DNA of 64,000 nt, from NCBI GenBank assembly GCA_943737045.1, contig CALSFV010000404.1, forward strand, positions 105,001 to 169,000. Direction: 5' to 3'. Positions 1-64,000 of this stretch are shown piece after piece. Source of the DNA: Parapristionchus giblindavisi. Lineage: Eukaryota; Nematoda; Chromadorea; Rhabditida; Diplogasteridae. Both the position numbers and the translations under genes were made by a program. The first letter of the stretch is position 1. The number at the start of each line of letters is the position of its first letter. The notes under the pieces are model-generated. The model had not been told where the DNA came from. It ran no database searches and worked only from the letters and a program-made list of their open reading frames with translations.

Positions 1-2
1 AC

Positions 3-3000
3 AAAGCTCAGTCTAATAATGAATACAGTAACTCTCCTTCTACTAACGAATACAGTAACCCCCCAAGTCCGTATGATACCCAAACTTCTAAAGGATACAG
101 TAATCCTCCAAATCCGTATGAGACCGCATCTACCCAGGGATACAGTAACCCTCCAAGTCCGTATGAGACCAAAACTTCTAAAGGATACAGTAATCCTCCA
201 AATCCGTATGACACCGTATCTATCCAGGGATACAGTAACCGTCCAAGTCCGTATGAGACCAAAACTTCTAAAGGATACAGTAATCCTCCAAATCCGTATG
301 AGACCGAATCTACCCATGAATACAGTAACCCTCCAAGTCCGTATGAGACCAAAACTTCTAAAGGATACAGTAATCCTCCAAATCCGTATGAGACCGCATC
401 TACCCAGGGATACAGTAACCCTCCAAGTCCGTATGAGACCAAAATTTCTAAAGGATACAGTAACCCTCCAAATCCGTATGAGACCGCATCTACCCAGGGA
501 CACAGTAACCCTCCAGATCCGTATGAGACCAAAACTTCTAAAGGATACAGTAATCCTCCAAATCCGTATGAGACAGCATCTACCCAGGGATACAGTAACC
601 CTCCAAGTCCGAATGAGACCAAAACGTCTAAAGGATACAGTAATCCTCCAAATCCGTATGAGACCGAATCTACCCATGAATACAGTAACCCTCCAAGTCC
701 GTATGAGACCAAAACTTCTAAAGGATACAGTAATCCTCCAAATCCGTATGAGACCGCATCTACCCAGGGATACAGTAACCCTCCAAGTCCGTATGAGACC
801 AAAATTTCTAAAGGATACAGTAATCCTCCAAATCCGTATGACACCGCATCTACCCAGGGATACAGTAACCCTCCAAGTCCGTATGAGACCAAAACGTCTA
901 AAGGATACAGTAATCCTCCAAATCCGTATGAGACCGAATCTACCCATGAATACAGTAACCCTCCAAGTCCGTATGAGACCAAAACTTCTAAAGGATACAG
1001 TAATCCTCCAAATCCGTATGAGACCGCATCTACCCAGGGATACAGTAACCCTCCAAGTCCGTATGAGACCAAAATTTTTAAAGGATACAGTAACCCTCCA
1101 AATCCGTATGAGACCGCATCTACCCAGGGATACAGTAACCCTCCAAGTCCGTATGAGACCCAAACTTCTAAAGGATTCAGTAATCCTCCAAATCCGTATG
1201 AGACAGCATCTACCCAGGGATACAGTAACCCTCCAAGTCCGTATGAGACCGAAACTTCTAAAGGATACAATAACCCTCCAAATCCGTATGAGACCGCATC
1301 TACCCATGCATACAGTAACCCTCCAAGTCCGTATGAGACCAAAAGTTCTAAAGGATACAGTAACCCTCCAAGTCCGTATGAGACCAAAACTTCTAAAGGA
1401 TACAGTAGTCCGCCAAGCCCCTATGATACCGAATCTACCAAGGGATACGAAAATTGGAAGAATGATTCAAGACCAAGAATTCCTTATCCAACTCTTACAT
1501 CGTTACCTCCATATAATGTATCAAATGGACCAATTCCTCCACCTAAAAGTGCTATATATTCTGTTGATTGTCCAAATTGTTCGACATCTTCTCCTTCATC
1601 CAATATATCTGTTTATTCACCACCAAAAGGAGGGCCAAAATTCCTTATTCATAATTCAAAAGGTATATTTTTATTATAATTTATATAATAGATAAATATT
1701 TAGATCGACAACCACCATCGTCTATTCCTTATTCATATTTCTCTACTAATTCAACACCTCCTAATTCATCAGCTTATGATCTCCCTCCTCCTCCTCCTGG
1801 ATCTAATCATGAAATTAAAGAATATAAAAATAGAATTAAAGGTATTTATATTGATTCGTTTAACAAATACTGTAGATATTTCTTAAGGAATGGCACATGT
1901 TTTGTGTATGGATAAGGGAGTTGAAGTGAATGGATTGACTGTTAAACCATTTGAAGGTTATATTGCAACTATTGGAGATGATAGTAATAAGTAAATGGAT
2001 AGATACATAAACCATTATGAAAAATAATATTTATTAGGAAATGTATTCATTCGTTTGATGGTTCATCAACTAATATATCTATATTCTTCTCTTATGAAGA
2101 ATGTGGTAAGAGGAATAGTCATAATATGGAAGAATGGGAAACTCACGTGAGAGATCTCTTTATATCCATCTATTAATATGATATTTCAATTAGGTATTAA
2201 TAGACTTTTCAACTCATAATGATTCATTTCTTATTCAATGCCAAGAACAGACAATTCAAGATGATAAGAATTCACTTCCACGAAGATTTGAAGAATCTTT
2301 AGAAGAGTATAAGATATCTCTGATCCATAGATATTATTGAATAATCATTTTAGATTTGAACTTATTCCTATTAAAATAGAACAAAAGGCTCCATTACCAT
2401 CCATAGAATGGAAACTAACAGAGAATAATGAAACGGAGGTATTAAATCAATTTCATTTCATATTTGATTTAATGTATTGAATAGGTTGATATTGGAACAT
2501 CTCAAAAGATGATATTCAATCTTTATCCTCAAACTGATGCATACGGTATTCATGTCAAGAATTGTTTTGTTGTTGATGTAAAGAATGGAGATAGACATTC
2601 TGTTATCGATAGAAAAGGGTAAGAATACTGTCAAAAATAAGAAAAGTGAAACATTTGTGACAAAGTTTAAAAAAATCTTCGCAAGGTTCCGGTTTTTGAC
2701 GTTTTGAGGGTCGTCTAATTATGGATGTTTTTATCATTAAATGACGAATTTTCACAGTTTGGATCATGATGTTAGTCAACAGGAATACGATAGAAAATGA
2801 TAAAATGATACCGTATACCAATTTTACAAAACAGCATTCTTCTCGAGTTATTTATTTATCCCCCCCCCCCCCCATATGTCTACTAGGAAATCCCATTGCT
2901 GCTCAAATACCCCATTATCTAGCAATAAAAAAGAACAACTGTGTTAAGCTAACAATATAATAAGTTTTAAAAATCTTGTGAACTTTTGTCAAATTCTCTC

Positions 3001-3571
3001 TCAATTTGTCAAACTTTTTTCCGTTTTGACGGTTGTATTATCCATTCATTCTTATTCTCTATATGATTGTATATAGATGTTCAACTGATATGGCAGCATT
3101 TTCTCATCCTGAATATATAAGATATATTGATGAAATACGAAGTGATTGGATGGTGTTCAAGGTTCATTCATTCATTTATTCAATCAATCAATAATCCTTC
3201 CAATTCAGTTGCCAGATACAGACTATTTACACGTGGAATGTTCAATCTTCGTTTGCCCTGATATTCCATCATCAAATGGTTCATATTGTTCAACATTATC
3301 AACCCCTCCATTATGTCCTCGCATGATATCATCTCCTATCAATTCACTTACTAATTATCAAACATTCGCTAAAAGAGATACAGAGGGTGATATGACCCAA
3401 CGTGTTCAAACTTCTCTCCCTATATTATCATCATCTCCATCCCATATCATATCAACATCATACACTTGTATATCACCTATTTCCCTGCTAATCACTCTTA
3501 GTCTTTCTTCTATTAGTATTATCATAGCAACTAGTCTACATATAGCTGCACCACATATTCGCAAAATATGA
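3..3571 (+). CDS. ZP-domain (cuticlin-like) membrane protein, 5' end outside window
   Basis: Nine exons join in frame: <3-1662, 1704-1841, 1888-1990, 2038-2146, 2194-2306, 2354-2438, 2485-2618, 3077-3161 and 3209-3571. All junctions are GT/AG. The first exon is an open proline-rich region of YSNPPSPYET-type repeats. Downstream lies a zona-pellucida domain: the core motif around KNCFVVD, then IDRKGCS, then FKLPDTDYLHVEC followed by SIFVC. Paired cysteines occur through the module. Near the C terminus there is a basic KR pair (FAKRD), a plausible processing site, and then a hydrophobic segment (SLLITLSLSS onward) that fits a membrane anchor with a very short tail. This is the usual layout of nematode cuticlin-like and other apical-matrix ZP proteins. 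I see no initiator ATG, so the gene starts left of the window. The seventh intron is enlarged by a MITE. Family assignment is firm; the specific matrix role is inference. Confidence 0.88.
20..1440 (+). repeat. 45/90-bp coding tandem repeat in the ZP gene
   Basis: About 31 units of 45 bp are arranged as alternating pairs, giving a 90-bp higher-order period. Each unit encodes 15 residues in the ZP frame: one subtype carries YSNPPNPYET with ASTQG or ESTHE, the other YSNPPSPYET with KTSKG. Because 45 is a multiple of 3, two other frames (one per strand) also stay open along the array; they are by-products. Confidence 0.93.
2628..3032. mobile_element. MITE of the CCGTCAAAACG family (TA target)
   Basis: This lies in ZP intron 7. 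The left end reads CTGTCAAAAATAAG then AAAGTGAAACATTTGTGAC; the right end is the imperfect inverted copy ending TTTTGACGG. A TA precedes the left end. Three more copies in this window (16315, 22409, 51801) share both termini and interior motifs such as TTTGGATCATG. A run of C residues at about 2860-2873 may be an assembly artefact. Confidence 0.75.
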
Positions 3572-4413
3572 TATATATTCGTAAGTTGTAGTGTAGTAAA
3601 TTAATAATAATAATACCAATGAAATAAATGATTTATTGTATTGATTGGAAATATATAATGGACATGGTGAAAGTATATAAAGAAAGAATGAAAGTACTCT
3701 TAATGCTTAGTACGAGAGGAATAAAGATTGTTGGGAGATTAGATAATATGAAATGAGTCCATTAGGATCCCTGAATCTGTTCCTAGATAAACTAAGATGA
3801 TTTGAGGTAGAATAAAGTGAAGATGAGAATCGATTATAAAATTCGAGGTAGATGGATATAATAATGAGAATGAATAGCTATCAAGTTTCAAGGTTACAAA
3901 CACTAATGTATCCCACTATGAAATTGAATCAATGATACAATTCCCACCTCTATGTACAACAAAATAAACAACTATTACAATAATATAAAATAAAGAGTAA
4001 CGAGAATGGGGTTACTTCTAATATTAACGAGTATATATTAATAGTTAGTGGTGAGGATTAAAGGGATATACAACCACTCAGAATCTCAATCCATCAATGT
4101 TATTCCCCCGATCTCATCCAATTATTATGCTTAATCACAATAAGTTTCCAATTTCATAAAGTACGTAGCACGGGAAAAATATTAATTTTTACAAATGCCT
4201 CGGCAATTCAATTACAAAGTTAGTTCGTTTTCTTAAAACTATTTAGTTAACAAGCTTTCAAAAGTTCCAAACTTTCCGTGATTACATAGGTCAAGAAAAA
4301 ACAATAATAACAATTTTCACGACCGATATTCAATATTGACAGCATAATAATTCGAGGAGATCGGGGGATTCCCGGGATCACATGCGTGAAAGGAGATTCT
4401 GCGGGGCTGTATA
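3572..4413. other. Convergent 3' intergenic region, ZP gene and lin-28
   Basis: AT-rich non-coding stretch between the ZP stop (+) and the MITE downstream of the lin-28 stop (-). It probably holds both 3' UTRs. I see no credible ORF. The only standout content is the cluster of miRNA seed matches on the minus strand, listed separately. Confidence 0.6.
3768..3851 (-). promoter_or_regulatory. Cluster of let-7 and lin-4 seed-complementary sites downstream of lin-28
   Basis: Reading the minus strand (lin-28 sense): CTACCTC at 3851-3845, CTACCTCA at 3810-3803 (a full 8-mer let-7 match with the terminal A), and TCAGGGA at 3774-3768, a 7-mer-A1 match to the lin-4/miR-125 seed. The two let-7 sites begin 41 bp apart. 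They lie about 1.1-1.2 kb past the lin-28 stop, or about 0.6 kb if the inserted MITE is discounted. That lin-28 is repressed by let-7 and lin-4 is established in C. elegans. Whether this UTR reaches the sites is not shown here. Confidence 0.5.
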
Positions 4414-4911
4414 CAGTCCCGCACGATCGCCCTGTCTAAAGGCGGGCCTCCGCGACAAGAATCTTGTCGCCTCATGTCGCATCTTTCTAAAAGAATTTTG
4501 AAACATTTCATTAGTTGTGATCGGTATTCGGTTTTTTTCTCGTATTGGAAGTATTGTATTTGGAAGTATTGTAATTATTTCACAAAATACATGAGAAAAT
4601 ACAAAAGAAAATTCGCCAAAAGCGTTCTAAAACACGTTCGTTAGAAAATCGATTTCGCAGGGTCAATGAAAAGTGCGGGAAATTCAAATTTGAAGGGATT
4701 ACGGTAGCACCCCCGTCAGCCATGATCCTTCAATAACTCTGTCCAAAGTTAACCAATTTTATTCGTTTCAACGGTGATCTTAATCTTAGCTGATGATGCA
4801 ATGATCACAACTAATGAAATGTTTTAAAATTCTTTTTGAAAGATGCGACATGAGGCGACAAGATTCTTGTCGCGGAGGCCCGCCTTTAGACAGGGCGATC
4901 GTGCGGGACTG
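4414..4911. mobile_element. Tc1-like foldback MITE just downstream of the lin-28 stop
   Basis: Long inverted repeat starting CAGTCCCGCACGATCG and ending with its complement, flanked by TA on both sides (4412-4413 and 4912-4913). The arms are about 110-130 bp and near-identical. CAGT termini with a TA duplication are typical of Tc1-like non-autonomous elements. Only 50 bp separate it from the lin-28 stop, so it is probably transcribed in that gene's 3' UTR. Confidence 0.85.
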
Positions 4912-4961
4912 TAGATCTAGAAGACGAATATATTTAGTATTAAGAAGATAGAATAGATAAT

Positions 4962-5801
4962 TCAAGCAGTAGCCTGATCATTCCGATGGGGACGAAGGGG
5001 ACAATTACCAACTAGATGATCTTCCGATTTACATTGATAACAAACCTGATACATATCATCATAATCATAATGTAAATGATTAATCTCACCTTAGTGTCAT
5101 GAGTAATCTTTTTACATTTAGCAGCTACATGATTTCCATATCCACCACACTTGAAACATCTGACAAATTATTAAAATTGATTTGAAAAAATAAAAATACA
5201 AATAAATGGATTAATTTGATATAATGAGATATTGTAATAACCTGATAAGAGTATTCTTCTTCTTTCCAAGTGGACGAACACTGCTTCCTTGTATCTCATC
5301 TCCTTCATTCTCTGCTGTTACATGCCAAGCCTGACAATTATTACTCTTATTCATCTCTCACTCACAAAATATCGATTGCGCTTTTGTACAAGTAGAATAG
5401 GCAATAAGGACATCACAACCAACTAAATTATAGTAGACATATAAATATTAATTTAATGAATGGTGTTTACCTCAAGACCACGTCTACCAGGACGAGTAGA
5501 GAAGGCTACACGGGCATTATTCTCTAGACTACGAAAACCCCTCATCTGGAGCTCTGACTGTAATACAATTATAACATACAACATCTCGAGTATATCATGA
5601 TATAGGAGAAGTAACTACCTGATGAACAAATACTTCTTCATTTGAATCGTCCATTAATATGAAGCCAAATCCTTTAAGAACATTAAACCATTTGCATGTT
5701 CCTTTGAATCTTGGTCCATCTGGAATAGGTGTCGGTTCCACTGTTACTTCCTCTTCTTCACGTTTCTCATTATCGACTACGTTATCCTCCTGGACGGCCA
5801 T
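4962..5801 (-). CDS. lin-28: LIN-28 homologue: cold-shock domain plus two CCHC zinc knuckles
   Basis: Five exons (5801-5619, 5557-5471, 5330-5242, 5159-5090, 5045-4962) join cleanly to 170 residues. The cold-shock domain starts near residue 31 with [18 protein letters not shown] and continues through VFVHQ and [11 protein letters not shown]. Two CX2CX4HX4C knuckles follow: C121-C134 ([15 protein letters not shown]) and C145-C158 ([14 protein letters not shown]). This domain pair is diagnostic of LIN-28, the RNA-binding protein that blocks let-7 precursor maturation and controls developmental timing. The ATG at 5801 is the first in frame before the domain; the N-terminal 30 residues are acidic. 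It is divergent from the RING gene at 6341, with a shared upstream region of about 540 bp. Confidence 0.97.
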
Positions 5802-6340
5802 CAGTCAGAGCTCTCAAAGTATCTCTTTAATTAAAAAAAAATATTTTCGCTGAATAAAACGAGCATCTAATCATCTGAATATATTTTTAAAACATCGAAT
5901 AGGAAACGAAAAATAATAATGAAAAAGAAATGAACAAAATGCAAAACTCAATTTAATTTATTAATTAGTGTGAATTCACATGTGAACAACGACCCATCGC
6001 TTTGCAGTGACGTCACGTGTATTTGGCAGCATGCCAAAATATTAGTAAAAGGCTGCTTTGATGCTACCACTTCACGGATGTTGTGTGACGGCCGATATTA
6101 ATATTAGTATATATATAATATATTTTTGTTTTTAATTATTATTATTTGTTACTTTGGGTAATGTTAAGTATATTATTAGTTAGTGTATGACTTTCATTGT
6201 TCTGTTGATGTTTTATCTTATTATACATTTAATATAAGTATCCGTTGCAATGCCCAATCAGTTATTTATCATATAATATCTTAATCATCTATTTTCTCCA
6301 TTTTCTATATCATGAAATTTATCGATTAATTTAATTTGAG
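5802..6340. promoter_or_regulatory. Bidirectional promoter region of lin-28 and the RING gene
   Basis: Non-coding interval between two divergent start codons. At 6008-6019 a full CRE palindrome (TGACGTCA) overlaps an E-box (CACGTG). The rest is AT-rich with no recognisable gene. Use by either gene is inference. Confidence 0.55.
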
Positions 6341-9300
6341 ATGTCGGATAGTGAAGACGATCTATGTCCGTGTGCGGATTGTTATACTCATGATGAAAAT
6401 ATGGACTTCCATGATATCATTAATGATGTCCCACAGAAGACACCAGTACAACAAGGTAACAAGATTACGGTATATCAAGATGAAGGCTTTGGAATATCGA
6501 TTCATTATATGTTCAGCTCCTGGTTTGAGAAGAGGATTCTTAAACAACGTCAATAAGGCCAGGAAGTATGCATTATTTATTCATTTATTTCGTTTGACGG
6601 CAAATGGGGATAATCGATAGATGATCACACAAACATATGTAAATGGATGCACATGCCTTACAATGACTCATTGATATTATCCAAGTTTACCTATGAAGAA
6701 GAAGTTAACAATTGTCTAGCAATTGTCTTACAAATTTGGTTTTCGAATATACGCCACTTATTTGTTGCCAAACAATTGGAATCTGGAAGAGGGGAAACAG
6801 TGGCTAAAAAGAAATATTGAGCAACTTTGTTCAGTATCTCTTCGATATTTGTTGTTTCTACGTAGAAAAATACTAGTGAAACTAGAGTAAGTTAAGATGG
6901 TTAACCATGTTTAATTGTTCAGACCATCACCATGTGTGATTCCTACTCTAACTCCCACACTTAATAAACAGATAATCGACAAAGCTGTCAAAACTAAACC
7001 GACGTCAGTTTATTTTTTTGTTTGTTGCGTGCTTCTTGCATGGAGATCTTACACTGAAAGCTAATGTATTTACTAAATTATAGACAAACTTCAAATGATT
7101 CTAAGAAAGTGGTTCCAATAGTTGAAGAGAAAGTAGAAGAGGTATATGATATAATGTTAAATTATGGTTTAATATTGATTAATTAAGATGAAAGAAGTGA
7201 GGAAGTCGGAAATTCTGAAATGTACAAAGTGCATTGAACGTTCTTCAGAGATTGATACTAATTATTATGCTGCATTCAAAGTATCTAGAATTATTTGTAT
7301 TATATCAAATAAATTGATTCAAGGTCATTTGTTGTGATGGATGTACTCTTTTTCTTCATCGCTCTTGCTTTGAAAAAGCACTTGGTAGTGGAAAGAAGAA
7401 AGAATTAAAGGTATTGATTGATTTATTAATTGGTTGAATGTGTTGTATTTAGTCATGTCTATGTCCTACTGATGGTTGTGGATATGAAGTAGAAGAAATC
7501 AATCATAGAGAAGCAGGTTATGGAAAGGAATTTATATTGGTATCATATATTGATTGTTTATAAGTCATATGATATACAGTATCGGCGTAAAGTGATGAGA
7601 CGCTTTTCATTTTTTTATAACTTTTGATCCAGGAAAGCAATCAAGCTCATCTTTCGAACCAATGTACAGAATTTATCAGGGAATATTACCATGATGTGTT
7701 GGTGTAATTAAAATAGTTCATTATTGCGCAGTGATGACGCAATCGAAGTACACTTTTTTGAAAAATTCCCATTCTTTAGTGAAAAGTCCTGTTCCTCTGA
7801 AACATTGTGAGCGTGTAGACATCCACTAGGACTGCACAGGAAAAAAATCCGGAATGGATCCGACTCCGATTTCGAGCTGTAGCTTTGTTGCAAATTTGAC
7901 CCCCAAAATTTAAAACTCAGCTTCTAGATGTGCTAACGACCCATTCTAAGCGCCAAAATGATGCTAGTGATAAGCGATGTTTATTCCCAGATTATGGTAG
8001 TCATAGCTCTCAGTCGCCCCCAGGGCATGAAAAACAAAATTTTTTGGAAGGGCTGATTTTGAGACCCTACCGTTCAGAGGGCAGGTGTTCTAAAATTCTG
8101 GTTCCTGTGCAAGCAGCTTTGTAATGTATCATATATTTATTTCCCTTATTTTGTTTAGCTCCGATTCCTTTCAGACCCGCAGCAAAGGTTATGTTGAGGT
8201 CTACTGGGTTTAGGCGAGTTAAGATCAAAATACAAAGATCAAAGATCAAAGTTTAACAACAGTGTAAAAACTTTTGTGAGGATCTCTAATATGCATAAGT
8301 GCTTTGAAAATAAAAGATTTCATCAATAGAGGCCCAGGGACGAGAGCAGTGAGGGAGAAAGCGCAAGAGCGCGCACCGAGTCGACCTCAACATAACCTTT
8401 GCTGCGGGTCTGAAACGGAACTAAACATAAATAAGGGAAATAAATATATGATACATTGTAAAGCTGCTTGTACAGGAACCAGAATTTTAGAACAACTGCC
8501 CTCTGAACGGTAGGGTCTCAAAATCAGCCCTTTGTTTTTCATGCCCTGATGGCAAAAGAGAGCTATGACTATCATAATCTGAGAATAAACATCGCTTACC
8601 ACTAGCATCATTTTGAACGGGTCGTTAGCGCATCTAGAAGCTGAGTTTAAAAATTTGAGGGTCAAATTTGCAACAAAGCTACAGCTCGAAATCGGAGTCG
8701 GATCCATTCCGGATTTTTTTCCTGTGCAGTCCTAGTGGATGTCTACACGCTCACAATGTTTCAGAGGAACAGGACTTTTCACTAAAGAATGGGAATTTTT
8801 CAAAAAAGTGTACTTCGATTGCGTCATCACTACGCAATAATGAACTATTTTAATTACACCAACACATCATGGTAATATTCCCTGATAAATTCTGTACATT
8901 GATTCGAAAGATGAGCTTGATTGCTTTCCTGGATCAAAAGTTATAAAAAAATGAAAAAGCGTCTCATCACTTTACGCCGATACTGTAATGAAACGTTGCA
9001 GTGGTTGAGATGTGTTGTTGAGAAGAAGATAATGAAAGAGAAGATTGAAGATAAGAAGAAAGAGTCTATTAAGAAGAAAGATGATATTAAGAAGGATAAG
9101 TATAAGAAAGGTTGATCTATTCATTCATTCATTCATTCATTCATTCAATCATCATTGGTTATAGATGATAATCGTAATGGAGATGAAGATGATGAGAAGA
9201 AGATTGATGATAATACAAATGATTGTATGATTTCACTCGCTCCTTCTAGTCTCTCTAAACATTCTTATAATATAACTAAGAAAACATTCACTAAACCTCT

Positions 9301-12300
9301 TCCGGTTGATCTAATCGGTAATTATATGGATACACTATAGTATATTGATTCATTATATCCATTATAGCTCATCCACTGGAGAAAACTGAAGATGCTATTA
9401 TGAATAAGTATACTGTAAAAGAGGTTAATACATCTGGAAACACTAAACATAAGAAGAAAAAGGTTGTCGAAATATATTTATATAGTTTAAGGAAAATTGT
9501 TGAATGTAGTTAATTGATTTTTATTGATTGATTGATTGATTGAAGGATCGTGGTCATGTATTCCTTCCTGGTCTTACTGTAGTTGGACAAAGAGGAGGAA
9601 AGGAAGAGAATAAAGAAGAGGATGAATATGAATATGATGAAGATAGAATGAGAATAGATGAAGAAATGAATGATAATGATGATAGATATAGAAGAATGAA
9701 TAGTAATCATCTATCTTCATCTTCATTTCATCATACTCCATTTCGTGATAATGTATTCATTCCACAACCAATTAATGCAAGAAATAGAAATGACGATTAT
9801 TATTATGGTGATACACGAAATATATTCAATCCTGTACCATTAATGGATATAGAGTAGGTTGAATTCATTCATTCATTCATATTATATTATTATATTACAG
9901 AATAGATGGTAGAAGACTAAATACATATGATGAGGTATGTAATTATGAATGGATTATTATATTCTATCTATCCTTCTCTCATCTTATAGGAATATCCAGA
10001 TAGAATAGATAATGATCATTATGATAGAATGAAGACGAATATGATTCATTTCTTCAAATTAAGTGAAAAGTATGTAATATTCATTATATTATCATTACCT
10101 ATCTATCTATAGTGAATTATGTCAAAATGCAAATCAATTCGATGAATCATATTGGTATTCTAATGACATGTATCGTCTTCTCGATAATTATATTGAGGTA
10201 TTATTATATTATAAATAACTGAACATGTTATGTAGTTTTTAGTTTACATGTGAAAGTAATGAAGCCAATGGTTGGAGAAGAACGTTACGTCATATTATGG
10301 TATGATTATTAAATTATTACACAATATTTGTAAATGATTTATTTAAGATGTCCAATAATGATGATAATGTTATTGAATTCATGACTAACTTATCTCTATT
10401 CCAATGTGGTATTGTTAATGGAAGATTAATCATCTCTTTAGCTGTATGTTATTGATTGATTGATTTATTGATTTATTGATTGAATATGATATACATTTAG
10501 ACTACTCCTCTTCCAACGAATATTCAATCTATGAAGACAAATGAAAGTAGAGAGGACAGGTACATTTATTTTATTTTATTTTATTTTATTTCTGTATTCT
10601 ATCAATTATATATTCATAAACAGACAAAAGGGGGGAAATGGATTTGTGTCGTGATATGTAATAAATAATTGATTATATTATAGTGGAGATGAACGATTTG
10701 AAAGATGGGCTAAGGAGAAGAAGATAGAAAGAGAAGATATAGAAAGAAGAGAAAGAATTGAGGAAGAGAAAAGAAGAAAGGAAGAAGAAGAAGAAATGGA
10801 GAGGAGAAAATATGAAGAAGAAAAGAAAAGAAAAGAAGATGAGAGGAGAAATGAAGAAGAAAGGAAAAGAAAAGAAGATGAGTGGAGAAGAAATGAAGAA
10901 GAAAGGAAAAGAAAAGAAGATGAGTGGAGAAGAAATGAAGAAGAAAGGAAAAGAAAAGAAGATGAGTGGAGAAGAAATGAAGAAGAAAGGAAAAGAAAAG
11001 AAGATGAGTGGAGAAGAAATGAAGAAGAAAGGAAAAGAAAAGAAGATGAGAGGAAAAGAAATGAAGAAGAAAGGAAAAGAAAAGAAGATGAGTGGAGAAG
11101 AAATGAAGAAGAAAGGAAAAGAAAAGAAGATGAGAGGAAAAGAAATGAAGAAGAAAGGAAAAGAAAAGAAGATGAGTGGAGAAGAAATGAAGAAATGAAG
11201 AAACATGAAGAAGAAATAAGGAGAAATGAAGAGATAAAAAGAAAAGAAAAAGAGAAGAATGCAATGGAAGAAGAACGAATGAGAATAGAAGAAGAAAGTA
11301 ATAAACGGAGAATAGATGAATATTATAGAAGGAATATTGGATATGACGTTCCAAAGAAGGAATTGTATGTGTACTTTGATTTATTATTATCGTATATGAT
11401 ATTATTGAACATTATTTAGATGTCTTGATGTTAATAGAAGAAAGAGAATGATAAATGAGGAACAATTAAGGTATCTATACTATATTATATTAATTATATA
11501 TTCTATACTATTCAGACAAACATGTGGTATCTATGCATATAATGAAGATGTAAGTTTATTATTTAAACAAATATATCTGTAAAAGTTAAATTTTATCATT
11601 ATTTCTGATCAAATTATGTAAAATCACTTTTTGTCTTCTTTGATTGATCTTTAAAATATATTTTGTATATTTTCAGAGATCTCAATCGTTTACATCTGAT
11701 AATGATAATGGAAATAAGGTATGTATGGATTTATATGTAGAGTAATCTGTTTGTATCCTTTGCTTCCACCCATATCTTGTCCTTTCATACTATGATTATG
11801 TCTATGTGTATAACACGGGTCTCCTGTAGAAGTGTAGCAAAAACGGCCGACTCTGCCACTAGGATTTTTTTTTGTCTCCGATTTCGATGAAAGCCGATCA
11901 GTGGGTGTGGTTGTGGGTCATGAGAAGGCCTAGCCACTTCATTTTGCGAAAATTTCAAATTATCGATTTTTTTGAGATCTACTCTTAAGAGACCGGCTCG
12001 GTAAGACTCGAGCATTTTGACCCCCTGCCGGACATTCGCGAGGACTTTCGATCTGGTCCTCAATACTTTCATCATAGACACATACCGGGGGGAGACCGAT
12101 GAAAGTTATAGTGAAAATGCCCTTAGGCTCAAACCCGGCTCACATATGTCACATTAAGTAAAAAATTGAAAAATTCATAACTTTTCAATCGTGATAGCTA
12201 GGACTATTATTTCTTTTTATTGGTAAATAACATGCCATGCACTCTTACAAACACCGCTGAACAGCAATATCAAATCGTTCTGAATAAGTTTTTTCGTGTA

Positions 12301-15300
12301 TGATTTTTATATTTTTCTCCTTCTATCCTCGTTGAAGAGAGACGGCAAGGATTGACATAGTACATATTGTAGCCCTGACACTTCTGTACATGATGGTCAC
12401 ATTCCCTTGGAAATCCAACTTTTCTGAAGCATCGAGAATTGCAACTGAATGCGAGATATGTGTATTTTGCAAAAATCGAAAATTAAATTTCTTGTAAATC
12501 GCAAGAGTAGTAGGTAGCTTTATTATGTCATTTTACTTGTAGTGATGCGCCTACACAGAAAAAAATGTACAAGTAGACTCAGACTACATTTAAAAAAAAT
12601 TTCAAAATAATTATTTTATTTTTATTTTTTTCAACCCCGACATTGAGTCGACCGTCAAGGCAAGTTGATTCATAGGGCGGATGGTAGCTGATGCATGTCC
12701 GTTTGCGAAAATAACTGCCACGTAAAGAATCGTCGTTTCGCAGATCTAGAATTTATTTTTTTAATTATCAAACTTGAAAAATTACATGTTTCTTTCATAT
12801 AAATCGGTTGGAAGGTGGCGTACGGCAGCCAAAGCTGTACCATTGTTATCAGTACGAGTGTACTATACTGCACTACCGTAACCGTCAAGAATCGTGAACT
12901 GATTTTTTTTCAGTCGATCCATGATTCTCAACCATGACCCCGGGTTCATGGTTGAGAATGGCTGAGGTCGAAAAATTCATGACGATCCCAGACCGAATAC
13001 TGTGTGGCATTATATCAACAGTGAGCCAACTTCTAGTTTTCTGGATACCGTAACCCAAACTAAAGTAATTGTAAGGCACGCACCTGAATTTTCCGAGAAC
13101 TTCACCACATTATTATAGGGTACGGTAACTAGATTACTGTAGTTTGGGTTACGGTATCCAGAAATCTAGAAGTTGGCTCACTGTTGATATATTGCCAAAT
13201 AGTATTTGGTCTGGGATCATCATGAATTTTTCGACCTCAGCCATTCTCAACCATGAACCCGGGGTCATGGTTGAGAATCATGGATCGACTGAAAAAAAAT
13301 CAGTTCACGATTCTTGACGGTTACGGTAGTGCAGTATAGTACACTCCTACTGATAACAATGGTACAGCTTTGGCTGCCGTACGCCACCTTCCAACCGATT
13401 TATATGAAAGAAACATGTAATTTTTCAAGTTTGATAATTTAAAAAATAAATTCTAGATCTGCGAAACGACGATTCTTTACGTGGCAGTTATTTTCGCAAA
13501 CGGACATGCATCAGCTACCATCCGCCCTATGAATCAACTTGCCTTGACGGTCGACTCAATGTCGGGGTTGAAAAAAATAAAAATAAAATAATTATTTTAA
13601 AAAAATTTTTAAAATGTAGTCTGAGTCTACTTGTATATTTTTTCTGTGTAAGCGCATCACTACAAGTAAAATGACATAAGAAAGCTACCTACTACTCTTG
13701 CGATTTATAAGAAATTTAATTTTCGATTTTTGCAAATTACACATATCTCACATTCAGTTGTAATTCTCGATGCTTCAGAAAAGTTGGATTTCCAAGGGAA
13801 TGTGACCATCATGTACAGAAGTGTCAGGGCTACAATATGTACTATGTCAATCCTTGCCGTCTCTCTTCAACGAGGATGGAAGAGGAAAAATCGGAAAATC
13901 ATACACGATAAAACATATCCAGAACGATATGATATTACTGCTCAGCTGTGTTTATAAGGGCGCATAACATGTTATTCACCAATAAAAAGAAATAACGTTG
14001 CTAGCTATGACGATTGAAAAGTTATGAATTTTTCAATTTTTTTACTTAATGTGGCATATGTGAGCCGGGTTTGAGCCTAAGGGCTTTTTCACTATAACTT
14101 TCATCGGTCTCCACCTGGTATGTGTCTATGATGAAAGTATTGAGGGCCAGATCGAAAGTCCTCGCGAATGTCCGGACCATGCTCGAGTCTTACCGAGCCG
14201 GTCTCTTAAAATGATCATAACTCGGTTTATTTTCATCGTGCAGTGAGCTGACAGGTGTCATTCGAACCGTATTCTAATGCTCTCCAAAAAAGTTATGCAT
14301 GACCCATTCGCTGCTAAGTCGTCTTCAGGGCGAAAAACACAAAAAAAACATATTTTCTGAACAAAAAGGTGACCTGTTCTCGAAAATTTTCTCTTGAGAT
14401 CATCGGTATTATTGCAGAAAATATGTTAACAGATCACGTACAATGTCTGCCACCCCAATGCTGTTTAATAAACTACAAGGGACTTAGCCATTTTTATCTC
14501 GCATCAACAGTTTTTTTCCTTTTTTTCCTTTTTCCTTTTTTTTCATTTCCTTTTTTTGAAGTAGCCGATTGGACCATTTTGAAGGGAGATACGATTAAAA
14601 TAAACCGAGTTATGATCATTTTAAGAGTAGATCACAAAAAATCGGTAATTTGAAATTTTCGCAAAATGAAGTGGCTAGGCCTTCTCATGACCCACAACCA
14701 CACCCACTGATCGACTTTCATCGAAATCGGAGACAAAAAAAAATTCCTAGTGGCAGGGCTTGCTACACTTTTACCGGAGACCCGTGATAATGTGTATGTG
14801 TTGTCCTCATTGTCAGTATGGTACTTCAATAAGAAGAGAAGATGAAGGAAGTAGATTATCTCCATTATCTCCATCTGCCCCTCCATTCATTCCATCTTCA
14901 CAATCATCTTCTATTCATTCTATTCAATCTTCATCATTCAATCCTAATGTATGCAATGTATCCCCTTTATTTCACTCATTCACACCATATTCATATTCGT
15001 TATGTTTTGTCTTTCATTCATTCATTCATTCACTGCTATACTCTACCAATCTATCTATATCTATATAATATTGAATAATATTAATATTTCATTAAGGCTA
15101 AATCTTTTATTCCAACTACAAATGTAATAGATGAATCTGAATATTATGATGAAGTTGTGAATGATTCATCTCATCAATGGTATCATATCATTCATTCTAT
15201 ATCTCATTCATTCATTCATCTCATTCATTTATTCATTTGAGGGATATCAATGCATATAATGATCTTATCCATGACCGAGGTCTACTTGATGAGGTATCAA

Positions 15301-18300
15301 ATATTTAGTTTATCTATACAACCATCTAATTAATTTCATTTTCATCATATTCTCTCTTTTCAAAACTTAAAATGTACTTTGATTTGTCTTGATAGATACA
15401 TCACTCAGACTCAATTTAAGTAAACTACAAGAGAAAGAACATTTGGCGAAATGCATTACAGTATACCACTCCACTTAAAGTAGACTTTCGGTTAGCTTGT
15501 AGTTTACTTAAATTTCAAGTAACAGTTATAAGTAGACTAAGTTTTGAAAGACCCGAGTATGTGAAGTTTTCTTAGAGGGATGTCCTTCGATAAAGAAATG
15601 TGATGGCCCATTTTGGTATCCCAATTATCGTTACTAGTGTACACAATCCAGGGATGGGCGTAAAATGAAAATTTTACGGATCCGTAAAAGCGTAAAATTT
15701 ACGGATTCAAAATCCGTAAAATCTTTAAAACATGCTTCTAGTTTGACATTTTCGTATCATAGCAGTATTAATCAACGCAAAAATTAACAACACTGAAACT
15801 GCACATCAACGGAAATGAAAACAAGTGGATCTGCGCTATTGACAATTAGAAACCACATCACTGAATGTTCTCATTGCACTTAGGTGAATTCAGAAATTTT
15901 ATGAGTCAACGATGTTCAATAAGAACATAGTTAGACTACTCATAGAAGTGCTGTATGTATAAGTTTTTGAGATCAAAAAACATTTTTTGTTCAATTTTCT
16001 CTTATTTTTTAAGGATTTATTTCTTTAAAATATTTTACGGATTTTTATTTTACGGAATCCGTAAAATAAATATTTTACGGCCAATACCGTAAAATCCGTA
16101 AACGTAAAATCCCATCCCTGACACAATCATAAGATAAAGTGATCTATTGGAGACAAATAAAGTGGAATCTATTCCCATATGTAAATTAGATATAATATTG
16201 CATTACTGTAATTGTAATGATCTATAATTTACAGTATCGAATAGAGATTAAGAATATGGAGAAGGAGATTAGAGAGAAGGATGAGAAGTAAGTGAAGACA
16301 ATCAATCATACATACCGTCAAAACGAAAAAAAGTGAAACATTTGTGACAGATTGTGACAAAACTTCACAAGATTCCCATTTTTAGCATTTTTCACGACCC
16401 TGATGATGATGATCATAGGTGGGCACCATAGGTCGAATAGCTAGGTTATCGGTTTACAAAATGCGGTCAGGTTTTTAGACTTTTGGCAAATTTGGCTCAA
16501 AATGCGGTCAGGTTTTTCGATTTTTGTGAAATTTTGGCTTAAAATGCGGTCAGGTTTTACGATTTTTTTGGAAATTTGGCTCAAAATGCGGTCAGGCTTG
16601 GTGCTTTGTAACATACTTTTCGACCTATGGTGGGCACGCTGGGGGAAAGGCTGTGCGCAAACCGGGGAAGAATGAGGCAAGGCTGTGCGCATGGCTATTT
16701 TTTGACGAATTCGACTGGAAATTGTCCGATTTTTTGCGAGGCAAGGCTATGCGCAAGTCCTCCATGGGAAGGCAAGGCTGTGCGCAAAAAATTATCCGTT
16801 TCCACGCGTCCATGTATGATGATGATCTAAGGTTTTTTATTGTAAATGTGTTTACCCAGTGCAGTTATGCACGACCAAACTGAAAAAATATCGGGAGCGC
16901 TGAGGAGCAAAATTAGTATACTGTATCATATTATAGAATCTTACTGTAAAACTGCTGCCTTAGCGCTTTTTTTCGTCTAATCATGAATATGTAATATTTA
17001 GCATTACCTGACTTCGTATGGCGAATTTGCACTGTTTGGATCATGGCATGGATAAAGCTTCAAAAGTGGTATACCGTAGAAAATCCTACCGTATTCCAGT
17101 TTCATAAAACAGCGTTCACAGTGATTTATTAGAAAAAATTTCTTCATATGTCAATTAAGCAAACTCAGTGATGCTCAAATACCCTATTACATAATAAAAA
17201 AACTAGAAACCGCGTTTAGATTTCATGATTCAAAATGTTCAAAATCCTGTGAACTTTTGTGGCAATTTGTCACAAATGTTTCACTTTTTCCTTTTGACGG
17301 TATGTACTCCATAGATAAAAAGTACCTTACAATATATGTGTTACGTGGTTATTCGACCTATATTATTCATATCTTGAGGATTCATCATTTACATGAAGAA
17401 TTAAAAGAATTAAATGACAAGAAGCGTAAGGATAATGTCAAAATTGAGGATTTATCTAAGCAGATTGAAATGGTAGGAGAATATATATGGAGATGCTTTG
17501 ATAGATATATAATTATAGGAGAATGATAATTATTCAATATGTGAGAATGAGAAAGATAGATTGAATGTAGAACTGGAGAGATATAGGAGTTTATATGAAG
17601 AGAAGATTAGAGAAAATGAAGAAACAATGAATAGATTAAGAGAAATGGAAGTAAGAAACAGAATGAATATGGAAGAATTGAATGAAATAAAGATAAAGAA
17701 GAGTATGGATTTATTAGAGAAGAAGATAAAAGTATCATCTAAAGCTATTCTGTATTGTGATGCTATCAGTAAAAAGTAATTTATTTGTAAATGTACTTAA
17801 ATGATTGAAATAATTAAGAATCTATATGCATAGTGATGGAAGTCGATTAGGTATGGTATTCATACAATTGAAGGACAAATGGATTGATTATCATAAAAGG
17901 GCTCAAGATATATCTTCGAACTATAAAGTATTAATCCTTTTTTTGTTTTATACCATACTATAATTATTTAGATTTATAATTATATTGATTGGTATGGATT
18001 AGATGAATTAATTGAACCAAGGATTCCTATTGATGCTTATGAGCTTATACTAACATCTTATGAATATCATTATGGTAATTTACATAAACATTCATATGAT
18101 CTCGCTGTCAATGTCAAGTTCTTCCTATTGGATAAAGGAAAATCATATCCCGAGTTAGTTTATTTTTAATATTATTATTTTTCTTTATTCTTTATTTTGA
18201 TTTTTAGTGCTTATATTCATGGAGTGATTCAAAAATGGATGAAAACATTGAGTGATCTGCCTTCTATTAGCTTTGATTCGAATGATGATACTCTTGTTGA

Positions 18301-18908
18301 AGTAAGTTCATTTATAGTGCATATTATAGCATAGTATATGGTTCATTGATTCATTATATTAAGAGAGTAAGTCGTATGGTAGTGATTGCAATGGGTGATG
18401 ATATTCAACCTCTTCTTCCTCCTCCTCATTCCCCCTCTCCTCCTCCTCCTCCTCCTTCTACTTCTTCTATTCAATCATCTAATCGTCCTCTTCCTAATCT
18501 ATCTCTCAATATGAACAAACAATTCAAACGAAATATTCCTCCCCCTACTCCTCCTACTAAAGTATGGAAGAATCATGATAAGGTATTCATATTATTAATA
18601 TAATATAATATATATTAGATATATTGATATGATTGAAGGTTCGTCATGTATCTCTTATGAATCATGAATGTTTATTGTGTTTGGAAGTATTTGATGAAGA
18701 TAATGATATTATCTTTCATTGTGAGAGTGAATCTTGTAATGAACCATATCATAAACAAGTAAGTTCATTCCTATATATTCTAATCTCTTATATATTCATA
18801 TCATTTAAGTGTGTTGATGATTTGTGTGCACATTCTAAAATTGGTGTTGCTCAATGTCCTAATTGTAGAAGACCTTTCCCTAGTAGAGAGGAATATCCTA
18901 GACTATAA
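6341..18908 (+). CDS. TTC3/DZIP3-type coiled-coil E3 ubiquitin ligase (probable)
   Basis: Multi-exon gene. The start ATG at 6341 encodes MSDSEDDLCPCADC. Around 7215-7550 there is a cysteine/histidine module (CTKCIE, CCDGCTLFLHRSC, CLCPTDGCGYEVEE) like the zinc-binding domain of TTC3/DZIP3. Then come lysine-rich exons (9010-9110), DRGHVFLPGLTVVGQRGG (9546), helical exons to 10560, a long charged coiled coil (10683-11365), more helices (17390-18170), a proline-rich stretch (18400-18580) and a C-terminal RING-like domain: CLLCLEVF, CNEPYHKQ, CPNCRRPF, ending REEYPRL (18663-18905). A C-terminal RING after long coiled coils fits TTC3/DZIP3. I see no TPR repeats, and the second junction (about 6456-6635) is unresolved. 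Large introns hold the foldbacks at 7577 and 11814, the hAT-like element at 15649 and a MITE nest at 16315. Family moderately sure; function inferred. Confidence 0.6.
7577..8985. mobile_element. Tc1-like foldback element (1.4 kb) in an intron of the RING gene
   Basis: Termini CAGTATCGGCGTAAAG and the exact complement are flanked by TA duplications (7575-7576, 8986-8987). The arms are several hundred bp and near-identical, so each arm yields the same 61-residue ORF in mirror orientation; these are not genes. No transposase is visible. It sits in the intron joining ...GKEFIL to WLRCVVEKK. Confidence 0.88.
10826..11190 (+). repeat. 42-bp coding tandem repeat (14-residue helical repeat)
   Basis: About eight to nine copies of a 42-bp unit encode DEWRRNEEERKRKE, with an alternate KRNEEE form. 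Fourteen residues equal two heptads. The alternating E and K/R composition predicts a coiled coil or a single stable alpha helix in the RING protein. Long ORFs on the opposite strand and in another frame are by-products. Confidence 0.9.
11814..14786. mobile_element. 3-kb foldback element, CAC termini, ATAA duplication (CMC/Chapaev-like)
   Basis: The termini read CACGGGTCTCC with the complement GGAGACCCGTG, flanked by direct ATAA (11810-11813, 14787-14790). The two arms of about 1.3-1.45 kb pair almost throughout around a centre near 13110. CAC termini with 4-bp duplications match Chapaev-type CMC transposons by established criteria. No transposase ORF is present, so it is non-autonomous. It sits between RING-gene exons ending near 11720 and starting near 14800. 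The second copy of this type is at 61721-63203. Confidence 0.8.
14210..14620. mobile_element. piggyBac-like MITE (TTAA) nested in the foldback
   Basis: Inverted termini AATGATCATAACTCGG with complement CCGAGTTATGATCATT, flanked by TTAA on both sides (14206-14209, 14621-14624). The opposite arm of the host foldback carries the uninterrupted site CTCTTAAGAG at 11992-12001, so the insertion and its duplication are directly visible. No coding capacity. Confidence 0.9.
15649..16120. mobile_element. hAT-like MITE, TIR CAGGGATGGG
   Basis: Begins CAGGGATGGGCGTAAAAT and ends ACGTAAAATCCCATCCCTG, with a perfect 8-bp duplication ACACAATC (15641-15648 and 16121-16128). The sub-terminal regions repeat TTTTACGG motifs. 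No transposase. The 8-bp duplication with CAGGG ends assigns it to hAT. It lies in an intron of the RING gene. Confidence 0.93.
16414..16818. mobile_element. hAT-like MITE, TIR CATAGGTGGGC, with minisatellite interior
   Basis: Left end CATAGGTGGGCACGC, right end GCGTCCATGTATG, flanked by ATGATGAT (16406-16413, 16819-16826). The interior repeats GGCAAGGCTGTGCGCA about four times. It is interrupted near its left end by the element at 16427-16629. The flank is itself a short GAT repeat, so the duplication is weaker evidence here than elsewhere. Confidence 0.65.
16427..16629. mobile_element. hAT-like MITE, TIR CATAGGTCGAA, copy 1
   Basis: CATAGGTCGAATAGCTAGG at one end and ACATACTTTTCGACCTATG at the other, with a perfect 8-bp duplication GTGGGCAC (16419-16426, 16630-16637). 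The interior is about four degenerate units of roughly 40-45 bp built on AAAATGCGGTCAGG. Confidence 0.92.
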
Positions 18909-19464
18909 TCAAATTGTCATTCTCTGTATATAATGTTGTACCTCTTAGTCTAGTATAGTATACTCGTAGTGTCTCTAGTATCCACTAGTATAATACATCT
19001 CCACTCATCCATCACTGGTATCATTTCCTCATTTACTTCTTGTTATGCTTTATTGAATAAAGAATCATTCCTAGAATGTTTTATCTCTCGATTAGTTGCT
19101 GATATTACCCTTCCAAGGAATTAATTGCTAAACAACACGACAATACTTGAATACCCAACACGACGATCGAACCATTACAATATCCCGGAATTACAAAGAT
19201 TGAAAAGAAAGAAAAAAACCTGAATGGATGTGACAAGAGTCTAGATAGGGTGAACAGTATAAAGACTCGTTATATGAGTACAGTGAATCAAAGGGAGGAA
19301 GGAAGGATATATCACAGATGTATAATGGGCAAGTGAATTAATACAATGACAATATATCTATTATGATTCAGAATATAACAACTGTAATACAAAGATGACT
19401 AAATATAAAATAAACTTATGTACTGCAATATATGTATAATTCAAAATGATAATGTATAAAGTAA
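18909..19464. other. Convergent 3' intergenic region
   Basis: Lies between the RING-gene stop (+) and the carboxypeptidase stop (-). AT-rich, no credible ORF and no recognisable repeat. Confidence 0.6.
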
Positions 19465-22400
19465 TTACAACTTTCGTATATCAATGACATCATCTTCTTC
19501 TTCATCATCTGTCATATATAAAGGAATACGTTCAAATCCTTCTCTTGATTCATTAAATGGACGACGATATAAAGATATTCCCATTCGACGAAGGATTATA
19601 TACTGTAACATCGTAATCGATAACTAATCAATATATTCATTCATTCTTACCCCTAAGATCAATAATCCAGCTGCTAGAAGTGCTGCAGTGAGAATAGAAT
19701 GAGAAGATGAAGATGATGATATGATAAGTTCCTCGAGCGGATGTGTATCAGAGATCTATAATATATTCTCATCAAAAGAATCACTAGTATATAATATAAT
19801 CACCTCAAATTGTATTTCCTTAGGTGATGAATCTTGAATAAGAACTTCCATATTATGAATTCCATTATTTAATGGAATGAATATCATTCCATTTCTACCT
19901 CTCCATTCTCTATTTAATCCTCCTTTCTCTCGTACTAAGATAACATTCTATAATGATTACTTATCTATATTATATCAATCATTTCCAATACCTTTGGTAT
20001 ACTTAAACCTCTACTTCTCATATCAATAGCACTACTCAATGCCTTCTCATTCTCTCCTATTACTCCTCCTGTTGATCTTTCCTCATAACAACATCCCAAC
20101 TACAATCAATCAATCAATCAATCAATAATAGATAGATTATTGATTACTTGTAGTAATAATGCAGAAGGTGGAGGTATTCCATCCCAATCATTATCACTCC
20201 ATATCATTGGTCCTATTGTTTCTTTTCCATTTAATACACGACCACCAGAGATTGTATTACGTTCACCTTAATATATAATAAATGATATGAATAGATAGAT
20301 TGAATATTCTTACTTGAACAAACATCATATGTAGTATTATTCATCAATGCCTGATTCCATTTAAATGCTTCAGCCATTTTTTGTGAAAGACCAATGGATT
20401 CAGGATCAAGATATCGTACTTTTACACCGCCTATATTCATATTATAAAATATTTGTTATTCACATTATCTATCTACCTATAAAGTATACAATGAAACTAA
20501 CCACTTGCAACGAAAATGACCATATCTAGGGAAGGAATTGATCTCCTGATATCTTGAACAAGAAAACGGAACGGATCGATTGAACCATAATCATGACAGT
20601 TTTGCTAAAACAAATAATATTAAAAGATTTATTATGCTGATATCTACCTGTGTTTGAGGGATCTCAGGTACAAATACGATAGTTCCCCTATCACGAATAG
20701 ATGTATGACGAGGAAGAGTTGAATTACATAATAATGAAAGATATTCATATACGAATGATTCTGTTCTCTTTTCTATTGATGTTATCAATGTGAATGGTGG
20801 ACGTCCACTACCTCAACAATCAATATATTCATTCATTCATTCATTAATCAATATGAATGAACAAACCAATAGCAGTAATTGTTAATCTATCATGTTGTAT
20901 TCTATGAGCACATTTCTCATCATCTTCAAATATAGATAATGAAGCAGAAGTAGATAGAATAGCTTCAGTTGGAGAATAATGATCTAATGGATTAGATGAT
21001 GGAACTACTGAGTATTCTGATACTGAATCTGATGAAAGAAGACGCCCAATCATCTAAGATGAACAATATCATCTATTCATTCATTCATTCATTCATTATA
21101 ATGAATACCTCAATAGTTCCTTCAATAGCTGCCCATCTCTTATCATAATCTTCTTCTCCTTCACAACCAATCGATATCCCAATTGAGAATGAATTCTTTA
21201 AATTGAATGTATCTACTTCTTGGGCAACTCTAGTCTCTTTTACTATTCTTAAATGATCAATATTATTGATTGAATGAATAGAATGAATAGACATACTCTT
21301 CACAACTTCCACTACTCGGTATAGCTTTAACTAAACTCTTATCTAGATTACTTTTATGGAATAAAGGAGGAGTTGTATCAGAAGTAGAGAAGATTATTGA
21401 TCCAGGAGGGCCTGTTCCAACTACCTACACAATATAATCATATGATATCATAATCATAATCATAGTTCACTTACAATGATTGCATTCGCATCAAAATCAT
21501 GTATATTCTTTTGATAAAGAGATGGATATTCAGGAATGATAAGAAGAGATAATGAAGGGGGTATATGAGTAGGTGATGATGATATACAAGTTTGTATTAG
21601 AAGACGATCAAGTGATTGAGATGAAATGGATGAATATCCAAGTACAGCTATACGAATCTATAATCATTCATTGATCTGAAGAATGAAATGATTAAAATAT
21701 ACCTTTCCATGTCCTCTTCTATATATACTTCTATTAGAATGAATAGGAGGTGAACAATTCGATAGAGTCATATTCTTAACTTCCATTGATTCCGGTCTAA
21801 TCAATGTAACAGTAAATGATTCTGATTCATATGAATCTGCTATTATCGTTATCTATAATTAATCAATATAATTATAATATATTGATTGATTAGTGTAAAT
21901 GTACCGTATGCTCTCCAGGTGGAAGTATTCTCCAATATTCACCATTTGAAGTACCTTTAATTGTTTTTCCTTGATTAACAACAATAGTAGCATTAGGTAT
22001 AGGATGTCCATTAGAATCTCTTATTATTCCTCTTATTCCACCCATTCCAAGAGATAAGAATGAAAGAAGGGCATATTTATGTTCTTCCCATAATCTACAA
22101 CATATTCATTCATTAAATTTGCATGCTAATAATTATAAAGGAACACATTAGCACTCTAATTATACAGTATCCCAAGTATGTTATCTCTATCAATAGACCT
22201 TTCGATCTCTTTCTTCACTTTGACTTTCAAAAACAATTTGATGATAAGTATAAGTAAAAATAAAGAGTGAAAATACTTGGGTAACATTGTCCTCGTAGGA
22301 AACTTAAAGCATCCCATCTCAATAGTTATTTCTAAACAATTAGTGAATCTATACTGCCAATCCTGCATTCCACCCGCCAGATGATACCTAATATATAATA

Positions 22401-25400
22401 TACATTTATCGTCAAACGAAAAAAAGTGAAACATTTGTGACAAATTGTGACAACATTTGAAGAAAAAAACTTCACAATCTTCCGGCTTTTAGCATTTTTT
22501 TCACGCTCTTAATGGTGTATTCATAGGTCGAATAGCTAGGTTATCAGTTTTCAAAATCCGGTCAGGTTTTTGATTTTTGGCAAATCTGGCTCAAAATCCA
22601 CTCATTTTTTTGATTTCTGTGAAATTTTGGCTCAAAATCCGGTCAGGCTTGGTACTTTGTAACATACTTTTCGACCTATGGGTGTATTATCTAAGGTTTT
22701 TCAGCGTGCATGTTTTGCCTAATGCACTTATGCAGGACTCAAGTAAAGAATTATGCGGTACAAAACTGGTATACTGTAGCATACTCATAGGTCGAAAAGT
22801 ATGTTGCAAACAACGAAGCCTGATCGCATTTTGGATTTTTTTTTAAACCGACAGTATTTTGTGAAAACCTGATTTTACTGTAAATGTGCGGACACCATGA
22901 TTTCTTCTCCTAATTATGGATGTATCTATCATTAACTGTTTGGATCATGATATTAGTCAGACTGCAAAAACAGGTATACGGTAAAGAATTCTACCATATA
23001 CCAGTTCTACAAAATCAAGGCGAATAATTTATTTATTTTTCTTCATAGGTCGAAAAGTATGCTCCAAAGTACCAAGCCTGGCTGCATTTTGAACCAAAAT
23101 TTCCCAAAAATCGAAAAAGCTGACCGCATTTTGAAAACCGATAACCTAGCTATTCGACCTATGCCACTGATGGTCAAATACCTAATTACCTAATAAAAAA
23201 ACCAACAACTGTGTTGAGATAACATGAAACAAAGTTTTTAAAATCTTGTGAACTTTTGTCAAATTTTGCCAGAAATGTTTCACTTTTGTTGTTTTTACGT
23301 TATATATAATATGATACCATGCAGCCCCATTAGTTATTCCATTAACAAATACATCTCCATTAACGGATAATCCACATCTTCGACCACTCTTCCACATATT
23401 TGAATGAGCACGAGCATATCTGCAACCAATAAAGGCTTCATAACCATACTTATCTCAGTATTATTACATTATTATTATACATATTATTATAATATTGTAT
23501 TGACAGACTGACCTATATGCCATCTCAACAAATAAGATATCATCATCACTGGGAGTATATATTCCATCTTGTCCACTTTCAGAATCATCATATGGATAAT
23601 TAGCAACCAATGAACCTATTGAAGAAGATAAATACTTTATATCATATCCTAAATACCTCCATGAAGATTAGCCGATATGATAAATGGTTGACTCTTCAAC
23701 CATTCCATTACTGCTACTGTCTCAGGTTCAGGGAATAAACCTAAACAATATCATTCAATAATCAATATAATGAATATAATGTACCTGAAGTCTTCTCCCG
23801 ATGGGATGGAAATCGAGGAGGGAAATTACGATTCAAATCAACACCATGTACATTCTCTCGTCCCTTTATATGAATGAATGATCAAAGGATACTGTAGATT
23901 GTAAAGATACTGTATATCCTTGTCGATCTCCATCAAATCCTCTTTCATAACCATCAGGATTCATAGATGGCATTAAATGTATTCGAGTTGAATCAATCAA
24001 TGATGTTATCCATTTATTCTTTCCATAGTTCTTACATAGTATATCCATTAGATATAAGATAGTCTCACGACCGACAACCTTCAATACATCTATGTACACA
24101 AAATAGATAGATAAATCAATTATATACTCACTTCATTTCCATGCATATTGCCCACTAACTTCACTTCAGGTTCCAATTCTTCGTGAATTCTTGGATTATC
24201 AGAGATTATGATGACCTATAATGGTATCAAATATATCTGTGTCTGTTTATTCATCATTGTAATCTCAAACTAATATATTATTCCATTCTTAAGATATACA
24301 TGCGATATACTCACAGAGAAAATTTACTTACGAGATGTTCTGTTTAAGAAATTGACTGCTTACAACAAACATCAGAAATTGAATTTCTTACTTTTCAAGA
24401 TGATTTGTCACCGATATTTCTTATAATTAAGAAAATGAAAAGCAAGAAATTATAAATTTAAGTAAATTTTGAGCGTGAGTAGGCACAATTGATAGATTGA
24501 AAAGAATACCCAGATATCTCTTCCTTCACTACTCTTTCCAATTGAATATAAATGAGTGATATTAGGATAGTTAAGTGAAGTCTCCTTCAACCATGCAGTC
24601 ATTTTAGTATATCCATGATTGTAGATATCACTATTGTTTACATCATCCAATGGTCCTATCCTTCAATAAATATATTCGACATACAGTAATCTAATATTAA
24701 TATTAACCAATTTTTAATATTTTTCACACCCCTGGTTAATATTAATAATATTAACCAGGGATGTGAAAAATTTCCCGACCTTTCCGAAATTTCCCGGACT
24801 TTTGCGTGAAAATCCATTTCCCGATGAAAAAATTCGGGAAATTCGTTTGGCGAAAAAAAATGAGCTTTCGAAGAAAAATGATTGTAAATTAGTAGTTTTG
24901 AAAAAAAAATCACATATTTTGAGAAAGCAAAGCAAAAGATGATTAACGGAATTTCGAAATGAAGATTTCTGCCAATGTTTTTGGTAGCGCAGACATAGTA
25001 TGAGGCCTTTCGAAGAACCATTTTCAAAATGAAAGTCAAAACAGTTTAAGACATCGGCTCAGTGAGATTCCATGAAGTGCCGGACATCGACCTCACCGAT
25101 TTGGCCCAAAAATTTTTATGGATACCCCATGGGCCCCCATCACAAAATGGGTATTCATTTGGGCTGGTTCCTTGAAACACAGATGTGGCGGGTTTTCGAA
25201 TTTTGAAAACTCGATTTTCACCGAAAAAAAAATGGAGCGACCTAGGACCAATGTTAGTGTCGATTAATTATAAGCATAAACAGCAGGGCTGGGATTTTTT
25301 GTTCGGTATTTTTTTTTGTTTTTTGGTTTTTTGAGAATTATTTGTTTGGTTTTTCTGCAAAAACCAAAAAATAACAACAAAAAACGGATAAAGAAAATTT

Positions 25401-27470
25401 ACACAAATTTGCTTGAAAAGTTAGTTTATGATCAGTTTTGTAGTTCATTTTTCACCGTAAGACAATATTGGTGAGTGTAATATTACGGAATAGTGTTAAA
25501 CAAAGGGAGTTTTTTTTCTTGAGTGACTATGCTTGTCAGGCAGGGCTATAGATGACATCTACCTGAATACAAAACCAATATTATCTCAAATTATGGATGC
25601 CACGGAATACCGTAACCCGAGCTGAAAGTTCGTTGTTGCGCCAAGGAAATGCCAGGGACAATGCGGCCTTTCGAATTTGAAAGCTGAATATAGAGAAAAT
25701 TGCAAACGGTAATCGAACCCTCGTGATGCGTTTACAAGCGCTGATTACTAACCACTGAGCTACACGGGCTACCCTTTGGCCTTTCGAATCTATTAGAGAA
25801 TACAGAATGCCACATAATTGGTCACACGTTCTTCATGATAATAACGCACCCTCAATTTCCTGATTCCCCTTAAATAATCAATAAAAAGCTGCCGATAACA
25901 AATCGATAACGAATTTATCTTCTATGTTTGTTTTAGTTGTTGATTTTAAGAATGTTGACTCTGAATAAAGAAATTGATATTTAAAGGAAGAGCAACACGA
26001 GATTAAGTTAAATTTTTTTCGGAAAAGTGGGAAAAATTAATTATATTATTTTTTTGGTTTTTTTTGTTTGGTCAGAAATTTTTTTGTTGAGCCCAAACAA
26101 AATTTGTTGGTCGATATTATTTTTTGTCCCAGCCCTGATAAACAGACAACAAAAACTGGCTATATGATGGTCCGGAGATCCGATCGCAAACTGATTTTTT
26201 TACCTCCTCAAAACATTCTAAAATTAATTAAAATTTTAAAACAAAAAGTGCAGTCCAATTTTTGCATCCTCTTATAGAGCAGAAAATTTAACGTTGTTCT
26301 ACTCGACGAGCTCTTCAATATGAGTACAAACATGAGGGGGTTTGAAAGCAAAAATATTTCCGGGTCAACTTCAGGTCCATTTATCTCAAAAGTGGGGTCC
26401 TTCGATTTTTGATTTTTTCCCTTATTCGACGCGGAATTGTTTGCTCTATCAGATGAGGCAAAAAATGGACTGCACTTTTTTGTTTTAAAAATATTTTATT
26501 TTCGTTTTACTCAAATTTAGCAGGAAAACGTGTGAAACTCTCTTGTACATGGGTTTCAGACAAAACGTAATTTATGTTGCGCATTTTGTTTGAAACTCAT
26601 GTACAAGAGAACTACATGAGTTTTATTTATTCACACGATTGTTCACCCAATTTTGAGTAAAACGAAAGTAAAATATTTTTTGTGCACAAAGTGATTACGC
26701 CTATGTTGTAGAACGCAAAAATCCATACTTACTTTGTTGTTTCATGAAAATAAATTGTAGACCCCCATGCTGAAAAATATGGCCTGGAAAGTGGTCTTGA
26801 AAAAAAAAGTTGTCGAAACCTTGCCATGTTTATACTCATTTTAAAGAACTCGTCGAGTGCGTCATTTTTTATGTTGATCGTATTCTATGACTGGCACAAC
26901 CCTCGCGAGGCCTCGAATCTTACTGAGCCGGTGTCTTAAGTGCGAATTTCTGCTAACCATACTCAGAGTATCTTTTAATTATGCCAGAAAATAGAGGTTA
27001 TATAAAAAGTGATCTTATACGAGCTAAAGCGAAAAGCTTTTTCCCAGAAATTTTCCGACGTTTGAAACCGGGAAATATTTTTTCCCGAAATTTCCAGAAA
27101 ATATTTTCCAGCACAGCCCTGATCACAAGGAATAGTGAAAACATTGGTCGAAAACATGATGAGAGATAAGGAAGACAGTTGAATCCCCTCACAGGAGGTC
27201 TTTGGATTCATTATGATCATTAATGAATAGTTTAGCTAACCTATCCTTCATTGTATCCCATGATGGAAAGATATCTGTATTCCTTTTAGTATCATTGAAA
27301 TAGTGTGAAAGTGAATCATTCTCCTCCTTTTCTCTTTCCTTCAAACATTCAATCTACTATGTATCACTAAATAATAAACTGATAACCTCAGGAGTAGTTA
27401 TTATATCACTATCCCAATCAAGTCCATCTATATAATCAATAGAAGAAAATACAAATATAAGAAGAATAAA
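19465..27470 (-). CDS. CPD: Carboxypeptidase D-like membrane metallocarboxypeptidase (M14)
   Basis: The N-terminal peptidase unit (24660 down to about 22090) carries the M14 signature in order: [19 protein letters not shown] (zinc H and E), [24 protein letters not shown] (third zinc ligand), QDWQY and ITIEMGC with the catalytic glutamate. A transthyretin-like module follows ([19 protein letters not shown], 22060-21900). A second, diverged M14-like unit (about 21780-20180) lacks the HxxE motif and is probably non-catalytic. Near the end is a hydrophobic helix ([16 protein letters not shown]) and an acidic tail, giving a type I membrane protein. This order matches carboxypeptidase D, which trims C-terminal basic residues in the secretory pathway. 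The exact start is uncertain: an ATG at about 27480 gives MNNYS and then a probable 47-bp intron. MITEs sit in the introns at 22409-23300 and 24756-27121. Confidence 0.87.
22522..22680. mobile_element. hAT-like MITE, TIR CATAGGTCGAA, copy 2
   Basis: Full element with an 8-bp duplication GGTGTATT (22514-22521, 22681-22688). Same termini and degenerate AAAATCCGGTCAGG units inside as copy 1. Confidence 0.92.
22786..22862. mobile_element. Truncated CATAGGTCGAA element
   Basis: Only one terminus is seen (CATAGGTCGAAAAGTATG followed by CCTGATCGCATTTT). The other end is missing. Confidence 0.6.
23044..23163. mobile_element. CATAGGTCGAA element, inverted orientation
   Basis: Begins CATAGGTCGAAAAGTATG and ends CTAGCTATTCGACCTATG, so it is reversed relative to copies 1 and 2. 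The interior again has CTG(A/G)(C/T)GCATTTTGAA units. No clear 8-bp duplication is seen. Confidence 0.75.
25284..26137. mobile_element. hAT-like element, TIR CAGGGCTGGGA, 854 bp
   Basis: Termini CAGGGCTGGGATTTTTTG and TTTTTTGTCCCAGCCCTG with a perfect 8-bp duplication ATAAACAG (25276-25283, 26138-26145). The ends are rich in TTTTTTGG. No transposase; a tRNA-like segment lies inside. Confidence 0.93.
25704..25772 (-). pseudogene. tRNA-like sequence inside the hAT element
   Basis: On the minus strand an A-box (TAGCTCAGTGGTTAG) and a B-box (GGTTCGATTACC) are spaced as in a tRNA. The anticodon and T stems pair poorly, so this is a tRNA relic or a tRNA-derived SINE head rather than a functional gene. 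Confidence 0.5.
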
Positions 27471-28209
27471 CTATAATTATTCATATTATATATTAGGATA
27501 ATCGATGATGAACTGAATTAAGCTCTATTCATTCACTTACAGTTTGTAGATACATCATACACATTATATGGAGGTCTAAGACAGTGAATACATTACACAA
27601 CTGTAATGATTAACTCTAGCTTAATGAAGAATCAAGATTAAACGATTAGAATTGATTCATGGCAAGTAAAAGAATACAAGTAATATAAGTGGAAAATTGG
27701 AGAGAAGAAGATTGAGTAGAGAAGAGATATTAGACGACTCAAGGAAAGACAAACAAAGTGAAGAGAGAATAGTATAAATATTAGTGTGAGTAGTTACTAG
27801 TGAACGAAATGATAGAGATATTCATGTACCGAATCATAACGGATGTATAGAGTACAAAGATAAAGAGAAGAAAGAAAGGAAGAGTGAACATCATTCACTT
27901 TATCTATCACATCAAGTAGTATCCAAATGAATCATGAATGACTATAGATAGAAGAGTCAAGTATTGATTGATTGGATTGATAGATGAATGGAGAGATGGA
28001 ATAGAGAAGAACAAGGATGGATATGGGAGTACAATAGAGAAGAGATAGACCAACATCCCACATCCACAAACAACAAAAGAAAACAACAGACAACATAAGA
28101 TAAAACAAAAAGTTATTTGATACTACTTTCTTATATCATATCTAATAGAGTGATAAAATGAATGAATAGATTTGTTTTATAATAGAAGGGGATGGATATA
28201 TCTATATAT
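27471..28209. other. Intergenic region, carboxypeptidase 5' side and LTV1 3' side
   Basis: Upstream region of the carboxypeptidase and 3' flank of LTV1, both on the minus strand. AT-rich and GA-rich on the + strand. No convincing ORF, repeat or RNA gene. A missing signal-peptide exon of the carboxypeptidase could lie here. Confidence 0.5.
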
Positions 28210-30880
28210 CTATACAATCGGAGTAGTCTTCTGATTAGCAAATCGTGATTGAACTGCTTTTCTATGTTCAATTGCAAATGCATTTTTATTTTCTTTCTTC
28301 TCAGCTCTTCTTATTTTTCTTTGTTCTTTAATTGCTCCTTTTCGTATCTTTCTTTCTTCTGTTGTCTCTCCACGAGGTCTACAATATCATAATAGTCATT
28401 AATCAATCAATCAATATCACTATTCATCAAATAGAATAACAGGAATGATCAACATGATAAATACAATACCTATATGTAGTAGTAGTACATATACTTTCAT
28501 CATCTTCATCATTATCTTCCATATCTTCATCTTCTTCTTCAACAACAATCTCTGATTTCTTCTCTAATTCACGAAGAGCTTTTCGACTTAACCGACCTCC
28601 TTTCTCCTGCATAAGCACATCATTACTTCCTCATTTATTTCACAATACAAACATCTTTATTTAAGAAGGAGATGATTGGAATGATTTTTTTTTAATTTCA
28701 GACCAATACACATTTTGTCATTACTTTACTTTGATAATGAATCAACCTTGATAAGAGATGGATGATTGTAACAGTTACTGTACTGAGTAGCAAAGGATTC
28801 ACAATCCCATTTCATTCTCTTCGATGCTGATACGTCTATTTCCACCTGAAAGACATCGATTCAATTCTCAACTATATTATAATGGACATGATGAAGCAAT
28901 ATGCAGTAGTAGATAGTAAAATAGTATTTATGATATTGGAAAGGAAGAATATAGTATTGTACCTCTTCCATATCATCTTTTCCTTCTTTCTCAATCTGCT
29001 TCATATGATCACGAACGTATCTACAAAGATTGAATAAACTATCTCAGTTATCGTATACAGACGGAGAAATCAGGTATATGTCTCGTCAATTTCAATAAAA
29101 TAGCACAACTCATTTATCTGATAAGTACCCACATCATGGTCGAATGTGATATATGTCATAAGAAGGGCAAACTAACTTTTTAGCAAATTCGACATCATAT
29201 TCAGGTACTCCCCTCTTCTCTCCAACTAACTTACGAACTCGAACATCTGTTGGCTCGATTCCTCAATAACCATTATCTTCACAAGAAACTGCTAATTAAA
29301 GGAACGAGTCATTTTAGACAATATTAGAATAGATCAATAGAATAATCATATGAGTGCACTACATGCTGTAAAACTAAATTTTCAGAATGCTAAGCAACTT
29401 GTAGGGCAGGTAGATCATTATCAATAAGACGACAAAGCATTTATATAGATTATAAGAGAATCAAAGTAAAAATAGACTACCATTAATTTCCACAACTTCT
29501 CCTTCTAATTCTCCTAATTGATCTTCATTATAATCAGCCTCTAACATAGCCTCAAATGCTGCATCCACATCTCTATCTCCTTCATCTTCAACAATTACTT
29601 ATTAGTGTGACCGACTATTATACAATGACAAACCATGTCCATGTTCTTCTTCATCTGATTCTTCTTCATCTTCCATATCATAATCTTCATATCCTCTATT
29701 AAAGTCCTCATTATCATCATCCTGCATAAATCTACCGTACTGTACCGTATAGCAGGGCTGTGCGGAAAATACTTTTCGGAAAATTTCGGAAAAATCTAAA
29801 ATCGCTTTAATACTCAAATTTTCGTGTTTTTTCTCTCTATTTTTTGCTTTATCCAGATCCAGAAAATCCTAATAGAAATAAGGAACAAAAAATCGAGAGT
29901 TGAAACTCATAACCAATTACCGGAATGCTAATGGCAAGGGACAGCAATTGGTGAAAATTCACTTTTGAAGGAAAATGTAGAATAAAACGAGTATTTCAGT
30001 ATACGGGGAGGCAAAATTTTTCGAGTGGATGGTCTCACAAATACCGTGATCATCGAAAAATTGAATTTGTGCTAGTCAAAAAGATTCGGAAAATTTTTTA
30101 AAAGTCGGAAATTTTTTCGACGGAAAAATTTTCCGATTTTTTTCGAAAATGCACAGCTCTGCCATATAGTATAATCTATGAAAGAACATACCTCATAATC
30201 TGAATCATCTTCCTCCATTATGGGTCTTCTCATTCTAGGAACAAGAAGTTTGTCTTCAACAACTCCTCCAGCCATTTCAATGAAATCATCCTCGAGATCT
30301 CCACTTTCCTATAACAAATCAAGATACTAAAAACTGATAAATTTCACAGTAACCTCAAAGTCTCCTTCAAGAGCCTTATCCAGATCATCGTCAAAAACAA
30401 CTTTCTTCTCATTAGATTCCATTTCAGGCATATGCGGAGCGCGAACTACACTACGGACTTCATCGAGTGATAGCATAACGTTTGCCTAAAACATATTTAT
30501 GTAGGAAGCAACAGTAGATTAGCGCTAGTTACCTCATTTCTGTCACGAAGATGTTGCATGTAGTCATAATTATCATCGAAAAAGACTCCATACTTTCGTT
30601 GTTCTTCGATATGCTCCTATAAATAGCATAGAGTGTGCATTCAATCAAAAAGTGAATGCATGAAGAAAAATAAAAAGTTAAAACATATAAATACCAACCT
30701 TAGAAGGTTGGAAGACTTCAGTTGGTTCATCCGCTTGGACTGCACTAGCTGGAATCAGACGGAAACGTTGAGCATGCTTTCTATCGATAAATCCTTTCTT
30801 GCCCTGAAGAAATGAATGGATTTAGAGGGAAATACGTATAATACATTTCGAGACAAAGAGTTAAAATATCAAATTACCAT
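28210..30880 (-). CDS. LTV1: LTV1 homologue, 40S ribosome biogenesis factor
   Basis: The protein starts M|GKKGFIDRKHAQRFRLI and continues with TEVFQPSK, QRKYGVFFDDNYDYMQHLRD, VRAPHMPEME and FDDDLDKALEGDFE, the conserved LTV1 N-terminal block. An acidic region (29640-29720), EFAKKYVRDHM, SASKRMKWDCESFATQYSN and a basic C terminus (28216-28380) complete it. LTV1 is a cytoplasmic assembly and export factor of the pre-40S subunit. Exons include 30880-30878 (the ATG alone), 30803-30699, 30616-30533, 30485-30354, 30308-30192 and 29721 downward; at least five more follow to the TAG at 28210. All listed exons are in phase. The intron after residue ...DSDYE is enlarged by a hAT-like MITE. Confidence 0.95.
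29753..30161. mobile_element. hAT-like MITE, TIR CAGGGCTGTGC, in an LTV1 intron
   Basis: CAGGGCTGTGCGGAAAAT at one end and AAATGCACAGCTCTG at the other. The 8-bp flanks CCGTATAG and CCATATAG (29745-29752, 30162-30169) match at 7 of 8 positions. The sub-terminal regions repeat CGGAAAATTT. No coding capacity. Confidence 0.87.
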
Positions 30881-33800
30881 TTTGAAAACGTCAAAATCAA
30901 GGACACGTGTTTACCCCTGTAATAAGGAAGAGTTAGATCATGAAGTAAGAGAACACAAGTAAATTCTTCGAATAATGTAATAACAAAAATAATAAGAAAA
31001 AAATGATTTATTCGCTACTAAGTGAACACGATTTTCCTACTTTCAGGTATTCGCCTTATGACGGCGGCTGGCTCTTAAAGATGTGGCCGTAATTTCAAGA
31101 ATACTATAAAACACTATCTGAGAGAATTCAACAACTCCGATATTTTTTGGTATCGATGAAAAATAGATTTTTCTGTTTTATGTATTATAATTACAGGCTC
31201 AATGAGTGAAGATCACTGGCACTTGGAAATTCCTTCCAATTGAAAATTCGCTTCAGGAGGTGACCCAACGATTTGGCGCCTTTTCCTATAAGGTTTATTT
31301 TGAATCCAATCGATGCGGGAGTGGACGCAATCGACTCCTTAGCTAATTCTAAGAAACTATTGTCAAGGGGAGTTTTTCGATCAACGGTCAACGAAGGCTG
31401 GAATTTTGAATTTTCGAAAAAAATTTCACATTTAATTAATTTTCACTATTTTGCTACAACAATCCTACGTTTTTTATTGGCTTAATCGCTTCTAAATATC
31501 ATAACACAGCTTCAGTTTAAAAATCATAATTTTTTAAAATACGATTACGGTGAATAAATCATTTTTATAATGATGTCGTGAATTATGGTGTGGCACCTAC
31601 AGTATCCCGAATCGATAAATTTAGAAATCTGGTAGTTTTAAACATATTTTACCGCTGTTCCTGACATGACTAAGGTATACGACTACTCCTCGTCTTCTGA
31701 GTGCATTCTTTTTTTTCTAGGTAGCATAATATATTTCAACTCTATTTGCAATGGTTGCGTATGCCATTCAGAATCACTATGATATATAAACTTTCCCCTT
31801 AGCACGGATACGTCTTGAAATGATGGATCAAATGCAATTTTTATATGCGGCATAGATGGATGTATGGATGTACAATGGAAGAGATACGAGTGACATTTCG
31901 AAGGAATAGTACGAAACGACGAATAAAGCAACAGATTTTCATGAAACAATCAGATGCGAAGACTTCAACTGGATACTGTAGCCGTCCTGCATGCTGGAAT
32001 TCACTGTTGCTTTGTTATGCGTGGATGTATGGTAAATAAATATGTAATTCGCCAATTTGTTAAATACGTAACAGAAATGAGATATGCTTGACAACATAGA
32101 CATAAACTAAAAAAATTTATTGATCCTTCATATGAATTCATATGAATCATACGATTAATTAATGATCAAAACTACGGTAGTTCATTCGTTTCATCGTTAT
32201 ACGAATCTTGATTTACAGTAAAACGAGAGAAGACCATATTATAACACAAGTGAAAATCATTTACACTTAGTATGGTCTTCTGTCATTGTTCATTAAATGA
32301 TCGATTTAAGAAATATCAGATGACAGAGTAGTATTAAATTGATTAATACATCTACCAGCTGATATTGAGTCTTTTTTTTCTGTATGAAAGTTCATTTTAT
32401 AAGAAGTATAAATAAATATAACTTCACCGCATTTCCCATTCTGCGAATCTTTTCATCTCAAAATGTGTGTTTTAACAATAACCATTTTGATGTACTGCTA
32501 AACACCTTGTCCATCCATTTGGATCAAGTAAATAATGAATACTGTGTATGCATAATATTATGTTGCAATTCATGAACTAATAGTAACCAATGTGTACTAA
32601 TTGTAATGATATAGTGAGATAGAGTGGAATGAGTATCATTGTGATATATCTTATCGATAAGAAGATCTTCATTCTTCTCTTCCTTCTCAAGGTCATATCT
32701 ACATTCACATCATCCGTCTTTTATCGATTCATTCTTTTATAGATAAGATCTTCTCCAATATTGGTATAATAATTATTCATCTCTATGGACAATTATGCAG
32801 ACAGCGAGATGAATCATTGCGAACGTAATAGATTGTAATTAGTGATGTATCTATCAATTCGTTCATGTAATCCCTTATTGAGAAACCAATTAAGTTATTG
32901 AGAAGATGAAAAGTGCTTAGATATGAATGAATGACTATGAACTCTAGTTAACTGATAACTATGAGTGATTAGAGAGATGGGAGGAGAGGAGGAGTGAATA
33001 GAAAGAATGAAATGAAGAGAGAGAAGGAATTCAAATGGAGGTACTTAGATAGTAGTCACATTATATTAGTACCTTCAACTATTTAATTACAAGTTCATTC
33101 ATTCGTTCATTTCAACTCAATAGAATATATGAATATCATATCATTTCCGTTCACATAATGGATCAGTCTATGTATATCTTATCTAACTTCTCTAATTCTC
33201 TTCATTTTCTTATTGTATCCAATATGAATGCACTTGGAATAGAACCACGATGGCCCACAAAAGACCGGTTGAAGATGATAGTAGAGAGTGTGTCGAGAGT
33301 GGAGAGTCATTCTTTCTATCTCTATCAAGTAGGCGGAGTCAATGAATATGGGAGGAGTCTAGAGATGAAGAAGAGATGGGCGTATAAGTATTCATTCTGT
33401 CTATCAACATCATTATGAGATGTCTTGACTTCTCTTTGGTTATCTGGCTTTCTGACTATACTCTCAGGATCATAAAGCTAGGTTACCAAAGCTAAGTCCT
33501 TCTCTATTCCATCCATCGTCATATAAGTATATGGACACAATAGTCGATACTCATTCTTCATTTCTTATCTCCACTCCAACCCCCTTCTCTATACAAGCAC
33601 TCTCTCCATCATCATTCTTATCAATCAATCAATAGTCTGTCTCTGTGTTCTTTCTCTTCTTGTCAATTACTACTCTTCCTTTCCACAGTTTGCTTACTCC
33701 TATAGAGAGATAGAGAAGTTACAATGAAAGATACAATAGTTGATCTATTAGTTGATATCATTCTCTATCAATAGTGTAATAGAATAAGTAGTATAGTATG

Positions 33801-34644
33801 ATATAATACAAGATAGATTGACCTCTATCTCCAATAGATAACAATCTCAGTGTCGGTATTCACCGTAAAGGTAATATCCAATCAATCTATAGTCTTATCG
33901 TAAATATAGTGTCCTTCAAAAGAGTATAGGACCTTATACAATGGATAGATAAGACTATACCCTCTACTTCATTCTATACTTAGACTACTTAATTTAATTA
34001 GTTCCAATGTGATAAGTATCAAATACCATTCTCATCATTCACATTATACTATCTTCCCATTCACATATACCTTTTATTACGAGACAACATTAACAAATCA
34101 TTTATTAGGGGAACGGGGACATATAAAAGGGGAAGGGGGGTAAAAATATATTAGTTAAAGGGATAAAATAAGGGTAGAGGGGAGAATGGGGGGAAACGTC
34201 GTTTGGAACGAGGATACTCTAATGGGATACCAAGAGGTATCTACATTACTTCACGCGGATTGCAATACAACGACATTCCCTCGTTACACGGGTTAGTCAA
34301 TCAATCAATCAATACATGATACATCATGATACGGAGGCAATCGGGTCAACATAAAACGTATCCATATCCTTATAATGAGGTATGTTCATACAAGACAACA
34401 ATTAATCAATCAATCAATCAAATCTATCTATACTCATTCAATCTACTATTCATCCTATACATCTCCAATATAACATTATGAAAAGAACAATAAGAGAAGA
34501 ATAAGAACATTTAAAATATTATTAGATATCATTAAAGTGTGTGTCATATCATCAGTCTGTAACAAATTAAAAGAAACATTATGGAAAATAAATAGATAGT
34601 AAGCGAATGATTAAGAGAAGAGAAGAAGCGAAGAGAAGGTAATA
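30881..34644. other. Intergenic region, LTV1 promoter and lin-41 3' side
   Basis: About 3.8 kb between two minus-strand genes. It should contain the LTV1 promoter on its left and the lin-41 3' UTR on its right. Six-mer let-7 seed fragments (GAGGTA on the + strand) recur near 33040, 34228 and 34375. Several short ORFs occur but none has a recognisable domain or splice context. No transposon with clear ends was found. Confidence 0.45.
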
Positions 34645-34719
34645 GAGGTAATACAGTACAAGTCAATGGAATAAGTAGAATATGATCGAATATAAGAGAT
34701 TATGGTTGTAGAGGTAGTA
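34645..34719 (-). promoter_or_regulatory. let-7 complementary sites in the presumptive lin-41 3' UTR
   Basis: On the minus strand, TACTACCTC at 34719-34711 is a 9-nt match to let-7 nucleotides 2-10, about 80 nt past the lin-41 stop, with AACCTAT upstream giving possible 3' supplementary pairing. A second, weaker site (TACCTC with upstream ACTTGTACTG) lies at 34650-34645. Paired let-7 sites in the lin-41 3' UTR are established in C. elegans. Confidence 0.65.
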
Positions 34720-34795
34720 ATCAGATAGGTTGAGATAAAGGAAAAGGATGGAAAATGAAAACTATATCGACCACATATTATATTAAATCTAAAAT

Positions 34796-35092
34796 CTAAA
34801 ATACGCGAATACAATTATTACCAAAGTCGACGACATAGATTCGTCCTTCTGGTGATACACAAACATCTGTTGGACGATCCAATAAAGGCTATAATTAATC
34901 AATAAATACAAAATATGAATGATAGATGAATGATACCTTAGGTGGTTGAGGTGCAAAAAGAGGAGGAGGAGCATTAACTGATCCTCCAACTGCTAATGGA
35001 GTAGGCAATTCTTGTGGCATTTGGAATCCATTTGTCTTTGATATTCCACCAAATGATGCTACACAACGCATATCATCACCACAAAAGATCTA

Positions 35093-35123
<31 letters not shown>

Positions 35124-35321
35124 GGTCTAAGGCCATGTATATTACCTGTACTCTATTATTCCTTGAATCACATACTAGAATATGTCCTTCAGGATCAGTC
35201 TTCACTCCTTGAGGACGACAGAATAGACCTGTTGTCTCTCCTTCACTACCATAACATTTCATATCAGGAGAGGAACGAGATGATGATAAGACAGCCAATC
35301 GATGATTGTTGAAGTCACTGT

Positions 35322-35369
<48 letters not shown>

Positions 35370-38300
35370 GAATGTACATACGTGATGAGTAATTGTCCAT
35401 CAGGGAGATAACATAATCCACGAGGAGAATCCAGATGTTTGTAGAAATAAGCAGAATCAAATCCACATTTACGAATGAATTGACCCATTGCAGTGAAGAT
35501 CTACAATTATTACTTTGTTATGTCTCCAAACGGTTTTAATTAAACATATTTCATTTAAAAAAGTAATATAACTCAACACTAGTTTCACAATGAAAATATA
35601 GGAATATAATAGTTTGTATAATTTTTCTTTTCAATTTGCATCTTTTACCCATTTATTTACTCGAAGGATCATGGAATATATGTGGTTCGGACCATTTTTG
35701 GCGCTTAAAAATGAAGGAAGCGGCGCAATAAGATTACATATTTCAAAAATTGGTTGCTAAGTTGTTGTAAAAAATTGTTTTGATGATAATTCTATCCATA
35801 GCATACGCGGGCACCACTGCCGCTAGCGGCAACACATCCCCGATTTTTGTCACCCGACCCCCCGATTTCCCAAAAATCTCACTCAAAATGACGTATAGAT
35901 GCTCCATTTTTTGCTTCCGACCCCCCGATTTTTGCGTCCGACCCTCCGATTTTCATTTCCAGCGGCAATGACCGCCCAAGTATGATCCATAGTGGCAAAT
36001 TATAAAGAATAGAACGCTATAATGCGCCTTTTTGAGCTTTTTCAACAGAGTAATGTGATTACTGTGATTCGGAAACCTCGCTCGTAGTGTGGAGCAGGCT
36101 ACAGTAATCAAACTTCTTCCCGGCGTTGTTTCAAACATGCAAATACATATTTCTTTTTCGTTTTCGAGTATATCAACATGAGACAAATTGTTATAAGCAA
36201 TTATAATCGAAATGTTTAGATGTCAGCTGCCTTTAAAAACACATGAAAAAAGCAAAAATGGAAATTCGATATACTCATTCATTCAAATTCGCGGACGATA
36301 ATATACAAAGTCAGACTTGGCGTTTCCAGGGTATAAATGGGAACTCGGAGTTCTTCCACTATTTTAGGGACGGCGTCTCTACCAATCTATCTCTCTCAAT
36401 TTGATCCATGAGACTATACTATATAAAATACTACAATAACCCAAATCATAAGCATACTTCATAATATTTTTAAAAAGGTTTGAGTTGAGCTATGAGATAT
36501 TGTTTTAAGAATTTTCATTTAAAAATATTTGCATTGTCATAGAATACTTACTTGTACTCTATGATTCCTTGTATCAGACACAGCAATATTATTGATATTA
36601 TTAGTTGCCACTCCCCATGGATAGTTAAACATTCCAACTGGTCTTCCTCTTTCTCCAAACTTTAGAATGAATGTTCCATCTTGATCAAATACCTACAATC
36701 ACCAATCGATCAACCAATCAATCAATACTATCATACCATAATATTATAATAAAGTCTCTTATACAGTATATTATACCTGAATACGATGATTATCTTTATC
36801 AGCTACAATAATCTGATTAAGAGTATTTGTAGTGAGTCCTGCAGGTCTATCAAACTGTCCAGCTCTCGTTCCAGCACTTCCAAACTTTGTTATGAAATGT
36901 CCGTCCTTGTCGAATATCTACAATCAAATCAATCAAGTAAATCAAATCAATATGTGTACCTGTATTCTATTATTAGATCTATCAGCAACAAGTATTCTTC
37001 CTAATAGATCACAACATATTCCCCATGGTCGACATAACTCTCCATCTCCTGATCCTTCTCTACCAAATGAGAATAATTCTCCTTGATTACAAATCTCTTC
37101 ATAGTTTCTACCACGTCGAACATCAACTTGAGTTGGACAACCGCTACAATTATAATATATTCATCATATATACTATACATGGACAACCATTCTTTCTGTA
37201 AATTCAAATCGCGTCGCGCTTTACCAAGTTGAGGGACTCCATACTAACTTTTTTCTTCATTTTTGAATAACTTTTGGCTAAATCGGATGGGTCGGGTGCC
37301 AAAACCGAGTGGGTCTTGTCGCTAAAGACAATGCCGCCTATGTACGATATAGACCAGGGCTGTGAGTAAAATAGTTTTCGTAAAACGTAATTTTACGACT
37401 TTTTCTCTCGTAAAATTCGTAAAAAATTTCGCTAAAAAATTTCGCGTCAAAATTTTAAGAAATTGTCCCTGATTTATTTATAACAAAAGATGGGAAACTC
37501 GCGAATGTTCATAATGATTCTCTTATGAAATGGACAAACGATAAGCAATAAGTTACAAATAAATTTTTTTTCTATATAATACAGGATATCCCAAAGGCTG
37601 AATTTCCGACGATTCTTTAAAATAATTTCATCAATTTTCAGTATTTTGCCATTTTTTCTCGTTTCGTTAAATTTTAACTATTCGTAAAATTTTACGGAAA
37701 AAGTCGTAAAATCGTAAAATTCGTAAAATCGTAAAACGTAAAATGCACAGCCCTGATATAAAATATATAGATTGAATACTTGATAGAAGTTCCTCTAAGT
37801 GTGATATTAAGTGTATGAGGTCCATCTTGAAGAGGAATATATGATAGTACAACAACTCCTCCATCACGTTCACTACAATCATATTATATATATATACTAT
37901 ATATTATTCAATATACTAAAGACTTACGAAATAGATACATCAAGTGGATTTCCATTGGGAGCTATTACAGTACCTTCAACTGATTGTCCTTTTGTACGAC
38001 ATATCTACAATTGTTACCATACTAATCACAGAATAGCTATGTTACACATTTTCATAATAAGGCCAGGTCTGTGAAAAAAAGCAATAAAGGTTACAAAAAA
38101 TCCCTATAGGCTACAAGGTTTTCAACAACAAAAATATCCCAAAATGCGGACAGTCATCGTAGTTATTGACATGATACTAATCAATACAAGATATATTATA
38201 ATACCTGATTACAAGCATCTTTCAATTGAACAGTTACAGCAGTCTGTCGTTCACGTATAGCTCTTCTAAAACCTTCACCCAATATCTGAGAGTTCCTAGC

Positions 38301-41300
38301 ACATGGTCCACTTTCTAATCCACCTAGACCACGCAATCTCAAAACAAATACTTTATAAAAAAATTATAAATGAATCATACTTAGCAAGAAGATTAGGATC
38401 AGGGTGTAGAAACTTAATAGAATCAGTTTCATTCGTTTGTCTTCCAATACGAGGAATTGAATACAACTTAAATACATCACACTTATATATCTTAACGGAT
38501 GAATGGATAACATACCTCAACCATCTTTTCGAACAAAACACCTAATTTGTGATTATCATCATCATCACGAACAGATTCACCCATTTGTGCCATCTTAATA
38601 CATTCATTGAGGAACACAGTACATCAGTATACAATAGAGTATATAATATACCTGTTGTAGTCTATTCTTATGTAGATTAAGAGTTTCAGATTGAGTAGAT
38701 AAACATTTCATTTTTGATATTCGAGTTGTTTCAACTAACGATAATAATTCCCTCTTTCTTTCTTCTAATGCAGATATGTGCATATGCATTACAGATCGAA
38801 GTTCCGATGCTACTGCCTACAAACAATTATAATTAATCATAAATGTCTATATCTACTTCCATTCTTCGTTTCTTCATACTTCCATTCTTTATTATATCTA
38901 CTATATCTACATTCATTCTGCCCTTCTGTCTGCGGTGCGGTCGGTTCGAGTAAGCTCTCCGTTCCACTCTCGCCTATTCCATCAACAGAAAAGGATCAAC
39001 AGTCGAATCCCATCCTAGAAGGCTTTGGAATGCCTGGAGGTGTACTTCCAACTGTCAAGCAGGCCTAATGTGTAATATGTGTAGATGTGTAGATAGTGTA
39101 AATATGTGTAGATAGTGGAACGTTTTCATGGGTTTTCTACTCCTATCAACAAGTTCAAGTTCGATTGTTTTCTTGAATGGAGAAAAATATCTCTCAGAGA
39201 CGGAAGAATAAGAAATTTTTTTAAATACCACATTTTAAAATAATTCTGTCATGTCTGATTTTGCATAAGGTGGCACAATGTCATGTATGGCCATCTGAAG
39301 GAAATCTAAGATGGAGGGACGCCGACGTATAAATCATATACTTAATAATTCTACCATTTATATTACATAGACTAGCAGTGCTAGGGGGATCCATTAATTT
39401 TTTTTACTTCTGAGCGTTTCATTATTATACTTGAAGCGCGGGAGGAGCATTGCGCTAGCGTGGAAGGGTGCTGCGCACCCTTCCGCATAGACTGTTCGAG
39501 TCGCCCAGTATGGACACTTTTCTCTTGTTTTCTCACTTATTAGACGAATTGTCGAAAAAAATATATGAAAAACGACAACATAAAACTATTTGCTTTGAAT
39601 TTTGAACAGCAAAATTACTTATTATACACCAATCGACGCGCAAAGAGTAGTGCTACAACTTTCTTTGCCATATAAAACGCCGAAAACAATTTTAAAAATA
39701 AGTTTAACTAAGAAAACTGGCAAAATCGTGTTTTCGCACCTTTTCGGCGATTTTTCGCGGCAAAAAGAGGTCGTGCGGAGGTGAAGTGACATATTTTCTA
39801 AAACAATTTTTCAAGGGCTACAACATGAGCATAGTTTGGTTGAATAAAAAAGGTGCGAAATTCGAGTTTTTTGAAAAAGTTAAAAATCGACCATTCTTCG
39901 CGACCGCCCAGCTCCGCGAATATTGCTCGGAATGAGTTGCGTCCAAAAGCAAAAAGTTCAGTCTCCTCGAGTTGTACAATTTAGTTTCAGGAGCCGGGAC
40001 GCGAAAATTACGTTGAATACGTGAAAATTGCGAAAAACCTACTTTCCGTATTTCTTCCGAGGTCTATTTCGTCATCATCCCGGGGGACAAGGCGCGTGGC
40101 GTTAGCACCAAAAGATGCGCCGCAAAAAGTTGTTTAATATAAGTCTTAATCTCAAAAAGTTATAGAGCCGATTTTGAGCAATCAAATTATGCGCGCACGA
40201 TTTTTGCATTTTTTTGCTCTCCGCCAACTTCGAACGTTAATCTCGCGACAACCCGTGATTGGGAAAAATCGGCAAAAATACAAATTAGATTGCCCCAAGT
40301 CTTGTGGTCATTTTGATATACCAACTTTTAATTTTTGACACATTTAATATCAAGTTTGGCGTCAAAAAGTGCAAAAAACCCGAGAGCCGGCGTTTCACCT
40401 AAAAGACGGCTCCGGATCGGCTCGGGACCAGTGCCATTCGATCCGGCGTGGTCGAAAACCCCAGTAGCCGGAATCTGGTATAAAGCGCACAAGGTCCTGA
40501 TAGAACAAATTTTAAAAAACCTACCGCGGTAAATCGGTCGAATTGCGATTCTTTATATAGGGGTTAATCATACATGGGCGGGGTACCTGGAGCTCGATTC
40601 TACAGAGGGCATAAAACCGAAAATGCTTAATTTTACAGAGGCCTTCACTTTTTTTCAAAAATTTCACTTAAACATCTTTTCTTATAGGGGGGCATTCCAC
40701 AAATTTTCCAACAGCTCTAATTTTACAGGGGGCATTCCACAAATTTTCCAACAGCTCTAATTTTACAGGGGGCATTCCACAAATTTTCCAACAGCTCTAA
40801 TTTTACAGGGGGCATTCCACAAATTTTCCAACAGCTCTAATTTTACAGGGGGCATTCCACAAATTTTCCAACAGCTCTAATTTTACAGGGGGCATTCCAC
40901 AAATTTTCCAACAGCTCTAATTTTACAGGGGGCATTCCACAAATTTTCCAACAGCTCTAATTTTACAGGGGGCACCACCGGGTCGACGCCCATGTATGAT
41001 ATAGATACCTGTACAGATGCATCAACTCGTTCAATCATTCTACTTATTCCTTCTTGTCCTTCATCTATCCTCTTTTCCTCTTGTCTCGAATCAGCTAACA
41101 AAGCAATCATCGCACAACGAATATCTCCTTAAATAACATCAATCAATACAATATAATAAGATAAATGATAACTAACCAATAGGTACAATCTTATGTCCTC
41201 CATGATCACATAGACAAGATGAACAAAGAGCTTGACATTTACACCATTCACATATACCAATTAGTTTACTCTCATGAATACTACATAATGTAGAACAGGA

Positions 41301-42337
41301 TGAATTCGTTCCATCATCTCCGTTTCTATTCTTATTCACCTTCAATCATTCATCATTGACAAATTAATCTAAATAAAATAGTTACCATAAGTGAAGGAGG
41401 AAGGATATTAAGAGATGGAGAGGATGAATTAGAGATAGGCATGACAATATGATCTTTGGTTACTCTTACTCTTGCATGAGCTTCAACACATACAGGACAT
41501 AATAGATCTTTACATTGAGAGCAGAAATGAGTAGCACGAGTATCTTCACCACAAGTTGCACATATAGCAACTACATTACATGGAAATGTAGATGGAGGTA
41601 CTACACCTTCTCTTGTGGGAGAGAATAAACCCGACGGATCACTTGTATCCAACTAAAACCAATTACAATCAACCACTAATAATATCCAATTGCCAACTAA
41701 CCGATTGATTGCTCTCAAAGTGAAGACTTTTGTTACTATTATCCCATACTGTTGGATTACTTCCCCAAATAGAATAAGAGTCAAGACGTGGCAAAGTCTT
41801 ATTACTTTCCGTCCGTTTATCACTAAAAGTATTCACTAATTCAGTTCATTTCTTTTTTTTTAGTTATCAGTCGTAAGTAAATAAATCAATCAACATCTAC
41901 TTCAGATGAGTTGGTGATAGACGAAGTTGAGCCAGATGTAATTGTGGATCAGCAATACACGAAGGGCATCCATGTTCAGTTATAGATGCCATACACGACT
42001 CACAATATCTGAGATAAAGACTACATTTGGGTATAATATAGTAACTGTTACACAAATCACTTACTGGTGACTACATACAGTAGTAGTGAGAAGAGTACGT
42101 GATTCACTTCTACATAGACCACAATTAGAGCGGTGAGGAGCAAGAAGAGGACTATTGAAGAGGTTAGACGAATAATCAGGGGGCGCCAGTATAGACGGCG
42201 GAGTCTCGAAGATAGAACTCTACAATTCATCACATAAATACAATGAGATAAGACAAGGAAAGTACCTGAAGTTGGAAATTGAAGTGATCTGAGTTTGCAA
42301 TGGCCGAGCCATCATCCAGAGATTCCATCTCGCTCAT
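34796..42337 (-). CDS. lin-41: LIN-41/TRIM71 homologue (TRIM-NHL RNA-binding E3 ligase)
   Basis: Starts [10 protein letters not shown] at 42337, with an in-frame stop directly upstream. Order: RING (CGLC, CSHQYCESC, CPSC; 41930-42170), B-box 1 ([21 protein letters not shown], near 41500-41600), B-box 2 ([18 protein letters not shown], near 41180-41310), coiled coil (41010-41110 and 38650-38820), filamin-type Ig domain ([22 protein letters not shown]; 37790-38000), then six NHL repeats (37140-34796) such as [51 protein letters not shown] and [12 protein letters not shown], which ends the protein as in TRIM71. LIN-41 represses mRNAs in stem and germ cells and is the classic let-7 target. Exons 42337-42266, 42219-42065 and 42008-41901 are in phase; the junction near 41700 is unresolved. 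Introns carry MITEs at 35802, 37355 and 40569. Confidence 0.95.
35802..35984. mobile_element. hAT-like MITE, TIR CATACGCGGGC, minisatellite interior
   Basis: CATACGCGGGC at one end and GCCCAAGTATG at the other, with a perfect 8-bp duplication ATCCATAG (35794-35801, 35985-35992). The interior is about three repeats of CGACCCCCCGATTT. Located in a lin-41 intron. Confidence 0.9.
37355..37755. mobile_element. hAT-like MITE, TIR CAGGGCTGTG, in a lin-41 intron
   Basis: CAGGGCTGTGAGTAAAAT and AAAATGCACAGCCCTG ends. The 8-bp flanks ATATAGAC and ATATAAAA agree at 6 of 8 positions. The sub-terminal regions repeat CGTAAAAT. Confidence 0.82.
38817..40568. other. lin-41 intron part of unknown origin
   Basis: Left of the MITE at 40569 this long intron holds a GC-richer block (38925-39066) with an open + frame ([18 protein letters not shown]) and a stretch at 39400-40540 with many GCGAAAA and CGCG motifs unlike the host. 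I found no terminal repeats. It is probably an older transposon remnant. Confidence 0.35.
40569..40998. mobile_element. MITE, TIR CATACATGGGCG, copy A, expanded interior
   Basis: CATACATGGGCGGGGTACC at the left and GACGCCCATGTATG at the right, in inverted orientation relative to copies B (44330) and C (50371). The flanks do not show an 8-bp duplication. The interior holds a 40-bp tandem array. Located in a lin-41 intron. Confidence 0.82.
40691..40970. repeat. 40-bp tandem array, seven copies, inside MITE copy A
   Basis: Seven identical or nearly identical units of 40 bp beginning GGCATTCCACAAATTTTCC and ending TTTTACAGGG. Copies B and C have only one unit (GGAAAATTTGTGGAATG on the + strand), so the array arose inside this copy. 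Confidence 0.97.
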
Positions 42338-43073
42338 TCATAAAATTGATCTGCATTCAATAGCAGAAGGACCCGTTGACCGCAGCGGCCTACAACAATA
42401 AACCTACTCTACTCATTCAACAACAGGACTTCCAATAGAGGCAACACACACGTCACGAGTATTTTAGAGATGCACAAACAAGGCGGACAAACCAATTCCT
42501 AGGGGAAATATCGATTCTCCTGCTTTTGGTCATCCCCTAAGATGGCTAGGTGCTGGATAAAGTGCAAGTTGCATCGAAAGATGTCTAGAGAGAGGAAAAG
42601 GGTTCGCAAAGTGCAGATTGATCGATGAGAGACCACGCAAAATAAAGAGAGAAGAGGAAGAAAGGTTGTGGTGACTGAAGAGAGAGGGAGCTATGCCACT
42701 CACTCCCTCATCACTACATGACTACTACTGAATGCAGACATTGCTAAGGAAGGGAGATCAAAATGAAAACATCCCTCCTAACCAATCCACAATTGATTTA
42801 TTTTGAAGAGCGCGAATTAAGAAAAATGATCCCTGAAGTTTGAAATCGTAAGTTACTGTAGGTTTGAGCAAGATACAAACTACAAATGTTTTCATTAAAG
42901 TTTTTTTAAACAAAAATTTAATTTGCTCTTCATCTACGCCTTTTTGTTCGTTCTTTATAGTTTTCTCGTATTGCGCACATGATCCAATCGATAACAGAGT
43001 GTACCCTTTTTCAGTGTCATTTCTATTTCCTCCCTCCTTTTCATCCGTTCTTGTATCAACGACTATTTAGCAA
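42338..43073. promoter_or_regulatory. Bidirectional promoter region of lin-41 and PPP4R1
   Basis: 736 bp between divergent start codons. No credible ORF, no transposon ends. AT-rich with scattered GAGAGA. Promoter function is inferred from position only. Confidence 0.5.
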
Positions 43074-46000
43074 ATGTTTGGAAATGTTAATTGGACACCT
43101 CAGAGTTTCTCTATGATGCGTAAGTTTTTGTATATTTGTGGTAATTGTACTTTTGTAAAAAGCTCTCCTATTCATAAGTTCCTCTTTTAGAGCTTGCACT
43201 GGAGGATGATTCGGGTGACCTTTTGGAAAGTGGTATGCTTGTCGTTAAGTTAATGATATGGTTATCTTTAATTGATTGACTTTTCATGCGTATATTTATA
43301 TTAAGTTTCTTTTGAGAAATGTATGGAGACGATGATTCTCGATTGGCTGTACTAACATCCAATGAAGTGAAACAACTGGCAAAGATGGCTCAAAGTTTAC
43401 TTGTCAATGAAAGGTTATGCTTTTACATCTTATATTGTCAAATCGAAGTGATTATTGCCATTTCAGAGAATCCGCTGGAAGAGAAGTTTGCAAAGTTTTG
43501 CGATATGTTGATACTCTTTCATGTCCTAAACTAGCCGATGAAGTGTTCCAAGTCATTGATTTATTGGCCAGAGATCAAGGTTTGTACCATTCAGTTAATT
43601 AGTATCCATTATGTGTAATAATTGCAATTAATATGTTATACTTTATTTTGATGTTGTCTATTGTCACATTACAAAAAATCCGTTGTAGTCGAATATGTAG
43701 TTTGTTCAGTTGAGATAATATAATTTGTTTACAGCATCATGTGTCCAATGTGCTCTTTTGGAAGGAATGAGTTCAATGTTATCATTATGTGCCAAATCAG
43801 CAGTATTATCACCATTCATTCCTTCTATTCTTACTCCTCTTCTTGTTCGAACTCTTACTTCTTCAAGTACTGATAACGTGAGTTATCTATTATAATTAAT
43901 CAGATAAACTTTCCATATTTGTGTCAGTCTCTACACTGATAATATTGTATTGTCTTTGTCTATTCTATTCTTTGTCTCATATTCTTCTTATTGGTCTTTC
44001 TCTTATCACTCTGTATTCACTATCAATATGAATCATTGATAATCTCTCTACGAGTAACCATTAATATGCATTTAAACGGCTTAATTCAAACGTTGCATTG
44101 AAAGGTCACACATATTGTATTTAACCTAACAATATCAAAGTCTAGGGAAGAATTAACGCTATTTAATAAAAATATATTTCCATGACTGAATTATTTTCCT
44201 GGACTGCGTTAAATAGTGATGCTGTATTGAGTGCTAGGTGGTGAAAGCTAGGAATTATTTTGCTGAATCGAATTTAAGGGAAAAACCATGATTAGAATAA
44301 ATATTTTACTATAATTGATTACTGTAGTGCATACATGGGCGCCGTCATGGGGTGCCCCCTGTAAAATTAGTGCTGTTGGAAAATTTGTGGAATGTCCCCC
44401 TTTAAAAAATGACGTTTAAGTGAAATTTTTGAAAAAAAGTGAACGCCCCTGTAAAATTAACAATTTTTCCTTCGGATGCCCCCTGGAATCGAGCTCCACT
44501 GGAGTACCCCGCCCATGTATACTGTAGCATCTTACGAATCAAGGAATTTTTCTGATCCTTCGATGTCGTATACCGCTTCTTTTTTACTTAATGATTTACT
44601 TAGTTTCTTAGTTTTGAGATAAAACATTTAAAATGGGGTAGGTTAATTAAAATTGTTAATCTGAAAATTTCAAGAATAAACAGCGAACACCCAAAAATAT
44701 TAGGAATGTAACAATTCTTTTAAACGGTAAAGAGGAGTAGTATTTATCATATCATTGTACGAGAATTTTGCAAAAAAATCTTGATTTAATTACTTATTAG
44801 GTTGAGTCAGAGTTAACCGTGGATTTTAACTTCAACTTTGATTTGCATTTTTGTTGTTATTCAAATGAATGATAGTAGCCGCAGTCATTGTCGATGGTGT
44901 TCTACCAAAGTGGATTCTGCTTCTTCATTCCGTCCTCGAAACACGTGGCCGGCTTGAAGACGAAGTAGGATGCATAGTGGGAGTGCAAAAACGATTTTTC
45001 CGCACTCAGCCTTCACTTCCCTCCTGGGTCTCGCACGTGACCTTGAATAATTGGAAAAGGTGAAAAATTGCTTTTAAAAAACGGTATGATTTTATGTCCG
45101 TCGGGTAACAGCACGCCTAGTTTGGGGACGTCCTCTCCCTGATCCTCCGTTTTCACCCACTGGGCACGTGAGAGTTGGGGGGGGGGTTATTGTATATGTG
45201 CAGTATCGCGAGACTGGAGGTGTTATCTCAAAAGAACGGGAAAAGTTCAAATTCGAACCAAGAAAATCCATGGTTAAAGGGACGGTATCTCTTGCAGAAT
45301 TACATGTTCAAATTCGCGGGAGATCCCCATACGGAAAAGTCGAACTAGAATATCTCATAGAAATCAGCAAAAATCCCAACGCAAAGTGGTGGTTGAACTC
45401 TTCAGCTACTACCTTTGAGCGCGCCGTAGACCACTAGGCCATCAATGGACAAATGTTTGGCAAGTGCTATACCTATTCATGATCTCTTTGTATTCGCTGG
45501 TTGTATTATGAGAGATCAGATGTTCGCCTATTCCTTATGCCGATTTGCCAAAATTGATTGGACAGAAGACGAGTCGCTTCCTATCCAGTCTATCTTTTCT
45601 CTTTCATTATGTTTTGTCACTGCCACGGCGCAGATATCAATGGCTATTTTCAAAAACTACCGTATGATAGTTCGTTAATTCGTGGTGGGACAAAATTTTT
45701 TTATGGAAAACTCCCTTTAATTCAGACTAACCTAATACATTTTGGTATGATTTTTATCAGTGTGTTTGAATTTCTGAAAGTATGTCATATTGAAACGAAA
45801 ATTTTGCCGGTTACTTTCCAAAAATATCATATTTGTCAAATAAAAACAGTAGGGCACAATACTATGAACGGTAAACTCATAATCAAGTGGTGAAATTTCG
45901 CTGGGATCAACATTCCACTACATTTTCTGGTTCAAAGTGGAAAACCTTGAGGTATAGGGTTATTGTAAGAAGTTACAGTAACTATCGACCAGTGGGTCAC

Positions 46001-49000
46001 TATCGTTGCCTTCTACAGTAACTCTATGGAACCTCAGGATGTTCTACTTTTAACCAACAACCTTTGAAAATTGATTAATTGATATTGAAGATATTGAATG
46101 ATTATGTTGTTCTTGTTGATCATGATGAATTGATTGTATTCGTCGTTCCTTCCTTCTCATATTGAATCACTCACTATTCAAACACTATTCTTGCTCTAAC
46201 GTTTCAAACCCCTTCTTCTTTTCTTCTTCTTCTTCTTTCATCTCTAACTCTTTCTATTTCTTTATTTATCTTCTCTACAAATTCATATACTCGGTATGCA
46301 CGACTGATATAACATAAAATTAGCTTTACATATGCAATCAATCATACAGCAATACCTGAAGACTGAACGTTGGCATACAAAGTTATATTAATTGTCTTTT
46401 GTTTAAGAGTAGAGCTAGAATTTTAGTCGCACCAATTTTGGCCGATGTTGGATGCGTATATGTTTTTAAAGCTACTGAAAATATGATAGAGTTTACGTGG
46501 AGGTCCTCGATTGCATTTGATGGGATGACAAAAGACATAATTATAAAATACTGAATATGACTACTTCTGGGACACTGAAGATCTATTATTCCATTTAATC
46601 GGTTATTTTCGGGGGGAAAGTACTTGGAAAACACAAAAGGGTGTCTGTTTTACCCTCTTGGAAAAAGTACTGTAAAAAGTTCGTAGTAGAGCGAGAGTCT
46701 TGACACTTCGTTTATAAGCTTTTTTTGCGATTTTAACACAGAAAATCTTCTCTAGATAGTCATTGAACAGATATATGTTCTTTTTCCGATATGGGGAAAC
46801 TAACACCCTTTTGTTTTTTTTTCCGAATGCTTTTTTTGCCCCGGAATAAAGATCATTCCTTTTCAAGTAGAATGACATATTTTACCGTCTAATCTAAATG
46901 TATAATCATGAAATATGTTTTTTTAATGTTTACCTTTTGAAGATATTTAATACTATTATTATTTGTATGACCCTCATCTCATCTCTTCTTCTTATGTTCA
47001 TCTTGTTCTTCTCTTCTCCAATCCATTTCATTTCTCTAATGCACTGTTACATTTGCGTTACGTGCCTACTCCGTAACCCCCTCCGTCGCCTCTCAGACGC
47101 GGCGGAGGGGGTTACGGCGTAGGCACGTAAGGCAAATGTAACAGTGCATAACAATCTCTCATTCATTTATACTTCTTCTCTCTTTATTTCATGTCTTATC
47201 TCGTTACTCCTACTCCTTCTTATTGGCGTCTTTCCACTTTTTCCTACTGGCAAGAGCCCTTCTTTTGAAGGTTTCCCTAACAACTGGGAGTAAGAGGAAA
47301 GAGGATGAGAGAAGGAGAAGAGGAAGAGGAAGAATACGAGAGAAGGAGAAGAGGAAGAGAAAGAGGATGAGAAAGAATACGAGAGAAGGAGAAGAGGAAG
47401 AGAAAGAGGATGAGAGAAGGAGAAGATAGCTAGCTAGAGACAATATGGATTGGCCCCTTGGTAAGGAGAGGAAAAACGATGGAAGAAGAGGAGAAAAGCA
47501 GATGGAAGAAAAAAAGAAGAAGGAGGAGGAGGAGGAATAGACAACTAACATCTGGGCACTGCACATCTCCCCTCTCTTATATATTCCATTTATTTCTTGC
47601 CATAGAAGAAGGACCCGAAAGAAGAAGACGACACAAAACCTTGTGGAGAAGTTATGAGGAATTAGAGCCAAGACAATTTTAGAGTATGAAACAATCGAAT
47701 TATATCTTATTATTAATGATAGAAAGCGTTAATGAACAACTCTTTTCCTTTGTATAAATATGTATGATGTATTATTCTTCTCCATACTCATAGGTCGAAT
47801 AGCTTGGTTATCGGTTTTCAAAATGCGGTCAGGCTTTTCGATTTTTGCGAAATTTTGGCTCAAAATGCGGTCAGGCTTGGTACTTTGTAACATACTTTTC
47901 GACTTATGTCCATACTCTTATATAGTTAGAAAATATATATATTAGGATATATGTATATGATGATGGGATGGAATGGATAGAGCAATTACACAAATGAGAA
48001 CTCTTTATTTATGTCTATTGATATGAATTCAAATTGATATTGATGAGAAAGTGATTAAAGTACGTTCACTTTGTTTACAGACTTTCTTTTGATTGGTTTT
48101 TGGAATGTCAAATGGATCTTATATAACATCTTGTATTTCCTTTTAAGATATTTTTTAAATGTACGAACGATTTTTTTCGACGGAAAAAATAGATCAAAAA
48201 TCAAACAAATGATCACTTTTCTAAGAACTTCAGAAAACGAGTCTTATAAGGTGCAGAGAAATGAAAATGTCGCTCGTAATTTTTTTAAAAATCTTTAAAA
48301 GGAATTCAGAAAATGTTATACGTGTCTTTCTGAAAGATTTAAGACGGAAAGATGAAGAGATGAAGTTAGAACTTACTTTTATATTCATTAGTATGATATA
48401 GTGTTAAATTTAAGGTAAAAGTTATGATATCTCACTTTCTATTATACATGCATTTGTCTCATTCCCTTTCTTTCTTCTTGTCACTTTTTGTCTTACCTTT
48501 CGTCTTCTATGAATGGCCACAATTGATGATTGGTTCACCTTTACTACTTTCCATTTCCCTTTCTCTCAATGTCTTTCTACCTATCTCTGCTGTGGCATAA
48601 CTTTGAATGTCCTTGAAATGGAAAAGACTCGTGATCACGAAAGGGGAGGTAGAAGGGAAACCACATAAAAAAATTGGGATATGATGCAAGGACATGGAAC
48701 AGCTAGATGCATATAGAATAATCTATATTCCCATGTGTTGGATTGATTGCTATCTATATTTGGTTCTTTGGATGAATCGATAGTAATATCTTTCTCTTCT
48801 TCTTCTTCATTTTGTTGTGTTCTTCTCTTGTTTCATTTCCATCTCTTCCCTCCTCTTCTCTTCTTCTTTTCTTCTTTCACTTTGTTGGTTGTCGTCATTG
48901 CTTTCCTCCTCTTCTTCGATTCCCCATTCTCTTTCACTTTCCTCTGTCTCTCTAACATCCTCACTTCTCTTCTTCATTCTATACCATTTCATCTTTCTCT

Positions 49001-52000
49001 CTTCTCTCATGTTATCATCTCGATGCGTTTCTCTGCGTCTCTGACTCCTCTCTGTTCATCTGGCACTCTTGTCTAGCTGCCAGCCGATTGGTTGATTCGG
49101 CTGGCAGAAGGATGCTGATTGGCGGAGAGAGAAAAGGAGGCGGAGTCGAGAAGGGAGGAGAGTGAAAGGGAGTCGTGCCACAAGGAGTGTTTGTGAGTGC
49201 CTCGTCTTCCCATCCTCCTTTCACTCTCTCCTTCTCTCTCTCCCTTTGTCTACTTTCTCTTTTTCCTATTTTTCTCTTCTCATAGAACTTATCTGTAGGT
49301 TCGCAAAAATGCCATCGGTATCGTTGGTCTCTTACTGGAGCAAACGCTCATTCCTCAAGGTAGTTGCTGTTTGTCCATCTTTCTTCCTTCAATTTCGTCA
49401 TCACTTCAGAGTGTCTTCTATCATCGATTATTCCTACTCTTTTCTCACTATGCTCAGTTGATTTATCGCACGATGCTCATACTTATATTGCTGATGAGCA
49501 ACGAGTGGAATCAGCTTCAGTGAGTTTTTATATTTCATCAACCATGGCTCCTTCTCCCTTTCATCTCTCCCCGTGCACCTTTCTACAACAGTCGTCATAG
49601 TCGTCATCAGCAGTCTCCAAGTATCCCATTACCTCGTTCCATTCCCTTTCATGTTCCATTCACCAATACTTTCGGTTTTCCTTACATGTCAATTGACAAC
49701 CCTAGAGAGAGCGAAAGAGAAAGTAGAAGAGAGCAAACTCCGCCTCCTTTACACTTGCCATTGCTTTCTCTGCCCATTCTCTTCCCTTCTCTCGTTCTGC
49801 GTGTATGCATTGCATTTATTTAGTGAAGAAAGAGATGCGAGATCGTGGGCGGAGTTTTTGAGAGTGGCAGAGGAGAGAAGATAGAGGGAAAAAGTAAGAG
49901 CACGAGAGTCTGCAAATGAGAGAATATGTCAACTTCAGAGAGTGGTTAGATTGTTAGAGCGATTGTTCGCTTGTCTCTTTCTATTAGACTTTCCCTCTTC
50001 TCCCTCCCTTTCTGCCGAATGCGTCAGAGCAGCGAAGGTGAAAGACATGGGTAGTGAGACGAAGATAAGATGTGAACTTCCGTATCACTATTCTGTCCTT
50101 CGCCCTTGCTTCTGTCCCGGCTCCTTCCTACTCTTCAGGTATTTCCCCAATTCCAATTTTTCATGTAGATTCTATCTATCAATTACGTAGTCCCGTCTAG
50201 ATGCGAAGTTTGTTACTGGCACGTCAAAGTGGTGGGTGATTTGTCGACTTGATGCTCATATCACAGCCAGCTTTGATGTGCTGTAATGAGCGCAGTCGCA
50301 TGCCCCTTTCCACTCCTCACTTCAACACCTTCAACCCTCGCCACTTAACACCATTCACAATCATTCCTTTCATACATGGGCGCCGACATGGGGGTGCCCC
50401 GTGTAAAATTAGGGCTTTTCGAAAATTTGTGGAATGCCCCATGTAAAAAATGACGTTTAGGTGATTTTTTTGATAAAAAAGTGAAGGCCCCCTGTAAAAT
50501 TAACCATTTTTCGTTCGAATGCCCCCTGTAGAATCGAGCTCCAGGTACCCCGCCCATGTATGATTCCTTTAGCACATTCTTCAGTTTTGCGTTTGTTTCA
50601 GGTGCTTTGCCGAACGATTGCTACGGGTCTTGTGAAGGATCGAGCATGGATCCTATCGGATTTTGTTCCAAAATATTCATATCTTCTGGCGGATTCCATC
50701 TTCCACATAAGAAAAGTACAAGAGACACATGATAATGAATATACAATGAACGAATAGAAAAGCATGTATAGTGCAGAATGAGAAGATTGAATATACATGA
50801 TGTGATGAGGGAATTAATCTTCATTCAGGCAGCAGTTTCGATTCTCGGTGATCTCTGCAAGATGTATGGGGAGAAGTTCGCCGTTGAGGTGTGTTTTGTA
50901 GAACAAGTGGGGCGAACGACCATAACGAAATAATGGAAAACAAAGTGCATTGAATGGATTCAATCCAGAGCGTTTACTTTATCTTTCTTCTCGGTCGTTT
51001 TCTTCTATAGAGTGCCGCTTTATGCTGTAATACTCGTTCGTCGCTGAGAAGAGAAGAAAGAAAGGAGAATAGAATGAGGAAAAAGAAATGGAAGGCATCT
51101 CATACTGTTTTTATCGGAGCTAAGAGAATTGTGAAATCATAATAGAGTGCAGGAATAGATATCGGTGTTATACAATAGATAATTATGCAAAATAGTCTAA
51201 ATCATTGTATTGGATAATCTCGACACACCACTGCCCTGACCTATGCTTTTCTTCTGGTATTGTTTTCGGAGTCTGTGACCCACTCTATAAGGCTCATTTT
51301 TATGCGAAAAACAACGATTTTCTAAATCGACCCATCATATTTCGAAAATCGACCCACTATATAAAAAAATCATGTAAGAGCGCCGAAAATGTATTATCTA
51401 AATGGAGAAATATTTCCTTTAGTTTACTAAACATTTTTGTAGACTAAAAGTTTTGGCAGTTAGAACACGTTTTGTAGAAAGAAGTGTCATTGTTAGTTCC
51501 TTATATCATTTTTCTTCATTCCTTATATCATTTTTCTCGATACTCTCGTATCTTTTCATTCTAATGGATGGAGAGAAGGAAAGACTTCTAAATCTTCTCT
51601 CTTGGGTGTACAATTATGAGTATGAGAAGGGAGAGGGTGTAGAGTTGTGAGCAAGCTATGCAGTGGATGAGAGAAGGCGACAGATACCACGGATTGAGAA
51701 ACTCATATTGTCTTGCAGTTATTTTATATGCCCAAATTTGAGGCATCTTTGAACTACATGAGTAAAAGATGGAACACACCATTAAATACTGTATTAAGTA
51801 CCGTCAAAACGAAAAAAAAGTGAAACATTTGTGACAAATTGCCACAAGATTTTGAAAATTTTGCATCACGATATTTAAAAGCGGTTGCTAGTTTTATATT
51901 AGATGATAGGTTATTTGAGCATTACTGGGCATGCCTGCATAGGTCGAATAGCTAGGTTTTCGGATTTAAAAATGCGGTCACGTTTTTCGATTTTTGGCAA

Positions 52001-55000
52001 ATTTGGCTTAAAATGCGGTCAGGTTTTTCGATTTTAATGAAAATTTTGGCTCAAATGCGGTCAGTTTTTTTCGTTTTTTTTGTGAAAATATTGCTCAAAA
52101 TGCGACCTATGCATGCCTGATTGACCTGCGAAGAAACAAATTTAAATAATTCACTGTGAATGCTGTTTAGTGAAACTGGCATACGGTAGGATTTTCTACA
52201 GTATACTAGTTTTGCAGTCTGATCTATGCCATGATCCAGACAATGCAAATTCGCTGTTGGGAGCCATGTAATGAAAGACACATCCATGACTAGACGAAAA
52301 AAGTGCGATGGCAGCAGTTTTACAGTAAGATTCTACAGTATGCTACAGTATACTAATTTTGCTCCGCATCGGTCGCGATTAATTTTTTCAGTTTTGTCGT
52401 ACATAGCTGCATTGGGCAAACGCATCCACACTAAGAAACCTAAGAAAATACATCATCGAGTACGAGAAAAACGCTAAAAATCGACATTTGTGAACTTTTG
52501 TCACAAATGTTTCACTTTATTTCGTTTTGACGGTATTTAAATATATTTCAGTTTGCGATTCCTCATATTATCTTAGTGAGTAAAGATGATATGTGGGGAG
52601 TACGTAAGGCAGTGTGTGAAGTATTTGTTGATATTGCCATCTTTTGTCCTCATCCGGTATCGATCTACTTTATTATCATGTAATGAATACTTATTGTTAA
52701 GCTTCGTCGTAGTACATTAGCACCAATCTTTGTTTCTCTACTCCGTGATACATCTAGATGGGTATCATATATTGCATTCCAAGAACTAGGACCATTCATA
52801 TCTACATTCGCTGATTCATCTATTACTGGATTGATGCTCAAAGATGGACAAGTGTGTAGACATGAACCAGAAAGTATTGAGAAAGAAAAGAAAGAAGATG
52901 AAGTTGTATCAGTATGTAAAGAGATTCCATCTGGTTGTTATATACCTCCTCTACCTGATAATATTAATGGAAGAGTGAAAGATGAATTGGATGAAGCCGA
53001 GTTAGTTATATCATCTTATCCATCTATACCACTAATAGATTACTGTATTTGTTGTAGTGCATTGGAACAATTATTAGGAGATATGAATGATGAGAAAGAG
53101 AAGAGTGGAGTACAACGATGTAGAAGTGAAGAACAGTTAATCGGTATCTATCTATCTATCGAGATATATAATGTATTGATCGATTTGATAGGTGGACATG
53201 GAGTAAGTAGTAAATGTCATTCTCTGGATGATTTATCAAAGATTGGATTGGATAATGATATCAAAATGATGGATAAAGATGATGAAGACGAAATGGACAT
53301 TGTAACTGAAAGAGAAGCTGTATAGTATCTGTAAGTCTAATGATTATAATGATGATATTTGTAGTCATGTGGATCTCCTCCTCCATCATCATCTACTCAC
53401 AGTTCATCTGATGATTCATTCTATTCAAATGTATACTGGTCTAGTTATACCATTGATGATGAAGTCAGTTATACTTTATTTTGTTTCCATAGATAAATGT
53501 ATCATATTGATTGTTTCAGATGGAATTAACACCATTTGGTAGTAGTTCAGTTGATTCACCTAAAAGGAAGAAAAGAGAAGAATATATGGATAAGAGAATG
53601 GATGTATTGATTGATAATAGACAATTGAATGAGAAAGATGAGATTGATGATGGGAAGATGGAGATTGATAATGATAATGACAAGAGTAACAATCATGATG
53701 AAGTATATTCTAATGACATTTCATTTATAATATTATTATATATATGTTATAATTAATGAGTTGTGAAGGTATATTTATAGATAGTTCCATTCGAATTAGT
53801 TGAACATTTTGTGAAGATGGTAACAGGTCCTTCCAATGATGCAGGTTGGTTCAAAGAGAAATGGGTCAAGGGTGAGTTATGATATACTATCAGGGATGTG
53901 CATTTTACCATTTTACTACTTCTTTACAAATTCTTACGAAAAGTAAAAATTTATAGGTGTACTGTACTAGATACATAAGGCTATGTCATAAGCCGACAAC
54001 ATGCGCACTGATAATAGAAAGAGTCTGATTAAGGATACTTTGAATACTCTTCTCATCTTGACTAACAATATTCCACTCTTTGGAATTAGTTAATAGATTG
54101 TATTCATTCGATTGTACACACAGACATGATCATAAACCCCCACCAATGCACTTATTGATTGATTGATATAATGATCAGATATGAATCGTCAATGTGCTCA
54201 TAACTTCCCAGCAGTAGCATTCACTCTAGGAAAGGAATCATGGAATGATCTACGAGATACATATACTACATTATCTAAAGATCATCAGGTATATCATATA
54301 TCTATCTTATTTATTCTTCATCGTTCTTCTTTCTTCCTTTTTTCTTCTGAAATAGTTCGAATCATGTTATAATCTAGTTGTCATGGGTAGCGGTTGTTCT
54401 CATCCTTTAAAGGTTTTTTATTACATTTCTAGACGATTAATCGATATTAACAATATTGATATGAATATTGATTGATTGATTTAGTGGCGAGTTCGTGTAT
54501 CTCTAGCTAATTCAATGCATGAAATGGCAGTTATTGTTGGATCAGAAACAACAGAAAAGGATTTACTTCCTGTATTTGATGCATTAAGAGAAGATGTAGA
54601 TGAAGTACGAGGAGGTCTACTCAAACATCTATCTGATTTCTATAAGGTATACTGTATAATATTGTATTGATTGGATTATATGAGTATAGGGTCTACCTAT
54701 TCCATCTCGACAAGCAATGTTAACTAAATTACCTCATTTCCTACGTGTGGATAGAGAAGGAGAAACTAATTGGAGATTCAGATTGGAATTTGCGCGGTAT
54801 ATATATTGTATGGAATAAGGTGATGAATGATTACGGTATCCATTTAGTCAATGTAGTCGATTATGTGATCTATATGATGTTGATTCAATCAATGGAACAA
54901 TTGCTGGTATTGCCTTGACACTTGCTACTGGTATGTATTGATTGATTTAATTTATTGATTGATCTTGTGAATGTAGCACATTATAGTATTTGTTATGTCC

Positions 55001-58000
55001 TTAGGCACAACTCGTGTAGTAGAAGAGACTTTATTAGAGAGAACGGGAACAGGGTAGAACTATCATAAGAAACTGGGAATAGAATGAATAGGCTAGTCAA
55101 TAGGATGACAACAACATAGATGGGAATCGACTAGCGGTGATCTACCTCGCACGTCAGACTACAATGTACGTGCGGGAATACAAATAGATATAAGAGTGGT
55201 ACGCTAGGTCAGACTTTGGAGCGTACACAATACCTCCGCCGTAAGATATGAACTAGTGCATATTAGGGTGGCGAGAACCAGTCACTAGTCACTAATTATT
55301 CTCTCTCTCCAACTAGTGCGTTATCTTTTCCACTCTCTCTGCTACTCTTCTGTCCCCTGTGGCAGCCGTGCGTTGGGGTCACGGTTGAGTAGCAAAATTA
55401 CTCTTTTTCTACTCTTTTTGTTTTTTCTCGGCTCTAAGTAATCAAAATGTGCAAATCTATATATTTTTTGGAATCTACAAGTCAAGGGCTATCCAATAAG
55501 CCTAAAATTGGATGTCAAAGAAGATTAAAGACGCCGCTTGGTTGTTTATAACGATTGTGGGCGGAGTCTATCACTATGCAAGAGGGTAAATGTCGACAAG
55601 GAAGAGTTTTAATTGTGGTTGGAATGACTTTAATAACATGATAATCATAAATGATATTATAATAGTCTTCATATCAATCTTATCGGAAGTGCTGGAATGC
55701 ATAACATGAGAATTCGACGAAATTTAAAAGTTATCTTTGACAGTCAATTTTAGGCTTGTTGAATTGCCCTTTGCTTGTAGATTCCAAAAATATTCAGATT
55801 TGCAAATTTCGATTACTTATAGCCGAGAAAACCCAAAAGGAGTAGAAAAAGAGTAGCTAAAATTACGCACTAATGTTTTGATGACCTCATCACTACTAAC
55901 CGTCGCGCGAGAGGTCGTAAATGTGCCTCTCTCGGTTGAGTAGAGAGAGACTGTCACTAGGACTAGTGACTAGTGACTGATTCTCGCCACCCTAGTGCAT
56001 ATCTGACAAACAATAAATATGTACAGAATCATATAGTACAGAATCAATAATATGATGGAATGATATGATCAACGATCAATAATAGGCAAGCATGAATGCA
56101 TGAATCAAACGATAGGAATGTGCGAATCAATAGGATTGACCACTAGTAGAGGTAATGTTCATACGAGATGGGGTTGTCTAACACGGGTAGGCCTTGTAGA
56201 ACCTGGTCTAACCAAGGTAGGCTTAGGGATAGTCTTCTTGTTGTTCTCCACATTGTTCGTGGGTAAGACGACAGCATCGGCATCAGCATCATTAACAACG
56301 GTATCAGCGACAGACGGCGTGACGTTGCAGTTGGCGGACTCGACCTGGACGTTGCACTTGGCGGGCTCGACCTGGACGTTGCACTTGACGACGTTGTCGG
56401 CGGGAACATTGAAACTCTCCAACAAGACACTCAGAGGATCACAATCCTCAGTCCATCTCCTCCTCAATTTATTCCTATGAGCAGTCACTAGGCTACCATC
56501 CAATCTCTGGATCTCATACATCACATTTCCTTTCCTTCTGAGCACTACGGCTTCAGTCCACTTCTCGTGATTCGGTACATCTCGATCACGATAATACACG
56601 CAATCTCCTTCAGCGAACTCTCGTGTATCCTTCTTATTCACTACTCTATCCTCTCCCTCCCTGGGCGACATGAGAGTGAGGCGACATCTCATTTTCCTTC
56701 CGAGGAAAATCTCCGCTGGAGTACACAACTTCAGTTGATTGTTTGGAGTGCATCTGTACATCATTAGGAACTTCTGCACGTTCTCATCCTCCCGTCCTTC
56801 TCCTTTCATCTTCAACAGTGACCGCTTGAACGTATCGACGAAGCGCTCAGTCTGTCCATTACTCTGTGGATGATACGGTGGCGAAAACATGTGATTGATT
56901 CCATACTCCATACAGAATGCTCTCATCTTCTCAGATTTGAACTGAGTACCATTATCCGATACAATGGTTTCAGGACTACCGTATCTTGATACGAAGTCTC
57001 TCAATGCTTTGACGGTTGCATCAGCCGTAATCCTCTCCATAGTGATGATCTCTGGCCATCTACTATGAACATCAACGATGATCAAGTAGTAACGACCATT
57101 CATTGGACCCACGAAATCCATATGAACTCGCTCCATTGGTCGACTCGACTCTGGCCACTTGATTGGTTCAGCTTTCGAAGGATTCTTGGCAGCACTTTCA
57201 CAACCTTCATAACATCTTGCTTGGCTCTCGATATTCTGATCGAAAGTTTCATAGTTAACTCCAACGAGAAACAATCTCGGTTGAGTTTCATCCTTGGGTA
57301 CTTGCATCTTCTTGAGTACATGCACCTTCTTTGGATCTGGGTGACGTTCAGATTCATTCACGATGAATCTAAGGAAGTGGACTTCTTTCTGTCCGAACGC
57401 ACACTTCTCTAGTCGGATTCTGAATCCAGAATCACGAATCCTCTCGAGAACTCTCATCAGATTCTCGTTGTGCTCTTCCTTCGTCCTTCCACTTACAATG
57501 ACATCATCCAAGTATGCCACTGTCCTGCTCATTCCTGTCAACATCTGGTCCATTATAGACTGGAATATACCTGGAGCAGGCTTAACACCGAACGGTAATC
57601 TACGGTACTGATATAGTCCGCGATGCATATTGATTACGAGGAGCTTCTTAGCTTCTTCGTCTACTTCAACTTGGAGATACGCATCCGAGAAATCGATCTT
57701 GGAGAAGACTGTTCCACCATTCAGTGAAGCGAATATGTCTTCCGGCAGCTTGAGCGGATCAGTGCAATCTTCCAGGCAGTCATTCAATCCTGTCTTGAAG
57801 TCGGCACACAATCTCTTTGCACCATTCTTCTTTGCTACTAGCAAGAACGGAGCCGCCCACTCCGAGTGTTCTACCTTAGAGATCACTCCCATATCACACA
57901 ATCGATCGATTTCTTCATCACACACCTGCTGGCTGGCATACGGCACTGGCCGCTTGTTACGGAACACTGGCTTCACGCCAGGCTTCAGGTACAACTTAGC

Positions 58001-61000
58001 TGCAGACTTGTTGTACTTGCCCAGTCCAGGCTCACAAACTTCTGGGAAGACATCCTTTACCCAGGTTGTGTAGTCTCCTGACTTCATGTGTGCAATCACC
58101 GTTTCTTCATTCTCATCTGAGAATGCTCGCTTCAAGTCTAGCTTGAAGAATACATCATTGCCGACTAGTCGAATCGGTCTTGGGGTGACGTGGACCCATG
58201 CGTCACACTCCTTGCCACAGTATTGCATTCTACTGCGGAACTTGCCGAGGATCTTCATACCTTGACCATTTGGACATGATACGGTACATGGAGCGGGAAT
58301 CAACTTAGGATTCTTCATCTCCTTCCAGTCAACCTCCGAGATGAGCGTCAGATCAGATCCTGTGTCAAGTTGACACTCCATCTGTGTTCCATCCATGGAT
58401 ACATTCACGTACACACGATTGCCTTCAATCTGATTGCAATCCTTCACTTGTACTGAATTGTTCTTCCAATGGTTCTTCTTCGGTCTCATTTCTGGATGCT
58501 TCAACCAGCATCTCTCATCGGTGTGACCCTTCTTGCCACAATGTGTACATTCCACATTGGCATTTGATCTCTCGGTCTTTGGCTTCTTACGATTCTTTCC
58601 CTTATCATCTTCAGGTACTTTCACCATATTGGCTGTTTTCGTCTGCACCACTGAGACATCATGCTCTAGTGCTCTCAACGACGAATATCTCTCTAGAAGC
58701 TCCTTGAATGTGATGTCTGCCTTCTGGCTTACAGCGTTGAATAGTTGAGTACGCATCATCTTCTGTTGAGGCAAATCCAATCCAGCAAGGAACACCGTGA
58801 TCTTCATTTGATCCTCCTTAATATCCTTCAGGTTGCCTTTTTGATACAAACGATTCACTTCAGAAGCGAATTCCATCACATCCGTACTACCATGCATAGC
58901 CATGCTCAGTTTGAAGAATCGAACACGCAGTTCGAAATCTGTTTCTTTCTTGCCAAACAGAGCCTTGAGTGCCTTTATCGTATCATCGAACGATATTTTC
59001 ATCACATCTTCTGGTGCCTTGTGATCTCGATACAACGCATTACACTTCACACTCAAATGACGCAAAAGTATTCTGACTTTGTTACAGTCGTCCAAATGCT
59101 TTACATCATACTCGAAGAAGTCTCGATAACGATCATACCAGTTATCGAATGTGCATTCCTCAGCATCATAATCGAAATCCACAATGCGAGCTTCCATCGC
59201 ATCAATAGATGGTCCTTGAGTAACTTGACTTTGAATCTCTCCGTTAACAACTACTGTCTCTCTACTCGCTAACATCTCGAGTATTTCATTGTTCTTCTTA
59301 TTCTGCTCCTCCTGCTTGCTCATGAAATCCTGCTGCATCTTCACAAACATCTCCATTACAGTTGCCAACGTGACTTCCGACTTCACTTCTTCTCCAGGCA
59401 TCCTTACTACGAATTACTTGAGTACACTTAGCTCAAAGAAAAATTCGCGATAGCCTTCGGCGTACCTCTTGCAAAGTACCACACAGAATCCACAAAGAAG
59501 ACGTACAATCACAAAGTTTGTACACTGCCACGCTCACAAAGTACGTGAAGCAGTTTCCACAGAGAAGACGTACAATCACAAAGTTTGTACACTGCCACGC
59601 TCACAAAGTACGTGAAGCAGTTCCACACAGCGATTTGATAATACCCTCACAAAGCAGGTATTACCACCGAAGAGAAGAACTTGATAAGGTCCTCACAAAG
59701 TGGACCTTATCACCGCAGAAAAGAAGTGACGAAATGAAGAAGAAAAGAAAAGAAACGAGAAAGAAATAAGACTTACGTTAGCTCGTCAAAGATCCTGGTC
59801 GCCAAATGTTATGTCCTTAGGCACAACTCGTGTAGTAGAAGAGACTTTATTAGAGAGAACGGGAACAGGGTAGAACTATCATAAGAAACTGGGAATAGAA
59901 TGAATAGGCTAGTCAATAGGATGACAACAACATAGATGGGAATCGACTAGCGGTGATCTACCTCGCACGTCAGACTACAATGTACGTGCGGGAATACAAA
60001 TAGATATAAGAGTGGAGCGTACACAATAGTATTCGTGTACTTGTCCTATATTGGGAGACACAATGATATTAGGTTGAGTCATAAGTCTTGTCGCCTTTTT
60101 GGAGGGGTATGTTTGTGCTATCACTCCTCAGTCGAACATTATCAACTGCTCTCGTTTTTTTTCCCAGTGGGTAGCTGGCTAGGAAACTAGTGGGAGATTT
60201 CCTAGCGCCCCACTAGGAAGTCTTCTGGTCCTAGGATCCCAATAGGAGATGATCCTGTGAAACTAGTGGGGGAGGGGCGTGGTCTGGCCATTTTATGATG
60301 TATATGCGAGAATTATCGTGAAATGACTTTTTTATTCAAGAGTGCATGATATCAATATTCCAAATAACGAAGGAGAAACCGTATCGACAAAACGGGTATA
60401 CCCCGTCCGTTCTGGCAGTAAACTAGTCACTACTACTTCTCTTTGAGCGTAGTAGTGAATTGTGCCTACATCGAGTCTAGTAGCTGAAATGCCTCTTCCT
60501 TTCGTTCCCAATTTTGAGCACATGCGATACGGCATGTTGTTCTTCTTTCTATCCGAGCTCAAACCACCCGGTGTCCATACCCGTATGACGGTAGTATACA
60601 ACACTAAGGCCCCTAGTACACGCACGGTGCAACGTTGGTTTAAACCCTTCGAAGAAGGGAGTACGACGTCGAAGACTAGGACAGGTCCGGACGGCACCCC
60701 GAGCTCGACTTGGACATGCTGGAGCAGCACGTCCACGCGGACCTCTATGCTACCACCTTTGATACGTCGACGAGTCTTGGGGTAAGCCAACCCACCATCA
60801 TTGGTTGCCTACAGGATCTTGGCAAGGTCCAGAATTTGGGCCGATGGTTACCCCACCGACTGTCGGACAAGCAGAAGGACAACCGTGCGGACCAGTGTCT
60901 GAATCTATTCTCGTACGCTCGTACAACGGCTGGGTCGACGGGATCATCACTGGAGATGAAATGTGGATCCTTTACGACAACGTAGTCCTCCGGGCTCAGT

Positions 61001-64000
61001 GGGTCGATCGAGATGAGCACCCCAATTCCATCGCCAAACCCGAACCTCACCAGTGGCCGTATGCAAGAACAACGGGAAAACCGTTTTCCGGGAAAATGTG
61101 ACGTCATTAGCGTAGGCGGAGGATTTTTGGAAAACGCCTCCGCCTACGATAATGACGTCACATTTTCCCGGAAAACCGTTCTTGCATACGGCCACAGAAG
61201 AAGATCATATTGTCTATGCGGTGGGTCAGAGGCGGTGTGGTGTATTGGGAGCTGTTCCCACAGTTGTCGACTATTACGGCCGAGGTATACTCTCGCCAAC
61301 TACAGACCCTGAAGTCCAAGGTCCCCTCCGTTCTCTGGCTGCGCTACCGGATTCACATCCAGCACGATAACGCCCGACCCAGTTTGGGAAGGACGACCGA
61401 AAATGTCCTATTGAACTTTGGCTAGCACGTCGTCCCCCACCCGCCCTACACGCCCGACTTGGCTCCTAGCGATTACTGCTTATTTTCCGATATGCAGCGC
61501 TCTCTCGGGGAGTACACTTCAATAATCAGAGGGAGGTCGAAATCTGGCTGACCAATTACTTTGTCTACAAGCAGTCGTCCTTGGAGCACTGCATCCACAA
61601 GCTACCCGAACTTTGGAGGGAATGTGTCGACGCAGACGGCGCTTACTTTGATTGACTTGATTTTGCGGAGATAAAGTTATTTTAATTTGTTTAAAGGGCC
61701 AAAAATGCGAAAAGACTTATCACGCATGTCACCTAAGGATTGACCAAAATCGTCTGCTTTACTACACACTTTTGAGTTGACCCCCTCTTTTCTCCACGGT
61801 TTTCGGTGGTCCTTGGGTAGGACATCCCTGAACCAGAGTAGCAAGGTTGGTAGATCAAACATCTCTCCAGGAGCCCACGTCAAAGTTCATCGTTGAGGCC
61901 CCTTCCGATGCGATTTTCACGGCTCACAGGAGAGCTAGGAAAAAGTGATCAACAGATGAAATGTGTAATTTCTCGAGTACTTTCAGATAAAAATGTGAAA
62001 ATCCAACTTTTTGATTTTGTGTTCCATAAGGAATTGATTTTGTTCCACAGTATCGGGACCTATTTTGTTTTGGGCTCAATCGATAGAGCTCGTCAATAGC
62101 TTTCATTTAAGCCCTTGGGAGCCGATTTAAGTTGGCATTTGGCTGAATGACGGTAAAAAACTGCACTTGAATGCTGGTAGATCACTATAAAAGCCGCGCG
62201 TTGCTTTGATCTACTCGCCATTGTCGGCTAATTGACAGGATTGTCCTGTAATATACTGGAGAATGTGCAGACGATCAATCTGACGTCGAGTCGCTCAATC
62301 AAGTACGTTTTGTTCTCGCTGCAGCCAAATCAGCCAAACTAGTCCATTCCGATGGTTCCTGGTGCGGATTGATCGATGAATGCTGTAGATATTAAAGAAA
62401 GTTCCAGTTCCTCCCACTGGATGGGCATCCAAGATGGCTACGTCGATTCAATCCAGCGAGAACTCTCTCAGGAATTCTTCGAGAAACATGTATCACTTGG
62501 CCAGAGATCCAGAGAGCTCTAAATGGAACTTTCTCTCATATCTACAGCATTCATCGGTCAATCCGCACCAGGAATCATCGGAATCCACAAATTTCACTGA
62601 TTTGGCTGTAGCGAGAACAAAACATACTTGGGTGAGCGACTCGACGTCAGATTGATCGTCAGCACATTCTCCAGTATATTACAGGACAATCCTGTCAATT
62701 AGCCGACAATGGCGAGTAGATCAAAGCAACGCGCGGCTTTTATTAGTGATCGACCAGCATTCAAGTGCAGTTTTTTTTTACCGTCATTCAGCCAAATGCC
62801 AACTTAATCGGCTCCCAAGGGCTTAAATGAAAGCTATTGACGAGCTATATCGATTGAGCCCAAAACAAAATAGGTCCCGATACTGTGGAACATAATCAAT
62901 TCCTTATGGAACACAAAATCAAAAAGTTGGATTTTCACATTTTTATCCGAAAGTACTCGAGAAATTACACATTTCATCTGTTGATCACTTTTTCCTAGCT
63001 CTCCTGTGAGCCGTGAAAATCGCATCGGAAGGGGCCTCAACGATGAACTTTGATGTGGGCTCCTGGAGAGATGTTTGATCTACCAACCTTGCTACTCTGG
63101 TTCAGGGATGTCCTACCCAAGGACCACCGAAAACCGTGGAGAAAAGAGGGGGTCAACTCAAAAGTGGGTAGTGGAATCAGTCAATCCTTAGCTGACATGC
63201 GTGTTATGACACAACCTAATAATATGATGAAGATAATGAATGTATATGTATAATTGTAGATCGTGTATCGGATGTTAGAATAGAAGCAGCTCGTCTTCTT
63301 GCTAAGATACTTCATCTAATGGTTAATGAAGAATGGAATGATAAAGAGAATACTACTGAGAGTGATGAATCTATTGAAGAGTTAATTAATAATGTAATCT
63401 CATCAATTGATAATGTTTTATTCATTTACAGTATGCCTTTGACAACATCATTTGTTCATGATATCGTACGTGGATTTGCGTATAGTCAACGATGGAGTAG
63501 AAGACAAACGTTAGTTGATAGAATAATGGATAGTATTCATATCTTATTCATTATAGATTCTTACACATGGTTGAATTTAGTCGATCACTTCTTACTGAAA
63601 CTCAATTGGGTACACTTCTATTAAGAGAAGTCTTACATCTATCATGTGATCCTGTTGCTAATGTTAGAATTGTCGTTGCAAGAGCACTTAATCCACCACT
63701 CAAAGGTATAACGTATCTTACTATTGTATTCAATAGATGATGGATTCAGAATCGTGTGGATGGAGAGAAAGAGTATTATCAGTGTTGGATAAATTATCAA
63801 ATGATAATGATATGGATGTAAGTAGACAAGCTAGATTATCACTCGGAGCTCATCCTAATAAAGAGGTTCTATATTATATTATTTACTCGTCTTATTATAA
63901 TATAATTAACGCATTGAAGGTAATCGATATATCAAGACGTGCTATTCGAATAGCTGAGAAAGAATCGAATCTATTAGATGATGATAGAAGAGATAATAGA
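43074..64000 (+). CDS. PPP4R1: PPP4R1 homologue, HEAT-repeat regulatory subunit of protein phosphatase 4 (3' end outside window)
   Basis: 22 exons join in frame: 43074-43119, 43191-43232, 43317-43413, 43467-43579, 43735-43877, 49299-49359, 49458-49519, 50602-50715, 50829-50888, 52552-52656, 52702-53319, 53365-53463, 53520-53702, 53781-53871, 54179-54288, 54485-54646, 54690-54796, 54848-54930, 63260-63509, 63557-63705, 63750-63865, 63920->64000. The product is a HEAT-repeat solenoid: VRKNAIGIVGLLLEQTLIPQ, VLCRTIATGLVKDRAWIL, DDMWGVRKAVCEVFVDIAIF and SRWVSYIAFQELGPFISTFA match PPP4R1, as do CAHNFPAVAFTLGKESW and DEVRGGLLKHLSDFYK in the second half. An acidic low-complexity insert (52850-53700) separates the halves, as in the vertebrate protein. 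It binds and scaffolds the PP4 catalytic subunit. The intron at 43878-49298 and the intron at 54931-63259 are swollen by transposons. Confidence 0.95.
44330..44521. mobile_element. MITE, TIR CATACATGGGCG, copy B
   Basis: CATACATGGGCGCCGTCATGG to CCCCGCCCATGTATA. Flanks CTGTAGTG and CTGTAGCA agree at 6 of 8 positions. About 190 bp, no coding capacity. It lies in the PPP4R1 intron 43878-49298. Confidence 0.85.
44522..47039. other. PPP4R1 intron segment with old repeat remnants
   Basis: 44790 begins TTAGGTTGAGTCAGAG, similar to the TTAGGTTGAGTCATAAG end of the mariner at 60069, but I find no matching right end. 45913-46068 is an imperfect inverted repeat (GGTTCAAAGTGGA with TCTACTTTTAACC). Short ORFs here (for example 45558-45893) show no known motif and I do not call them genes. 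Confidence 0.4.
45377..45443 (-). pseudogene. tRNA-like sequence (possible SINE head)
   Basis: On the minus strand TGGCCTAGTGGTCTACGG matches a tRNA A-box and D arm; about 35 nt further GAGTTCAACCACC resembles a B-box. Stems are not convincing, so it is a relic or SINE promoter. Confidence 0.38.
47040..47148. mobile_element. 109-bp near-perfect palindromic MITE (PIF/Harbinger-like)
   Basis: TGCACTGTTACATTTGCG pairs with GGCAAATGTAACAGTGCA over about 45 bp per arm, with a short loop. The 3-bp duplication TAA (47037-47039, 47149-47151) fits the TWA target preference of PIF/Harbinger. Located in a PPP4R1 intron. Confidence 0.82.
47149..49298. other. PPP4R1 intron segment, purine- and pyrimidine-rich low complexity
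   Basis: Apart from the MITE at 47789 this stretch has a purine-rich repeat (47290-47430, AGAGGAAGAGAAAGAGGATG) and long CT-rich tracts before the exon at 49299 (48790-49270). Long ORFs arise from this composition and are not genes. Confidence 0.5.
47789..47908. mobile_element. hAT-like MITE, TIR CATAGGTCGAA, solitary copy
   Basis: Full element with an 8-bp duplication TCCATACT (47781-47788, 47909-47916). It carries about two AAATGCGGTCAGG units. Unlike the others it is not inside a CCGTCAAAACG element. Confidence 0.92.
49520..50601. other. PPP4R1 intron between GCTTCA and GTGCTTTGC exons
   Basis: 1.08-kb intron. The MITE at 50371-50562 is the only identified element. The rest is CT/GA-rich. 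Alignment with the known PPP4R1 order shows no missing exon, so ORFs here are noise. Confidence 0.6.
50371..50562. mobile_element. hAT-like MITE, TIR CATACATGGGCG, copy C
   Basis: CATACATGGGCGCCGACATGG to CCCCGCCCATGTATG with a perfect 8-bp duplication ATTCCTTT (50363-50370, 50563-50570). This copy defines the boundaries of the family. Confidence 0.93.
51801..52533. mobile_element. CCGTCAAAACG-family MITE, cleanest copy
   Basis: CCGTCAAAACGAAAAAAAAG to CTTTATTTCGTTTTGACGG, flanked by TA (51799-51800, 52534-52535). It carries the insertion at 51938-52111. It ends just before PPP4R1 exon 10 (52552). Confidence 0.9.
51938..52111. mobile_element. hAT-like MITE, TIR CATAGGTCGAA, nested copy
   Basis: Perfect 8-bp duplication CATGCCTG (51930-51937, 52112-52119). 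The interior is about three to four AAATGCGGTCAGG units; the right end is shortened to TGCGACCTATG. Confidence 0.9.
54991..55232 (-). repeat. 3' LTR (left)
   Basis: 242 bp. Compared with the right LTR it has 20 extra bases (from TACGCTAGG to CTTTGG near 55199-55218). A G-rich tract (GGCGGAGG on the minus strand) next to its inner edge is the likely polypurine tract. Confidence 0.93.
55264..55994. mobile_element. hAT-like MITE, TIR TAGGGTGGCGAGAA, nested in the retrotransposon
   Basis: Termini TAGGGTGGCGAGAACCAGTC and GACTGATTCTCGCCACCCTA with a perfect 8-bp duplication GTGCATAT (55256-55263, 55995-56002). The interior is a longer inverted repeat of about 150 bp per arm (CTTGTAGATTCC, CCTAAAATTG). 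No ORF. Confidence 0.92.
56159..59401 (-). CDS. Retrotransposon gag-pol polyprotein lacking RNase H (1080 residues)
   Basis: A single open frame. Order: coiled-coil and gag capsid-like region (residues 1-260), CCHC knuckle CTHCGKKGHTDERC (about 285), protease with LDTGSD (about 345), reverse transcriptase from WAAPFLLVAKKNGAKR to the YLDDVIV active site (about 515-650), then directly an integrase core with D (IIVDVHSRWPE), D (VSDNGTQF) and E (PQSNGQTERF). The segment that should hold RNase H and the first half of the integrase zinc finger is missing: RT-connection sequence ending GVNYETF runs straight into DQNIESQARCYEGC. The deletion keeps the frame. Domain order RT before integrase places it in Ty3/Gypsy (Metaviridae). 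Without RNase H the copy is not expected to replicate alone. Confidence 0.93.
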   Translation of the reverse strand: MPGEEVKSEVTLATVMEMFVKMQQDFMSKQEEQNKKNNEILEMLASRETVVVNGEIQSQVTQGPSIDAMEARIVDFDYDAEECTFDNWYDRYRDFFEYDVKHLDDCNKVRILLRHLSVKCNALYRDHKAPEDVMKISFDDTIKALKALFGKKETDFELRVRFFKLSMAMHGSTDVMEFASEVNRLYQKGNLKDIKEDQMKITVFLAGLDLPQQKMMRTQLFNAVSQKADITFKELLERYSSLRALEHDVSVVQTKTANMVKVPEDDKGKNRKKPKTERSNANVECTHCGKKGHTDERCWLKHPEMRPKKNHWKNNSVQVKDCNQIEGNRVYVNVSMDGTQMECQLDTGSDLTLISEVDWKEMKNPKLIPAPCTVSCPNGQGMKILGKFRSRMQYCGKECDAWVHVTPRPIRLVGNDVFFKLDLKRAFSDENEETVIAHMKSGDYTTWVKDVFPEVCEPGLGKYNKSAAKLYLKPGVKPVFRNKRPVPYASQQVCDEEIDRLCDMGVISKVEHSEWAAPFLLVAKKNGAKRLCADFKTGLNDCLEDCTDPLKLPEDIFASLNGGTVFSKIDFSDAYLQVEVDEEAKKLLVINMHRGLYQYRRLPFGVKPAPGIFQSIMDQMLTGMSRTVAYLDDVIVSGRTKEEHNENLMRVLERIRDSGFRIRLEKCAFGQKEVHFLRFIVNESERHPDPKKVHVLKKMQVPKDETQPRLFLVGVNYETFDQNIESQARCYEGCESAAKNPSKAEPIKWPESSRPMERVHMDFVGPMNGRYYLIIVDVHSRWPEIITMERITADATVKALRDFVSRYGSPETIVSDNGTQFKSEKMRAFCMEYGINHMFSPPYHPQSNGQTERFVDTFKRSLLKMKGEGREDENVQKFLMMYRCTPNNQLKLCTPAEIFLGRKMRCRLTLMSPREGEDRVVNKKDTREFAEGDCVYYRDRDVPNHEKWTEAVVLRRKGNVMYEIQRLDGSLVTAHRNKLRRRWTEDCDPLSVLLESFNVPADNVVKCNVQVEPAKCNVQVESANCNVTPSVADTVVNDADADAVVLPTNNVENNKKTIPKPTLVRPGSTRPTRVRQPHLV
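59495..59620. repeat. 67-bp tandem duplication in the retrotransposon leader
   Basis: Two copies of a unit containing ACGTACAATCACAAAGTTTG and GCCACGCTCACAAAGTACG, offset by 67 bp, between primer site and ORF start. Related ACAAAG motifs continue to about 59705. Confidence 0.85.
59791..59804 (-). other. Retrotransposon primer-binding site
   Basis: On the minus strand TGGCGACCAGGATC lies 2 nt from the inner edge of the 5' LTR. It begins TGG, complementary to a tRNA 3' CCA. The tRNA species, perhaps arginine, is inference. Confidence 0.7.
59807..60028 (-). repeat. 5' LTR (right)
   Basis: 222 bp, identical to the left LTR apart from the 20-bp absence. The duplication GTATT follows at 60029-60033. 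Confidence 0.94.
60489..61654 (+). pseudogene. mariner transposase pseudogene
   Basis: Recognisable blocks in order: helix-turn-helix STRTVQRWFKPFEEG; LGVSQPTI, GKVQNLGRWLPH; catalytic ITGDEMWILYDN; VVYWELFPQLSTITAEVYSRQL; HDNARPS with the second aspartate; PHPPYTPDLAPSDY with the third (DD34D type). The blocks lie in different frames, so there are at least two frameshifts. A TAG follows LLNFG, and a 141-bp palindrome interrupts the gene at 61054. Not functional. Confidence 0.92.
61054..61194. mobile_element. 141-bp palindromic MITE inside the mariner transposase
   Basis: TGGCCGTATGCAAGAAC pairs with GTTCTTGCATACGGCCA, with a 3-bp duplication CAG (61051-61053, 61195-61197). Removing it rejoins the transposase codons around PHQ and KKI. 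The left arm has about 11 extra bases near 61070. The 3-bp duplication suggests a CACTA- or PIF-type source. Confidence 0.85.
61721..63203. mobile_element. Foldback element, CAC termini, TTAT duplication (CMC/Chapaev-like)
   Basis: CACGCATGTCACCTAAGG at the left and CCTTAGCTGACATGCGTG at the right, flanked by direct TTAT (61717-61720, 63204-63207). The arms are about 700 bp and nearly identical, so both give the same mirrored 68-residue ORFs. It split the right TIR of the mariner. Same terminal CACG and same target (TTAT is ATAA reversed) as the element at 11814-14786. Confidence 0.85.

Follow-up and report, generated by a model that had tools for sequence, protein, structure and literature searches.

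MITEs are often regarded as transposase ends with arbitrary filler between them. Tetris and pearl are examples of transposons that seed satellites, and tandem-repeat-containing MITEs were reportedly treated by Satovic and Plohl in 2013 and, for rice, by Inukai in 2004. The hAT superfamily, to which 8-bp duplications (TSDs) would point, has the terminal consensus YARNG (CAGNG/TAGNG), with A or G as the third base, and prefers nTnnnnAn as TSD.

Several described systems come close, as excerpts of the published reports show. In the pearl family/CvA and DTC84 (PMC5139131) and in BrickBuilt (PMC4596501), the MITE interior is an array of short direct repeats of variable length. The IESs of Paramecium and Blepharisma are short transposon-derived elements with length peaks about a helical turn apart, read as a short-loop constraint (PMC3464196, PMC3408717, PMC9942856); the excerpts give peaks of about 10.2 bp for Paramecium, interpreted as loop formation (PMC3464196, PMC3408717), and no periodicity for Blepharisma IESs above 115 bp (PMC3464196, PMC3408717, PMC9942856). 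Composition is phased in the PATCs (periodic An/Tn clusters) of C. elegans, A/T runs at about 10-bp period that form 6–10% of the genome (PMC7725773, PMC7706728) and resist germline silencing, while a 10-bp WW periodicity with SS in antiphase accompanies positioned nucleosomes (PMC7706728, PMC7725773); Alu is described as a short element, dispersed through its genome, that sets the places of nucleosomes (PMC2878307).

Here we describe CATA-ended elements in the window, the whole stretch of 64 kb that was analyzed, and in the 251-Mb genome.

CATA-ended MITE families in the window and the genome

The CATA elements make up seven or more families of MITEs, cut-and-paste transposons without a transposase of their own that mostly measure 120–245 bp and have 8-bp TSDs. 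They have the features expected of MITEs: they are short and non-coding, with terminal inverted repeats, a TSD of fixed size and a high copy number. All four types listed in an earlier note on this DNA are present in the window (Table 1) and three further families were found elsewhere in the genome, which therefore harbors at least seven.

Table 1. CATA-ended elements and fragments in the window
Position	Strand	Element	Remarks	TSD
16414..16818	+	F2 element (CATAGGTGGGC...CCATGTATG)	interrupted by nested F1; 194 bp without F1	ATGATGAT
16427..16629	+	F1 element, 4 motif copies	sits 13 bp inside F2	GTGGGCAC
16457..16596	+	F1 tandem units of 42 bp	3.4 copies	
22522..22680	+	F1 element, 3 motif copies		GGTGTATT
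22786..22833	-	F1 right end	solitary	
23044..23163	-	F1 (CATAGGTCGAA) element, 2 motif copies		no clear TSD
35802..35984	+	F4 element (CATACGCGGGC)	motif CCGACCCCCCGATTT at 53, 116, 137, weaker at 31	ATCCATAG
37256..37338	+	F6/F4-like fragment	decayed, 75%	
40569..40998	-	F3 element	perfect 7-unit 40-bp expansion between motifs 1 and 2	no TSD
44330..44520	+	F3 element	right end imperfect	no clean TSD
44973..45084	-	F2-like fragment	decayed, 67%	
47789..47908	+	F1 element, 2 motif copies		TCCATACT
50371..50562	+	F3 element	usual length, 192 bp	ATTCCTTT
51296..51394	+	F7-like fragment	decayed, 79%	
51938..52111	+	F1 element	right part degraded	CATGCCTG

Seven CATA...TATG elements in the window, those with a TSD sequence in Table 1, have perfect 8-bp TSDs; only one of the three F3 (CATACATGGGCG) copies is among them. 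In all seven of these perfect-TSD CATA pairs (pairs of 60–500 bp) at least 9 of 14 terminal bases match, whereas simulated Markov-1 windows contained on average 0.025 perfect-TSD CATA pairs, with matching ends in none of 40. No other terminal tetramer of at least three different bases yielded two such pairs in the window.

Genome-wide, the termini occur thousands of times. Exact counts (forward plus reverse) are 3288+3131 for CATAGGTCGAA (F1) versus 25+18 for the reversed-pattern control, 1387+1400 versus 1+0 for CATACATGGGCG (F3), 1338+1335 versus 26+17 for CATAGGTGGGC (F2), and 1981+1945 versus 4+13 for CATACATTTTCG, a terminus absent from the earlier note. The proposed group of CATA-ended MITEs with 8-bp duplications and repeat-built interiors is borne out, and the terminal similarity, whose loss in a larger sample had been named as a refutation, persists in such a sample. 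The proposed common terminus CATA-N-G holds in its CATA part, while the N-G part fails for CATACATGGGCG. The other named refutation, that the repeats are coding-region relics of an autonomous element, is unlikely because shuffled sequence yields longest open frames that are not significantly shorter.

Relation to hAT and search for a transposase

The elements had been called hAT-like, which agrees with the 8-bp TSDs, perfect in seven window copies, and disagrees with the termini: the third base is T in all seven families and the fifth is C in F3–F7, so YARNG is not matched. Thirteen perfect CATA TSDs agree with nTnnnnAn at 14 of 26 positions (p=0.02), and seven hAT-type TSDs of the same genome at 13 of 14 (Fisher p=0.015). 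Six of the latter lie around hAT-domain matches, and the seventh belongs to a 166-bp element with CAGGG ends. The hAT domain PF05699 has 21 matches in the genome, and the resident hATs with readable ends have the ordinary TAGGG or TAGAG (elements around the matches end in TAGGGTGGCGAGAA or TAGAGACCGCC, or begin with TAGGGTGGTGGG). The sought autonomous hAT with CATA ends was not found within the 3-kb loci of these matches, outside which the ends of several elements lie. Judged from ends and TSDs, hAT membership is not shown: the TSD length fits and the ends break the consensus.

Searches for P, MULE, Merlin and Kyakuja-Dileera-Zisupton transposases, like that for hAT, yielded no CATA-ended element. 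The MULE domain PF10551 had no match in a six-frame search ignoring introns, which was positive in three of 14 control genomes; PF21787 (P-type) and PF18758 (Kyakuja-Dileera-Zisupton) had none, in searches that also matched no control. Merlin was rejected: the one of two PF12762 matches with readable ends carries GGCACTACTCCAGA and the TSD GTTAATTG, not CATA.

As side observations, a mir-71/mir-2 pair is present, and the named relatives of a Gypsy protein, judged from the best 120 of 1182, come from animals, nematodes standing out among the highest-ranked ones. A search for SL1 gave no hit among the 50 candidates scored out of 54,441.

Internal repeats and the satellite question

Every family has a motif of its own, about 15 bp long, that recurs as direct repeats, in many cases four, in a single orientation (positions 30/71/113/156 in F1, 18/50/113/145 in F2, 25/65/116/150 in F3 and 31/53/116/137 in F4). 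In six of the seven families, none of 300 shuffles matched the internal repeats; for F6, the weakest, five of 300 did. Permutations gave no support to the idea that a motif is the family's own terminus in degenerate form (p=0.26, 0.16 and 0.30).

The earlier note had read these interiors as the work of a mobile hAT-like carrier, which would create or capture satellites again and again and so seed satellite DNA. The repeated interiors fit this, as do the variable number of F1 units (two, three and four read directly, five implied by 245-bp pairs) and the F3 copy with seven identical 40-bp units, which we confirmed at 40688–40974 (7.2 copies, 100% identity). However, a genome search with a 23-bp core of this unit (at most one mismatch) gave 13 matches, eight of them in the window and seven of these in that copy, and found the expansion nowhere outside it; the sole exact match to the core beyond it is the F3 copy at 44330..44520. 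Exact F1 ends outnumber exact copies of the F1 unit in the genome, at 6419 to 3342, and no run of more than four exact units occurred among the first 100 places listed. No large satellite arrays of the units were found for the F1 motif (exact, first 100 places listed) or for the F3 core (one mismatch). Furthermore, F2 and F3 mostly hold one length: in listings of the first 100 places, F2 pairs measured 189–194 bp in 23 of 36 cases and F3 pairs 191–195 bp in 22 of 30, so that two of the three families with measured lengths sit mostly near 192 bp. The resident hATs also have different ends. Satellite seeding is largely refuted for F1 and F3, and as a general reading we consider it extremely improbable; the interiors are not captured satellites, and repeat-filled MITEs need not act as satellite factories.

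Helical phasing of the interiors

We measured composition phasing as power at 10–10.75 bp against a 170-kb genome sample. With one copy from each of seven families the tract signal was 0.0748 versus 0.0284, and none of 20,000 resamples was as high; the same held for six families without F1, with p=0.0002 when draws were also matched for tract content. The A/T signal has a period of about 10.4 bp in the one-per-family set and is weaker in 12 decayed copies of at least 80 bp, where tract (p=0.001), WW (p=0.003) and AA/TT (p=0.001) signals are significant and SS is not (p=0.18). Nine of these copies, tested first, gave 0 to 2 of 20,000 by tract (about 1e-4), the remaining three carry no signal (tract p=0.80), and all twelve together give about 1e-3. 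Controls were flat: 11 other inverted-repeat elements (p=0.26) and 13 intergenic pieces (p=0.23).

The phase is in register with the ends: with one copy per family p=0.025 on the left and 0.013 on the right (pooled R=0.75, p=0.0004), and the two halves of the elements are in coherent phase (mean cos 0.75). Thus, A/T-rich stretches recur at about 10.4 bp in similar phase to both termini in all families except F5 (229 bp), which has almost no wave and lies half a turn off register. Taken singly, no more than five of 18 sequences have p<0.05. The second copies of F2, F3 and F7 give only p=0.04–0.05, and phases scatter in six additional F7 copies, one of them (L042) clearly off. All these phasing tests are post hoc and use few, partly related families (F4/F6, F5/F7 and the core shared by F3/F4).

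Could the phasing reflect chromatin? The 120–250 bp interiors would then be nucleosome-positioning or PATC-like signals without a direct role in end pairing, placing a nucleosome inside the element or countering germline silencing. The WW/SS antiphase pattern and the PATC resistance described in the excerpts cited above are in line with this, as are the nucleosome-like lengths of F2, F3, F4, F6 and F7 (172–193 bp). However, F1 copies of 119–122 bp, below full-nucleosome size, are common (five of 30 pairs listed), the length classes described below would be left unexplained, and the 170-kb sample did not show the roughly 10-bp A/T periodicity and hence gives no sign of a general PATC system. 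We regard this explanation as unlikely.

The motif copies also lie near whole numbers of DNA turns: 20 rule-based spacings fit a period of 10.5 (V=0.68, p=5e-6 against uniform 20–80 bp; one per family, p=0.005), a measure not independent of the A/T phasing. Such direct copies near multiples of 10.5 bp would be expected if a transposase or host factor bound the putative sites cooperatively on one helix face, the A/T pattern following from GC-rich sites; hAT and CACTA elements are known to carry subterminal sites for their transposases. Yet the motifs are no closer to their own termini than to those of other families (the permutations above), copies in one orientation do not suit a symmetric two-ended complex, and the A/T autocorrelation also has maxima at lags 10 and 20, which do not exceed the shortest distances between motifs. 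Such binding sites are an improbable source of the pattern.

Length classes

F1 forms a ladder of 120/162/204/245 bp, and F2 has lengths of 182/192/203 bp. Across twelve length classes the strongest period is 10.4 (R=0.81, p=4e-4, uncorrected for shared ancestry or scan), while at the level of the seven families p is only 0.04, with F5 an exception, and the test fails when F4/F6 are collapsed and F5 replaces F7 (R=0.57, p=0.20). F7 lengths alone gave p=0.064 for seven copies with readable ends, which replaced a list of eight with BLAST-cut ends (p=0.018). Singleton F3 lengths (185, 197, 199, 206 and 213) and F2 lengths of 156, 165 and 175 are not all in register. The canonical lengths of six of seven families lie about one helical turn, or multiples of it, apart, which is suggestive only. 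The base variant GGTAC and a similar spacer occur in each of the five clean F1 copies with two motifs that were examined; length classes are therefore inherited in part.

Plain inheritance is also an alternative to selection on the phasing. An ancestral element of phased tandem units may have eroded without selection, with lengths changing by slippage near 10–11 or 42 bp; besides the GGTAC variant, the core common to F3 and F4 (AAAATGACGTNTAGNTG), the homology of F4 and F6 and the loss of signal in three of 12 decayed copies agree with this. The phase is, however, kept across families without detectable interior similarity (F2 versus others, 200 shuffles per pair) and is retained, as a group, in decayed copies only 64–79% alike, and descent alone appears a rather doubtful account.

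Proposed geometry and comparison with known systems

The best explanation overall, held tentatively and with somewhat less than even confidence, is that these are phased MITE families in which the A/T phasing aids pairing of the ends; the synapsis part is our inference. With less than 250 bp from end to end, pairing would be favored by bending of the DNA and by a suitable orientation of both ends. A/T tracts in helical phase would provide the curvature, or would wrap around a histone octamer, and spacing by whole turns would maintain the register of the two ends. Units could be gained or lost by recombination or slippage between the motif copies, which are direct repeats; the F1 step of 41–42 bp would equal four turns and thereby preserve the register, so that shorter and longer forms may remain mobile. 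The long F3 array would be a rare by-product without spread. A stronger version, which we consider possible and still rather unlikely, is a MITE lineage under selection for DNA geometry, in which interiors unrelated in sequence would retain phased A/T tracts and motifs on the same face over their full length, with whole-turn length changes that hold both ends in register for pairing, the "minisatellite" being a mechanical part. If the filler is geometrically constrained, this would help to explain the narrow lengths and repeat-built interiors of many MITEs, and the helical-loop rule of ciliate IESs would extend to ordinary transposons of 120–245 bp.

The titles and abstract openings searched contained no report of helically phased animal MITEs; most subscription journals lie outside that coverage, so this is no proof of absence. 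The CATA elements may resemble IESs in the spacing of their lengths; according to the excerpts, IESs are largely TA-bound and are excised in ciliates by a domesticated PiggyBac (PMC3464196, PMC3408717, PMC9942856), whereas the CATA elements are MITEs with 8-bp TSDs that are longer, at 120–245 bp, and contain motif repeats as well as A/T tracts in phase. They share A/T runs at about 10-bp period with the PATCs, which are here absent from the 170-kb sample and the intergenic controls, and the short dispersed form with Alu, a retroelement with reported periodicities of 84 and 167 bp (PMC2878307, in excerpt). Like hAT MITEs they are non-autonomous, with 8-bp TSDs and short terminal inverted repeats, and differ in CATA ends that are not YARNG, a weak target signature and the lack of a CATA-ended hAT transposase among the matches found. 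Like the pearl family, DTC84 and BrickBuilt they are filled with short direct repeats; unlike these, they comprise several families with different motifs and no link found to satellite arrays, one common layout and, as the sequences suggest, a helical phase common to several families.

Elements with CATA ends and their classification

The CATA elements of the window are MITEs. Seven copies carry perfect 8-bp target-site duplications (TSDs), and chance does not account for them: 40 simulated Markov-1 windows gave a mean of 0.025 perfect-TSD CATA pairs per window, with matching ends in none. Of the other terminal tetramers containing three or more different bases, none gave two perfect-TSD pairs in the window. 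Families F5-F7 came from loci fetched around F1 matches or from sampled DNA. One F2 copy is interrupted by an F1 copy, without which it measures 194 bp, adjoining the usual 192-193 bp.

The elements had been called hAT-like in the earlier note; the TSD length fits this group, but the termini do not match the hAT terminal consensus. The CATA target signature is weak and differs from that of hAT-type elements of the same genome, and the hAT-domain copies found here end in TAGGG or TAGAG. No MULE was found; the sole Merlin copy with readable ends carries termini different from CATA; and searches for P and KDZ gave no matches, with no positive control responding. The hAT copies in L018-L020 and L021-L023 are more than 99% identical, so their sequences point to probable recent activity.

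Location of CATA families and of other features (L, loci elsewhere in the same genome; C, contig of genome G000; the window is C404:105001-169000)
Feature	Position	Ends	Motif positions	Remarks
F1	window	CATAGGTCGAA	30/71/113/156	
F2	window	CATAGGTGGGC	18/50/113/145	
F3	window	CATACATGGGCG	25/65/116/150	
F4	window	CATACGCGGGC	31/53/116/137	
F5	L004:662-890	CATACATTTTCGAG	46/119/150/172	outside window
F6	L004:2012-2183	CATACGTTGTCGAC	three copies, one weak	outside window; relative of F4
F7	L004:235-426, L007:2422-2604, L034:4478-4656		two strong copies, two weak	outside window
Interrupted F2 / nested F1	window 16414-16818 / 16427-16629			
F1 copy in sample	L037:7107-7223			
Ends of different families within about 25 bp	C1:829003-829365, C1:1295421-1295600, C2:616211-616425, window 16414-16818			
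Single F1 units	C3:1615473-1828380			11 places, same strand, 7-67 kb apart
hAT-domain loci	L011, L012, L017, L018-L020, L021-L023, L028	TAGGGTGGCGAGAA, TAGGGTGGTGGG or TAGAGACCGCC		
Merlin-type element	L047:1168-2869	GGCACTACTCCAGA		TSD GTTAATTG
mir-71 and mir-2 precursors, adjoining	window 50033-50109 and 50217-50285			Rfam gathering scores met
F3 MITE	window, from 50371			about 85 bp downstream of mir-71/mir-2
Gypsy-type polyprotein	window 56159-59413 (-)			open 1084-aa frame (RT, integrase, DUF7083); nematode proteins prominent among nearest named relatives
Similar Gypsy frame	L042, from 6578			by eye
90-bp tandem repeat	window 50-1448			15.5 copies; several frames are open, one of them giving a PYETKTSKGYSNPPNP-type repeat
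Open exon	window 52687-53325 (+)			212 aa, no Pfam match; looks similar to regulatory subunit 1 of protein phosphatase 4
Repetitive translations	L036:7083-9999, L038:4786-6460			seen as ORFs only

Copy number, length and clustering

Across the 251-Mb genome, the exact termini counted (those of F1, F2 and F3 and one that the earlier note does not have) far exceed reversed-pattern controls. Lengths were taken from adjacent plus and minus termini less than 1.5 kb apart among the first 100 places listed per terminus, which gave 30 pairs for F1, 36 for F2 and 30 for F3. Among these pairs, F1 forms a ladder of 119-122 bp (five), 159-163 bp (eight), 202-207 bp (nine) and 245 bp (two), with 53, 107, 236, 330, 363 and 406 bp found once each; F2 measures 189-194 bp in 23 of 36 pairs, 182 bp in two, 202-204 bp in four and other lengths in seven; F3 measures 191-195 bp in 22 of 30 and other lengths in eight. 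Five F5-type pairs measure 228-229 bp and one 240 bp, and one F7-type pair measures 192 bp.

A 170-kb sample (seventeen 10-kb pieces taken at set places along the contigs, L030-L046, itself including some decayed copies) contained no plausible matching-end CATA element with a perfect 8-bp TSD; an F1 copy and decayed F7 copies are present in it. Set against seven perfect elements in the 64-kb window, this makes the families look clustered. Judged by raw proximity, CATA families may insert into one another's ends. The F1-unit series on C3 looks as though a large segmental duplication had carried it.

Direct repeats in the interiors

With direct repeats scored at 12 of 14 matching bases and a lag of at least 20 in one copy per family, 28-147 interior bases are covered, depending on the family; this coverage was matched by none of 300 shuffles in six families and by five of 300 in F6. 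A greedy search finds a motif of about 15 bp, often in four copies, all in one orientation, one weak opposite-strand match each in F2 and F5 being excluded. The CATA elements are MITEs with 8-bp TSDs and direct motif repeats. No support was found for the motifs being copies of their own family's termini.

F1 spacers differ by position, and five clean two-motif copies have a similar spacer and a common base variant, so the shorter F1 forms are in part subfamilies multiplied by transposition. In the seven-unit F3 copy the 40-bp interval from motif 1 to motif 2 is precisely the segment that is expanded. Genome-wide unit searches covered F1 and F3. The 23-bp core of the F3 unit, with at most one mismatch, occurs at 13 places (seven in the seven-unit copy, one in an F3 copy 3.6 kb off, five elsewhere); the F1 unit has 3342 exact copies, its longest run being four among the first 100 places listed. 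Seeding of satellite DNA by a carrier that repeatedly creates or captures satellites, as proposed earlier, is therefore not general behaviour of F1 and F3. The repetitive translations in L036 and L038 point to a pair of tandem arrays with no relation to the CATA elements.

Helical phasing and a possible length register

The distances between motif copies cluster close to multiples of 10.5 bp (V=0.68 and p=5e-6 for 20 spacings, tested against a uniform 20-80 null; one per family, p=0.005). On a rival explanation, the motif copies may be phased protein sites. A/T-tract autocorrelation peaks at lags of about 10, 21, 30-31 and 42 in F1 (31 weak) and in ten non-F1 elements, with no such peaks in the 170-kb sample; among 500 draws from the sample, two were as high as the non-F1 elements. 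We compared spectral power at 10-10.75 bp with random pieces of this sample. For tract, WW and AA/TT signals none of 20,000 resamples was as high, with seven families or with six (F1 omitted); SS gave p=0.0004 and p=0.0015, respectively, and draws matched for tract content p=0.0002 for six families. Twelve decayed copies, each at least 80 bp long, gave p=0.001 (tract), p=0.003 (WW), p=0.001 (AA/TT) and p=0.18 (SS), the signal lying with the nine tested first and the three added later being without it. Other inverted-repeat elements (n=11) and intergenic pieces (n=13) showed no phasing signal. Phasing is a group property, since few single sequences (5 of 18) reach p<0.05 and the three second copies give p=0.04-0.05.

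The WW wave has a like phase across families (one copy each: p=0.025 from the left end, p=0.013 from the right, p=0.0004 with both pooled), and it is coherent between the halves of an element. In F5 the wave is almost absent and its phase off; six further F7 copies are more scattered, the one in L042 clearly off. In six of the seven families the helical phasing has a similar phase relative to both ends. On a second rival explanation, phased A/T may serve a nucleosome or PATC function (PMC7706728, PMC7725773).

Lengths of 204, 192.5, 192.5, 183, 172 and 192 bp leave similar remainders modulo 10.4 (0.46-0.62), with F5 (229) outside; R is 0.67 across the seven families (p near 0.04). A set of 12 length classes, which share ancestry, fits best at 10.4 in a scan of 8-14 (R=0.81, p=4e-4). 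With related families collapsed, p=0.01 if F7 is kept and p=0.20 if F5 is kept; seven F7 copies alone give p=0.064. These lengths are suggestive of a register of whole turns.

Proposed mechanism and known systems

Bent or nucleosome-favouring DNA may pair ends that are no more than about 1.6 persistence lengths apart. Direct repeats spaced by whole turns would let array length change without loss of register. Helical order common to several MITE families was not reported in the literature searched. Tandem-repeat interiors as such are already known from MITEs (PMC5139131, PMC4596501, PMC6947457). The published argument nearest to this one concerns the IESs of Paramecium and Blepharisma, whose lengths peak every ~10 bp; the explanation put forward by their authors is a short loop of DNA (PMC3464196, PMC3408717, PMC9942856).
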